Source of the DNA: Helicobacteraceae bacterium
GTDB lineage: Bacteria > Campylobacterota > Campylobacteria > Campylobacterales > Sulfurimonadaceae
NCBI GenBank assembly: GCA_947498025.1
Contig: CANMJR010000023.1
Span: 1 to 44,907, forward strand
Reading direction: 5' to 3'
Length of the DNA: 44,907 bases
Positions 1-44,907 of the stretch are shown here, one piece after another. The position numbers were made by a program, and so were the translations under genes. The notes below the pieces were generated by a model. That model ran no database searches, was not told the origin of the DNA, and was given only the letters and a program-made list of their open reading frames with translations. Position 1 is the stretch's first letter. Every line of letters starts with the position of its first letter.

Positions 1-6
1 TGTGAG

Positions 7-594
7 GTGTGCTCAGAGTTCTCTGTATTACTTGTAGATGATGATGAAGGTGTGAGAGCTAGCGTTTACGATGTTTTATTGCTTTTCTTTCCAACTGTGT
101 ATAGTGCTAAAGATGGAAAAGAGGCTTTAAAACTTTATAGACTAACAAGCCCAGATATCATTATTACTGATTTAACCATGCCAAAAATGAACGGTTTTGA
201 ACTTATCAAAGCGGTTCGTTCCATAAACCAAAAACAAAAAATCATTGTAATGTCTGCACATACTGAAACTGATATAATTATTGAATCTATTCAGTCTGGA
301 ATAGATGGTTATTTGCTGAAACCTTTGAACACGAATCAAATATTTGAAACTATAGAAAAAACGGTTATTTCTCTAAAAATGGAAAGAGATGCCATTGCAT
401 ATCAAGAGGAGTTAGAGTCTATCATTGATAGCCAAGATAAACAGCTCATTAGGCAGTTTGAAGGTGATTTATTGACTGAAGAGACAAATAAAGAAGAGTT
501 AAGTTCTTATTTTAAAACAAATAAAACTAAGTTGATGTTGGATGTTTTTTTACTGGGCTTTTATCTATTAGAGCCCTCGAGAAATCTGTTGTGA
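7..594 (+). CDS. Response-regulator receiver-domain protein
   Basis: This 195-residue protein is a CheY-like receiver that should accept a phosphoryl group from a histidine kinase. The acidic pair is D11-D12, the phosphoacceptor is D55 in TDLTMPKMNG, and the conserved lysine is K105 in LLKPLN. Residues after about 125 form a helical tail rich in Glu and Lys, with no recognisable DNA-binding domain. The GTG start is only tentative, because the frame stays open to the window edge and the true start may lie upstream. The gene stops 40 bases before the FIST-domain kinase on the same strand, so the two probably form a signalling pair. The output mechanism is unknown. Confidence 0.8.
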   Translation: MCSEFSVLLVDDDEGVRASVYDVLLLFFPTVYSAKDGKEALKLYRLTSPDIIITDLTMPKMNGFELIKAVRSINQKQKIIVMSAHTETDIIIESIQSGIDGYLLKPLNTNQIFETIEKTVISLKMERDAIAYQEELESIIDSQDKQLIRQFEGDLLTEETNKEELSSYFKTNKTKLMLDVFLLGFYLLEPSRNLL

Positions 595-622
595 GCCACT
601 TTTTTTTATTCATTGAAGGGGA

Positions 623-629
623 GGGGGGG
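623..629 (+). repeat. G7 homopolymer in the ribosome-binding site of the FIST kinase
   Basis: Seven consecutive G residues form part of the Shine-Dalgarno region, ending 5 bases before the ATG at 635. Length changes here would alter spacing between the ribosome site and the start codon rather than the reading frame. Poly-G tracts are well-known slippage sites in Campylobacter and Helicobacter, although active ones are usually longer than seven. Confidence 0.6.
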
Positions 630-634
630 TGTAA

Positions 635-2614
635 ATGTACACACTAAACTATAAATATGACAACAAAGAATTACTGAAAAAGTGGTTAGATGAGCATTCC
701 ATCACTGCTGAGAGTGAGTGTTTTGTTCAGTTTTTCAGTGGAATTCCACAAGAGAAAGTGATGCAAAAAATCGCTTTATTCTTGAGTAAAAATCTTCCAA
801 AAGCACATATTATAGGTACAACAACAGATGGAGAAATTTTTGATAATAGTGTTGGTACAAATGAAATTATCTTAAGTCTTTCACTCTTTGAAAAAACTAC
901 CATAGACTCCGCTGATATTGAATACGAGAGCAACTCATTTAACATGGGGAGAGATATAGCCTCTTTGCTCGATAGCGATGATGTAAAAGTGATGATTCTT
1001 TTTACCTCAGGGTTAGATATAAACGGGGAGCAATTTCTTAACGGCGTTTCAAGCATCGTCAAAGGAAAGTATATTGTTTCGGGCGGCATGGCGGGCGATA
1101 ATGCTCATTTTGGGCAAACATATATTAGTCATCAATCCAAGGTAATTTCCAAGGGTGCGGTAGGCGTTGTGCTAAAAGGCAAAGAACTGCATGTGCAGAA
1201 TCAATATCAGCTCGGCTGCTCCGCTGTCGGATTGCCGATGAAAATAACAAGAAGTTACGAAAACAGGGTGTATGAGCTAAACGGTATGCCAATTATAGAT
1301 GTCTATAGAAAATATTTTGGTGACGACATATCGGAACTTTTGCCAAAAATAGGTATAGAAATCCCGCTTATAATTGAGAAAGACGGACTGAGCATAGCCC
1401 GAGCATGTATTCATAAATATGATGACGGTTCACTTCTTTTTACCGGAGATATAAAAGAGAATGAGCTGGTTCGTTTTGGAGTAGGAAGTATTGAACTGAT
1501 ATTAAGAGATAGTATATCCATAGACAAAAAATTCAGAAATTCATCTACGCCTGAATCTATTTTTGTCTATTCTTGTATGGCTAGACGCCACCTATTAGGT
1601 GATGAAAGTTTTTTTGAGTTAAGAAAACTCACCAAATATTGCAGTGTAAGCGGTTTTTACGCTTATGGCGAATTTTATTCAAATAATCAAGAGAATCACC
1701 TGTTAAATGAGGCAATCACTATTGTAACACTCAGTGAAACGGATTCTTTAAATAGCTCGAAGAAAAATAGTGCAGAAAAAAACAGAGATGACGAGACTAC
1801 AGAAAATAAGATGATGCATGCACTGACGCATATGACAAATGTTATCGCAAGAGAGTGGCAAGAGAGAATAGACACGGAGATACAAAAAAACAAAGATCAG
1901 GCGCAGCAAAATTTTCAAAAAAACAAATTAGCTCAAATGGGAGAGATGATAGGGATGATTGCCCATCAATGGAGACAGCCCCTCAGTGCAATAAGTGCTA
2001 CCGGAATAAGCTTGTCAATACTCTCGAGCATGGGAAAACTAGAGCCTGAGAAGGTACAAGAGAGCAGCGAATTTATTCAAAATCAGTGTCAAAAGATGTC
2101 CTCTACTATTGATACCTTTATGAATTTTGTTAAACCGGCTAAGGAGTCTCAGCCCTTTAGGCTCTCTCACACAGTCGATGCAATTGTGCAGATTATGGGG
2201 ACTCAGCTTAGTAACCACAATATAGCGGTCAACATAGAGATAACAAATAAAAATATCTCTTTGGTGGGGTATGAAGATTTACTGGAACAGGTTATTATAA
2301 ATATACTCTCAAATGCAAGAGATGCTTTCGACGGTTTAGAAAAGGCTGATAAATTCATAAATATAACTATATTTATGAGAAATAAAATTCCCGTAATATC
2401 CATAGAGGACAATGCAGGCGGAATAGATGAGAGTGAGAGAGAGAAGATATTTAACCCCTACTTTACGACAAAAGAGCAGGGAAAGGGTACAGGAATCGGT
2501 CTTTACATGAGCATGGATATTATGAAAAGAAGTTTTAACGGTGATTTAGTATATATAGCAACAAACGGCGGCACTGTTTTTGAAATTGTATGTGCTGGAG
2601 GAGAGGAAAAATGA
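635..2614 (+). CDS. FIST-domain sensor histidine kinase
   Basis: This 659-residue protein has an N-terminal FIST sensory region (FIST_N then FIST_C, about residues 20-370). FIST is a cytoplasmic domain thought to bind small ligands such as amino acids. A helical linker leads to the kinase core. The phosphoacceptor is H444 in IAHQWRQPLS. The ATPase domain has the N box (INILSNARDAF), the G1 box (DNAGGI), the F box (FNPYFTTK) and the G2 box (GKGTGIGL). No transmembrane helix is evident, so it probably acts in the cytoplasm. The start has a purine-rich ribosome site GGGGAGGGGGGG about 5 bases upstream. The receiver gene just before it is the likely partner. Confidence 0.88.
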   Translation: MYTLNYKYDNKELLKKWLDEHSITAESECFVQFFSGIPQEKVMQKIALFLSKNLPKAHIIGTTTDGEIFDNSVGTNEIILSLSLFEKTTIDSADIEYESNSFNMGRDIASLLDSDDVKVMILFTSGLDINGEQFLNGVSSIVKGKYIVSGGMAGDNAHFGQTYISHQSKVISKGAVGVVLKGKELHVQNQYQLGCSAVGLPMKITRSYENRVYELNGMPIIDVYRKYFGDDISELLPKIGIEIPLIIEKDGLSIARACIHKYDDGSLLFTGDIKENELVRFGVGSIELILRDSISIDKKFRNSSTPESIFVYSCMARRHLLGDESFFELRKLTKYCSVSGFYAYGEFYSNNQENHLLNEAITIVTLSETDSLNSSKKNSAEKNRDDETTENKMMHALTHMTNVIAREWQERIDTEIQKNKDQAQQNFQKNKLAQMGEMIGMIAHQWRQPLSAISATGISLSILSSMGKLEPEKVQESSEFIQNQCQKMSSTIDTFMNFVKPAKESQPFRLSHTVDAIVQIMGTQLSNHNIAVNIEITNKNISLVGYEDLLEQVIINILSNARDAFDGLEKADKFINITIFMRNKIPVISIEDNAGGIDESEREKIFNPYFTTKEQGKGTGIGLYMSMDIMKRSFNGDLVYIATNGGTVFEIVCAGGEEK

Positions 2615-2695
2615 TAGAAAATAAAGAGGCAAGGCTCAAAAATAGCCATCTCTTTAAATCTAATATTTATTCATAAAAGTTCCATACTTCTTTTG

Positions 2696-2701
2696 TATAA
2701 T
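2696..2701 (+). promoter_or_regulatory. Extended -10 promoter for the small ORF at 2727
   Basis: TATAAT at 2696-2701 is preceded directly by TTG, giving TTGTATAAT. No convincing -35 box is visible, which is common in Campylobacterota. The likely transcription start near 2708 would leave a leader of about 19 bases containing the ribosome site AAAAAGGAG. Confidence 0.55.
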
Positions 2702-2726
2702 TTTTTAAAACAAAAAGGAGTTTATT

Positions 2727-2816
2727 ATGTTAGATGTATTGTTCGCAACAACATTTTGTAGTTTAGTTTGTATGGCGATGTATTTAAATAGAGTAACATT
2801 TAGTGATGAGTATTAG
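2727..2816 (+). CDS. Small hydrophobic protein, 29 residues
   Basis: A 29-codon ORF begins with ATG six bases after a strong ribosome site (AAAAAGGAG) and about 25 bases after a TATAAT box. The product is mostly hydrophobic over residues 4-20 (VLFATTFCSLVCMAMYL) and ends in a short polar tail NRVTFSDEY. This suggests a single-pass membrane peptide. I do not recognise a family. The promoter and ribosome site argue that it is expressed rather than chance. It lies alone between the FIST kinase and the convergent receiver-kinase pair. Confidence 0.5.
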   Translation: MLDVLFATTFCSLVCMAMYLNRVTFSDEY

Positions 2817-2898
2817 TGCCTGTGAAATAATGCCCTATTTTGAATTGACTTCTTTCATGAATGAGATTACTTCGTCTAGGCGAAGATGCTGGAACAAC

Positions 2899-2929
2899 CC
2901 GAAATATGAGTTATGTAAGAAGTCTAATT
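2899..2929 (+). mobile_element. Degenerate IS end, matching the IS5-type end at the right edge
   Basis: This 31-base stretch matches the reverse complement of 44761-44791 at 27 of 31 positions by eye, including GAGTT, then AAGAAGTCTAATT. The other copy is the extreme end of an IS5-family element next to its transposase stop codon. No intact transposase is present here, so this is a decayed end. Positions 2817-2898 upstream hold only short open frames. Confidence 0.5.
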
Positions 2930-3965
2930 AAACAAGTGTCTTTGGTATTACATATTTAAACGATGTAACGCCCTCTTCAGAGGTAACCTCCGCTTTTATT
3001 TCGTAAATGTGGCATATAGATGCAACAATTTCAAGCCCGATTCCCATGCCGATTTGCTCAAAATTCTCTCTGTATCCTTTTTCAAAAATCATGTGGGGAT
3101 TGCTTATAGTAGTGCCGTTATTTTGACACATAAAAAGTACGCTCTCTTCACTGTTTTTTACCTCTATAAAAATAGTTGTACCCTCTTTGGCATGTTTAAT
3201 AGCATTAGAGAGAGTGTTGTCAACTATACGTTGCAAATCTGCTTCTCTCATCTGTACCTTACTTTTTGCAAAATACTTAAAATCAATACTGATATTTTTA
3301 TTTTTTGTGAGATGATAAAAATAGTTTATTCTCTCTTGCAAAAATTTAGCAAGGTCAATTGACAATATTTTTTCATGCTGTTCCCTAGAAGAGAGTGAGT
3401 AATACAAATCATCGTACACTAGCCGGAGTGTTTTTGAGGCAACTGTTATTGCATCTACATAGCGGCTGTTTCCATGTTTTATATTTTGGAGTTCTATGGA
3501 TGTATTAATTATGGCAAGAGGGTTATACAGTTCATGATACGACCTTCTCAAAAGCTGTTTTAGTGATTTTATAAGCATGCTTTTCTGAAGGTGCAACTTT
3601 ACTCTTGCAACTAGTTCTGTCTGCAAAAAAGGCTTAGTTATGTAATCATCCGCACCGCAAGAAAAGCCCTTTGTCTTATCTTCAACCCCGCTGAGAGACG
3701 AGATGAAAATGAGCGGTATATCTTTGGTAAGTGGATTGTTTTTGATTTTTGTGCACACATCATAGCCGTCCATGTCCGGCATAATTACATCAAGTAAAAC
3801 AAGGTCAAAATCGTGTGAAACGGTATGTCTCAGGGCATCTTTTCCATTTAAAGCTACAAAAAACTCTACATTGAGAGATTCTATCATCTGCAAAAGAATT
3901 ATTATGTTTTCAGCTTTATCATCAACAATTAACACTTTTGAGATACTGCTTTCTTTTAAAATCAT
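2928..3965 (-). CDS. Receiver-histidine kinase hybrid
   Basis: This 345-residue cytoplasmic protein carries a receiver domain first (acidic pair D15-D16, phosphoacceptor D59 in LLDVIMPDMDG, K111 in ITKPF). It is followed by a short HisKA-like helix pair with H144 in SYHELYNPLAII and an ATPase domain. The N box (DNTLSNAIKHA) and G2 box (GMGIGL) are clear. The G1 box reads CQNNGTTI, so the usual DxGxG aspartate is Asn. ATP binding may therefore be altered. The gene follows its receiver partner (3962-4750) with a 4-base ATGA overlap, so the two are co-translated. The architecture suggests a kinase controlled by phosphorylation of its own receiver. Confidence 0.82.
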   Translation of the reverse strand: MILKESSISKVLIVDDKAENIIILLQMIESLNVEFFVALNGKDALRHTVSHDFDLVLLDVIMPDMDGYDVCTKIKNNPLTKDIPLIFISSLSGVEDKTKGFSCGADDYITKPFLQTELVARVKLHLQKSMLIKSLKQLLRRSYHELYNPLAIINTSIELQNIKHGNSRYVDAITVASKTLRLVYDDLYYSLSSREQHEKILSIDLAKFLQERINYFYHLTKNKNISIDFKYFAKSKVQMREADLQRIVDNTLSNAIKHAKEGTTIFIEVKNSEESVLFMCQNNGTTISNPHMIFEKGYRENFEQIGMGIGLEIVASICHIYEIKAEVTSEEGVTSFKYVIPKTLV

Positions 3966-4750
3966 AATGAGCCCTGTACGGCTGTAATGATTAGATTCAA
4001 ATCTACTCTTTTAAGTGCAGAGTATAAAAAAACTTTTGATTTTGAATTTGGAAGCGCATCAATTAATCTTTCTAATGCACTATATGCACCATCTTTAGCT
4101 AAATAAAGAATCTCTTTTTTTAGCTTATCAGAAATATCTAGCTCAAATTTGTCATTTTCTTTTGTCTGCATCTTATTTTTTGAAGTTTCGTATCCGACCA
4201 AAGCACCAATAATATGCTCTAACATAAAGGGTTTTGGCAACCAAATATCAAAAAGAGACATGTCGTCATGCGACTGATTTTTAAGGGCACTCACTGCTAT
4301 AAAGTAGGCACTGCTGCCAATCGATTTGAGCTCTTTTGTTGCCGTAAACCCATCCATACCCGGCATTATTATATCCATGCAGACAATATCAGCTATAAAT
4401 CCATTACGAAATAAGTTTATCGCCTCTTCCCCGCTGTTTGCAGAGTGAATATTGCAAGAGAAAGTTTTAAAAATATTTTTCATAATCTTAATATTGTCAT
4501 CTAAATCGTCAACAACCATAACATTCAGACCGCTGAATTTTTTTAAATTAAGAGTGTATTGTTCACCCTTTGAAATATAAAGTTCCGGCTTTTTTTCTGC
4601 TCTATCTACCATTAAAGCATCAATGCGATAGGCACTTTTTTTAATTTTATCTGCATAATGAGAAACTTCACTACTTTTTTCAATAAACTCAGCATTACTA
4701 ATAATCTGGTGTAAATAATTAGTAACGCCATTCCTTACATCTTCACTCAT
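3962..4750 (-). CDS. Receiver-domain protein with degenerate N-terminal helical domain
   Basis: This 262-residue protein has a receiver in its middle: acidic pair D81-D82, phosphoacceptor D126 in CMDIIMPGMDG, and K173 in LPKPF. The first 50 residues (NYLHQIISNAEFIE and following) resemble the first helix of a kinase dimerisation domain, but no ATPase domain follows. The C-terminal 80 residues are helical and unassigned. It is the first gene of a two-gene operon with the receiver-kinase hybrid at 2928-3965 and probably exchanges phosphate with it. The start ATG at 4750 faces a 186-base AT-rich divergent promoter region. Confidence 0.75.
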   Translation of the reverse strand: MSEDVRNGVTNYLHQIISNAEFIEKSSEVSHYADKIKKSAYRIDALMVDRAEKKPELYISKGEQYTLNLKKFSGLNVMVVDDLDDNIKIMKNIFKTFSCNIHSANSGEEAINLFRNGFIADIVCMDIIMPGMDGFTATKELKSIGSSAYFIAVSALKNQSHDDMSLFDIWLPKPFMLEHIIGALVGYETSKNKMQTKENDKFELDISDKLKKEILYLAKDGAYSALERLIDALPNSKSKVFLYSALKRVDLNLIITAVQGSL

Positions 4751-4936
4751 AAAAACCCTTTATTAGTAATATCATGTGAATTATAGCATTATTAATAACA
4801 ATAATAATTACGATACAATTATAAAAAGAGGTTGTATAGGCATCTGCTAGAGAGGGTCGTTGTTAAATTTAGTAACAATACAAGTGTTTAGCGTATGCAT
4901 ACAATTCATCATAAAATTTACGAATAAGGTCTTGGC
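4751..4936. promoter_or_regulatory. Divergent promoter region between two signalling operons
   Basis: This very AT-rich 186-base gap separates the minus-strand receiver-kinase operon from the plus-strand OmpR-type regulator. It holds several TATA/TAAT tracts (for example around 4780-4825), any of which could be a -10 box. An AAGG ribosome site at about 4926-4930 serves the gene at 4937. No clear operator repeat is visible. Confidence 0.4.
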
Positions 4937-5581
4937 ATGAAAGTGATTCTTCTAGAGGATGAATATCTGCTTAATAGAAATATTAAAGAGTTCCTTGAAC
5001 TCAGAGGTGCAGTTGTTGAAGCTTATACCGATGGTTCGGAGCTACTGAGAAACTGTACTATTAAAGCAGATATTGCTATCTTGGATATTGAGGTGCCGGG
5101 TGCCAGTGGGTATGAGGTGATTGAATGGATTAATCGTGTGGATGAAGATATTCCTACTCTTTTTATGACAGCCTATACAGATATAAAAAGTGTTGAAAAA
5201 GCTTATAGTTTGGGTTGTGCAGATTATCTAAAAAAACCATTTGATTTATTAGAACTTTGGCTGAGAATACAGCATCTCGTAGAGGGCAATCATTACACAA
5301 AAGTACAACTAAATAATAAAATTATGTTTGATATGGAGCATGAACAGCTTTACAATGAAAAAGATATTATAAACCTCTCAAAAATTCAAAGAAAGATTTT
5401 AAAATCATTAATAAAACATAAGAATTCAATCGTAACTTACGAAATACTCATAAATGAGGTTTGGGAAGATGAGTTTGTAAAAGTAAACACAATCGCTACG
5501 CATGTGAAGGAGATTCGTAAATTTATTCCCTCTAGCATGATTACAAGCAGCAGAGCGGAGGGGTACTGTTTACATTTGTGA
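4937..5581 (+). CDS. OmpR-family response regulator
   Basis: This 214-residue transcription factor has an N-terminal receiver (E7-D8 acidic pair, phosphoacceptor D50 in ILDIEVPGASG, T78 region, K100 in LKKPFD). A C-terminal winged-helix DNA-binding domain follows from about residue 125 to 214, with the wing-and-helix pattern LSKIQRKILKSL, ILINEVW and VNTIATHVKEIRK. The length is typical of OmpR/PhoB proteins. No cognate kinase lies directly beside it; the receiver-kinase pair across the divergent promoter is a possible partner. Confidence 0.88.
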   Translation: MKVILLEDEYLLNRNIKEFLELRGAVVEAYTDGSELLRNCTIKADIAILDIEVPGASGYEVIEWINRVDEDIPTLFMTAYTDIKSVEKAYSLGCADYLKKPFDLLELWLRIQHLVEGNHYTKVQLNNKIMFDMEHEQLYNEKDIINLSKIQRKILKSLIKHKNSIVTYEILINEVWEDEFVKVNTIATHVKEIRKFIPSSMITSSRAEGYCLHL

Positions 5582-5646
5582 ACGGTATGTGGAAAGTAGA
5601 ATTAATTGGTGAAGTTGATAAAATGTGTGAAATAATTTTTGAAAAG

Positions 5647-5722
5647 TGGTGGCCAATCTCGGAATCGAACCAAGGACACAATGATTTTCAGTCATTTGCT
5701 CTACCGACTGAGCTAATTGGCC
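5647..5722 (-). tRNA. tRNA-Phe (GAA), copy 2
   Basis: Read on the minus strand, the cloverleaf has acceptor stem GGCCAAT/ATTGGCC, D arm GCTCAGTCGGTAGAGC, anticodon stem AATGA/TCATT around loop CTGAAAA (anticodon GAA), and T arm CTTGGTTCGATTCCGAG. The 3' CCA is encoded. It is the downstream member of a tandem pair whose bodies are identical; only the lower acceptor-stem base pairs differ from the copy at 5752-5827. Confidence 0.95.
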
Positions 5723-5751
5723 ATTATAAAAAGTGAAGTCTTTAAAAGAGG

Positions 5752-5827
5752 TGGTGGCCTGTCTCGGAATCGAACCAAGGACACAATGATTTTCAGTCAT
5801 TTGCTCTACCGACTGAGCTAACAGGCC
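5752..5827 (-). tRNA. tRNA-Phe (GAA), copy 1
   Basis: The cloverleaf matches the neighbouring copy except for the acceptor stem, GGCCTGT/ACAGGCC. The anticodon is GAA in loop CTGAAAA, and the CCA end is encoded. Twenty-nine bases separate it from the second copy, so both are probably processed from one transcript. Confidence 0.95.
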
Positions 5828-5867
5828 ACTTTTAAAGAGCGAAATTATACAGTTCATGTGCTGAAAG

Positions 5868-7070
5868 CTAGCTTATGCTACGAACAGCCTCTTTGAACAG
5901 GTCTCCCCGTTGGGCATAGGAGGTGAACTCGTCAAGGCTTGCGGCGGCGGGAGAGAGGAGCGCTATCTCGTTGTTTTTAAGATTTTTATCTATCTCATGT
6001 ATAGCATCTGCCAAATTTATACATTTGTGATACTCTATGCTGTATTTCTCTGCAAGTGCGGTGAGTTTCTCTTTATTTGAACCGATGTTATATGTTTTTA
6101 CATGTATGCTTTGTAAAAAAACAAAGAGTTCATCCAGCTCCACACCTTTGTCATCACCGCCTAAAATAAGGTGAATATAGGACTCTTTGTACCGCTTGAG
6201 TGCGGCTATACTTGCATCTAAATTTGTCGCTTTCGTATCATTGACCCAAAGACGGTTTTTGCTATCTCGAAGCTCCTCTTGACGGTGCGGGTCAATGACA
6301 AAACTATTGATTTTATCGTAATCAACTCTGTCAAAAAGTATTTTATCAACGGCCATTGCCAATAGTGCATCTGCCAAAAAAGCACCTTTGAATTTTACCT
6401 TTGCGGTATCAATTCCAAAATACTCTGCTATTTCGTCTGTACCTCTATAACTGATAACATGTGCTTTTGTAGTTATATCTTTATAGGCATTCGGAATTAT
6501 CGCAACTTCGCCCTCGCTCATACTCTCAAGTGGTTTTAGCTTTGCTTTTATATATTCATCCATGCTTCCATGCCAGCTTATGTGGTCTGGAGTAAGAGGG
6601 AGAAGAACATAGATATTCGGTTTTGCAATATTTGTGTAGTGCATCGTAAAGGAGCTTGTCTCCAAAATCCACATGCTGGCATGTGGACTCAGCTCAGCCA
6701 AAGGTGTTCCGATGTTTCCACCTTCTTGGCTCCCCTTGTCCTTGAGCAGATATTGCATCATCTGCGTTGTTGTTGTTTTGCCGTTTGTTCCGCTTATCCA
6801 TATGCTAAGAGGTGCAACTTTTTCAAAAAAATCATACTCGCTTATAAGATTTTTTGCTTTTTTTATAAGCGGATTGTAGGGTGGAATTCCGGGGGAGGGA
6901 ATCTCTAAATCTGAATATTTCGGATTAAATTCGTTTGAGGGTTTTACCATAAAACCATCCGCATCTCGAAAAGGTTTTGTGACTTTATCGTCGTAAAATG
7001 TCGCATGTTTTACTTTTTTTGCAATCGCTTTTGTTGTTTTGCCGTAGCCAAAGAGAGAGACCCTCTGCAT
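5868..7070 (-). CDS. murD: UDP-N-acetylmuramoylalanine--D-glutamate ligase
   Basis: MurD adds D-glutamate to UDP-MurNAc-L-Ala in the cytoplasm, an ATP-dependent step of peptidoglycan precursor synthesis. The P-loop SGTNGKTTTT lies near residue 90, followed by the Mur-ligase patterns LTPDHISWHGSMDEY and VNDTKATNLDAS (ATP and substrate contacts), then ILGGDDKG. At 400 residues it is shorter than the E. coli enzyme (about 438), as usual in Campylobacterota. Its ATG touches the last base of mraY (1-base overlap at 7070), so the two are translationally coupled in an mraY-murD operon. Confidence 0.96.
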   Translation of the reverse strand: MQRVSLFGYGKTTKAIAKKVKHATFYDDKVTKPFRDADGFMVKPSNEFNPKYSDLEIPSPGIPPYNPLIKKAKNLISEYDFFEKVAPLSIWISGTNGKTTTTQMMQYLLKDKGSQEGGNIGTPLAELSPHASMWILETSSFTMHYTNIAKPNIYVLLPLTPDHISWHGSMDEYIKAKLKPLESMSEGEVAIIPNAYKDITTKAHVISYRGTDEIAEYFGIDTAKVKFKGAFLADALLAMAVDKILFDRVDYDKINSFVIDPHRQEELRDSKNRLWVNDTKATNLDASIAALKRYKESYIHLILGGDDKGVELDELFVFLQSIHVKTYNIGSNKEKLTALAEKYSIEYHKCINLADAIHEIDKNLKNNEIALLSPAAASLDEFTSYAQRGDLFKEAVRSIS

Positions 7071-8131
7071 TATCTTATCTTTAAAGTTATGAGAGCAATG
7101 AGGTTAGATAAAACGGCAATAATCCAAAACCTTACTATGATTTTATTCTCTGCCCACTGTTTCATCTCGAAGTGATGGTGAATAGGTGCCATCAAAAAAA
7201 CTCTTTTTTTGCGGAGTTTATAGCTGCCGACTTGTACAATAACGGAGAGTGCCTCAATAACAAAAATAGAGCCGATAAGAAGAAGTAAAATTTCGCTTTT
7301 CGTGATGATTGCCAAGTAGCCTAAAAAACCGCCAAGTGCGAGTGAGCCGCTGTCACCCATAAAAACTTCTGCAGGGTGGCAGTTGTGCCATAAAAATCCT
7401 GTCAAAGCACCCATTAAAGCGCTTGAAATAATAGCTACTTCGCCCACATCAAAAGTCGGCATTAAAAGGTAGGAGCTTATTTTTACATTGCCTGTTATGT
7501 AGATAATAATGCTAAAAGAGGCAAGGGCAGCGATGGATGGAACAGTCGCCAAACCGTCGAGTCCGTCGGTTAAGTTTACTGCATTGGATGTCGAGATAAT
7601 GACCAGCACCCATAAAGCTATTGCATACATGCCCATATTTACAACCGGCATCTTCAAAAACGGAATAAAAAGGTCGGTGTTAAAATCGGCAAAGAAGTAT
7701 AAAAAAGATGAGATGAGAAGAGCCGATAGTATTTGAAACGATAGTTTTGTTCTGGCTTTAAGACCTGCCAAATTTTGATTTTTTCTGATTTTTGCAAAGT
7801 CATCTTGAAAACCGATAAGCGAGAACAGAACAAGGGTAAGCAAAGCACCAATCGCGTAAACATTTGAAAACTTTATGGTTAAAAGTGAAGCAAAAATAGT
7901 GGCTGAGATAAAGACTATTCCACCCATTGTTGGGGTTCTTGCCTTGTCTTGATGTCTTTGGGGAGCCCAATCATTTATTGGCTGAACGCTCGATGTTTTT
8001 TGCGCCCATTTTATAAATTTCGGCAATAAATAGAGTGTGAAAAAGAGAGCCAAGAAGAAGGAGACTCCGGCTCTAATTGTAATGTATCCAAGGATGTTAA
8101 TACCGGAGAGTTCGTATAACCAATAAATCAA
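7070..8131 (-). CDS. mraY: Phospho-N-acetylmuramoyl-pentapeptide transferase
   Basis: MraY is the integral membrane enzyme that moves phospho-MurNAc-pentapeptide from UDP onto undecaprenyl phosphate, making lipid I. The 353-residue protein has about ten hydrophobic helices. Signature motifs are PTMGGIVF, GFQDDFAK, NLTDGLDGL, FMGDSGSLALGG and PIHHHFE. The catalytic aspartates and the histidine cluster are intact. It is the first gene of the mraY-murD pair and is divergent from gpmI across a 74-base gap. Confidence 0.97.
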   Translation of the reverse strand: MIYWLYELSGINILGYITIRAGVSFFLALFFTLYLLPKFIKWAQKTSSVQPINDWAPQRHQDKARTPTMGGIVFISATIFASLLTIKFSNVYAIGALLTLVLFSLIGFQDDFAKIRKNQNLAGLKARTKLSFQILSALLISSFLYFFADFNTDLFIPFLKMPVVNMGMYAIALWVLVIISTSNAVNLTDGLDGLATVPSIAALASFSIIIYITGNVKISSYLLMPTFDVGEVAIISSALMGALTGFLWHNCHPAEVFMGDSGSLALGGFLGYLAIITKSEILLLLIGSIFVIEALSVIVQVGSYKLRKKRVFLMAPIHHHFEMKQWAENKIIVRFWIIAVLSNLIALITLKIR

Positions 8132-8205
8132 GATAGTTCCTAGTTGATAATTAAAAGCGATATTATAGTAAAATAGCCTAAATCTTTCATTTAAAGGAAA
8201 ACTAA

Positions 8206-9681
8206 TTGACTAAAAAAGCAATTCTTGTGATTACTGATGGTATAGGCTACTCTGCAAAAACGGAGTTTAACGCCTTTTACAGTGCCAGAAAACCGACTTA
8301 TGATAAACTTTTTAAAGAAGTCCCGCACTCTTTTATAGATACTTTCGGGCTAAGTGTCGGTCTTCCTGAGGGGCAGATGGGCAACTCCGAAGTAGGGCAC
8401 ATGAGCATAGGAAGCGGGAGGGTCCTGTATCAGGATTTGGTAAAAATTTCTCTGGCTCTTGCGGAGGATAGCATGGAGGCGAATGAAGAGTTGCAAAAGC
8501 TCTTTAAATCCTCAGATAGACTGCATCTTATAGGGCTTATGAGCGATGGCGGTGTTCACTCTCACATCGACCACTTTATGGGTATCGCAGATATTGCCGC
8601 AAAAAATGGAAAAACAGTTTTTTTACATCTTATTACTGATGGCAGGGATGTTTCCCCGACTTCTGCAAAAATATTTTTACAAAAAGTTGAAGCGCATCTG
8701 AGTGAGAAGATAAAAATAGCTACAATCGCAGGTCGTTTTTACGCAATGGATAGAGATAATCGCTGGGACAGGGTAGAAAGAGCGTATGATGCAATAGTAA
8801 ATGCAACTCCAAAAACCGACAAAGCAGCGGCAGAATATATAACTGCTTCGTACGCATTGGATGAAACAGATGAGTTTGTTGCACCGACGGCATTTGAGGG
8901 TTATGATGGCATGAAAGACGCTGATAGCGTGCTCACTATAAACTACAGAAGCGATAGAATGCGAGAGCTTGTAAGTGTTTTGGGCGATAAAAATTTTGCA
9001 GGATTCCAGAGACGACATGTGGAACTTACTCTTGCAACCATCACTGAATACGACAAAAGTTTTCCCTATCCCGTGCTCTTTAGAAAGGATTCTCCGATAA
9101 ATACGCTGGCTGAGGTTATCTCGGCAAAAGGACTGAAGCAGTTTCATACGGCAGAGACCGAGAAATATGCACATGTCACCTTCTTCTTTAATGGCGGAAT
9201 AGATGAGCCCTACTTGAATGAGACGAGAGTTCTGATTCCTTCACCAAATGTAAAAACTTACGATGAGAAGCCGCAGATGAGTGCGGCAGAAGTTGGAGAC
9301 GAGGTTTTAAAAGCCATGGACGCGGAGTATGATTTTATAGTCGTAAACTTTGCTAACGGCGATATGGTTGGACATACAGGCGATTTTGAAGCGGCAAAAA
9401 TAGCAGTAAACGCAGTCGATACCGAGCTTGGACGCATTGTTCAAAAAGCCAAAGATGGCGATTATGCGCTGGTTATCACATCTGACCATGGAAACTGTGA
9501 AGAGATGCGGGACGATAACGGCGAGGTTCTGACAAATCACACGGTCGGAAGAGTGTGGTGTTTTGTGATGGCGGATGGAGTTACAAAGGTTGAAAACGGG
9601 GGGCTTAATAACATAGCACCGACAGTTTTAAAACTTATGAATATTGAGATTCCAAAAGAGATGGATCATTCTTTAATTTAG
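8206..9681 (+). CDS. gpmI: 2,3-bisphosphoglycerate-independent phosphoglycerate mutase
   Basis: GpmI interconverts 3- and 2-phosphoglycerate in central carbon metabolism using two metal ions (usually Mn) and a phosphoserine intermediate. The metal site begins with ITDGIGYS near residue 8. The catalytic serine is in MGNSEVGHMSIGSGR. Later ligands are in GRFYAMDRDNRWDR, NFANGDMVGHTGD and ITSDHGNCEEM. At 491 residues it is slightly shorter than E. coli GpmI (about 514). Translation starts at TTG 8206, eight bases after an AAAGGAAA ribosome site; no better in-frame ATG exists upstream. TATTAT near 8161 is a possible -10 box. Confidence 0.95.
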   Translation: MTKKAILVITDGIGYSAKTEFNAFYSARKPTYDKLFKEVPHSFIDTFGLSVGLPEGQMGNSEVGHMSIGSGRVLYQDLVKISLALAEDSMEANEELQKLFKSSDRLHLIGLMSDGGVHSHIDHFMGIADIAAKNGKTVFLHLITDGRDVSPTSAKIFLQKVEAHLSEKIKIATIAGRFYAMDRDNRWDRVERAYDAIVNATPKTDKAAAEYITASYALDETDEFVAPTAFEGYDGMKDADSVLTINYRSDRMRELVSVLGDKNFAGFQRRHVELTLATITEYDKSFPYPVLFRKDSPINTLAEVISAKGLKQFHTAETEKYAHVTFFFNGGIDEPYLNETRVLIPSPNVKTYDEKPQMSAAEVGDEVLKAMDAEYDFIVVNFANGDMVGHTGDFEAAKIAVNAVDTELGRIVQKAKDGDYALVITSDHGNCEEMRDDNGEVLTNHTVGRVWCFVMADGVTKVENGGLNNIAPTVLKLMNIEIPKEMDHSLI

Positions 9682-9764
9682 CACTTAAATGAGCGAAGCT
9701 CATTTAAGTGGCAGGGACAAATTTGTCCCTTGCATCCCCCTAAAGCTACCGGCATAAATGCCGG
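9682..9764 (+). repeat. Palindromic intergenic repeat, copy A (three hairpins)
   Basis: Directly after the gpmI stop, a 13-bp stem with a GAA loop (9682-9710) is followed by GGCA, a perfect 16-base palindrome GGGACAAATTTGTCCC (9714-9729), and CCCCCTAAA (9736-9744). A further hairpin CCGGCATAAATGCCGG occupies 9749-9764. The first two hairpins and the C-rich tail recur at 19237-19299 and 37410-37468 with different but self-complementary stems. The first hairpin may also end the gpmI transcript. The rest of the gap to 9822 holds TATAGTATA near 9778 and the fabG ribosome site. Confidence 0.7.
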
Positions 9765-9822
9765 AGATTTATTAAAGTATAGTATACCTTGACATGTGGA
9801 AATAAAAATTTAAGGATAAGAA

Positions 9823-10569
9823 ATGAAATTTAGCGGAAAAAATGTTTTAGTTACGGGTTCTAGCCGTGGGATTGGTGCGGAAATTGCAAAAACTTTGGCT
9901 GGGTACGGACTGAAAGTTTGGATAAATTATAGAAGCGGTGCAGCGGAGGCAGATGCCATAAAAGATGCAATTGAAGCGAATGGTGGAAGTGCAGCAGTTA
10001 TCGGTTTTGATGTGAGCGATGAAGACGCTTTTGTGGATGCTATAAAAACCATAGTCGATAGCGACGGTGAACTCTCTTATCTTGTAAACAACGCAGGAAT
10101 TACTAACGATAAGCTTGCACTTAGAATGAAAAATGAAGATTTTATGTCTGTAATCAACGCAAATCTCACATCATGTTTTGTAGGGTGTCGAGAAGCGATG
10201 AAAGCGATGCGAAAGAAGAAATTCGGTGCGGTTGTAAATATCGCTTCAATCGTTGGTGAAACAGGAAATGCAGGGCAGACAAATTATTCGGCAAGCAAAG
10301 GCGGAGTTATCGCTATGACAAAAAGTTTTGCACTCGAATCTGCTACAAGCGGAATCCGCTACAACACAGTCACTCCTGGATTTATAGCAACAGAGATGAC
10401 GGAAGTTTTAAGTGAAGATATAAAAAACAGCTTCACGTCAAAAATTCCGATGGGTCGTTTTGGAAATCCAAGTGAAGTAGCAGAGGCGACAGCTTTTTTA
10501 CTCTCAGACCACTCAAGCTACATTACAGGCGAAACACTCAAAGTAAACGGCGGAATGAATATGGCGTAA
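9823..10569 (+). CDS. fabG: 3-oxoacyl-[acyl-carrier-protein] reductase
   Basis: FabG is the NADPH-dependent ketoreductase of type II fatty-acid synthesis, acting on beta-ketoacyl-ACP. This 248-residue short-chain dehydrogenase has the cofactor loop GSSRGIGAEIA near residue 12, NNAGIT near 90, a serine in NIASIVGE and the catalytic YSASKGG near 153. The C-terminal KVNGGMNMA is typical of FabG. It heads a run with phrB, acpP, fabF and accA, so the fatty-acid genes are clustered. An AAGGA ribosome site lies upstream of the ATG. Confidence 0.95.
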   Translation: MKFSGKNVLVTGSSRGIGAEIAKTLAGYGLKVWINYRSGAAEADAIKDAIEANGGSAAVIGFDVSDEDAFVDAIKTIVDSDGELSYLVNNAGITNDKLALRMKNEDFMSVINANLTSCFVGCREAMKAMRKKKFGAVVNIASIVGETGNAGQTNYSASKGGVIAMTKSFALESATSGIRYNTVTPGFIATEMTEVLSEDIKNSFTSKIPMGRFGNPSEVAEATAFLLSDHSSYITGETLKVNGGMNMA

Positions 10570-10605
10570 TGCCATGGTTTTCCGCACTCAAAATAGCGCT
10601 TCAAC

Positions 10606-11958
10606 ATGAGAAAAATCCTTTGGTTTAGAAGAGATTTGAGAGTGGAAGATAATCCGCTTCTCTCTCTGGACGATGAGGTGTTACCGATATTTATTTTCGA
10701 CACCAACATTTTGGACAAACTCCAAAAAGAGGATAGAAGAGTCTCCTATATTTTTCATTTCGTTCATAAACTCAAGCAGGATTTATCGGCATGTGGATTG
10801 GATTTGAAAATATTTTATGCCTCACCAGAAGCTGCTTTTGAATATTTAATTCCGCAGGGAATGGATGAAGTCGTGGCATGTGAAGATTATGACAACTATG
10901 CCAAAGAGCGAGATTTAAAAATATCGCATAAAATCCACTTTCGCTATATCAAAGACACCTATATTTTTAAACCTAATGAAGTCTTAAAAGAGGATGGCAC
11001 TCCTTATCTGGTCTTCACACCTTTTTATAAAAAAGTGAGAGTTTTGCTTGAAAACAAAAACAGAGATGCTTTTAAACTAGCTCAAAACACTCTGATTGAT
11101 GAAGATTATGAGGGGATAACAAAGATAGATGCAAACGGTGTTGTAACAAAATTGCCGCTTTCTTTGGAGAGTTTGGGATTTGAAAAAATCGAACTCAACA
11201 TAAAAAATCCACACGCCAAGCTTGAAGATTTCAAAAAATACATAAATGATTATAAACAAAAAAGAGATTTTTTAAATGAGGATGCCGGTTCAAATCTTAG
11301 TGTAGATTTACGCTTTGGAACTATTAGCACAAGGGCGGTTTTGAGATTTGTTTTTGACCTGAAAGGGTACGACACAGAACCATTTATACGACAGCTTGTT
11401 TTTAGAGATTTTTATGCTTATTTACTCTTCCACATGCCTAGAATTGAGAGCCAAAATTACAGATACAGTTTTAATGGCATAGAAGATAATCAAAAATTTG
11501 AGGCTTTTTGCAAAGGGCAAACAGGCGTGCCAATAGTGGATGCCGGAGTTCGGGAGCTTCTAAAAACAGGGGCGATGCACAACCGTGTCCGAATGGTCGT
11601 CGCTTCTTTTTTTACAAAAGATTTACTTCTTCCATGGCAGTGGGGAGAGAAATTTTTTGCAGAGCATCTGATGGACTTCGATAAGGCTTCCAATGTTCTC
11701 TCATGGCAGTGGAGCGCGGGCACAGGTGTTGACCCTCAGCCCTATTTTAGGGTTTTTAACCCCTACTTGCAGAGTAAAAAATTTGATAAAGATGCCAAAT
11801 ATATTAAAAGATTTTGCCCTGAGTTAGGGCATGTGGAAGCTAAATATTTGCATGATGAAAATTATCTTTTTAACAACTTCATTCAGGGCTATCCAAAACC
11901 CATCGTCATCTACAAAACAGCATCAAAAATTGCTATAGAATATTATAAAAAGAGTTAG
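10606..11958 (+). CDS. phrB: Deoxyribodipyrimidine photolyase (class I)
   Basis: This is a light-driven DNA repair enzyme that splits cyclobutane pyrimidine dimers using reduced FAD. The 450-residue protein has the N-terminal Rossmann antenna domain (KILWFRRDLRVEDNPLL) and a C-terminal FAD-binding helical domain. The latter holds GTISTRAVLR, RQLVFRDFYAY, TGVPIVDAGVREL, MHNRVRMVVASF and WQWSAGTGVDPQPYFRVFNP. The Trp residues and the substrate-contact region are present. The gene lies 36 bases after fabG, with no strong ribosome site, in the middle of a fatty-acid gene run. Its placement there looks incidental. Confidence 0.93.
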   Translation: MRKILWFRRDLRVEDNPLLSLDDEVLPIFIFDTNILDKLQKEDRRVSYIFHFVHKLKQDLSACGLDLKIFYASPEAAFEYLIPQGMDEVVACEDYDNYAKERDLKISHKIHFRYIKDTYIFKPNEVLKEDGTPYLVFTPFYKKVRVLLENKNRDAFKLAQNTLIDEDYEGITKIDANGVVTKLPLSLESLGFEKIELNIKNPHAKLEDFKKYINDYKQKRDFLNEDAGSNLSVDLRFGTISTRAVLRFVFDLKGYDTEPFIRQLVFRDFYAYLLFHMPRIESQNYRYSFNGIEDNQKFEAFCKGQTGVPIVDAGVRELLKTGAMHNRVRMVVASFFTKDLLLPWQWGEKFFAEHLMDFDKASNVLSWQWSAGTGVDPQPYFRVFNPYLQSKKFDKDAKYIKRFCPELGHVEAKYLHDENYLFNNFIQGYPKPIVIYKTASKIAIEYYKKS

Positions 11959-12006
11959 ATAATTGACTCTTCTCTTTTTATAAAGTTAGTTTATTTAAGT
12001 TAAATA

Positions 12007-12015
12007 TGTTACAAT
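12007..12015 (+). promoter_or_regulatory. Extended -10 promoter of acpP
   Basis: TGTTACAAT fits the extended -10 pattern TGNTANAAT. It would start transcription near 12022, giving a leader of about 27 bases that contains the ribosome site TAGGAG (12038-12043). This allows acpP to be expressed independently of phrB. Confidence 0.55.
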
Positions 12016-12048
12016 TTCATGATTTTATACTTAAAAATAGGAGCTATA

Positions 12049-12276
12049 ATGGCACTTTTAGACGATATCAAAGAAGTAGTAGTTGAGCAATTAAGCGTTA
12101 ACCCAGATGAAGTAAAAGAAGATTCAAAGTTCGTAGAAGATTTAGGCGCTGATAGTCTTGATGTTGTTGAATTGGTAATGGCTCTTGAAGAGAAGTTCGA
12201 TATCGAAATTCCTGATGATGAAGCGGAAAAAATTCAAACTGTTAGAGATGTAGTTAATTACATAGAAAGTAAGTAA
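12049..12276 (+). CDS. acpP: Acyl carrier protein
   Basis: AcpP carries growing acyl chains as thioesters on a 4'-phosphopantetheine arm. The 75-residue acidic protein has the attachment serine in [17 protein letters not shown], plus the four-helix pattern of ACPs. The ATG at 12049 is chosen because TAGGAG lies 5 bases upstream and the product then begins [11 protein letters not shown] as in other ACPs. An upstream in-frame start at 12019 would add ten non-conserved residues. A hairpin terminator follows before fabF. Confidence 0.96.
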
Positions 12277-12284
12277 TTATTTCA

Positions 12285-12323
12285 ATTCTACCTGAGGTCA
12301 AGCCTCGGTAGTAGAATGTTTTT
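12285..12323 (+). terminator. Rho-independent terminator or attenuator between acpP and fabF
   Basis: ATTCTAC (12285-12291) pairs with GTAGAAT (12311-12317), extended by CTGAGG against CCTCGG with a small TA bulge around a TCAAG loop. A G and five T residues follow. It probably lets acpP accumulate more transcript than fabF. Confidence 0.65.
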
Positions 12324-12382
12324 AATAGTCAGTTTAGCTGATTTTTAAAAGTGTTTTTATATATTTTATGGAGAATGTTTAT

Positions 12383-13600
12383 ATGAGAAGAATAGTTGTA
12401 ACTGGTATGGGTATGATAAATGCAGTTGGTCATGATAAAGAGAGCTCTTTTAAGGCAATATGTGACGGGGCATGTGGAATTGATATTATAACTATTTTCG
12501 ACCCAACAGACTTCAGCGTAAAAATTGCAGGTGAAGTAAAAGATTTTAATCCCGAAACGGTTATGCACCCAAAAGAGGTTAAAAAAGCGGATAGATTTAT
12601 TCACCTTGGACTTAAAGCTGCGCAAGAGGCCATGATAGATGCCAATTTGCCCGAAGATACTGACATGGAGAGATTTGGAGTGAGTGCCGGTTCCGGAATC
12701 GGCGGGCTTTCCGCTATTGAGCGAAATTCTATCATTCTTGAAACAAAAGGGTCTCGCAGAATTTCTCCATTTTTTATCCCCTCAGCGCTTGTAAATATGC
12801 TTGGCGGCTTTGTCTCGATTGAACATGGAACAAAAGGTCCAAATCTTTCAAGTGTTACGGCATGTGCAGCCGGTACGCATGCAATAAGTGAAGCATGTAA
12901 AACTATCATCTGCCACGGTGCTGAAAAAATGCTTGTTGTAGCTGCCGAATCTGCAATTACCGGTGTTGGAATAGGTGGATTCGCCGCTATGAAAGCACTC
13001 TCTACTAGAAATGAAGATCCAAAAAAATCATCTCGTCCTTTTGATGCGCAGAGAGATGGTTTTGTTATGGGTGAGGGTGCTGCTGCTCTTGTTTTAGAAG
13101 AGTATGAAAGTGCTGTTGCAAGAGGTGCCAGAATTTATGGAGAGATTATAGGCTTTGGGGAGAGCGGTGATGCAAGTCATATTACAACTCCAAGTCTTGA
13201 TGGTCCGGCTCGTGCTATGAAAGCCGCTTACAAAATGGCTGGTGAGCCAAAACTCGACTATGTAAATGCACATGGAACAAGCACGCCGATTAATGACAAA
13301 AATGAAACTGCTGCGGTAAAAGATTTACTTGGCGGAAAAGAGAATTGTCCTCCAATGAGTTCAATTAAGGGTCAAATTGGTCACTGTCTCGGTGCAGCAG
13401 GCGGAATTGAAGCGGTTACATGTTTGATGGCTATGAGAGATGGAATTATTCCTCCAACTATAAACTATGAAAATCCAGATGAAAATTGTGATTTGGATAT
13501 TGTTCCAAATGTAGCGAGACATGCTGAATTAAATATTGTTATGAGTAACTCTTTTGGGTTTGGCGGCACGAACGGTGTTCTTATTTTTAAAAAAATCTAA
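12383..13600 (+). CDS. fabF: 3-oxoacyl-[acyl-carrier-protein] synthase II
   Basis: FabF condenses malonyl-ACP with acyl-ACP in each elongation round. The 405-residue thiolase-fold enzyme has the catalytic cysteine in VTACAAGTHAI, the first histidine in NAHGTSTPINDKNE and the second in KGQIGHCLGAAGGIE. The C-terminus SNSFGFGGTNGVL is typical. The ATG at 12383 gives MRRIVVTGMG with TGGAG about 9 bases upstream; the in-frame ATG at 12368 is less well placed. accA follows 17 bases downstream. Confidence 0.96.
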   Translation: MRRIVVTGMGMINAVGHDKESSFKAICDGACGIDIITIFDPTDFSVKIAGEVKDFNPETVMHPKEVKKADRFIHLGLKAAQEAMIDANLPEDTDMERFGVSAGSGIGGLSAIERNSIILETKGSRRISPFFIPSALVNMLGGFVSIEHGTKGPNLSSVTACAAGTHAISEACKTIICHGAEKMLVVAAESAITGVGIGGFAAMKALSTRNEDPKKSSRPFDAQRDGFVMGEGAAALVLEEYESAVARGARIYGEIIGFGESGDASHITTPSLDGPARAMKAAYKMAGEPKLDYVNAHGTSTPINDKNETAAVKDLLGGKENCPPMSSIKGQIGHCLGAAGGIEAVTCLMAMRDGIIPPTINYENPDENCDLDIVPNVARHAELNIVMSNSFGFGGTNGVLIFKKI

Positions 13601-13617
13601 AAGTGTAAGGATTTAAT

Positions 13618-14553
13618 TTGGCTACATATTTAGATTTTGAGTTAAAAATAAAAAATATTCAAGAAGATATTGTCTCTGCACAGATTCGTCATGATGAGCA
13701 TGCTGTAGAAATTCTTCAAAAATCACTAGAAAAAGAAGTTGTAAAAACTTATAAAAATTTATCAGATTTTCAAAAACTTCAATTGGCTCGCCATGCAGAT
13801 AGACCTTATGCTTTAGATTATATTAACTTGATTGTGCGTGACAAGTATGAGCTTCATGGTGATAGACATTTCCGTGATGATGCCGCAATCATATGTTATA
13901 TTGGCTATATAGCGGATGAAAAGGTTATGGTTATCGGTGAGCAAAAGGGTCGCGGCACTAAAAATAAATTAAAGAGAAACTTTGGTATGCCACATCCTGA
14001 GGGGTACAGAAAGGCTCTTCGTGTGGCTAAAATGGCTGAGAAGTTTAATATTCCGGTTCTGATGCTTATTGATACTCCGGGTGCATATCCGGGGCTTGGT
14101 GCTGAAGAGAGAAATCAGAGTGAGGCAATAGCTAGAAACTTGCTGGAATTTGCCGAACTAAAAACTGAAACAATCTCTGTAGTAATCGGCGAGGGCGGCA
14201 GCGGCGGTGCTTTAGCCATCGGTGTAGCTGATAGGCTTGCCATGATGCGATACTCAGTTTTTAGTGTTATCTCACCTGAAGGGTGTTCTGCAATTCTTTG
14301 GAATGACCCTACAAAAGCGGAAGCTGCAACAAATGCTATGAAAATTACTAGTCAAGATTTAAAAGAGCTGAAGCTTATTGATGATGTAATCAATGAGCCA
14401 CTTATCGGTGCGCATCGCGATAAAGATAGCAGTGCAGCGGCGATAGCCGATTATTTTTTAAGTGAACTGAAAAAACTTCGCCAAATGAGCAGTGAAGAGA
14501 GAATGGATGCAAGGTATAATAAACTTGTAGGTGTTGGTGCTTATTCAGAGTAA
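13618..14553 (+). CDS. accA: Acetyl-CoA carboxylase carboxyltransferase subunit alpha
   Basis: AccA with AccD transfers CO2 from carboxybiotin to acetyl-CoA, making malonyl-CoA for the adjacent Fab enzymes. The 311-residue protein begins [12 protein letters not shown] and carries the crotonase-fold motifs [35 protein letters not shown] and [12 protein letters not shown]. Translation starts at TTG 13618, five bases after TAAGGAT. It is co-directional with fabF (17-base gap) and probably co-transcribed. Confidence 0.95.
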
Positions 14554-14556
14554 TCT

Positions 14557-15411
14557 TTACTCTGAACTCTCTTTTTTATTTTTTAAATTCTCTTCTTCTT
14601 GAACTTCTTCACAAATCTCTTCTTGAGACTCTCGCATTGGGTCAAATTTCGGTCTTTTTAATCTTTTTGCCTCTTTTGAAAATCGTATTAAATCTTCAAT
14701 ATTGTTAATATTTTCAGTAATATTTTCTAGTGACAGCTTAAAGAGTCCATAGGTAGTCATTACATCGCTCATGGCTCTGTGATGCGTGGCTTGCGGATTC
14801 AAATTGAGTGAGTCATTAAGATAGGATAGGGCATATCTGAAGGATACAACTGTTCTCTCTGCAAGTGCAAGTGAGCATAAACCTCTATTTAAAAGAGGCG
14901 CTAAACCAACCCTTGTGAGCATAGCAGAAATAAATTTGTAATCAAACTTTATATCATGCGCAACAAAAACAGTATCGCCTAAAAAAGATTTAAAATCATA
15001 GAGCACCTGTTTCATGGTGGGGGCATTTAGCGTATCTTCTACTTTTATGCCGGTAATGAGTGTGATATGTTCATTGATTTCTGAACATTTAACAAGTGAT
15101 TCAAATCTGTCGGTAATAACGCCGTTTTTAACTTTAACAGCAGCAATCTCAATTATCTGGTGTTTATCATATTTTGAGCCGTTTGTTTCAATATCAACAA
15201 TACAAAACTCAGCCTTATCCATAGGAATAAATTTAGTGTCAAAATAAAAATATCCTTGATGTTTCGTGAGCTTCAGACCCTGCGCATGCCACAGTTCTAT
15301 AAATAAGTTTATATCTTCATTGACTTGCCTTTTCATAGCATCAAAACAAAGCCCGCTAGAAGAGAGTCTTGAGATACTTTTGGCGTCTAAATGAAAATTA
15401 CTATCGAGCAT
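14557..15411 (-). CDS. DnaQ-like 3'-5' exonuclease (DEDDh)
   Basis: This 284-residue protein belongs to the DEDDh exonuclease family that includes the DNA polymerase III epsilon subunit. Motif I is FCIVDIETNG (D and E metal ligands), motif II is VAHDIKFDYKFI, and motif III is HHRAMSD. An N-terminal extension of about 65 residues and a charged, Glu/Lys-rich tail (after 255) flank the domain. It may be a proofreading subunit or a stand-alone repair exonuclease. Its start overlaps the trpF end by 11 bases, giving an rpe-trpF-exonuclease operon. Confidence 0.85.
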   Translation of the reverse strand: MLDSNFHLDAKSISRLSSSGLCFDAMKRQVNEDINLFIELWHAQGLKLTKHQGYFYFDTKFIPMDKAEFCIVDIETNGSKYDKHQIIEIAAVKVKNGVITDRFESLVKCSEINEHITLITGIKVEDTLNAPTMKQVLYDFKSFLGDTVFVAHDIKFDYKFISAMLTRVGLAPLLNRGLCSLALAERTVVSFRYALSYLNDSLNLNPQATHHRAMSDVMTTYGLFKLSLENITENINNIEDLIRFSKEAKRLKRPKFDPMRESQEEICEEVQEEENLKNKKESSE

Positions 15412-15985
15412 TAGCTATAAACTCTTTAACTTTTTGATGATTCTTAACTCCATGGGAAGCCTCAACACCGCTGCTTACATCTACTCCATAGAAACCATAC
15501 TCTTTGAGTGAGGCTACATTCTCAGGGTCAAGTCCACCTGCAAGAACTATTTTAGAACAGTCAATATCTTTAAACCACTCTATATTTAATCTTTTTCCTG
15601 AACCGCCATAGGCTTCACAGTAGGCATCTACTAATCTATATTCATCACTAATATTTAAAATATCCCCTCTCTCTTTTGCTCTAATAACCTTAATATGAGG
15701 AATTTTTAGTTCTTCATATAGCATTTGCGAGGCTTCAAAGTGAATTTGAGCGAGAGTTGCTCCAGTTTCTTGACATATAGCATTGATAGTATCTGCATCG
15801 GTGTTTACAAAGAGAGCAACTTTTTCAACAAAGGGGGGAAGTTTTTTTATAATCTCTTTGGCATGTGAAACCGTAATAAAGCGTGGTGAAGCTTCATAAA
15901 ATACAAAACCAAGTGCATCCGCGCCTGCGTTAATTGCAGCCATTGCATCTTCATAGGAGGTGATTCCGCAAATTTTACATCTCAT
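15401..15985 (-). CDS. trpF: Phosphoribosylanthranilate isomerase
   Basis: TrpF carries out the Amadori rearrangement of phosphoribosylanthranilate in tryptophan synthesis. The 194-residue TIM barrel has its catalytic cysteine in RCKICGIT and the catalytic aspartate near YGVDVSSGVE; LAGGLDPENV contributes the phosphate site. It lies 2 bases after rpe and overlaps the exonuclease gene, away from other trp genes, an arrangement seen in other Campylobacterota. Confidence 0.93.
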   Translation of the reverse strand: MRCKICGITSYEDAMAAINAGADALGFVFYEASPRFITVSHAKEIIKKLPPFVEKVALFVNTDADTINAICQETGATLAQIHFEASQMLYEELKIPHIKVIRAKERGDILNISDEYRLVDAYCEAYGGSGKRLNIEWFKDIDCSKIVLAGGLDPENVASLKEYGFYGVDVSSGVEASHGVKNHQKVKEFIANAR

Positions 15986-15987
15986 GT

Positions 15988-16629
15988 TTATATCTGTAAG
16001 CTTTGAATTGCTTCTTTTTTATTTGCATGGTTAAAGACATAACTTCCGGCGACTACAATATCAACCCCAGCGTCACGAAGTAAGTGAATATTTTTATCAC
16101 TTACTCCGCCATCCACCTCTATAAGACAGTTTGGGTTGATTCTGTTTCTCATCGCATTAAGTTTTGCAGCTTTTGGGATTACACTCTCTATGAAACTTTG
16201 ACCGCCAAATCCAGGGTTTACGCTCATGAGTAGCACCATGTCCAAGTCGGCGAGCAGATACTCAATGCTTTCAGGCGGAGTGTGCGGGTTTAAAACGATT
16301 GCAGGCTTAATCCCAAGTGAGCGAATTTTTTGAATAAGTCTATGGGGATGCTTCTCCTCTTCGATATGAAAAGAGATATATTCAGGTTTAAGCGGAGCAA
16401 AAAGATCAACAAAAAAAGTGTTATTTTCAACCATAAGATGAATGTCAAGTGGTTTTGTGGCACATGCTGCAATTGCACTTACAACTACGGGTCCAATTGT
16501 TAGGTTTGGAACAAAGTGCCCATCCATAACATCCACATGAACTAAGTCACAGCCAGCATTACAAATAGATTCAATATCTCTTTGTAAATTTCCAAAATCA
16601 GCAGACAATACACTAGGAGCTACAAGCAT
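15988..16629 (-). CDS. rpe: Ribulose-phosphate 3-epimerase
   Basis: Rpe interconverts ribulose 5-phosphate and xylulose 5-phosphate in the pentose phosphate pathway. The 213-residue TIM barrel shows APSVLSADF (substrate serine and Asp), HVDVMDGHFVPNLTIG (metal His-Asp), DIHLMVEN, LMSVNPGFGGQSFI (catalytic and phosphate loop) and IEVDGGVS (second catalytic Asp). It is the first gene of the rpe-trpF-exonuclease operon; a purine-rich ribosome site (AAGGAAAGC on the minus strand) precedes the ATG. Confidence 0.95.
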   Translation of the reverse strand: MLVAPSVLSADFGNLQRDIESICNAGCDLVHVDVMDGHFVPNLTIGPVVVSAIAACATKPLDIHLMVENNTFFVDLFAPLKPEYISFHIEEEKHPHRLIQKIRSLGIKPAIVLNPHTPPESIEYLLADLDMVLLMSVNPGFGGQSFIESVIPKAAKLNAMRNRINPNCLIEVDGGVSDKNIHLLRDAGVDIVVAGSYVFNHANKKEAIQSLQI

Positions 16630-16685
16630 TGCTTTCCTTTTTAAACGAGGAGAATATTTTTCGCAATTATACTTATATGACGCTT

Positions 16686-18080
16686 TTATCTAGTTAAGAA
16701 AAATAAAAATTTGTCTCCGCTAAATGTTAAGTCAACTTGAACGCCTCTTCTGTCGCTTATAATTTCAAGAAGACCATCCACTGTAGGATAAGTTCTTGGA
16801 AGTGTAATGTCAACACTAATATTTTTATCAGCGAGAAGTGTTTTAAGCTTACCGCCTACAATGTTGACAAGCTCTGCCAATGTATCAAGAATTAGTTCTG
16901 TATCATCGGTCTGTTCACCGATGAGCAGCTCACACGCTTTTTTTGCTATGTTTTTTGGAAAAATGAGAATAATCATACCGTCAATATCACCGTAAAAGCC
17001 TATAGAACTGGCTATTCTGTCTCTTTTGTCTTCAATTTGTATCTCATGTATTTCTGCCGACTCTTTTACAGCTTTTGAATTTGTCATCATCTCGAGGGTC
17101 ATAATAGTCGCATGAATAAAATTTGGAAGCTCAGCTACGATGAGTTTATTTATAAGTCGTTTATTTTTAATATTTGAAGCACTGCTCGCACCTAACTCTG
17201 CAAGTAGCACTTTGTTTTTGAGAATATCATCCATCTGCTCATAAAATAGTATTCCGGCATCCTCCATTGTATCCTTGAAAGCTTTCGGCGTTTTGTCAAA
17301 TATCATTCCTACAAAACAAATATTTGCATTATACTCAGCTGCCGAACTTGCAAGTTTTGAGAAAAAATTGAGTGCATGCACATTCATACTTACAACCCTG
17401 TAAGCATCGAATATAAAGAGTCTAAAACCGACATTTAAAGAGTTCAGATGGTAGGCAATGTTAAAATTATTGCCTATCTCAGCATCTAAAAATGCTGAGA
17501 TTGTATAAATAATTGCATTTCCTGTTACTCTAGTAGCAACTTTTTGTCCAATTTGCCCTATAAAAGTATTTTTAATTACATTGTCGTAAGCATTTTTATT
17601 TGAACATTTTAGAGCAAAATCCTCTTTGTTTTGGGCTATTATAGGATTATGTCCGTTGTCATGCAGCTCTATTGCCATGGCTGAGCGTTGAGACTTATCC
17701 TCGCTAAAGAGTAAAACATTTTTACTTTTATTTTTAAAACTTGAAGTAAATAGAGAGGCTGTTTCTTGAGTGTTAAAGAGAGAAAAGTTCATATCATTTT
17801 TATAAAAATTGTTAATTGCATCAAATTTCTTAGTATCGTAGTCACAAAAGCCAACCGTAGTGTGGTTTTGCAGACGCATTTTTGAAAACATTTTTACAAA
17901 TACATCTAGCCCGTTTCTGTTAAAAAAAATAACTTTTTTTAGAGAGACTAGAACCATGTCCACCTTGAGTTTAAGAGTAGCGTCGATATCTTCTATTGTC
18001 AAAAATGCCGAGGTGCTATTTCCATCCAAAAATCCCTGAGGTGAGAATATAGCCATACCGTCCTTTACAGTGGCTCTCAT
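16686..18080 (-). CDS. CheX-type chemotaxis phosphatase with STAS-like N-terminus
   Basis: This 464-residue protein ends in a CheX/CheC-type domain (about residues 330-464) with DTLAELVNIVGGKLKTLL, the helix that in this family carries the Glu and Asn needed to dephosphorylate CheY-P; both residues are visible. The first 115 residues resemble a STAS (anti-sigma antagonist) fold. The middle part contains a second STAS-like pattern. It overlaps the upstream HDOD gene by 4 bases (ATGA), so the two are co-translated. It probably tunes CheY-P signalling to the flagella; the two extra domains may localise it. Confidence 0.75.
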   Translation of the reverse strand: MRATVKDGMAIFSPQGFLDGNSTSAFLTIEDIDATLKLKVDMVLVSLKKVIFFNRNGLDVFVKMFSKMRLQNHTTVGFCDYDTKKFDAINNFYKNDMNFSLFNTQETASLFTSSFKNKSKNVLLFSEDKSQRSAMAIELHDNGHNPIIAQNKEDFALKCSNKNAYDNVIKNTFIGQIGQKVATRVTGNAIIYTISAFLDAEIGNNFNIAYHLNSLNVGFRLFIFDAYRVVSMNVHALNFFSKLASSAAEYNANICFVGMIFDKTPKAFKDTMEDAGILFYEQMDDILKNKVLLAELGASSASNIKNKRLINKLIVAELPNFIHATIMTLEMMTNSKAVKESAEIHEIQIEDKRDRIASSIGFYGDIDGMIILIFPKNIAKKACELLIGEQTDDTELILDTLAELVNIVGGKLKTLLADKNISVDITLPRTYPTVDGLLEIISDRRGVQVDLTFSGDKFLFFLTR

Positions 18081-18874
18081 TCTATTCCCATAAGTTTTGC
18101 AAAATCATCATAAATATTAGCAACAAAGTCTATTTGAAAATCTATAAAGTTATTGAGTCCTGCTTTTACATATATTGGCTGAGAAAGCTCATAAAATAGC
18201 AGGAGATGCATCCATTTTGCCAGAGCGTTGATGGATGCGTCCTTTGAAGGCTTAAGTCCTGAAGATGCTTGAACAACATCTGCTATTTTATCCGGCATTT
18301 CCCATTTTTGTGCAATAAACTCACATATATCAAAGAGATCTTCATCGCAAAGACGAAATAATATTGTGTTTAAGTCAAGGTTATGAGCACTTCTAAGAAG
18401 CATCACTTCACTAATTTTGTCATTAAAAAGAGCTTCTGCAACAATTATACTGGCAGGAAGAAGCGTAATTGCGCTCTCCATCTCTTTGTCGGATATATTG
18501 AGATGTGTTAATATCCTTTTCCAATTTAAAGAAAGATTAGCCTGCAGGTCGTGGAAAGAGGATGCATTAAGTTTAAATAAAACCCATTTTTTCGGGGATA
18601 AAAGAGTCATCATATAGTTGTAAACAGTTTGCTGAGAACTAGAAACGCCTAGTATTCCGAATATTTGCGAAATGTCATTTATCTCACTTTTAAAACCATA
18701 GATAGGTTTATTGACAATATTTTTTAAGTATGCTTTGAGTGCCAAATCTTCAACTGCAACATGTGAAGCCCTAATAAGTTCGCCACTATTTAAAAGTGAA
18801 AGAGTCTCTCTCAAAGCTTTTGGAGCTGGAGGAATTTTATCGATGTAAAAATCAATCTTATCTTTTGTTATCAA
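18077..18874 (-). CDS. HDOD-domain protein
   Basis: This 265-residue protein has the HDOD fold, related to HD hydrolases but generally without the metal-binding HD pair; none is evident here. Features include the start PPAPKALRETLSLLNSGE, the central FGILGVSSSQQTVYNYMM and EMPDKIADVVQASSGL. HDOD proteins often work in signalling or motility. The 4-base overlap with the CheX-type gene supports a shared role in chemotaxis control. The product is cytoplasmic, with no membrane segments. Confidence 0.75.
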   Translation of the reverse strand: MITKDKIDFYIDKIPPAPKALRETLSLLNSGELIRASHVAVEDLALKAYLKNIVNKPIYGFKSEINDISQIFGILGVSSSQQTVYNYMMTLLSPKKWVLFKLNASSFHDLQANLSLNWKRILTHLNISDKEMESAITLLPASIIVAEALFNDKISEVMLLRSAHNLDLNTILFRLCDEDLFDICEFIAQKWEMPDKIADVVQASSGLKPSKDASINALAKWMHLLLFYELSQPIYVKAGLNNFIDFQIDFVANIYDDFAKLMGIE

Positions 18875-18970
18875 TATTGGCTGCTTTTATTATATTTCGT
18901 GCATTTTAACTTTATAATCATAAAATATATATAAATTGATGAAGATTGTACTATATTTATCTAGCTTAAG

Positions 18971-18998
18971 TTGTACTTTTGCTTTGAGCTGATATAAT
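18971..18998 (+). promoter_or_regulatory. Promoter of rpmB
   Basis: TTGTAC (18971-18976) resembles a -35 box and lies 16 bases before TATAAT (18993-18998), which is itself preceded by TGA to give an extended -10. This strong arrangement suits a ribosomal protein gene. The ribosome site AAGGA is at about 19021-19026. Confidence 0.65.
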
Positions 18999-19033
18999 TC
19001 GCAACTTTAAAAACCTAAATAAGGAAGCTGAAT

Positions 19034-19222
19034 ATGGCAAGAAAATGTGCTATTAGTGGTAAAGGCCCAATGAGTGGAAACAATGTTTCTCACGCTAAAA
19101 ACAGAACAAAGCGTCGTTTTTTACTAAACTTAAGAGCTGTTCGTATCACTTTAGAAGATGGTACTACAAAAAAAATCAAAATCTCTGCAAGAGAATTGCG
19201 TACTCTTAAAAAAGTTTCTTAA
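19034..19222 (+). CDS. rpmB: 50S ribosomal protein L28
   Basis: L28 is a small basic protein of the large ribosomal subunit. The 62 residues begin [20 protein letters not shown] and contain the [10 protein letters not shown] core, then a Lys/Arg-rich tail. It is a single-gene unit with its own strong promoter and is followed by the palindromic repeat at 19237-19299. Confidence 0.96.
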
Positions 19223-19236
19223 AAACAACTAAGGAA

Positions 19237-19299
19237 CTACACCTTCGCTGAAGATTTGTAGCTTTCTAATCGGGAGTTCGCTCCCAAATCCCTCCTAAA
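19237..19299 (+). repeat. Palindromic intergenic repeat, copy B
   Basis: An imperfect hairpin runs from CTACA (19237-19241) to TGTAG (19257-19261), with inner arms CTTC/GAAG. It is followed by GGGAGTTCGCTCCC (19272-19285, a stable UUCG-type loop) and the tail CCCTCCTAAA (19290-19299). The order hairpin, hairpin, C-rich TAAA tail matches the copies at 9682 and 37410, while the stem sequences differ. It may also terminate rpmB. Confidence 0.55.
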
Positions 19300-19394
19300 C
19301 TTTCAATCTACATGCCAAATCAGTCATAAAGTAATCAAATAATATCAATATTACAATATAATAACTAAGAAAAAAATAGATATAGGAGTTGAAT

Positions 19395-20582
19395 TTGTAT
19401 AATCTAATTCAAATAGATGGCGGGGTTTGTGCAGCAGAGGGTTTTTTTGCCAATGGTGTGAGTGCAGGTCTAAAGAAAAATAACGCAAAAGATATGGCAT
19501 TTATATATAGCGAGTATAAGTGTAAAATAGCTTCAGTTTTTACAACCAACAAGATGTGTGCGGCTCCAATCAAACATTTTCGTGCAAAGGGTAAATTTAA
19601 AACTAACTTCGTTTTAATAAATTCAAGAAATGCAAATGCGATGACGGGTAAAGCCGGAGTTGATGATATAGATGAGGTGCTGGAAGCTTTAGCGCAGACA
19701 TGTCAAGCTGTTAAAAATCCTGTTATGAGTTCAACCGGTGTTATTGGGGTTAGGCTTCCAAAACAAAAAATTATAGATGCAATTCCTCTTTTTGATTTAA
19801 CTGCAAAAGAGCCTATGAACGCGGCGACCGCTATCATGACAACCGATACATTCTCTAAAAGTATCGCTTTTAAAGTTCAGTTAGAGGATGGAAGCAGTTT
19901 CAGTATCGGTGCCATGGCAAAGGGTGCGGGGATGATAAATCCTGCAATGGCTACGATGCTCTGCTTTATAACAACGGATGCCAAAGTAAAAAGAAACGTT
20001 ATGCAGGAGATTTTGAACGAAGTTACGCAAACCACTTTTAATGCAATAAGTGTGGATGGTGACACCTCTACAAACGATACGGTTATGCTTTTAGCCAACG
20101 AAAAGAGTGGAGCATTTGAGAGAGAGGCTTTTACAGAGGCACTCTTCAAAGTTATGCATTTCTTAGCGCTTGAAATGGTGCGAGACGGCGAGGGTGCTAC
20201 AAAAGTTGTGACTTATAATGTAACAGGTGCAAGAGATGATAAAGAGGCGGAGATAGTTGCAAAAGCTCTTTCCGACTCACTCTTGGTTAAAACCGCACTC
20301 TTTGGAGAAGATCCAAACTGGGGTAGAATCGCTTCAACAGTTGGAGCTAGCGGAGTTGAAGCATATGAAGAGAATCTCAGTATCTCATTTAACGAGCTTT
20401 GCGTCTATAACAGAGGCGAGTTGCTTTTTAATGAAGCCATGGAAGAGAAAGCCGCTGCAATTATGAAACTTCCTAGGTTTAGCATCTCATGTGATTTAGG
20501 TGTAGCAGATGGTAAATTTATTGCTTATGGGTGTGATTTGGGCTATGAGTACGTAAAAATAAATGCGGATTATAGAACATAA
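19395..20582 (+). CDS. argJ: Bifunctional ornithine acetyltransferase / N-acetylglutamate synthase
   Basis: ArgJ moves the acetyl group from N-acetylornithine to glutamate, recycling it in arginine synthesis. The precursor cleaves itself before a threonine nucleophile; here that is in KGAGMINPAMATMLCF. GEDPNWGRIASTVG and the C-terminal CDLGYEYVKINADYRT are family signatures, so the 395-residue enzyme looks intact. TTG 19395 is chosen because GGAG (19385-19388) lies 6 bases upstream; the TTG at 19389 would abut the ribosome site. The TAA stop (20580-20582) lies inside the 5-bp duplication made by the Tn7-like transposon, so insertion left the protein unchanged but removed the native 3' flank to 37395. 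Confidence 0.95.
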   Translation: MYNLIQIDGGVCAAEGFFANGVSAGLKKNNAKDMAFIYSEYKCKIASVFTTNKMCAAPIKHFRAKGKFKTNFVLINSRNANAMTGKAGVDDIDEVLEALAQTCQAVKNPVMSSTGVIGVRLPKQKIIDAIPLFDLTAKEPMNAATAIMTTDTFSKSIAFKVQLEDGSSFSIGAMAKGAGMINPAMATMLCFITTDAKVKRNVMQEILNEVTQTTFNAISVDGDTSTNDTVMLLANEKSGAFEREAFTEALFKVMHFLALEMVRDGEGATKVVTYNVTGARDDKEAEIVAKALSDSLLVKTALFGEDPNWGRIASTVGASGVEAYEENLSISFNELCVYNRGELLFNEAMEEKAAAIMKLPRFSISCDLGVADGKFIAYGCDLGYEYVKINADYRT

Positions 20583-20583
20583 T
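20579..20583 (+). repeat. Target site duplication, left copy (ATAAT)
   Basis: These five bases directly precede the left transposon end and are repeated exactly at 37395-37399 after the right end. Five-base duplications are the hallmark of Tn7-family insertion. The left copy contains the argJ stop codon. Confidence 0.9.
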
Positions 20584-20629
20584 TGTCATTTACAAGAACA
20601 AAAGTTACTCAACAATAAAAAATGTTACT
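20584..20629 (+). repeat. Left transposon end: terminal inverted repeat and TnsB-like sites
   Basis: The terminal repeat TGTCATTTACAAGAA is followed by two sites ending in GTTACT, at 20604-20609 and 20624-20629, 20 bases apart. Each is preceded by an A-rich stretch, as expected for adjacent TnsB sites. The first GTTACT sits at the same distance from the end as its counterpart at the right end. Confidence 0.85.
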
Positions 20630-20642
20630 GGAGGATTAAAAA

Positions 20643-22319
20643 TTGCCAACAAACAATTCAACAATCCTCGAGTTCTTTACAAAATTTCCTAATCAACCAT
20701 TTGAATTTGTCATCGTAACTGACATAAATATCAAAGAACATCCAAACTACTACAAAGCAATTTTCAAAAACATAAAAACAAATAAATTTCATGCTCAACT
20801 GATAGCCCCAGAAATGATGAGATACAAGTATAAAGTCGGACATATCTACACAAATGGTGAACATGTAGGTCAGAACAAAACCTTATTAAAAAGTGAGTTC
20901 AGAGTTAATGAAAACGACAATATAAATCTTGTACGATTGTCATCAGTTGTTAGTGAAGCAGAAGCTAAAAATATTATAGATTACAAAGAGGTAAGTAAAT
21001 ATTTACTAAGACAATTTGCTCATGTGGAAGAACAAGATGATTGCACACTTATCATACCTTGCTATACAATTGCAAATAGGTTTTATTTCCTATCTTCATC
21101 TATGAAACATTCCATCATGAGCGAGACTCTTGGAGAGCTTTATTATGAAGGTAGTTTTCATAATGAAAAAAATATAAAAGGTGAAACTGTCATAAAGCTG
21201 CATATTAAAAAGAAAGCAGGAAAAAAAGACCTGCCATTTCTATGTCGCTTTATAGGAAACTCTTTTGCAAGAACAAGACTTGAATATATCTCAAATCAAA
21301 AATCTTTAAATGAGAAGTTTGAGTATCAACCTATAAAGGCTCAGTTTCCTATAAGAGAAGCTTTTGATATATACGCTTCATATATATACCTAGGAGACGA
21401 TAAAAGAGGTCAACCTAAGTACCTGGTACTAAATATACATTCGGACAACGCAGCGTTAGGATTTGAAGAACTTCACTATAAACAGTATAGTGCTAAAATA
21501 GACCCTAGAGATATTGGTCCTGAACAATATAATATTCCCAAGCCGCCTAAGAAAAAGTTCAAAAGAAAAAAGCCTCAAAGAAGCAATAAGATTTATACGG
21601 GCACACCATCTAGTGAATATCTGACATATATAATACGCACAAACGAAGATGAATACTATAAAAACAAAGTATCTATGTATGGAAGCACTATCCATTTAGA
21701 GAATGAATCTGAACTTGTTATTGATAATATTCCAAAAACAATAGGAAACAGTTTTGAGACTCCGACAGCTGCTGGAGATAAAAATCTTGGTGAAGTTGCA
21801 ACATCAAACGACCCAGAAGAAAATAATACTGAGAAAAAGATATTTAATCTGGAAAATTTCTATCAGTTTTATGAAGCTTTGCTTACTTTCGCATTTGTTG
21901 AAGGCTCAGAGTTAGTTGGACCGCTAATCATCAATAAAATTCAAAATAAAAAGCGAAAATCCACAAAATCAAGATCATTACTATATAGTAATGAGAACAA
22001 GCAAAGAAAATTTTTGTTTGGAGAGCTTGCTTATGATCAAAAAGCTGTGTATATAGTTGAGATAGAACAAGACAGCAGTTGGGGACCTTCTACTTGGATA
22101 TTTTATACGAGTGAAGATACCACACAATATGCTGAAAGTGATATGCAAGAGATAATTGAACATTATATTGAAGATGACTTATCATATAAAGATCTTACAG
22201 AGTATGTATTAAAGAACTATTCTCTTTATTTTGAACAAAAAGAGCATAAAAAAGGTGATGTTGATGATGATAGTATTGAGAGATGGTGTGAGAGTGTTTT
22301 GAAGAAAGTTACAAATTGA
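20643..22319 (+). CDS. tnsE: TnsE-like transposition target-selection protein
   Basis: In Tn7, TnsE steers transposition to replicating DNA and conjugal plasmids by binding 3'-recessed ends and the sliding clamp. This 558-residue protein is close to Tn7 TnsE in length (538). From memory of that family it shares a central IPCYTIANRFYFLSSSM block and a C-terminal region (about 400-558) with FYEALLTFAF, RKFLFGELAYDQKAVYIVEIEQ and GPSTWIF. A basic stretch PPKKKFKRKKPQR lies near 300. Start is TTG 20643, with GGAGG about 7 bases upstream. It lies 59 bases inside the left end, far from tnsABC, reading inward. The family call rests on motif order, not a search. Confidence 0.75.
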   Translation: MPTNNSTILEFFTKFPNQPFEFVIVTDINIKEHPNYYKAIFKNIKTNKFHAQLIAPEMMRYKYKVGHIYTNGEHVGQNKTLLKSEFRVNENDNINLVRLSSVVSEAEAKNIIDYKEVSKYLLRQFAHVEEQDDCTLIIPCYTIANRFYFLSSSMKHSIMSETLGELYYEGSFHNEKNIKGETVIKLHIKKKAGKKDLPFLCRFIGNSFARTRLEYISNQKSLNEKFEYQPIKAQFPIREAFDIYASYIYLGDDKRGQPKYLVLNIHSDNAALGFEELHYKQYSAKIDPRDIGPEQYNIPKPPKKKFKRKKPQRSNKIYTGTPSSEYLTYIIRTNEDEYYKNKVSMYGSTIHLENESELVIDNIPKTIGNSFETPTAAGDKNLGEVATSNDPEENNTEKKIFNLENFYQFYEALLTFAFVEGSELVGPLIINKIQNKKRKSTKSRSLLYSNENKQRKFLFGELAYDQKAVYIVEIEQDSSWGPSTWIFYTSEDTTQYAESDMQEIIEHYIEDDLSYKDLTEYVLKNYSLYFEQKEHKKGDVDDDSIERWCESVLKKVTN

Positions 22320-22344
22320 AAGAAACATTTTATGTTTACTTTAA

Positions 22345-22350
22345 TATAAT
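22345..22350 (+). promoter_or_regulatory. -10 box for the queC/DndB-like/nuclease operon
   Basis: TATAAT at 22345-22350 lies 27 bases before the queC start; a GCGGAG ribosome site follows at about 22368-22373. It could drive all three plus-strand genes. Confidence 0.45.
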
Positions 22351-22377
22351 GCATTGATTTTAATAAAGCGGAGAACA

Positions 22378-23092
22378 ATGAAATTAGCAATTGTGAGTCA
22401 TAGTGGCGGGTTAGATAGTACAACTGTAATGGGGTATGTGCTAGAGAATGGCTATGTTGTTCAGCCGATTAATTTTGATTATGGGCAACAAAACATTATT
22501 GAAATACAAGCACAGACTAATTTCATTAACTACTTTCAAGGTAAACATGGAAAAGACAAGGTGCTTGATAGTATCAAACTTGATTTCAACTCTATCGTCA
22601 GCCCTTTGCAAAATATCATTGATAGTTTTAGAAAAAATGGTTTTAACAACCAACATTTAGATGAAGCTAACTTAAAGCACTACTTTCCAAATAGAAATAT
22701 ATTGTTTGTATCTATTGCTGGAGTTTTTGCTGAAACACTTGCTTATTTTAAAAATCTAAAAGAAGTCACAGTATACATAGGGATACATAAGCACACAACC
22801 TATTAACCTTATTGGGATATTACTGAAGACTTCGCAAACGCTATGCAAAATGTTATGAGTTTAAATAATGCTATGAGAGTGACCGTAGCAACGCCTTTCG
22901 TAGATTGGACAAAAAGTGATATTGTATGAAAATGAGATTCCATACGAACTTACATGGACTTGTTATGAGCCTCAAAGAGAAGGTGAATATTTTGTACCTT
23001 GTAAAAAGTGTCAAACTTGTGTTGAAAGAGAAAATGCAGGTCTTGAAAACAAATTAAAAGATATTAATAAATATATAATTAGGAGGAATTAA
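22378..23092 (+). pseudogene. queC: Broken queC (7-cyano-7-deazaguanine synthase)
   Basis: QueC converts 7-carboxy-7-deazaguanine to preQ0 using ATP and ammonia. The N-terminal part has the PP-loop SHSGGLDSTTVMG and the conserved FPNRNILFVSIAG. An in-frame TAA follows codon 142 (22804-22806), right after IHKHTTY. The same frame continues PYWDITEDF to VDWTKSDIV, then a frameshift near 22920 leads to IPYELTWTCYEP and the zinc cysteines VPCKKCQTC, ending at 23092. At least two lesions therefore inactivate it as a single protein. The ribosome site of the next gene sits inside its last codons, so it was once translationally linked to the DndB-like gene. Confidence 0.85.
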
Positions 23093-24882
23093 TGCCAAGT
23101 ATTACTGCAAAATATTTAGGAACTGTTAATCCAAATATGGATTCTACTAAATCTGTTGTTGAAAAAAATATTATTAGAGTGAAAGCAAGTGAGTTATCTC
23201 AATGGTTTCAATACAATAGAGAAAAAAAAGGAGGTAGACATCCTTTTAAGTTATCTGACAGTTCTATTATCCAAATACATGAAAGAGTTCAACGCGGTAA
23301 AAATGAATCAGGGTTTGTGTTACAAGAAAAGAATAAAGTGGATGAAATTCGTGACACATTATTAGGGATACATAAAACTGATAAAAAAGTTTATCTTGGC
23401 TCGTTGGTATGGAATATAAGGAAAAAAGAGAGAAATACTATTAAAAAAATTAAAGTTTCTGAAAATGATAATCTACCACCTGAATATGAATTAAGAATGG
23501 ATGTTGATAATATTTATTTGACTGATTCTGCACATAGACACTTTGGAATAGTAGAAGCATATAATGAATACAGGAAAAAACCTGAAGATTATCCTTTTTT
23601 TGATGAAAATTCTGAATTTTCAGTTGAAATTTACAATTTAACAAGTGATGAAGAACAAAACTTATTTAATGAACTTAATTCAAAACAAAAGAAAATTACT
23701 GCTGCTAAGCAAAAAGAACTTGATAACAGTACTCCTTTGGGTAAAATTAAAGATGAAATTATTGATTATGACATGGAAAATGAAAGAATATTCTATAACA
23801 ATATTGAATTGAATTCAAATCAAAACAATAGACATACGTTGATGACCATGTCAGTATTTGTGGCAAGTATAAAAGAAATATTTAAACAAGAAATAGATGA
23901 AGTATATATCAATAGTGATGTTAATGATGAATTAAAATATGAAATTGTGTCGTATTATTGTGATTTTTTTAGTACGTTAAGAGATACAATTAAAATAAAA
24001 TATTTAAGTTATGGTATAGAAAAAGATATATATCCATTTGAAAATTTATATACAAAATATATTTATGTTCAAGAGAATGCAGATTTTGATGATGATGAAT
24101 CATATGAATCTAAACTTGAAGAAGCTAGAGAAAAAGCAAAATTTGTTAACTCAGAAATTAGAAGTCAAGATTTGATTACACATAACATAGCAATAAAGGC
24201 TTTATCAAGATTAGGAAAATTTATTAGGAAAATGTCAAATTGGGAAACGGTAATTGAGCAGATACAACAAAGTTTGATTGTAGCTAATGATGGTAAATTT
24301 TTACAGAAAACAAATGAAGAAATATTAAAAGTATATCCTGGGAATAAGGAAGCTATCGCAACAATAAATCTTGATGGATCTTTAAATATGCAAGTAGTTA
24401 GCTGGAAAGTTGATGACCTATTTAACTATTTAGTAGATAAATTATCTTTAAGGAAAGAAGGAAAATTATATTTTAATCAAAATAATTTTAGTGAATCTTT
24501 AGATAATACTAGTTTTATAAAGGTGTCATTATCTAATATCACAAAAGTTAAATTTAGATATGACTTTTTTATTGCGGATAAGCTTTTTGATGAAATTTCT
24601 TCAAGTGACTTAGCAATTAATATTATAGCTTTAGATAATTGGTCAAAAATAAAATTTACAGGTAAAAATTCAATAAAAGCTAGAAAGAAAGATTACGATG
24701 AAGGGTATGCTGATGAAGTATATGACAAAGGCATAAAAAAAGCTTCGGCAATTTTTGAAATAGATTTACCACCTTTTGAAAATAATGAACATTTAAAAGA
24801 AGGATTAAAGGTTAAGATAAAAGTACCAAATATTTCAATTGGAAGTGAAGTTGAGTTTATGCTAAAAACTATTTTGGAGTAA
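23092..24882 (+). CDS. DndB-like protein of the DGQHR superfamily
   Basis: This 596-residue protein has the layout of DndB/DGQHR-domain proteins, ParB-related regulators and partners of DNA-modification systems. The diagnostic motif is altered: YLTDSAHRHFGIVEA, with DSAHRH at 145-150 in place of DGQHR. It is followed by VEIYNLTSDEEQNLFNELNS and KKITAAKQKELD, the helical segment seen in DndB. The C-terminal 200 residues are unassigned. Base composition is markedly more AT-rich than in flanking genes. The ATG overlaps the end of the broken queC, has AGGAGG upstream, and the nuclease gene follows after 7 bases. A role in controlling or targeting the nuclease is inferred. Confidence 0.65.
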   Translation: MPSITAKYLGTVNPNMDSTKSVVEKNIIRVKASELSQWFQYNREKKGGRHPFKLSDSSIIQIHERVQRGKNESGFVLQEKNKVDEIRDTLLGIHKTDKKVYLGSLVWNIRKKERNTIKKIKVSENDNLPPEYELRMDVDNIYLTDSAHRHFGIVEAYNEYRKKPEDYPFFDENSEFSVEIYNLTSDEEQNLFNELNSKQKKITAAKQKELDNSTPLGKIKDEIIDYDMENERIFYNNIELNSNQNNRHTLMTMSVFVASIKEIFKQEIDEVYINSDVNDELKYEIVSYYCDFFSTLRDTIKIKYLSYGIEKDIYPFENLYTKYIYVQENADFDDDESYESKLEEAREKAKFVNSEIRSQDLITHNIAIKALSRLGKFIRKMSNWETVIEQIQQSLIVANDGKFLQKTNEEILKVYPGNKEAIATINLDGSLNMQVVSWKVDDLFNYLVDKLSLRKEGKLYFNQNNFSESLDNTSFIKVSLSNITKVKFRYDFFIADKLFDEISSSDLAINIIALDNWSKIKFTGKNSIKARKKDYDEGYADEVYDKGIKKASAIFEIDLPPFENNEHLKEGLKVKIKVPNISIGSEVEFMLKTILE

Positions 24883-24889
24883 ATTTTTT

Positions 24890-25684
24890 ATGATTGAGTA
24901 TGAAGTTTTTGAAGATAGGCTAAAGAATAATAAGTGTCTTAAAAGTAACCTTACTTTAAATAATAATGAATATATAGTCAGTAAAAAAAGTTTTTCTCAA
25001 TTATACCAATATATTTTTGATGAAGTTGAATATAAGTTTATAAAAAATATTGTTTCTTGTATACATAAAAATAATAGAAACATAACATTATTCGATAGTC
25101 ATACATTAGAGAAGGTTCAATTATTTTTTAATATTTTAATTTTGATTGGTGACAAATATATTAAGGAAAGAGAAATTCACTTATATATTTTTTTATTTTG
25201 GGATAAATTAATTTGGGATAAAGAGTTAATTGATAATGTCAAGAAAAATCACTTTTTTTATGAGGGACAAATTATTGATGAAAATGATAAATTTCAACAA
25301 AATTTATTACCATTTATAGCAAGTAATTGTGACTTAATTTATTATGATAACAAAAATAATTCTATTAAACTTATAGAAATTAAGAATGTAGATTTAGATG
25401 ATCGTGCGATTTCTCAAATTCAAAGATATTATCGTAATACAAACTATATTTGTGAGACATCTAACCATCAGTTAAATATTCTTCACCTGCAACCTACTCT
25501 TATAATAAAACATGAAAACTTAACACAAAAAAAGGCTAAGACATCTCTCATTGAGTATTGGCAAACTTTTCCAACATATTTTAGAGAACTTTTAAATATA
25601 TATAGTTTTGAGTATTGTAAAATAAAAGGAACATTGAAGCTAATTAACTTAAAGCCAAAATTAAAATCATTGTTAAAAAATTAA
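24890..25684 (+). CDS. Putative PD-(D/E)XK nuclease
   Basis: This 264-residue protein carries a restriction-nuclease-like core near residues 125-185: E125 in FFYEGQ, D148 in SNCDLIYYD, then E163 and K165 in IKLIEIKNV, followed by Q176 in a helix. This D-(14)-E-x-K spacing is the PD-(D/E)XK metal site. The N-terminal 100 residues are helical and unassigned. It is the last gene of the plus-strand operon and ends 4 bases before the converging queE. In this setting it is the best candidate for the cleaving half of a modification-restriction system. Exact family not recognised. Confidence 0.6.
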   Translation: MIEYEVFEDRLKNNKCLKSNLTLNNNEYIVSKKSFSQLYQYIFDEVEYKFIKNIVSCIHKNNRNITLFDSHTLEKVQLFFNILILIGDKYIKEREIHLYIFLFWDKLIWDKELIDNVKKNHFFYEGQIIDENDKFQQNLLPFIASNCDLIYYDNKNNSIKLIEIKNVDLDDRAISQIQRYYRNTNYICETSNHQLNILHLQPTLIIKHENLTQKKAKTSLIEYWQTFPTYFRELLNIYSFEYCKIKGTLKLINLKPKLKSLLKN

Positions 25685-25688
25685 TTGA

Positions 25689-26273
25689 TTATTTTATTTC
25701 TAAAAACTTATGCATTTGAACACTAAGTTTAAAATGTGGGTGTTGTTGAACTAATCTGATGCAGTGCTGAATATTTGTCATATCTGGTATATGCAGACCA
25801 TTCTCTGGTTGGATATAAAGTGGTTTAGTAGTTTTAAGTTCAAGAAGAGGACTCATGTCAGTTTGTCGGTTTACAACAAATTTAAATTCATCTGCATGCG
25901 TTATATCTATATTAGTCCAATCTTTTGGGCTGTAGGTTATCCAATCTGCTTTAGAAATATTTTGAAAGTTAAATCCATTGGTTTCTATGGATACATAATA
26001 ATCATGCTTGTGTAGAACTCCAATAAATTCATTTAAATCATGTATAGAAGGTTCTCCGCCGGTTATGATAATATGTTTTGATGGGTACTCTTTTATTTCA
26101 TTTAGTATCTTTTCATAGTTATAGCTTGTATATTTTTCAGTATGAAGTAGGTCATCGCAAAATGGACATTCTAGGTTACAGCCATATAGTCGAATGAAGA
26201 TCGATGCTTTTCCTGTATGTGTTGCTTCGCCCTGAATGGAGTAAAAGATTGTAGTGACTTTTAAAGTATCCAT
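25689..26273 (-). CDS. queE: 7-carboxy-7-deazaguanine synthase (radical SAM)
   Basis: QueE makes 7-carboxy-7-deazaguanine from 6-carboxy-tetrahydropterin, the committed step toward preQ0. The 194-residue protein starts with FYSIQGEATHTGKASIFIRL and has the iron-sulfur cysteines C32, C36 and C39 in YGCNLECPFCD. Other signs are the SAM-binding ITGGEPSIHD and the C-terminal YIQPE. It is the last gene of the minus-strand dpd operon, directly abutting the DpdB-like gene. In the island it would supply precursor for DNA modification rather than tRNA queuosine. No queD or folE is present in the transposon, so the host must provide those steps. Confidence 0.93.
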   Translation of the reverse strand: MDTLKVTTIFYSIQGEATHTGKASIFIRLYGCNLECPFCDDLLHTEKYTSYNYEKILNEIKEYPSKHIIITGGEPSIHDLNEFIGVLHKHDYYVSIETNGFNFQNISKADWITYSPKDWTNIDITHADEFKFVVNRQTDMSPLLELKTTKPLYIQPENGLHIPDMTNIQHCIRLVQQHPHFKLSVQMHKFLEIK

Positions 26274-27350
26274 TTATTTGATTAATCCAATAACATAATG
26301 TCTAAACATATCAATATCCTTGCTAGTATTTTGAATATCCATAATATTTCGTTGGTATCCATTTCCAAAATCATATTTTCCATTTGACCAATCAATTTTC
26401 TCTTTTAATGGTTTTAGGTACTTCTCAAAATCAGAGGTTATAAATGATCTTTCATCTAAATAATTTGCTTTACTCTTGAGTATTTTTTTGTATAAAATAA
26501 TCTCCATGAGATTGGAAAGAGCTAAAATGCCTGCACCATGAGTTAATCTAGTCTCTTTAGGATTTATCTTCCAATCTTTAGGAAAAGTGGTTTGGACTGC
26601 TCCCCAAAAAGCATTTAATAAACTACACATAGCTTCTACATCATTCATACCCAATTCGTGCTCACTGAACGCATATAAAACACCATCAGTTAAACTTGAA
26701 TTAATAGCTTTGATTAAAGTATTGTCCTTGATGTATCCGTCTGGATAAGTATGTGTTTTTATGGAATGATAAAAAGGTGAATGAATTTGAGTATTTAATA
26801 TAGATATTAATCTATTTGGTAATTGCTTGTCTTTGTAGGTTGATGGCAATTCGCTTGTAAGTTCAGGTAATAATTCATAGATTAAAGGTTTTGGAAGAGG
26901 TTTTGTATTGTTTATAAGTAAAAACTGTTCTCTTTGTTCATCTGTGTCATCAGTAATAAATGCATTGATGGCTACTTCAAATTCATCATTTGCTAAATTT
27001 TGTAAGGCAGTAGACCTTTGTTGTCCATCAACAATTTGACCATATATTTTATTTTTTGGAATAGATAAATATCCAAAATCACTATTTTTTTCTATTGGCT
27101 CAAATTTAACATTTGAATCAAAACAAATAACTATTGAATTAGCTAAAATTGATTTTTCATCTGAGAGATAATTTACAATCTCTTTTATATGTTTTGTAAC
27201 TTCGATTCTTTGATAACCAAGTAACTTTCCTTCATTATTTCTTTTTATTCTATCTATCGAAGCGAAGGACAATATATCTTTCCCTATAGCTTTAAAACTA
27301 TATATCTCTTTGCCATGTTGATTTATTTTGATTGCCGGGAACTTTAACAT
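26274..27350 (-). CDS. DpdB-like DGQHR-domain protein 1
   Basis: This 358-residue protein is a DGQHR-domain (ParB/DndB-related) partner of DpdA; Dpd systems need such a protein for base insertion into DNA. The motif reads IVDGQQRSTAL with DGQQR at 108-112, and is followed by EQREQFLLINNTKPLPK and LTHGAGILALSNLME. It is paralogous to the protein at 28599-29708 over its whole length; shared blocks include REQF, NTKPLPK and the Leu-rich tail. It overlaps the DpdA end by 7 bases and abuts queE, so it is part of one operon. Confidence 0.8.
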   Translation of the reverse strand: MLKFPAIKINQHGKEIYSFKAIGKDILSFASIDRIKRNNEGKLLGYQRIEVTKHIKEIVNYLSDEKSILANSIVICFDSNVKFEPIEKNSDFGYLSIPKNKIYGQIVDGQQRSTALQNLANDEFEVAINAFITDDTDEQREQFLLINNTKPLPKPLIYELLPELTSELPSTYKDKQLPNRLISILNTQIHSPFYHSIKTHTYPDGYIKDNTLIKAINSSLTDGVLYAFSEHELGMNDVEAMCSLLNAFWGAVQTTFPKDWKINPKETRLTHGAGILALSNLMEIILYKKILKSKANYLDERSFITSDFEKYLKPLKEKIDWSNGKYDFGNGYQRNIMDIQNTSKDIDMFRHYVIGLIK

Positions 27351-28594
27351 TTTATATTATGACCTTTTCTTAACTCTTCTAATTCTCTTTGAAATTGCCA
27401 GAGATTATGAAAACCCCTCCGTCTATTTCTATTGGAGTTTCTAAAAATAATAGTTTCTATTTTTGCACTTTGACAGACTTCACAAGTACATTTTTGCCAG
27501 TATTTGCTTGAAAGTATATCTTTATATCTATCAAGAGGAACTTTGTCCCTGAAAATTCTTTCATAAGCTTTTAGACACTGCAATGTGTATTCTAGAGTAG
27601 TATTACCCTTATCATATTCGCGAATAGCATTGAGTGCTTGTTGTTCCATTTTTTGTGCTGTATTTTGGTTGATTACCCCTGAGGAGATCTTACGTTTAAG
27701 TGCAGCTGTTGTGTCTGATGATGGTATTCTTACTGCCGTATAATATTTAGTCGGTGCAAAATAATTGTTTTTGCTGTCTTTGAACGCTTTTATGAGTGGA
27801 GATGTGGAATCAAAACTTGTAATTTTATATTTAACAAATCTCTCTAACTGCTTTGCTTTCGCAAATCCAAGTAAGTGCATTTTAATCTCAAAACCTATTT
27901 CGTCTCTAATAGCAGCGACAATTTCTTCACATAAATTTGCATCTAAAGGAACGAGACCTCCTATGGCAATATAATCATATCCTAAAGCTACGAGAGATTT
28001 TGCGGCAGATTTCATACTTTGTGGAGACCATGCTTGAACTACACCTATTGGATGAAAATTCACATTCTGTACTCGGCATTCATGTAAAAATTCTTTTGCA
28101 TTATTGAGTGTAATGTCATATCGTTTTTGCATTGTTTCAGTAACTTTAAAGTTATCATCAAATTCTGCATCAGTATCAAATCTTTTATCATATTCAAATA
28201 TAATATGGTCGACAGACATACCATAATCAAATCCACAATCTTCGTAAAAATCGACTGTTTCTGCTACGCTATAAGGTGGCTCATCAAGCTTGTGATAACT
28301 AAAAGCACCGTTGTCTCCAAATATTTCACCATCAAAGTATCTTAAAAAGTTTTTCACACCTTGTAGCCGTAATCTTCGAGATTGTGCCGCACTGTAAGCT
28401 TTACTAGAAGATTTATATACTCCATCATCAAGCAATCCTCTTGATATTAACATCCCGTCATATGGCTTTTTTTTAAATATTTCATGGGGATATTTGTCGG
28501 TTCTTTGCAATACTCTATCAGATGAAAACTCATCATTTAAAAAATCATAATTCGGATCTATGGTATCTTGTGCATCAGCAAATATAAATTTCAT
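27344..28594 (-). CDS. dpdA: DpdA-type DNA 7-deazaguanine transglycosylase
   Basis: DpdA is a relative of bacterial tRNA-guanine transglycosylase that swaps guanine for preQ0 in DNA. In 416 residues, the catalytic aspartates fit D94 in GDNGAFSY and D262 in ITSFDSTSP. GGLVPLD (212-218) matches the substrate loop. The zinc site is C369, C371, C374 and H396. The N-terminus FIFADAQDTIDPNYDF is DpdA-like and unlike TGT. It lies between two DpdB-like genes. A true queuosine TGT is less likely, given the N-terminus and partners. Confidence 0.85.
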   Translation of the reverse strand: MKFIFADAQDTIDPNYDFLNDEFSSDRVLQRTDKYPHEIFKKKPYDGMLISRGLLDDGVYKSSSKAYSAAQSRRLRLQGVKNFLRYFDGEIFGDNGAFSYHKLDEPPYSVAETVDFYEDCGFDYGMSVDHIIFEYDKRFDTDAEFDDNFKVTETMQKRYDITLNNAKEFLHECRVQNVNFHPIGVVQAWSPQSMKSAAKSLVALGYDYIAIGGLVPLDANLCEEIVAAIRDEIGFEIKMHLLGFAKAKQLERFVKYKITSFDSTSPLIKAFKDSKNNYFAPTKYYTAVRIPSSDTTAALKRKISSGVINQNTAQKMEQQALNAIREYDKGNTTLEYTLQCLKAYERIFRDKVPLDRYKDILSSKYWQKCTCEVCQSAKIETIIFRNSNRNRRRGFHNLWQFQRELEELRKGHNIKC

Positions 28595-28598
28595 AATG

Positions 28599-29708
28599 TT
28601 ATAGCTCTTTTGTAAATCTACGTATTAAATATGCTGTTAGCAATTTTTTGTGTTGAGAGGTGTTTTGGATGTCTTTCCATTCTAGACCTAATTCTTCCCA
28701 TATTCCTGAAGACCATTTGCAGTGAGGCTTGAGTTTTGTTAACTCTTTAGTGACTCTTGCTTCTATTTTTTGATCATTTGGATCAACATTTTTCATAATG
28801 TTATCCATTAATGCACCAATTGCAAACATGCCTGTTCCATGCATTAATCTACTTTGATTTGGTGCTTTTCCCCAATCTTCATGAAATACCTTTTTAATAC
28901 AACCCCAATAGGCGTAAATAATTTTTAAAATACTTTGATAATCGGTCTCTCCACCATTTATCTGTACATAAGGGAAAAGACAACCAGATGTGCTATTAAT
29001 AGAGTTTTTGAGAATATTTATAATTGAGTTATGTGCTATTATGGGTTTAACACTTTCATCATTTTGAGTAGAAACTTTTTCTATCATGCCATAAAATGGA
29101 GATTTAGGATCGAAATTTAAATATTCTGTGATTCTTGAAGGAATCCTTCTGGAGTCAAGATCTGCTGGGAGTATAGAGTGAACTGTTGGTAAAAGTTCAT
29201 CAATTAAACCTTTTGGAAGAGGTTTGGTTTTGTTAACTCTAATAAATTGTTCTCTTTGCATTTCTAAGTCATTGGTGATAAACGCTATGACAGGGACAGG
29301 GAGTTCAGGCTTATTGCATTTGTCTAGAGCAAGGACTCTTTGTTGCCCATCAACGATCCAAGCAGGTCTAAAGCCTTCTCCTTTAATCGGAATTGTAAGC
29401 GTTCCACTCATTGAATACTTATCTGATTTTAGTTTAGTGCCTCTCGCTTTAGTGAATTTTACTTCATCAGTGATAGCTAGTAGGATAGAGTTTGGAAAAA
29501 GCACATTGTCACTATTTAAATATTCAAGAATATCGCTAACATGTTTTTTAACTTCTTTTCTTTGTAGTCCGTGCAAATTACCTTCTTCATCTCTGTGTAT
29601 TCTTGATATGTCGGCAAATTCTAAAATGTCTTTTGCTGGAATAAAAAAGCTATAGATAGTTTGATTCATTTGATGAGTTTCTAATGCTCTAACAGTAAGC
29701 GTGTCCAT
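28599..29708 (-). CDS. DpdB-like DGQHR-domain protein 2
   Basis: This 369-residue protein has WIVDGQQRVLALDK with DGQQR at 120-124, then EMQREQFIRVNKTKPLPK and LMHGTGMFAIGALMD. It parallels the protein at 26274-27350 block by block, so the two arose by duplication or have long coexisted. It lies 4 bases before dpdA and one base after the DpdC-like gene. Dpd clusters known to me carry a single DpdB, so two flanking copies are unusual. Which copy partners DpdA cannot be told from sequence. Confidence 0.8.
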   Translation of the reverse strand: MDTLTVRALETHQMNQTIYSFFIPAKDILEFADISRIHRDEEGNLHGLQRKEVKKHVSDILEYLNSDNVLFPNSILLAITDEVKFTKARGTKLKSDKYSMSGTLTIPIKGEGFRPAWIVDGQQRVLALDKCNKPELPVPVIAFITNDLEMQREQFIRVNKTKPLPKGLIDELLPTVHSILPADLDSRRIPSRITEYLNFDPKSPFYGMIEKVSTQNDESVKPIIAHNSIINILKNSINSTSGCLFPYVQINGGETDYQSILKIIYAYWGCIKKVFHEDWGKAPNQSRLMHGTGMFAIGALMDNIMKNVDPNDQKIEARVTKELTKLKPHCKWSSGIWEELGLEWKDIQNTSQHKKLLTAYLIRRFTKEL

Positions 29709-29709
29709 A

Positions 29710-30615
29710 TTAATTATCGTCCTTTATTGTAGCATTGAAAAGTTTTCCGTAGCGTTTTTGTTCAGATGCAAAACCTTTCATCCTGAGATTTTTTAAACCT
29801 TGTGTGGCACTTTTAATATTTTCTATTTTGATTTGATTTATAATAATTTTCATGAGTTCATTATCATTTAATTGCTTTCTTTGCTCGATTTTATAAGGAG
29901 CAAGTTCTGATAAAAATATATCTATATGATTTTGTAATATCTTATGATTCAATGGCAGTTCTTTAGTCATAACTTCATTAGATAACCATCTCATACATCT
30001 TTGTGAAAGGGTTATAAATGTTCCTTTTTCATAGGAATTAAATCGTGTATCAAAGCGTAAACTTCTATTTTCTATTTTGCTGGATAGTCTGTTTTTTGAA
30101 GATGATAAGATAAATATTCTTTTATCAAAAATATCTATTAAATTTTCAATAAAATCTTTTAATGCAATTAAATAATCAGATGGCAAAAAAAGAAATATAT
30201 AGGATTCAGTATTTAAACTATTTAAACTAAATTTATTAATTTTAGTCCACCATTGTTGTGTTGGATTTTCTATGTTTTTAAAATTATGAATACTATCTTC
30301 ATGCCCTTTTGAAAATGTAATACCATAAGAAGAAATCATTTCATTAGAATTTATTAAACCATGACCAGCCGACGCAATTAGAAGTTGAGTAGTAAATTTA
30401 GTAGAAAAAAAATTTTCAACATCTAAAGTAGCTTTCCAACTTGGTCCTTGATAAAGCTTTCTCGCTGGGATCTTATCTATATTATCCGAAGATAAATTTT
30501 TCTTCCATTCAGCACATGACTTCTCAATGTTTGACAAGTCATAATTCCTAAGTAAATGCTTGTCGTCAGATGTCATAGACTTAACACTTGTACAGCTAGA
30601 AATTAAATAAATCAT
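29710..30615 (-). CDS. YaaA/DUF6884-like protein, DpdC candidate
   Basis: This 301-residue protein begins MIYLISSCTSVKSM and has PARKLYQGPSWKATL and LLIASAGHGLINSNEMISSYG, the pattern of the YaaA/DUF6884 group. DpdC, which converts preQ0 in DNA to the amide form, was assigned as I recall to a related family (DUF328), so this first gene of the operon is a reasonable DpdC candidate. The C-terminal 120 residues are helical. No catalytic residues can be assigned with certainty. It heads the five-gene minus-strand operon behind an extended -10 box and a 13-bp inverted repeat. Confidence 0.55.
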   Translation of the reverse strand: MIYLISSCTSVKSMTSDDKHLLRNYDLSNIEKSCAEWKKNLSSDNIDKIPARKLYQGPSWKATLDVENFFSTKFTTQLLIASAGHGLINSNEMISSYGITFSKGHEDSIHNFKNIENPTQQWWTKINKFSLNSLNTESYIFLFLPSDYLIALKDFIENLIDIFDKRIFILSSSKNRLSSKIENRSLRFDTRFNSYEKGTFITLSQRCMRWLSNEVMTKELPLNHKILQNHIDIFLSELAPYKIEQRKQLNDNELMKIIINQIKIENIKSATQGLKNLRMKGFASEQKRYGKLFNATIKDDN

Positions 30616-30646
30616 AATACACTTTCAGTTTAATTTTATTATTTAT

Positions 30647-30713
30647 ATTATAGCAATTATTTTGTAAATATACATAGCTATTTCATGTGTTTATTAAACT
30701 GCTATGTATATTT
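30647..30713 (-). promoter_or_regulatory. Promoter and inverted-repeat operator of the dpd operon
   Basis: On the minus strand an extended -10 box (TGCTATAAT, hexamer at 30647-30652) lies 31 bases before the operon start codon. A perfect 13-bp inverted repeat, AAATATACATAGC (30666-30678) and GCTATGTATATTT (30701-30713), is separated by 22 bases. The nearer arm covers the expected -35 position, so a bound dimer or tetramer would block RNA polymerase. The rest of the gap to 30818 has an imperfect hairpin (TGGTCTTAA 30757-30765 with TTAAGACACCA 30782-30792) downstream of tniQ. Confidence 0.55.
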
Positions 30714-30818
30714 TAAATATTTCAAAAAAATTGATTTTTGTTATGGCTATAGAGTTTGGTCTTAAACTTTCATTTTGAACCTTAAGACACCAGAAAAGAA
30801 GAGTACTGTATTTTATGA

Positions 30819-31949
30819 CTAAATATAACTTTGTAAATTATTGTCATTACTACTAAAATTACACCCTAACAATTTGGTCAAATTCGCTTTATTTATGTCT
30901 TTATTGATTGATCTTAAATATCTCATGGCATGTGCTACTTCTTCTTTCGTGACTGTCATACTATGTGGCAAATACCGTGGAGTAATGCCATTAACTGCTT
31001 TTTCATACCAAAACGGCACATATGGCATTTTTGTAGTCAAGTCGTGATATGTAAGCTTGTTTGTTAGGACATAGCTTTTTAAATTGTGCGGGAAATCTTC
31101 AAATATATACATAGTCAAGCCAAAAAGTGCTGATTGTGCTTTTGCATCTATTTTTTTAAATATAGGATGGTTGACTTTTTGTTGTTTCACATCTTTTATA
31201 AGCAAAAATAGTGGATGTTTATTTATAAATTGATGTTTAGCATTTAGAAGTATAAGCTTGGATAGTTTTGAAAAAACTTCAAAAAATAAAAATGAGTAGA
31301 TTGGAGTTTTGCCAAGCAGAATATACCCATCTTGAATAATTTTGAAAATTTTGTTTTGATAGTCAAGACTTGAAATATACTTCTTGTGAATCGGCAGTTT
31401 TCTTCCTTTTTTAAGTTCAAATCCACAGTGGTGGCAGTGTGTGTAGAGCAATTTATTATCATACATCTTAGAAATATCTAGTTCGTTTTTGCAAGTGGGG
31501 CAATGTTCGTATAAACGACATTGATGCTTATGACAAATATTGTAAAAAACAACTCGCCATTTTTTTCTAAAGTATGGTATTGTGTCTTCACGCAAACAGA
31601 GAGGGCAATATTTCTGATGGGTAAAAAATATAGTCGGATTATTCTCATAGATATTTTCTTGAAGAAATCCAGAATATGTTTTTAGCATCAGAGAATGGAC
31701 ATCTATTTTATGAAGGCTTTTATCTTCGATGGTTTTTATCATATTTTCGTCTAAGGTGATATCACTCTCTGTAAGAAAAAAAGCATGAGGTCTGTAATTT
31801 AGATATTGGTTTGTAAAAGTGTGTGGATGTGTCTTGTGTGCATACGCTGTGCGAACTATCCAAGAGGATAGTATCTCATCTTCAAGTGGTATGGGAATTA
31901 TTGAAAAATTTTCATGTTTTAGTCTTGAAAAATTGACTTTTTTAATCAT
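30819..31949 (-). CDS. tniQ: TniQ/TnsD-family target-site protein
   Basis: TniQ/TnsD proteins bind the attachment site and recruit TnsC. This 376-residue protein has the TniQ N-terminus IPLEDEILSSWIVRTAYAH and a double zinc-binding region: CPLC (115-118), C139 and C144, CPTC (150-153), and C172/C175 in HCHHCGFEL. A C-terminal helical region of about 190 residues would bind DNA. It is shorter than Tn7 TnsD (508) but longer than the CRISPR-linked TniQ proteins. As the only TniQ in the element, it is the likely reader of the argJ 3' end. It overlaps tnsC by 4 bases. Confidence 0.88.
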   Translation of the reverse strand: MIKKVNFSRLKHENFSIIPIPLEDEILSSWIVRTAYAHKTHPHTFTNQYLNYRPHAFFLTESDITLDENMIKTIEDKSLHKIDVHSLMLKTYSGFLQENIYENNPTIFFTHQKYCPLCLREDTIPYFRKKWRVVFYNICHKHQCRLYEHCPTCKNELDISKMYDNKLLYTHCHHCGFELKKGRKLPIHKKYISSLDYQNKIFKIIQDGYILLGKTPIYSFLFFEVFSKLSKLILLNAKHQFINKHPLFLLIKDVKQQKVNHPIFKKIDAKAQSALFGLTMYIFEDFPHNLKSYVLTNKLTYHDLTTKMPYVPFWYEKAVNGITPRYLPHSMTVTKEEVAHAMRYLRSINKDINKANLTKLLGCNFSSNDNNLQSYI

Positions 31950-32887
31950 ATATCTTTTAAATTCATCGTCTTATGAACATTTCCAAGTGTATTGAATCCG
32001 CACTCTCTTATCTCTTTTATTGTCACTCTTTCACTGCCATTTTTTATTGAGTAGATAGCAGCTGCTTTTATAAGATTAACTATCTCTCCTATATATCCAT
32101 TACATAACTCTAGTATTTCACTTGCATCATCTTTATTAACAATTGTTGACTGTTCTTTTAAAGGAAGTTTACCAACTATTGTCGCTAGCAGACTCACATA
32201 GTTCTTATCCATTTTCCACTTTGTAAGATATTGCGGTCTGTATCTGCTACTTATTTGATCTTCAGTATTAATTGCACGCAAGGCTTCTTTTACACCGGAT
32301 AAAATCACAGGCATTGTAAGTTTACTACTCAGGTCTCTTATTGCACTCATTATTTGTTTTTGTTTTGCAGGTGAGCCATTTAGTATATTGTGTATTTCAT
32401 CTATAATTAAAACTCTGACATTTAATGTTCTGAGATAATACTCAACAAGCTTGGCTTTTGAATCAAGAGTATCTCTTGATTTGTAAGGTACATTTAACTG
32501 CTCAAGTATTGTGCTGTATAGCCTTGTTTCACTTGGCTCTGTTGGCGATATTATATAAATTACAGGTCTTCCTATTCCAGTATATTTATCAAAAAATTCA
32601 TCCGTAACCCATTCAGGTCTTTCGCCTTCAATATTGTAATCATAGGGAGGGTGCTTTTTTATAAACTGTTTTAAGAGTGAAGTTTTGCCGTTATTGCTGC
32701 TACCGACAAGTAGCGCACTGATATACCTTATTTGACCATACCCATACTTGTAAATATCTTCCATTTTGTCTAAAATATTTTGGGCGATTGGATAATCTAT
32801 CCAATACTCTTTATTGATATATTCTATTCTTTCTTCATCAGATTTGTTTAACATATCTTTTGTTTCAGGAGTTAATTCAATACTCAT
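31946..32887 (-). CDS. tnsC: AAA+ ATPase transposition regulator TnsC
   Basis: TnsC links target-site protein to transposase through ATP-dependent filaments. The 313-residue AAA+ protein shows Walker A GSSNNGKTS (62-70), Walker B VLIIDEIHNIL (159-169), a sensor-like VILSGV and arginines in SSRYRPQYLTKW. It is much shorter than Tn7 TnsC (555) and resembles TniB-size proteins, so the N- and C-terminal extensions that bind TnsD and TnsA in Tn7 are missing. It overlaps tnsB and tniQ by 4 bases each. Confidence 0.9.
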   Translation of the reverse strand: MSIELTPETKDMLNKSDEERIEYINKEYWIDYPIAQNILDKMEDIYKYGYGQIRYISALLVGSSNNGKTSLLKQFIKKHPPYDYNIEGERPEWVTDEFFDKYTGIGRPVIYIISPTEPSETRLYSTILEQLNVPYKSRDTLDSKAKLVEYYLRTLNVRVLIIDEIHNILNGSPAKQKQIMSAIRDLSSKLTMPVILSGVKEALRAINTEDQISSRYRPQYLTKWKMDKNYVSLLATIVGKLPLKEQSTIVNKDDASEILELCNGYIGEIVNLIKAAAIYSIKNGSERVTIKEIRECGFNTLGNVHKTMNLKDI

Positions 32888-34743
32888 AAATTATTCTCTT
32901 CAATATCAAATATTTTTATATCATCAAATAACTCGTCAAACATATCATCAACTTTTTTAGGTTTGGATTCTTTAATTTGAGATGTTTGTTCTTTTGACTC
33001 AATATCACTCATTTTAGGTGCTTTGCTTTTTCTGAGCTTGTGTTTCACTGTTTTTTCTTTTGCCTGTTTTTCTATCTCGGTAAGCCGTTCATATGCATCA
33101 AAAATATCATCTTCATGAATATCTTTAACACTATGCTCTTTTAAATATCTTTTTGCTGCATACATATCCCAAAGTGTCATTTTTGGTGCATGAAGCTTCC
33201 TATAATTCAATTCAAAATACTCTTTTAGTTCAGGGTCGAAGAAATACAGCTTTTGTATATTGAGCGGGTCTCGTTTGACTTTGAACTTTAGTTTATTACC
33301 GTTGTCATCTTTTTTATTTATCCAGGTTCTAAGAACATCTGAATAGTAAGTTATCCCATCCAATGTTAACCCATCTTTTTGCACAGTTCTGTGGAATGTA
33401 GGCAATAAAGTGATTCTAATAGACTCTTTATCTTCAACTATAGGCGGTATGCCGGTTCCAGGATTATCGTCATCACCAAATATTCCAATATAATACTTTT
33501 GCTTTGGTGTCATGCCAATGCCATGATGTACTCGTTTATGATAAACATTAACTATAAACTCCGTTAACCACTTAGTTATTTCATCGAGTGTCAAAGTGGC
33601 ATTTTTAATAGAATCGTATTCAGCTTTTTCTGCAACATTTGAAAATGTTGTACCTGGCAAATTGTGTATCTCTTTATTTATTGTTCCTAAAACACGCTCT
33701 ATGTGTGCTCCAAACTGTGGTCTTCCAACCGGTCTTCTAGTCATTGTCATGCCAAATTCATCACAAACTCGTTGCATATCTAGTCCGATTAGATCTTTTC
33801 CATTGTCCACTGCATATTTGGATGGAATTCCATATATCTCCCATTCACCGTCTACACCTTGTTGTTTTAGAAACTCATCTTTTGGTAAAAAAGCGTTATA
33901 CAAACACTGGCTTACACTAAAATATCCAGGTGCTTGAAGTGAGAGATAAAAGCCTGCGACCATTCTGGAATAAATATCTAGTGCAAGCGTTAAATAAGGT
34001 CTTCCTATAGGTTTCCTGAATATTGGATCTACAAGCATAATATCAAGTGGAGTGTGGTCAATTTGATAAACTTCAAGAGGAAAATTGCCTTCCGGATATT
34101 CTCCTTCAAAGTTACCAAATTCTTCATTTGCTTTTTTATGACTAAAGCGTTTTTTCATTGCAAATTTAGGGTCAATTGCTTTGATTCTATTTCGTACTGT
34201 ATTTTCATGAGGCGGAGTAAGATTTAACTTCTTACATTCAGACTTGATTGTTTTATATATTTTTGGAAAACCTGTTCTTTGTTTAGTTAAATATAGTTCT
34301 TCCACGACATCTTCAATAACTTTATTAGAAACAGTATCTATTCGACTGCCTTTTTTGCCTCTTTTATGTTTATTTGACACAAGTGAGCTTGTTTTTTCTG
34401 ATTCTTCATAAGTTTTAATCCAGCGGTATATAGTCATAGGAGTTACATTAAGTCTAGCAGCTACATCTTCAACTTCAGTTCTAGTTTTTTTTCTGAAAAC
34501 TAATTCTTTAATAGCGTCATACTTAGACTTTGCTTCACTCCATTCTTCATCGCTATATACATCTAACTGAACTTTTGCATCTTTAGGTTTTGAAGATAAA
34601 TCTTTTATCGGTACATTTATTATCTCATCTTTATTTTCTAATGAGCATATAGATAAGGTGTGAAAGTTAACTGCTTTTACAATTTCATATTCTTTGTCTT
34701 GATAAAAAACTTTTGAGCCATTTGATAAGCTTAGTTTACTCAT
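32884..34743 (-). CDS. tnsB: DDE transposase TnsB
   Basis: TnsB binds the transposon ends and cuts and joins the 3' strands. The 619-residue protein has N-terminal helix-turn-helix regions (VEDVAARLNVTPMTIYRWIKT), the RNase H-fold core and a C-terminal beta-barrel region. The catalytic triad is D229 in YQIDHTPLD, D313 in AVDNGKDLIG and E349 in HIERVLGTINKE. The Lys-rich C-terminal tail (about 570-619) probably contacts TnsC. It overlaps tnsA by 8 bases and tnsC by 4. Confidence 0.94.
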   Translation of the reverse strand: MSKLSLSNGSKVFYQDKEYEIVKAVNFHTLSICSLENKDEIINVPIKDLSSKPKDAKVQLDVYSDEEWSEAKSKYDAIKELVFRKKTRTEVEDVAARLNVTPMTIYRWIKTYEESEKTSSLVSNKHKRGKKGSRIDTVSNKVIEDVVEELYLTKQRTGFPKIYKTIKSECKKLNLTPPHENTVRNRIKAIDPKFAMKKRFSHKKANEEFGNFEGEYPEGNFPLEVYQIDHTPLDIMLVDPIFRKPIGRPYLTLALDIYSRMVAGFYLSLQAPGYFSVSQCLYNAFLPKDEFLKQQGVDGEWEIYGIPSKYAVDNGKDLIGLDMQRVCDEFGMTMTRRPVGRPQFGAHIERVLGTINKEIHNLPGTTFSNVAEKAEYDSIKNATLTLDEITKWLTEFIVNVYHKRVHHGIGMTPKQKYYIGIFGDDDNPGTGIPPIVEDKESIRITLLPTFHRTVQKDGLTLDGITYYSDVLRTWINKKDDNGNKLKFKVKRDPLNIQKLYFFDPELKEYFELNYRKLHAPKMTLWDMYAAKRYLKEHSVKDIHEDDIFDAYERLTEIEKQAKEKTVKHKLRKSKAPKMSDIESKEQTSQIKESKPKKVDDMFDELFDDIKIFDIEENNL

Positions 34744-35383
34744 CCCATCCTCCTGGATAAATTATTGATGACATAGTAATTTTTTCATTCATATTAATTA
34801 AAGCCCTGTTTTTAAAGACTTCTTTCCAGATATATGGGATTACCTTTAACTGTTCACTCGGTTCCATAGTTATAGATTCTAAAAGTGCTTTAACCACTAC
34901 GGGTGAACTATATTTTTTTATAGCTTCTAATACTTTATTTGTCATCTCGTTGTTTTCAATCAAAAAAGCATATCTATATAAGAATGTGTAAGTCTTAAGA
35001 TATTTGTCATTAAGATTGATATCTGTAAAGATTTCAAAAGAAAGTGATTTTTGTTCAAATATTTCATCTTTTAAAACAGACAACTTATGCTGAAGCTCTT
35101 CACTTGAATCAATCTCATTTTGGTATTTAACTTCAAATACTTTTTGAGAACCATTTTTGTAAGTCACTAAAACATCAGGAGTATATCTGGTGCTTGCACC
35201 ATTTAGTTTATAGTTAATTCTAAACGGCTGCTCTTCATAGGACAATACATCATCTTCAAATTCAAGAATAGTAAAAAAATCTCTTTCAAGTATAGACTCA
35301 AAAGCCACCTGATTATTGTTCTTATAACTTTTAAAATATCCTACGCATGATATGTAGCTCTTTTTTATTTTTCTTACACCCAT
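34736..35383 (-). CDS. tnsA: TnsA endonuclease
   Basis: TnsA cuts the 5' strands so that transposition is cut-and-paste. The 215-residue protein has the TnsA N-terminal restriction-like fold: E29/E33 in FESILERDF, PD at 69-70 in TRYTPDVLV and E84-x-K86 in FEVKYQ, followed by a smaller C-terminal domain. Its presence implies that the element excises fully, leaving no cointegrate. The ATG at 35383 has no ribosome site, and a TGATATAAT box ends only 6 bases upstream, so the message may be leaderless. It is first in the tnsABC-tniQ operon. Confidence 0.93.
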   Translation of the reverse strand: MGVRKIKKSYISCVGYFKSYKNNNQVAFESILERDFFTILEFEDDVLSYEEQPFRINYKLNGASTRYTPDVLVTYKNGSQKVFEVKYQNEIDSSEELQHKLSVLKDEIFEQKSLSFEIFTDINLNDKYLKTYTFLYRYAFLIENNEMTNKVLEAIKKYSSPVVVKALLESITMEPSEQLKVIPYIWKEVFKNRALINMNEKITMSSIIYPGGWDE

Positions 35384-35389
35384 TAAATA

Positions 35390-35395
35390 ATTATA
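35390..35395 (-). promoter_or_regulatory. Extended -10 box of the tnsABC-tniQ operon
   Basis: On the minus strand TGATATAAT has its hexamer at 35395-35390. Transcription would begin about 7 bases on, at or next to the tnsA ATG, giving a leaderless transcript. A TnsB-site-like sequence at 35429-35450 lies upstream, where bound TnsB could regulate the promoter. Confidence 0.5.
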
Positions 35396-35428
35396 TCAAA
35401 ATAAAAAATAATTTTAATAATAAATTTA

Positions 35429-35450
35429 ATAACATTTATTATTGTAAAAA
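35429..35450 (-). repeat. Degenerate internal copy of the transposon end
   Basis: The stretch TAACATTTATT-N-TTGTAAA at 35430-35448 matches the right terminal repeat (from 37372) at 18 of 19 positions by eye but lacks the terminal TGACA. A second fragment, AGTAACATTAA, is at 35480-35490. The 300-base gap between tnsA and the gene at 35684 (35384-35683) is very AT-rich. It also holds TATACT near 35640 and the AGAGGG ribosome site of the plus-strand gene. Confidence 0.6.
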
Positions 35451-35683
35451 TAAACTAATTAACTTTTTTATATATATTTAGTAACATTAATTTTTAGAAA
35501 ATAGTATATGTCTAATTTGTCTTTGGAATATATGGAATGTCCCTATAAACTAGACAATATTTAATTCAGTAAATTAGATAAAATTATGTTAAGTATGAAA
35601 ATATATTTAGTCAATCATGTTAATGTGCTTTTTTAATGTATACTTAGTTGATTGTTAGAAAATACAAGATATAGAGGGTTACA

Positions 35684-36346
35684 ATGAATAAAAACTATTA
35701 TGTATTTAGAATATCTAAAGGTTCACCCAGTGGAAGTCCTGAGTCTTCATGTCCTATTGAATATACAGAAGAACGTGCGAATGAAATATTTAATAACGCT
35801 GATAAGATGGCTAAAAATTCAATTCCATATGACACTAATAAGTATCAAGATTATCTGCATAACGAATTATGGGAACATGGTAGACTTAGGCAAGGATGGG
35901 GAAGTAAAGGTCTTAGTTTAGATGTTTGCCCTAGTAAAGACAATGTTTGTTCTGAATGGATAGAAAATTTTATGATAGCAATGAAAAGAGATTGGAATCA
36001 TGACTTAGAAAAAGGAATCGATTATTGCCATATTGCTTCTGGGCGGTATAATATCTTAAAACATATGAGATACATGAAAAAGGGTGATATTTTAATTGTC
36101 CCTAGGCATTCTCAAGGGAAACATAAGGATAATACAAAATTCACTATATGCAAAGTCAAAGATTTATATTCTTTTGATGTAAATAAGAAATATAGAGATT
36201 TTGGACATATATTAGGAGTAGATATCCTTGGTTCTATTAATTATAATTCAGCTAGTATACGGGCACTTACATTTAAGCCTTATGGAAAGGCTATTGTAAG
36301 AATTAGGGATGAAGAATTAATAAAACAAATTGAAGATAAGATATAA
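35684..36346 (+). CDS. Hypothetical protein, possible EVE/PUA-like reader domain
   Basis: This 220-residue protein is not firmly recognised. The pattern GRLRQGWGSKGLSLDV, then KKGDILIVPRHS, FTICKVKDLYSFD and YRDFGHILGVDIL resembles PUA-like (EVE/YTH-type) domains found in type IV restriction and other modified-nucleic-acid readers. No nuclease or ATPase motif is present. It is transcribed divergently from tnsA and lies between the operon and the right transposon end, so it is cargo. In an element that writes modified bases, a reader of modified DNA would make sense, but this is inference. Confidence 0.4.
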   Translation: MNKNYYVFRISKGSPSGSPESSCPIEYTEERANEIFNNADKMAKNSIPYDTNKYQDYLHNELWEHGRLRQGWGSKGLSLDVCPSKDNVCSEWIENFMIAMKRDWNHDLEKGIDYCHIASGRYNILKHMRYMKKGDILIVPRHSQGKHKDNTKFTICKVKDLYSFDVNKKYRDFGHILGVDILGSINYNSASIRALTFKPYGKAIVRIRDEELIKQIEDKI

Positions 36347-36520
36347 AATAGTTTCAAATAAAATAACAGAATAGTCTTTCAAAAGTTAATTACGGAGTAG
36401 TTACTTAGAAGATGTTTGTAGGCTTAGGATATATACATCCCTAAACATATCATTAAAGCGAACCAATAAATATCTAGATACTTTATAATTTTCCAAGAAC
36501 TTTTAAAAAGGAATCTATGT

Positions 36521-37365
36521 ATGAAATCTACATACTATGTATTAACTGAAGAAGATGAACAAGCAATAGAATTTCATAAAAAAACGTTTGAAGAAATTGA
36601 CGATATTGGTTTTGATATTTTAGATAAGGTGTTAGGCAGTGAAGAAAAATTAGAAAACTATAAAATACCCATCAGAAGTATATTATACAGACTTCTAGAA
36701 TTGAATGATACATTAAATGTTATGGTTCAGAACTCTTTGATTAACACAAGTTTTTCCATATTGAGAAATGAATTTGAAACGTATATTCAAATATTATATT
36801 TATTACAAGAGAGAGAGAGCAAATAGAAGAAAAAGCCTTACTATATCATTATTGCGATATAGTGAGAATAAATTTTTCCTTAACGGAAGAAGAATTAAAT
36901 GAATTTTTATCCCAACATAAATATTTAGATAGTATCCATCAGAAATATTTTAAAGGCAAACGTTTATTTAAACGTCAATGGTATAATTTGTATGATGAAG
37001 GAGTGAAATCATTTAAAGACTTGTGCAAAAAAGTAGGCAAGGTGGAGGACTATGATAAATTGTATGCACATCTGTCAGCAGATATCCATGGAACAGGAAA
37101 TATTGAACTTAATACATTGTATAATGATACTGATGGAAAATATGATTTATTAAATTTTAGACATTTTAAAAGGCATCACACATTGATGGTTTACCATATT
37201 GACTTTTCTAGAAATATATTCTTATGCATTACAAACAGTTTTAAGACAAATAAGAATGTTCAAAACAAAGTAAATGATTTTTGCACAAGAGCAGAAGGGT
37301 ATGTTGCAATGTATAAAAAGATGAAGGGTGGATATTTAGATCCTTTACCTGAGTATTCTATATAA
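36521..37365 (+). pseudogene. DUF5677-like gene, frameshifted at an (AG)6 repeat
   Basis: Two overlapping frames make one protein of about 280 residues: the first (36521-36826) ends LRNEFETYIQILYLLQERESK, and the second continues EEKALLYHYCDIVRINFSLTEEE from about 36820 to 37365. The junction is an (AG)6 run at 36808-36819; with five AG units the frames join as QEREQIEEKALLY. DUF5677 proteins are helical and may be HEPN-related, function unknown. A clear ribosome site (AAAAGGA) precedes the ATG. The gene stops 29 bases before the right transposon end. It may be a true pseudogene or phase-variable. Confidence 0.7.
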
Positions 37366-37368
37366 CGG

Positions 37369-37394
37369 AGTAACATTTATTCTTGTAAATGACA
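37369..37394 (-). repeat. Right transposon end: terminal inverted repeat
   Basis: Read inward on the minus strand this is TGTCATTTACAAGAA, then a variable stretch, then GTTACT at positions 21-26. It matches the left end except at two or three positions. AGTATT at 37352-37357 may be a weaker second TnsB site. Confidence 0.9.
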
Positions 37395-37399
37395 ATAAT
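37395..37399 (+). repeat. Target site duplication, right copy (ATAAT)
   Basis: This is the exact repeat of 20579-20583, directly after the right transposon end. The original chromosome would have read argJ, ATAAT, then the palindromic repeat at 37410. Confidence 0.9.
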
Positions 37400-37409
37400 T
37401 AATGTTACG

Positions 37410-37468
37410 CACCTAAACGAACGCGTCCGTTTAGGTGGCAGGGACAGATGTCCCTACAACCCCCTAAA
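37410..37468 (+). repeat. Palindromic intergenic repeat, copy C
   Basis: CACCTAAACG (37410-37419) pairs with CGTTTAGGTG (37428-37437). GGCA leads to GGGACAGATGTCCC (37441-37454), then CCCCCTAAA (37460-37468). The layout is the same as at 9682, with compensating changes in both stems. It was the natural 3' flank of argJ before the transposon inserted. Confidence 0.7.
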
Positions 37469-37489
37469 TCTACAAAACAAGAGAATCGT

Positions 37490-37548
37490 TTTTCGCATAG
37501 CGAAAATGTTTCTTTAGAAAAAACTTTGTTTCTTTAGAAAAAACTTTG
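37490..37548 (+). repeat. Hairpin and two tandem 20-base repeats
   Basis: TTTTCGC-ATA-GCGAAAA forms a 7-bp hairpin at 37490-37506. It is followed by two identical 20-base units (TTTCTTTAGAAAAAACTTTG) at 37509-37528 and 37529-37548. The units may be recent slippage. No function is apparent; they lie upstream of the thioredoxin-fold gene. Confidence 0.6.
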
Positions 37549-37608
37549 TTTTTTGAGAATTAAAATGGTTATATTTTTATGAAAAGTGCGTAAGGACAGA
37601 ATATAAAA

Positions 37609-37989
37609 ATGAAAATATTTTTTAGCGTACTCATCTTATGCTCTATTGCTTTTGGTGAACACATAGTGTGGCAGAATGACTTTGACAGAGTGCTTATGCA
37701 AGCAAAAAAAGAGCAAAAAGAGATTTTACTTTTGCTCCTGAAAAAAGATTGCAGGTCATGCAAGACTATTTTTGCTGATATTTTTACCGACAAAGAGGTA
37801 CAAGAGAAAGTAAATAAAAAATATTTACCCGTGGTAGTTTTTTTTGAGGAGAACAATAGCTATCCTATTGAACTCTTTTACACGCAACAATTTCCTGCCA
37901 TCTTTTTTGTATCAAAAGAGGATGAATCATTCTTGCAAACTCCACTCTCCGGAAATTTTACAAAAAAAGAATTGCTAGATAGTCTATAA
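37609..37989 (+). CDS. Exported thioredoxin-fold protein
   Basis: This 126-residue protein has an N-terminal signal peptide (MKIFFSVLILCSIAFG, cleavage near residue 16) and a thioredoxin-like core with CRSC in KKDCRSCKTIFADIF. The usual cis-proline segment is FPAIFFV. The CxxC pair suggests a periplasmic disulfide reductase or a thiol protein serving cytochrome or cofactor assembly. It is monocistronic, convergent with the carbonic-anhydrase-like gene, whose stop lies 2 bases away. Confidence 0.75.
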   Translation: MKIFFSVLILCSIAFGEHIVWQNDFDRVLMQAKKEQKEILLLLLKKDCRSCKTIFADIFTDKEVQEKVNKKYLPVVVFFEENNSYPIELFYTQQFPAIFFVSKEDESFLQTPLSGNFTKKELLDSL

Positions 37990-37990
37990 T

Positions 37991-38518
37991 TTACTCTTGA
38001 TACTCTTTTTTAAACTCTACATAACGCGTGGCAGAGGCATAAAGCTCTCTAACCTCTTCCTCGGTTAATTCTCTTACAACTTTTGCAGGGCTTCCCATGA
38101 TGAGTGAGCGAGGCGGAAATATTTTGCCTTTCGTTACAAGCGCACCGGCTCCCACAATCGACTCTCTTCCAATCACTGCACCATCAAGGATTGTCGCACT
38201 CATTCCAATAAGACAAGCATCTTCTATTGTGCAGCCATGCAACATAACCCTGTGTCCGATTGTTACATCATCGCCGATAATTGTCGGGTTTCCATCGCTC
38301 TTGTCTTCTTTTTTGTAGTGCGTTACATGCACCATACTCAAATCTTGAATATTTACGCGATTTCCTATTTCGATGAAGTGAACATCGCCTCGTACAACAC
38401 AGCCAAACCAGATAGAGCAATCAGCTCCGCATGTTACATCGCCAATTACATCGGCAGAAGCGGCAACCCAAGAATTAACTCCTAGTTGTGGCAAACTTTC
38501 TTTAAATTTATATATCAT
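37991..38518 (-). CDS. Gamma-carbonic-anhydrase-like hexapeptide protein
   Basis: This 175-residue left-handed beta-helix protein has repeating hexapeptides (IGDVTCGADCSIWFGCVVRGD) and metal-ligand histidines in VHVTHYKK and GHRVMLHGC, as in the YrdA/PaaY/CaiE group of gamma-class carbonic anhydrases. It is a trimer in relatives. Enzymatic activity in this subgroup varies. It lies 2 bases after ppk on the same strand. Confidence 0.88.
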   Translation of the reverse strand: MIYKFKESLPQLGVNSWVAASADVIGDVTCGADCSIWFGCVVRGDVHFIEIGNRVNIQDLSMVHVTHYKKEDKSDGNPTIIGDDVTIGHRVMLHGCTIEDACLIGMSATILDGAVIGRESIVGAGALVTKGKIFPPRSLIMGSPAKVVRELTEEEVRELYASATRYVEFKKEYQE

Positions 38519-38520
38519 TT

Positions 38521-40617
38521 TCAGCTCTCACTATAAAGTTTACTTGCAAAAAGTGCACTATCTGCCGATGAATCATTTTTGGTGGCTTTCGCAATTCGGG
38601 TTACGAAATCTTCCAGCATTTTATGATTGTTTATGGCTTTTGCATCTTCTTTTTTTATTTTAACATAAGAGCCGTCATTTTGCAGTTCATGGGCTAGCAT
38701 GTTGTCTGAACATTGAAGTCTTAAGTATTGAATAATTTTTTCTTTGGCGGCTTCATCTTTGATGCCTGTTAAAAGCTCAACTCTTTTTTCCAGATTTCTC
38801 GGCATCCAATCCGCTGAAGAGATGTAAACTTGCGTTGCATCGTTTTTAAAGTAGAAGGCTCTTGAGTGTTCTAAATATTTCCCCACGATAGAGATAACTC
38901 GGATGTTTTCACTCACTCCCTCTACAGCCGGTTTTAAGCAGCAGATTCCACGAACTATCAAATCTATTTTTACCCCTGCCTGACTTGCTTTGTAGAGCGC
39001 ACGAATAACATTTTCATCCACAAGCGAGTTTACTTTTGCGATAATTTTTCCCTCTTCACCCATTTTGGTTTCATTTTCAATAAGAGAGAGAAATTTTTGT
39101 TTTATCTGTGCCGGTGCCATGTAGAGCTCATCGAGAAACCCTTTTTTACTGAAGCCTGTTAAAAAGTGAAAAAACCGAGTTAAATCGTTTGTAATTTCAT
39201 CTTTGCTTGTAAAGTAGCTCATGTCTGTATATATTTTAGAAGTTGCCGGATTGTAGTTTCCGGTTGCCAGATGGGCATATTGCTTGAGTGAGCCATTTGT
39301 TCTGCGGGTGATGAGAGCTGCTTTAGCATGCACTTTAAAGCCTTTGATTCCATAAATTACATGGGCACCTGACTGCTCAAGTGCCCTTGCCCAGATGAGG
39401 TTGTTCTCCTCATCAAATCTCGCTTTTAGCTCAACCATAACTGTGACCTGTTTGCCCGATTCACTTGCATTTATGAGCGCTTGTACTATCGGTGAATTTG
39501 TACCCGAGCGGTAAAGTGTCATTTTGATAGAGACGACATCAGGGTCTTTTGAGGCATTTTGTATAAATTTAACAACAGGTTCAAAACTTTCATAGGGATG
39601 AAAAAGCAGAATATCTTGTTTATTTAGGGTTGTAAAAATATCCTCGTCATTATCAAGCGGAGGCAATATTCTTGGCATGTAGGGAGCGGATAGAAGGTGT
39701 GCAAAACTTTTATTTCCTACTATCTGCCAAAGGCTTGAGAAATTCAAAAATGTGCTGCTTTTATATATATCATCTTTGTAAACATTTGTGTGGTGGTTAA
39801 AAAAGTTTATAATTTCCTCATCCCCCCGACTCCCAATCTCAAGCCTTACCATGGCTCCCTTACGGCGAAGTTTTAGCCCTTCCTCAAGAATCTCCATAAA
39901 GTCATCTGCCTCTTCATCCTCTATCTCAATGTCGGCATTTCTTGTTACTCGAAAAGCGGCAAATTTGATGAGAGAATATCCCGGGAAAAGGTCTGCAACA
40001 TGCTCTGCAACAAGAGTTTCAACAAGAATATAGGTACTGGTATCAAGCTCAACAAAACGATTGATAACCCGCGGAACACGAATAATTCCAAATCTCTCTA
40101 CGGAGGTGTCGTCATTGTCGAATAGTTTGACAATAATACCGAAGCTAAGATTGTTGAGATGCGGAAATGGATGAGTTGCGTCAATGGCGATGGGCGTAAT
40201 AACCGGATAAATATTCTCTTTGAAAAATTTATTGAGGTGAATTTTTTCTTCTAGGCTCAGGTCGGCATGTGATTTTACATGTAAACCCTCAATTTCTAGT
40301 TTGCCAAGAACCTCTTTGAGACACTCCTCTACACTTATCTGCTCGCTTCTGATATAGTTCCTAATCTCTCTGAGCTGCTGCAGCGGAGTGAGTCTATCTG
40401 CTCCTGAGACAATGATACCGGCGGAAAAAAGCTTTTTAAGTCCGGCAACACGAATCATATAAAACTCATCTAAATTGGTTCCATAAATTGCCAAAAACTT
40501 AAGTCTCTCAAGCGGTGGAAGCGACGCGTCTTGCGCCTGCATTAAAACTCTTGTGTTGAAGTGAAGCCATGAAAGCTCACGGTTATTATAAAGATTCGGA
40601 TTTTTGAGATTAATCAT
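38521..40617 (-). CDS. ppk: Polyphosphate kinase 1
   Basis: Ppk reversibly makes inorganic polyphosphate from ATP, with roles in stress survival and motility. The 698-residue enzyme has the N domain NRELSWLHFNTRVL, the head domain, and two phospholipase-D-like halves. The catalytic histidine is in GFKVHAKAALITRR and the second in YLEHSRAFYFKN. SSADWMPRNLEKRVELL is the family signature near the C-terminus. Length matches typical PPK1. It heads a short operon with the carbonic-anhydrase-like gene. Confidence 0.96.
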   Translation of the reverse strand: MINLKNPNLYNNRELSWLHFNTRVLMQAQDASLPPLERLKFLAIYGTNLDEFYMIRVAGLKKLFSAGIIVSGADRLTPLQQLREIRNYIRSEQISVEECLKEVLGKLEIEGLHVKSHADLSLEEKIHLNKFFKENIYPVITPIAIDATHPFPHLNNLSFGIIVKLFDNDDTSVERFGIIRVPRVINRFVELDTSTYILVETLVAEHVADLFPGYSLIKFAAFRVTRNADIEIEDEEADDFMEILEEGLKLRRKGAMVRLEIGSRGDEEIINFFNHHTNVYKDDIYKSSTFLNFSSLWQIVGNKSFAHLLSAPYMPRILPPLDNDEDIFTTLNKQDILLFHPYESFEPVVKFIQNASKDPDVVSIKMTLYRSGTNSPIVQALINASESGKQVTVMVELKARFDEENNLIWARALEQSGAHVIYGIKGFKVHAKAALITRRTNGSLKQYAHLATGNYNPATSKIYTDMSYFTSKDEITNDLTRFFHFLTGFSKKGFLDELYMAPAQIKQKFLSLIENETKMGEEGKIIAKVNSLVDENVIRALYKASQAGVKIDLIVRGICCLKPAVEGVSENIRVISIVGKYLEHSRAFYFKNDATQVYISSADWMPRNLEKRVELLTGIKDEAAKEKIIQYLRLQCSDNMLAHELQNDGSYVKIKKEDAKAINNHKMLEDFVTRIAKATKNDSSADSALFASKLYSES

Positions 40618-40677
40618 CGAAGAGTTCTCCTGATTTTGATATTTTTGTTATTGTATCAAAAAGAGGTTACCCGAAAA

Positions 40678-41916
40678 TTACTTGATTATTCCCGTTCCCT
40701 CATAGTTGGCAGAGTGGTAAATTGTGGTACCGTTTTTTCTTGCATAAAATCTCATAAGAAGCTTCTGAATTGTCGGTTCTATAGAGGGTGCAAACCATGC
40801 ATTGTTGCTAGAGGCAACTACAAATTTCACATCCCCTTCGTATATCTCTTGACATGTTGCCTCGTAGCAGATTGCATTTCTGAATTTGACACCTTTTATT
40901 ATAAAATCAGTTGGTTCTGTTGCAATGCTAAAGTCTGCCAGCCCGGCAAAGAAGTAGTCATTAACAATTTTTTTTGCAAACTTTGGAAGTGGAATATACT
41001 CTCCGAATGGGACTAGAACCAACTTTTTAGCAACGGAGTACTTCCCGTTTTCAAAAGCGTAAGTAACATTATAGTTATTGCCGTTTTCTGTTAAAAGTGT
41101 GCCTGCAACGATAGATATTTCATAGGAGAGCCCTTGGAGAGTAGCCGTTAATCTTGGGTGTGTGTTCATGTAAAGAGGAAAACATGCCTCAGGCAGAACA
41201 ACTGCGTCATACCCCTCATCTATCGCTTTTTGTATCTCGGCAAGATTCTCTTCGATTATAGAACTCATGTACTCGCTCATCCACTTGCTGTCTTGTGTTA
41301 TATTCGTATGAATAAGCTTTATTTTCAGCGGCGCATCTTGCTGCACCGGAGCATTAAAATTGAGTGCTAAAAGAAGCAGGGCAAGAGGTGCATAGGTGTA
41401 TGGTTTTTTTATGTATGCCGGCAGGGTAAGAGCGAGCAAAACTGTTGCAAGCTGATACTTAAAAACTCCAATGTAACTATCCACAAAGAGAAGCTCAATT
41501 TGCAACCAGTTGAAATCAAAAGGTTCAAAAAAGCTAAGCCCAAAGAGTAGAATTGCTCGAATGTAAACTTTTTGCGTAAGTGCCAGTACACCGAAGAAGA
41601 GCATGTAGATAATGGCAAAACCAAGCGTCACAAAGGGAGTTAAAAATCCCACCCCGTTGTACTTAAAGCTGTAGCCAATCCAATAAAACCAGAGCAACCC
41701 GATAAGAAACCCGCCAACTAAAACCGCTCTCCTTGGCATATATAAAAAGAGTGCCAAAGTCAAGATACCGAAGAGGGTATTTAAAATTTTTATTGTAAAT
41801 CCGTAGTGCTCCAGATAGATAAAGGCACTAAACAAAAGCGCAGCAAAAGTTCCACAAGCCAAGTCAAAGTACAAAGGTTTTGTACTGTCTTTAATATTTA
41901 GTAATTTTTGAATCAT
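40678..41916 (-). CDS. lnt: Apolipoprotein N-acyltransferase
   Basis: Lnt adds the third acyl chain to the N-terminal cysteine of lipoproteins at the periplasmic face of the inner membrane. The 412-residue protein has about six N-terminal membrane helices and a nitrilase-like domain. The catalytic triad fits E in VLPEACFP, K in AKKLVLVPFGEYIP and C in NAICYEATCQ. It ends at EGTGIIK without the extra C-terminal helix of the longer E. coli enzyme (512), as in other Campylobacterota. The gene is monocistronic and is 60 bases from the ppk start. Confidence 0.9.
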   Translation of the reverse strand: MIQKLLNIKDSTKPLYFDLACGTFAALLFSAFIYLEHYGFTIKILNTLFGILTLALFLYMPRRAVLVGGFLIGLLWFYWIGYSFKYNGVGFLTPFVTLGFAIIYMLFFGVLALTQKVYIRAILLFGLSFFEPFDFNWLQIELLFVDSYIGVFKYQLATVLLALTLPAYIKKPYTYAPLALLLLALNFNAPVQQDAPLKIKLIHTNITQDSKWMSEYMSSIIEENLAEIQKAIDEGYDAVVLPEACFPLYMNTHPRLTATLQGLSYEISIVAGTLLTENGNNYNVTYAFENGKYSVAKKLVLVPFGEYIPLPKFAKKIVNDYFFAGLADFSIATEPTDFIIKGVKFRNAICYEATCQEIYEGDVKFVVASSNNAWFAPSIEPTIQKLLMRFYARKNGTTIYHSANYEGTGIIK

Positions 41917-42023
41917 GGCGAAATTATAGTCTATTTTTGACTTTAAAACGCATCAAAAGGGTCTGAAAAAGTAAATAGTAAAACTTTTTCAGCTAGAATT
42001 GCAACTCGTAAAAGGAGCTAAAA

Positions 42024-42443
42024 ATGATTAAAATTATTATGAGCATAGGATTATTGTTAAGTGCCAATTTATTTGCCGGTTTAGTTGATGATGGATTGGC
42101 TCAATATAATAAGGGCAATAAAAAAGAGGCGATAGAACTCTACACAAAAGCTTGTGATGGTGGAGATATGCATTCTTGTATAAACCTAGGACTTTTGTAT
42201 GGTAGTGGTGATGGGGTAAAACAAGATGCAAGAAAAGCCAAAGAGTTATTCGTTGAAGCTTGTAAGGTTAGATATTCGAAAGGTTGTTTTTATTTAGGAG
42301 TTTTGTATAAGCAGGGTGCTGATGGTGTAAAACAAAACAAAAGAAGAGCGCTTATGGCATTTAATAGAGCTTGCACTATTGGAGACCAAAGAGGCTGCGA
42401 TCAATTCAACCTTTTGAATTCGGATATGTCTCATCCTTTATAA
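42024..42443 (+). CDS. Secreted Sel1-repeat protein
   Basis: This 139-residue protein has a signal peptide (MIKIIMSIGLLLSANLFAG) and two to three Sel1-like repeats of about 36 residues: EAIELYTKACDGGDMHSCINLGLLYGSGDG, KAKELFVEACKVRYSKGCFYLGVLYKQG and ALMAFNRACTIGDQRGC. Pairs of cysteines spaced by seven residues match the Hcp family of Helicobacter, where they form disulfides. It is probably periplasmic and acts in protein contacts. AAAAGGAG precedes the ATG. Confidence 0.88.
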   Translation: MIKIIMSIGLLLSANLFAGLVDDGLAQYNKGNKKEAIELYTKACDGGDMHSCINLGLLYGSGDGVKQDARKAKELFVEACKVRYSKGCFYLGVLYKQGADGVKQNKRRALMAFNRACTIGDQRGCDQFNLLNSDMSHPL

Positions 42444-42563
42444 TTTTCACTTGTTAGTCTACTTCCAAATGACTATATTTGGAGGGTTGGACAACTTGTT
42501 TTCTTACATTTATTCTTCTTCTTTACCCAATACATATTCATTATCAAGGAAGTAAATTTTATC

Positions 42564-42827
42564 TTATTCCCCGTAATGCGTCCATATTCTTGAAACCCTT
42601 ACTAATTTTTCATCTTCAATTACTTCATAAACGATTCTATGTTTGATATTTATTCTGCGTGAATAGGAACCGCTTAGATTTCCAATGAGTTTTTCATAAG
42701 GGGGCGGTTTTTGAAATGGGTTGATTTTAAGAAGTTCTATAAGCTCTTTTGCTTTTTTATCTAAAGAGGCATCTGAGAGTTTTTTCGCATCTTTTAAAGC
42801 TTGTTTTGAATAGACAACTTTGTACAT
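42564..42827 (-). CDS. yoeB: YoeB-family mRNA-interferase toxin
   Basis: YoeB cleaves mRNA at the ribosome. The 87-residue RelE-fold protein shows YSKQALKDAKKLSD, PPPYEKLIGNLSGSYSRRIN (Glu and Arg of the active site) and HRIVYEV; the C-terminus SRIWTHYGE carries the His-Tyr pair. The ATG at 42827 shares its A with the antitoxin's TAA stop (TAATG), the usual translational coupling. An in-frame GTG two codons upstream is less likely. Confidence 0.93.
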   Translation of the reverse strand: MYKVVYSKQALKDAKKLSDASLDKKAKELIELLKINPFQKPPPYEKLIGNLSGSYSRRINIKHRIVYEVIEDEKLVRVSRIWTHYGE

Positions 42828-43072
42828 TACCACTCAACATCTTCGCTAAATTCGCTGTTTGGAGCGTCCATTGCCTCTTTGATTGAACTTGCCATTCCCG
42901 GTATAGAATTAAGAAACAGAGTCTCTTCTATTGCATTCCAATCCTCTTCAGAGAGCATTACAACATTATTTCTTTTTCCTGTAATCATGATAGGTTGATG
43001 TGTCTGGGCTGTTTCATCCATGAGTTTATAGATGTTTGTTCTCGCTTCGCTTACAGTCATTACTTTTGTCAT
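42827..43072 (-). CDS. yefM: YefM-family antitoxin
   Basis: YefM neutralises YoeB and represses the operon. The 81-residue protein has the Phd/YefM N-terminus MTKVMTVSEARTNIYKLMDE, then HQPIMITGKRNNVVMLSEEDWNAIEETLFL, and an acidic C-terminal tail that wraps the toxin. ATG 43072 lies 8 bases after AAAAAGGA; the upstream in-frame TTG at 43078 is ignored. It is first in the pair. Confidence 0.93.
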   Translation of the reverse strand: MTKVMTVSEARTNIYKLMDETAQTHQPIMITGKRNNVVMLSEEDWNAIEETLFLNSIPGMASSIKEAMDAPNSEFSEDVEW

Positions 43073-43090
43073 AATCAAATCCTTTTTACA

Positions 43091-43112
43091 ATAGTACCTA
43101 ATATCGTACGAT
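43091..43112 (-). promoter_or_regulatory. YefM-YoeB operator with two GTAC-cored sites
   Basis: ATCGTACGAT (43103-43112) is a perfect 10-bp palindrome, and a second GTAC core lies in ATAGTACCTA (43091-43100). The cores are 12 bases apart. As I recall, the E. coli yefM-yoeB operator also has a long and a short palindrome around a TGTACA core with this spacing. It lies just upstream of the ribosome site. Confidence 0.55.
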
Positions 43113-43232
43113 TAGTCAAATTTGTGTATTAGTCCATAAAATTTAGAGTCTTATTTTGTAAAAGTGGAGATTCACTCACAGGGGTGTAATTTGTAATTTA
43201 TGTCGATCTATTTTATTCAGCATTTGAATCTT

Positions 43233-44348
43233 TTAATATTCTAAAATCTTATTGATACGTGCTTCATCAATAGTATTTTGCCAATTTTTACTTTTTATTA
43301 ACTCAACAGGACTAATTTTTAAATATTTATAAAAATAATCATTTTCTATAATTCGTCTTTTGGAGTTATCCTCTGTGATAACAAAAGGTTTCATTTTTTC
43401 TTGTAATTTTATATTTACTTCAAAACTGGGATTAATAAATTTTCTTTGAAATATCCACATAATGAGGTCAATTAATTGTAGTCCATGACAATTTTGAGAT
43501 GATTCTAATTTAAATTCACCTTGAGTATATTTAGATTTTTTTATTCCTTTTACACTATTGAGTTCATTTTCTTTGAAATATAGTCCAGACAATTCTTTAT
43601 GATATTTTCTCATTACTCCTCCAAACTCATCAGATTTATCATGTATAAACTTATTTACACTTTCATTGTTTTTCTCACAAAATAAAGTTATATGATTTTG
43701 TAGACTTTGAAAACCTAGAATATTAGGACTTGATATTTTTTTTGCATTTTTACCCTTTGTCAAATCCTCAAAAAATATGTCAGGATTGTTTATTACAAAC
43801 TTTAGCCCTTTTATAATAAATTTAGAAATATCACTGTCTCTAATTAAGTTATTTTTTAATAGTTCTTTACTAAATTCTATTAAACTATCAAGATCATTTT
43901 TTAAAATGAATGACCAAACTTCATTTTTTTTATGGTGAATAACCAATATTTTGTGAATTTCAATTAATAAACTATGACGAAAATATTCATTTTCAATAAA
44001 AATATATGGAATAGCTTTATTTTCAAACGGATGAAGAATTAACGTAATAAATTGAATAGCTAAAAGTAACCTTTTTTCTATATATGTAAAGTGAACTTCC
44101 CAGTTAAAGTTTTCTAGTACTTGAATTATTTCATCTGTAATTTTTGAAACTTTCTCTTCACCCAATTCATATCCATGAAGTCTTGAAATATCATATAGTT
44201 TTAAATATTTACTAATAATTGGTTCTATTTCTTCTTGAATATCACGAATTGATATTAATGCCCCTTGAATATAAAATTGTTGATTATTATCAAAAATTTT
44301 TGTTCCACTATGTCCTGACTCATCAGCGTATATAAATACATTACTCAT
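43233..44348 (-). CDS. DUF3800-domain protein
   Basis: This 371-residue protein begins FIYADESGHSG, the signature of DUF3800 proteins, which have an RNase H-like fold with the Asp-Glu pair (D8, E9) as likely metal ligands. A later acidic residue in GLQLIDLIMWIF would complete the site. Members are often found near defence and mobile genes, but the role is unknown. Base composition is AT-rich. It lies between the toxin-antitoxin pair and an IS element, so it is probably acquired. Confidence 0.75.
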   Translation of the reverse strand: MSNVFIYADESGHSGTKIFDNNQQFYIQGALISIRDIQEEIEPIISKYLKLYDISRLHGYELGEEKVSKITDEIIQVLENFNWEVHFTYIEKRLLLAIQFITLILHPFENKAIPYIFIENEYFRHSLLIEIHKILVIHHKKNEVWSFILKNDLDSLIEFSKELLKNNLIRDSDISKFIIKGLKFVINNPDIFFEDLTKGKNAKKISSPNILGFQSLQNHITLFCEKNNESVNKFIHDKSDEFGGVMRKYHKELSGLYFKENELNSVKGIKKSKYTQGEFKLESSQNCHGLQLIDLIMWIFQRKFINPSFEVNIKLQEKMKPFVITEDNSKRRIIENDYFYKYLKISPVELIKSKNWQNTIDEARINKILEY

Positions 44349-44444
44349 TAATATCTCTTTGTGTATGTAACGTTTGAGTTGAGAAATAAATTATCTGTAG
44401 GGTAATTTATTTCTCTCCAAGGTTTTGTTATATTTTTATTTGTT

Positions 44445-44695
44445 TTATCGTTCGTATCTTTTAATTAGTTGATTAAATTCTATTGTTTGAAATGCTTTAG
44501 CATATCCATAACAAATTTCTCTATATAAGCCTGTATTAAATGTATCATTTATAATTGGTTTTATTTCCTGATAACCAATATTTAATGTATTTTTAAGTTC
44601 GTTTTCAAGTGAAAAGTAATCAACTTCTTCACCATTTAATCGTTCTTGTTCATATTTATCAAGTATCCCATTTATAGTATTTTGTTGTGTGCCAT
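44445..44695 (-). pseudogene. Small ORF with disrupted start
   Basis: On the minus strand a frame of about 80 codons (…NGILDKYEQERLNGEEV…, ending FNQLIKRYER) runs to the TAA at 44445-44447 but has no ATG, GTG or TTG. A well-placed ATG at 44695 (AAAAAAGGA upstream) is out of frame and stops after seven codons. One base change near 44675-44690 would join them. The product is unrecognised. It precedes the DUF3800 gene and may have been co-transcribed. The rest of 44349-44780 holds only AT-rich DNA and the IS end. Confidence 0.45.
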
Positions 44696-44763
44696 AATAT
44701 TCCTTTTTTAATATAACTATTTATTGATTCCCATTATAGTGAACCAAGACTTAATATTAATAA

Positions 44764-44907
44764 TTAGACTTCTTGCAAAACTCATTTTACGGGCACCTCA
44801 AATCCACGATCAAAATTTACCAATCCACATATCAAATTAAATCGTAAATTAAAGTATTTTCGGCGGTTACGATATTTTTGCGTCAGGATTTGAAATGTTT
44901 TCAGTTT
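44764..44907 (-). mobile_element. IS5-family element, partial (window edge)
   Basis: The end of the element is at about 44764 (GACTTCTTGCAAAACTC), next to the transposase stop codon. Only its terminal 140 bases are inside the window. A degraded copy of this end is at 2899-2929, in the opposite orientation. Confidence 0.7.
44781..44907 (-). CDS. IS5-family transposase, C-terminal fragment
   Basis: Read from the window edge, the product runs KLKTFQILTQKYRNRRKYFN and on to LRFNLICGLVNFD, ending FEVPVK and TGA at 44781. The YRNRRKxFxLRFNLIxG block is typical of the C-terminus of IS5-group DDE transposases. Start and catalytic residues lie outside the window, so activity cannot be judged. Confidence 0.75.

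Follow-up and report, generated by a model that had tools for sequence, protein, structure and literature searches.

The 44,907-nucleotide stretch of DNA analyzed here (the window), contig CANMJR010000023.1 of a Helicobacteraceae bacterium, raises the question of what kind of element lies directly behind argJ, how it came to that place and what its DNA-modification genes may do there. The initial annotation had proposed a complete Tn7-like transposon at positions 20584-37394 (16,811 bp). First, its boundaries were examined. The inverted ends could be read directly from the sequence, with TGTCATTTACAAGAA on the left from 20584 and TTCTTGTAAATGACA on the right up to 37394, and they are flanked by a perfect 5-bp target duplication, ATAAT, at 20579-20583 and 37395-37399. 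The left and right ends matched by 93% over 27 bp, and by 91% over 32 bp in a separate comparison. On the left (20584-20629, plus strand), the terminal bases are followed by two 21-bp boxes (20589-20609 and 20609-20629), which are candidate TnsB sites conserved in relatives; the right end (37369-37394, minus strand) holds one such box (37369-37389). When 15.0-30.8 kb and 35.4-41.0 kb were compared in a blind search that required TGT/ACA termini, a 5-bp duplication and agreement in at least 13 of the 20 end bases, a single pair emerged, that of 20584/37394, with 18 of 20 bases matching. TGT...ACA ends with a 5-bp duplication are typical of Tn7-like elements, and the duplication was perfect in all eight elements of this lineage with both ends identified (G000, G092 in two copies, G116, G097, G072, G152 and G134); G089, with a weak second-end candidate (3 mismatches) and non-matching flanks, was left out of this count.

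Second, the transposition genes were assigned. On the minus strand, tnsA (34736-35383; Pfam Tn7_TnsA-like_N, 2.3e-16), the DDE transposase gene tnsB (32884-34743; Mu-transpos_C), tnsC (31946-32887; TniB, 2.4e-54) and tniQ (30819-31949; TniQ, 1.1e-21) all scored above the Pfam cut-offs, confirming the intact set that had been claimed and that is expected of a Tn7-like element. Five family genomes encode TnsB homologues with 79-82% identity; in G115 the homologue is divided between two contigs (82% and 72%). The TniQ protein of 376 aa is presumed to be the selector of argJ as target. The gene described initially as TnsE-like (20643-22319, plus strand, 558 aa) lies remote from the other tns genes. 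Its TnsE_C match in Pfam was sub-threshold (E of 6e-4, 20 bits versus a cut-off of 26.7), and a profile of the protein found no match among PDB sequences. The modelled C-terminal domain, however, resembled 9d5l, 5d17 and 5d16 with Z-scores of 11.3, 10.6 and 10.4 (145-150 residues, rmsd 3.5-3.6; next best Z 6.7), and Foldseek likewise ranked TnsE first (E of 8e-3). Since the N-terminal part was modelled at pLDDT values mostly below 50, it is the C-terminal domain that is supported as TnsE, and the product is predicted from its modelled fold to possess the TnsE C-terminal DNA-binding domain. Six relatives could be aligned, five at 55-86% identity and one at 24%; none was found in plasmids. With ends, duplication, full tns set and TnsE fold all present, the description as a complete Tn7-like transposon holds.

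Third, the insertion point was considered. It had been treated as a flank, an arbitrary intergenic gap; instead, the left copy of ATAAT overlaps the stop codon of argJ (19389-20582, plus strand; named from the initial annotation and a reading of the protein), and this stop codon turned out to be a recurrent attachment site. When 228 genomes from the host's family were surveyed, 24 had an end of the lineage type 0-2 bp after the argJ stop, compared with none for a reversed-pattern control; the count for the window's genus in this survey was 18 genomes. The pattern covers no more than the seven outermost bases of the end, and remnants may therefore be among the 24. In a phylum sample of 397 genomes, argJ ends were found in 11; all of these belonged to the 52 members of the same family, and the 345 others had none. 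Among 30 argJ loci inspected, the end lay at +4/+5 in nine; at two of these nine occupied loci, those of G089 and G094, tnsE was not matched. In the closest relative by ArgJ (97%), where the empty site proposed as a check might have been expected, argJ is itself occupied by an internally deleted copy, and an exact empty site was not found. Site-specific insertion adjoining a conserved gene, as is characteristic of Tn7-like elements, is thus seen at argJ. An element of the lineage has also moved: G092 contains two copies that are identical across all 17,627 bp, one at argJ and one inside flhF, whose flanks, joined across the second copy, read through in one frame, and a related element of G072 is inserted in dprA. 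As far as sequence comparison can tell, recurrence at argJ, a constant orientation and mobility of a sister element are established, and homing to argJ is a more general finding than the cargo of this copy.

These copies bear on whether argJ is selected by the element at all. A structure of the host locus, such as the end of transcription or the shape of the DNA, might draw an element of low specificity, with survivors being seen there because insertion is harmless. The copies in flhF and dprA indicate that the machinery can use other sites, and a dedicated selector such as TnsF common to the argJ elements was not found. Against this, all 25 junctions of the family survey lay 0-2 bp from the stop, and the tnsE end faced argJ in all ten elements with tnsE identified there; orientation control is described for Tn7 and relatives. 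Attraction by host structure is therefore considered quite unlikely. Even less probable, to the point of being nearly negligible, is homing by an element-borne guide RNA matching argJ. Some Tn7-like elements are described as using guide RNAs for attachment sites, but no Cas gene was recognized among 16 element proteins (Pfam) or ten (NCBIfam, PADLOC), and the longest exact match to about 150 bases of the argJ 3' end was 12 bp in each of four elements, compared with 10-14 bp in shuffled sequences; this comparison scores exact matches only, and a mismatched guide would escape it. Lacking cas genes and an exact argJ-matching guide, the element was also not classed as a CRISPR-associated transposon.

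The preferred reading, held with good confidence, is that of a two-pathway Tn7-like lineage with the argJ 3' end as its homing site, the present copy having a Dpd modification module as cargo. Homing to argJ would probably proceed via TniQ, acting with TnsC and TnsAB, and the conserved last argJ codons (INADYRT) are the likely recognition sequence. The element would enter 0-2 bp past the stop with its tnsE end first, leaving argJ intact, while TnsE may serve a second pathway of insertion elsewhere. Cargo would be accommodated in two slots, one bounded by tnsE and tniQ, the other by tnsA and the right end. In the four full elements at argJ, the only common ORFs of at least 70 aa were TnsA, TnsB, TnsC, TniQ and TnsE, and the cargo differed.

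Published descriptions allow a comparison with Tn7 and with Tn6022-like elements. With Tn7, the element shares TnsA, TnsB, TnsC, a TniQ-family selector, TnsE, the 5-bp duplication, orientation control and a target immediately 3' of a conserved housekeeping gene. It differs in using argJ rather than glmS, with insertion at the stop codon itself, in its 376-aa TniQ compared with the longer TnsD of Tn7, and in its layout, in which tnsE occupies the other end in opposite orientation and cargo flanks the tns operon on either side. Because of the attachment site, it was not regarded as Tn7 in the strict sense. Like Tn6022-like elements, it combines a short TniQ (369 aa there) with a tnsE that is set apart from the other tns genes, close to the left end and encoded on the other strand. 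The TniQ of Tn6022 is reported to need the partner TnsF to find its site, whereas no TnsF-like sixth protein of at least 70 aa is common to the four full argJ elements, a point that counts against the preferred reading. Moreover, comM is inactivated by Tn6022-like elements while argJ is left whole, although the relative inserted in dprA comes closer to the gene-disrupting habit as described. With argJ, flhF and dprA as sites rather than comM, and no common TnsF-type protein, membership in the Tn6022-like group was rejected. The minimal set of TnsABC, TniQ and TnsE makes site finding by a short TniQ directly testable, and since the last residues of ArgJ are conserved, the system could lend itself to development as a protein-guided integration tool of a new type.

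The cargo between tnsE and tniQ includes a Dpd run in the order dpdC-dpdB-dpdA-dpdB-queE, all on the minus strand: dpdC (29710-30615), the second dpdB copy (28599-29708), dpdA for the DNA-guanine transglycosylase (27344-28594), the first dpdB copy (26274-27350) and queE (25689-26273, profile match). NCBIfam equivalogs called dpdA (NF041059, 500.9 bits, cut-off 200; match to 7UI4 at 1.7e-97) and both dpdB copies (NF041060, 431.2 bits for the second and 385.7 for the first, cut-off 300), while the DUF6884-like dpdC was called by PADLOC (1.5e-38 over 4-299; Pfam DUF6884 below cut-off). Judged by these matches, the modification part of a Dpd system, DpdA, DpdB and DpdC, is complete. Thus, of the Dpd-type 7-deazaguanine cargo announced in the initial annotation, the modification module stood, with DpdA, two DpdB, DpdC and QueE. 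Two parts did not: queC (22379-23089, plus strand, profile match), taken to be intact, is broken, the HMM match being interrupted by three stops and a further piece lying in a different frame, and for the restriction part, no DpdD-K was recognized among ten element proteins scanned with PADLOC. DpdJ of genome G135 had no match in the whole host genome in a search run without positive control, and a Dpd restriction arm inside the element was accordingly discarded. With the known Dpd 7-deazaguanine system, the element shares DpdA, two DpdB copies and DpdC with QueE, arranged as on the named plasmids L113 and L114; it differs from that system in that DpdD-K were not recognized, queD is absent from the run, queC is broken and the carrier is Tn7-like.

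By inferred chemistry, DpdA and DpdB would exchange guanine in DNA for preQ0, which DpdC would convert to the amide (dADG). Since queC of the element is broken, preQ0 supply would fall to queC, queD and queE elsewhere; an intact queC (contig C4), queD (C14) and a probable queE (C35) are available in the host genome. As no Dpd restriction genes were recognized, the probable net effect would be that host and transposon DNA is marked or shielded.

Two further plus-strand genes share an operon-like run with queC. The first (23092-24882) encodes a DGQHR/DndB-superfamily protein of 596 aa (DGQHR596; profile match) with no relative but itself in 397 genomes of the phylum and one match, from Sinorhizobium (143 residues, 30%), in plasmids and viral contigs. 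The second (24890-25684) encodes an orphan of 264 aa, a possible nuclease, which matched NucS weakly over a D...EIK stretch and was without relatives in plasmids and viral contigs. The element might accordingly carry a complete defence system, in which the Dpd genes mark self and these two proteins form a new restriction pair cutting unmarked or foreign DNA. Their shared run and the NucS-like match (E of 0.0057) fit this, as do restriction-type genes in the cargo slots of relatives and pairs of a DGQHR protein and a nuclease beside Dpd genes in G135 and on the Agrobacterium plasmid L137, which are related to each other (DGQHR proteins 28% over 344 aa, 2e-32; HNH-type proteins 29% over 119 aa, 5e-12). 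However, the pair in the window had no sequence similarity to that of G135 (best E 1.5), the nuclease match lies far below its cut-off (15.7 bits versus 216), the single-sequence structure model was uninformative (pLDDT 34), no homologues were found that would show conserved active residues, and queC of the same run is broken. A complete defence system is thus a doubtful but conceivable reading. The cargo slots of relatives carry differing genes, several of restriction type, and GmrSD-type systems occur in sister transposons at argJ. A wider proposal appears unlikely when all its parts are taken jointly: that the short TniQ reads the 3' codons of argJ without TnsF or guide RNA, that the Dpd mark shields the incoming transposon and its host against restriction, also by the GmrSD-type systems of the sisters, and that DGQHR596 and the 264-aa protein are a new reader of the mark.

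The right-hand slot contains a 220-aa gene (35684-36346, plus strand) without a family in Pfam, NCBIfam or PADLOC and a DUF5677 gene (36521-37365, plus strand, Pfam) that is split over two frames; a related sequence lies at the right end in G152. With queC and the DUF5677 gene broken, parts of the cargo are decaying. Decay could extend to the whole, leaving an immobile, dead island, and deleted derivatives are indeed found at argJ in G152 and G134. Yet in the present copy every tns gene and the two ends are undamaged, and the identical G092 copies indicate that a close relative moved recently. A dead island is therefore improbable, and the element is complete and probably mobile.

DpdA was found in two of 228 genomes of the family. 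In the phylum sample, three of 377 genomes matched, the host included; the two weak partial matches among these (26-28%), in G508 and G390, were not counted as DpdA. Among 18 DpdA loci examined, only that of the window lay inside a delimited Tn7-like element, a result that rests on one genome. The tns proteins of the window had no match at 15 other named DpdA loci (L110-L114, L126 and L136-L144), which include 12 of 26 plasmid records, besides Azospirillum, and of which L110 was read over 3.7 kb only. The Dpd island of G135 resembles the cargo in its order queE, (queC), dpdB, dpdA, dpdB, dpdC and in its proteins (queE 68%, dpdB 55% and 63%, dpdA 62%, dpdC 39% identity), but differs in being accompanied by DpdD, J and K and an HNH-type protein. 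It was rejected as delimited Tn7 cargo, as G135 had no tnsB match. A lone end-like match (C30:21776, 2 of 15 bases off) faces the island without the second box half and without a partner, and the argJ contig of G135 stops about 2.2 kb into an element of its own. The Azospirillum plasmid NZ_CP059450, which turned up among the DpdA matches as well as among those of TnsB, carries tnsA-tnsB-tnsC and a TniQ-like gene about 41 kb from its Dpd genes. The highest-scoring pair of ends there (14 of 20; spanning 13.5 kb, with GAAGT duplicated) encloses tns and leaves Dpd outside, whereas other pairs with 14 or 13 of 20 would enclose Dpd; since shuffled sequences reached 13 of 20, Dpd membership in that element is unsettled.

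The claim that a Tn7-like element with DpdA is not a standard example agrees with the literature as far as accessible. No paper was found that combines "Tn7-like" and "7-deazaguanine", "Tn7" with "DpdA" led only to mini-Tn7 used as a tool in the portions available, and the main text of a large survey of Tn7-like cargo, as far as accessible, contains "Dnd" but neither "Dpd" nor "deazaguanine". The element thus represents the first case found of a Dpd module within a delimited Tn7-like transposon, with sister elements carrying restriction-type cargo at argJ. Likewise, no report of argJ as attachment site was found; it is apparently an unreported attachment gene, with elements at it in four genera that belong to one family.

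Tn7-like elements are expected to bear arrays of TnsB sites at both ends. The candidate boxes here number two at the left end and one at the right, and two more boxes of the end type lie upstream of tnsA (35428-35500, minus strand). By sequence comparison, the first (35428-35448) has a counterpart in five of five other elements (1-3 mismatches) and the second (35480-35500) in four of five (4-5 mismatches). They are candidates for a TnsB operator or a relic right end.

The Tn7-like element occupies 20584-37394 (16,811 bp), carries the terminal sequence TGTCATTTACAAGAA at both ends and is flanked on either side by ATAAT. A blind end-pair search returned this pair as its sole result, with 18/20 end bases matching. 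Two copies of a 21-bp box are located at the left end (20589-20609 and 20609-20629) and a single copy at the right end (37369-37389). Two further boxes in right-end orientation, 35428-35448 with one mismatch and 35480-35500 with three, lie upstream of tnsA. At up to four mismatches, seven matches were counted in the element, namely these five boxes and two weak intragenic ones, compared to an average of 1.07 over 30 single-base shuffles; three occurred in the remaining 28,096 window bases. The region upstream of tnsA is conserved across six elements: the first box was present in 5/5 other elements at equal distance from tnsA, and the second in 4/5 with 4-5 mismatches. The 21-bp boxes are candidate TnsB sites, and the inner pair may represent an operator or the relic of a right end that formerly adjoined tnsA. 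Immediately beyond the right end (37410-37437 and 37507-37546), an inverted repeat of 14 bp (93%) was observed, along with a perfect direct repeat of 20 bp in tandem. A DUF3800 protein is encoded farther out (43233-44348), and proteins of this kind are frequently seen near mobile or defence genes. The window also carries a tandem tRNA-Phe pair with the same anticodon (5647-5827).

The genes tnsA (34736-35383), tnsB (32884-34743), tnsC (31946-32887) and tniQ (30819-31949) form a single leftward run, and all four products scored above the Pfam cut-off. The anticipated catalytic and metal-binding motifs were seen by eye. The gene adjoining argJ (20643-22319), which occupies the left end and runs opposite to the other tns genes, gave a sub-threshold TnsE_C match. 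A model built from an alignment with six relatives was good at the C-terminus only (residues 400-558). This part matched three TnsE entries with Z of 11.3, 10.6 and 10.4, the next unrelated row being at 6.7, and Foldseek ranked TnsE first (E 8e-3). Since the C-terminal model matches TnsE structures, the product is identified as TnsE. Between close relatives, TnsA shared 54-62% identity versus 79-82% for TnsB; the low TnsA conservation suggests exchange of tnsA.

The cargo comprises DpdA, two DpdB and DpdC, as named by NCBIfam and PADLOC. DpdA aligned along its length with 7UI4 (1.7e-97), listed as a Salmonella Montevideo enzyme. The chemistry of DpdA, DpdB and DpdC is described in PMC12839542, and GrwAB, which is similar to GmrSD, is reported to attack phages modified with 7-deazaguanine (PMC12137116). 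The order dpdC-dpdB-dpdA-dpdB-queE is identical on a Caulobacter and a Sinorhizobium plasmid (L113 and L114), where queD and queC come after this run. In the element, queE is intact and queC is broken by three stops within the HMM match, with its continuation in another frame. Because the genome encodes an intact queC (contig C4), queD (C14) and a probable queE (C35) outside the element, preQ0 could be supplied in trans. DpdD-K had no match among the ten element proteins scanned with PADLOC, and DpdJ of the relative G135 had none in the whole window genome in a search run without positive control. The 596-aa DGQHR cargo protein and its 264-aa orphan neighbour had no convincing relatives in the searches; the latter gave a faint nuclease signal. 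In G135 (L054, 10520-12971) and on an Agrobacterium plasmid (L137, 28018-31030), thus in two distant bacteria, a DGQHR protein beside an HNH-type nuclease accompanies the Dpd genes. These two pairs are related and adjoin Dpd restriction genes. Since such pairs accompany Dpd genes there, a functional DGQHR-nuclease pair is thinkable in the window element; its two proteins showed no sequence similarity to either pair.

DpdA was found in 2/228 family genomes, that of the window and G135. In G135, DpdD, DpdJ and DpdK adjoin DpdA, and no transposon could be delimited around the island. The 16 named DpdA loci compared came from 3 genome contigs and from 13 of 26 plasmid records; among them, the Tns proteins of the window were matched only in a stretch of an Azospirillum plasmid (L133; NZ_CP059450, 227000-276900). 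There, the Dpd genes lie about 41 kb from the tnsA-tnsB-tnsC set, and the best end pair leaves them outside, yet scored barely above shuffles. In the open-licence literature, 'Tn7-like' and '7-deazaguanine' were not mentioned jointly, which is no proof of absence, and in the available texts 'Tn7' and 'DpdA' co-occurred only where mini-Tn7 serves as a tool. The available text of a Tn7-like cargo survey (Benler et al. 2021, PMC8649781) does not mention 'Dpd' and gives 14 DND entries, assigned via DndE and DndB (PF14072). Since DpdB likewise matches PF14072, some of these entries could be Dpd loci.

Cargo of sister elements was assessed by a Pfam scan of 20 of the 34 cargo ORFs listed for G092, G116, G097 and G072, two being cut at the locus edge. 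The slot from tnsE to tniQ encodes an N6 methylase and an AAA_5 protein in G092, with specificity-like genes by reading; a DNA methylase plus a helicase-type ATPase in G116; and, in G072, an SLFN-type helicase together with one adenosine-deaminase and one PAPS-reductase protein. GmrSD-type proteins are encoded right of tnsA in G092 and G116, one of them common to both (ORFs of at least 70 aa). For G097, a RES domain was the only match in the six of its seven ORFs that were scanned. The window's Dpd module is a further exchangeable cargo.

Genome G092 contains two 17,627-bp copies of its element with zero differences, one at argJ (duplication ATAAA) and one inside flhF (duplication CATAC). When joined over one duplication copy, the flhF flanks give a single continuous reading frame. 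The interrupted gene, named by reading, lies at about 700-718 kb of G092:C1; flagella may be altered in this strain. By ArgJ (97%), the genome closest to that of the window is G152, which carries an internally deleted relative of the window element at argJ, in which partial tnsE (97% DNA identity to the window) joins partial DUF5677 (91%); the right end is present, with the duplication TAAAA. Since the position is shifted by one base and the duplications differ, the G152 and window elements look like separate insertions. Ahead of the deleted element (L098, G152:C22), the left end is doubled, with copies 79 bp apart, and a comparable deleted element, about 1 kb long, sits at argJ in G134.

The 228 family genomes were searched for an end of the window type within 4 bases of the argJ stop codon, with the reversed pattern as control. 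Such ends occurred at 25 places in 24 genomes (control: 0), 18 of them of the window's genus and six spread over three further genera, always 0-2 bp past the stop codon. Of the 397 genomes in a phylum sample, 11 matched, all among the 52 of the window's family. argJ itself was present in 129/135 genus genomes searched. At 30 argJ loci inspected among these, an end was found at +4/+5 in 9 and was absent in 21; in 13 of the latter, the carbonic-anhydrase-like gene (named by reading) of the window's right flank lies within 1.5 kb of argJ. The genomes examined yielded no exact uninterrupted argJ site for the species of the window. tnsE faces argJ in 10/10 elements in which it was identified there (the window's own G000, G152, G115, G134, G135, G195, G104, G092, G097 and G116); no tnsE was matched at the argJ loci of G089 and G094. 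Serial insertion at argJ is suggested for G092 and G097, since in both an additional end adjoins the right end across a common 5-bp repeat.

A 2024 review gives glmS, yhiN, comM, parE, tRNA genes, guaC, yciA, ffs and rsmJ as known Tn7-family sites in its available text (PMC11406308). argJ was not reported as a Tn7-like site in the open-licence literature, which does not prove absence, and joint mentions of 'Tn7' and 'argJ' as whole words were unrelated by title. No argJ-like guide stands out within the elements compared. Because TnsA, TnsB, TnsC, TniQ and TnsE are the only proteins common to the elements of G000, G092, G116, G097 and G072 (ORFs of at least 70 aa), and TniQ is closer to that of the window in argJ-sited G092, G116 and G097 (64-81% identity) than in dprA-inserted G072 (37%), the comparison points to TniQ as candidate reader of argJ. 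However, Tn6022, with a TniQ of similar size, is described as requiring TnsF (Faure et al. 2023, PMC10293859), which weakens a reading by TniQ alone. The G072 element (G072:C1; L046, L047) sits inside dprA with the duplication AAGAA, and the joined flanks give one reading frame. It carries a dprA-like gene itself (by reading), and a second attachment habit with a replacement dprA copy is possible.
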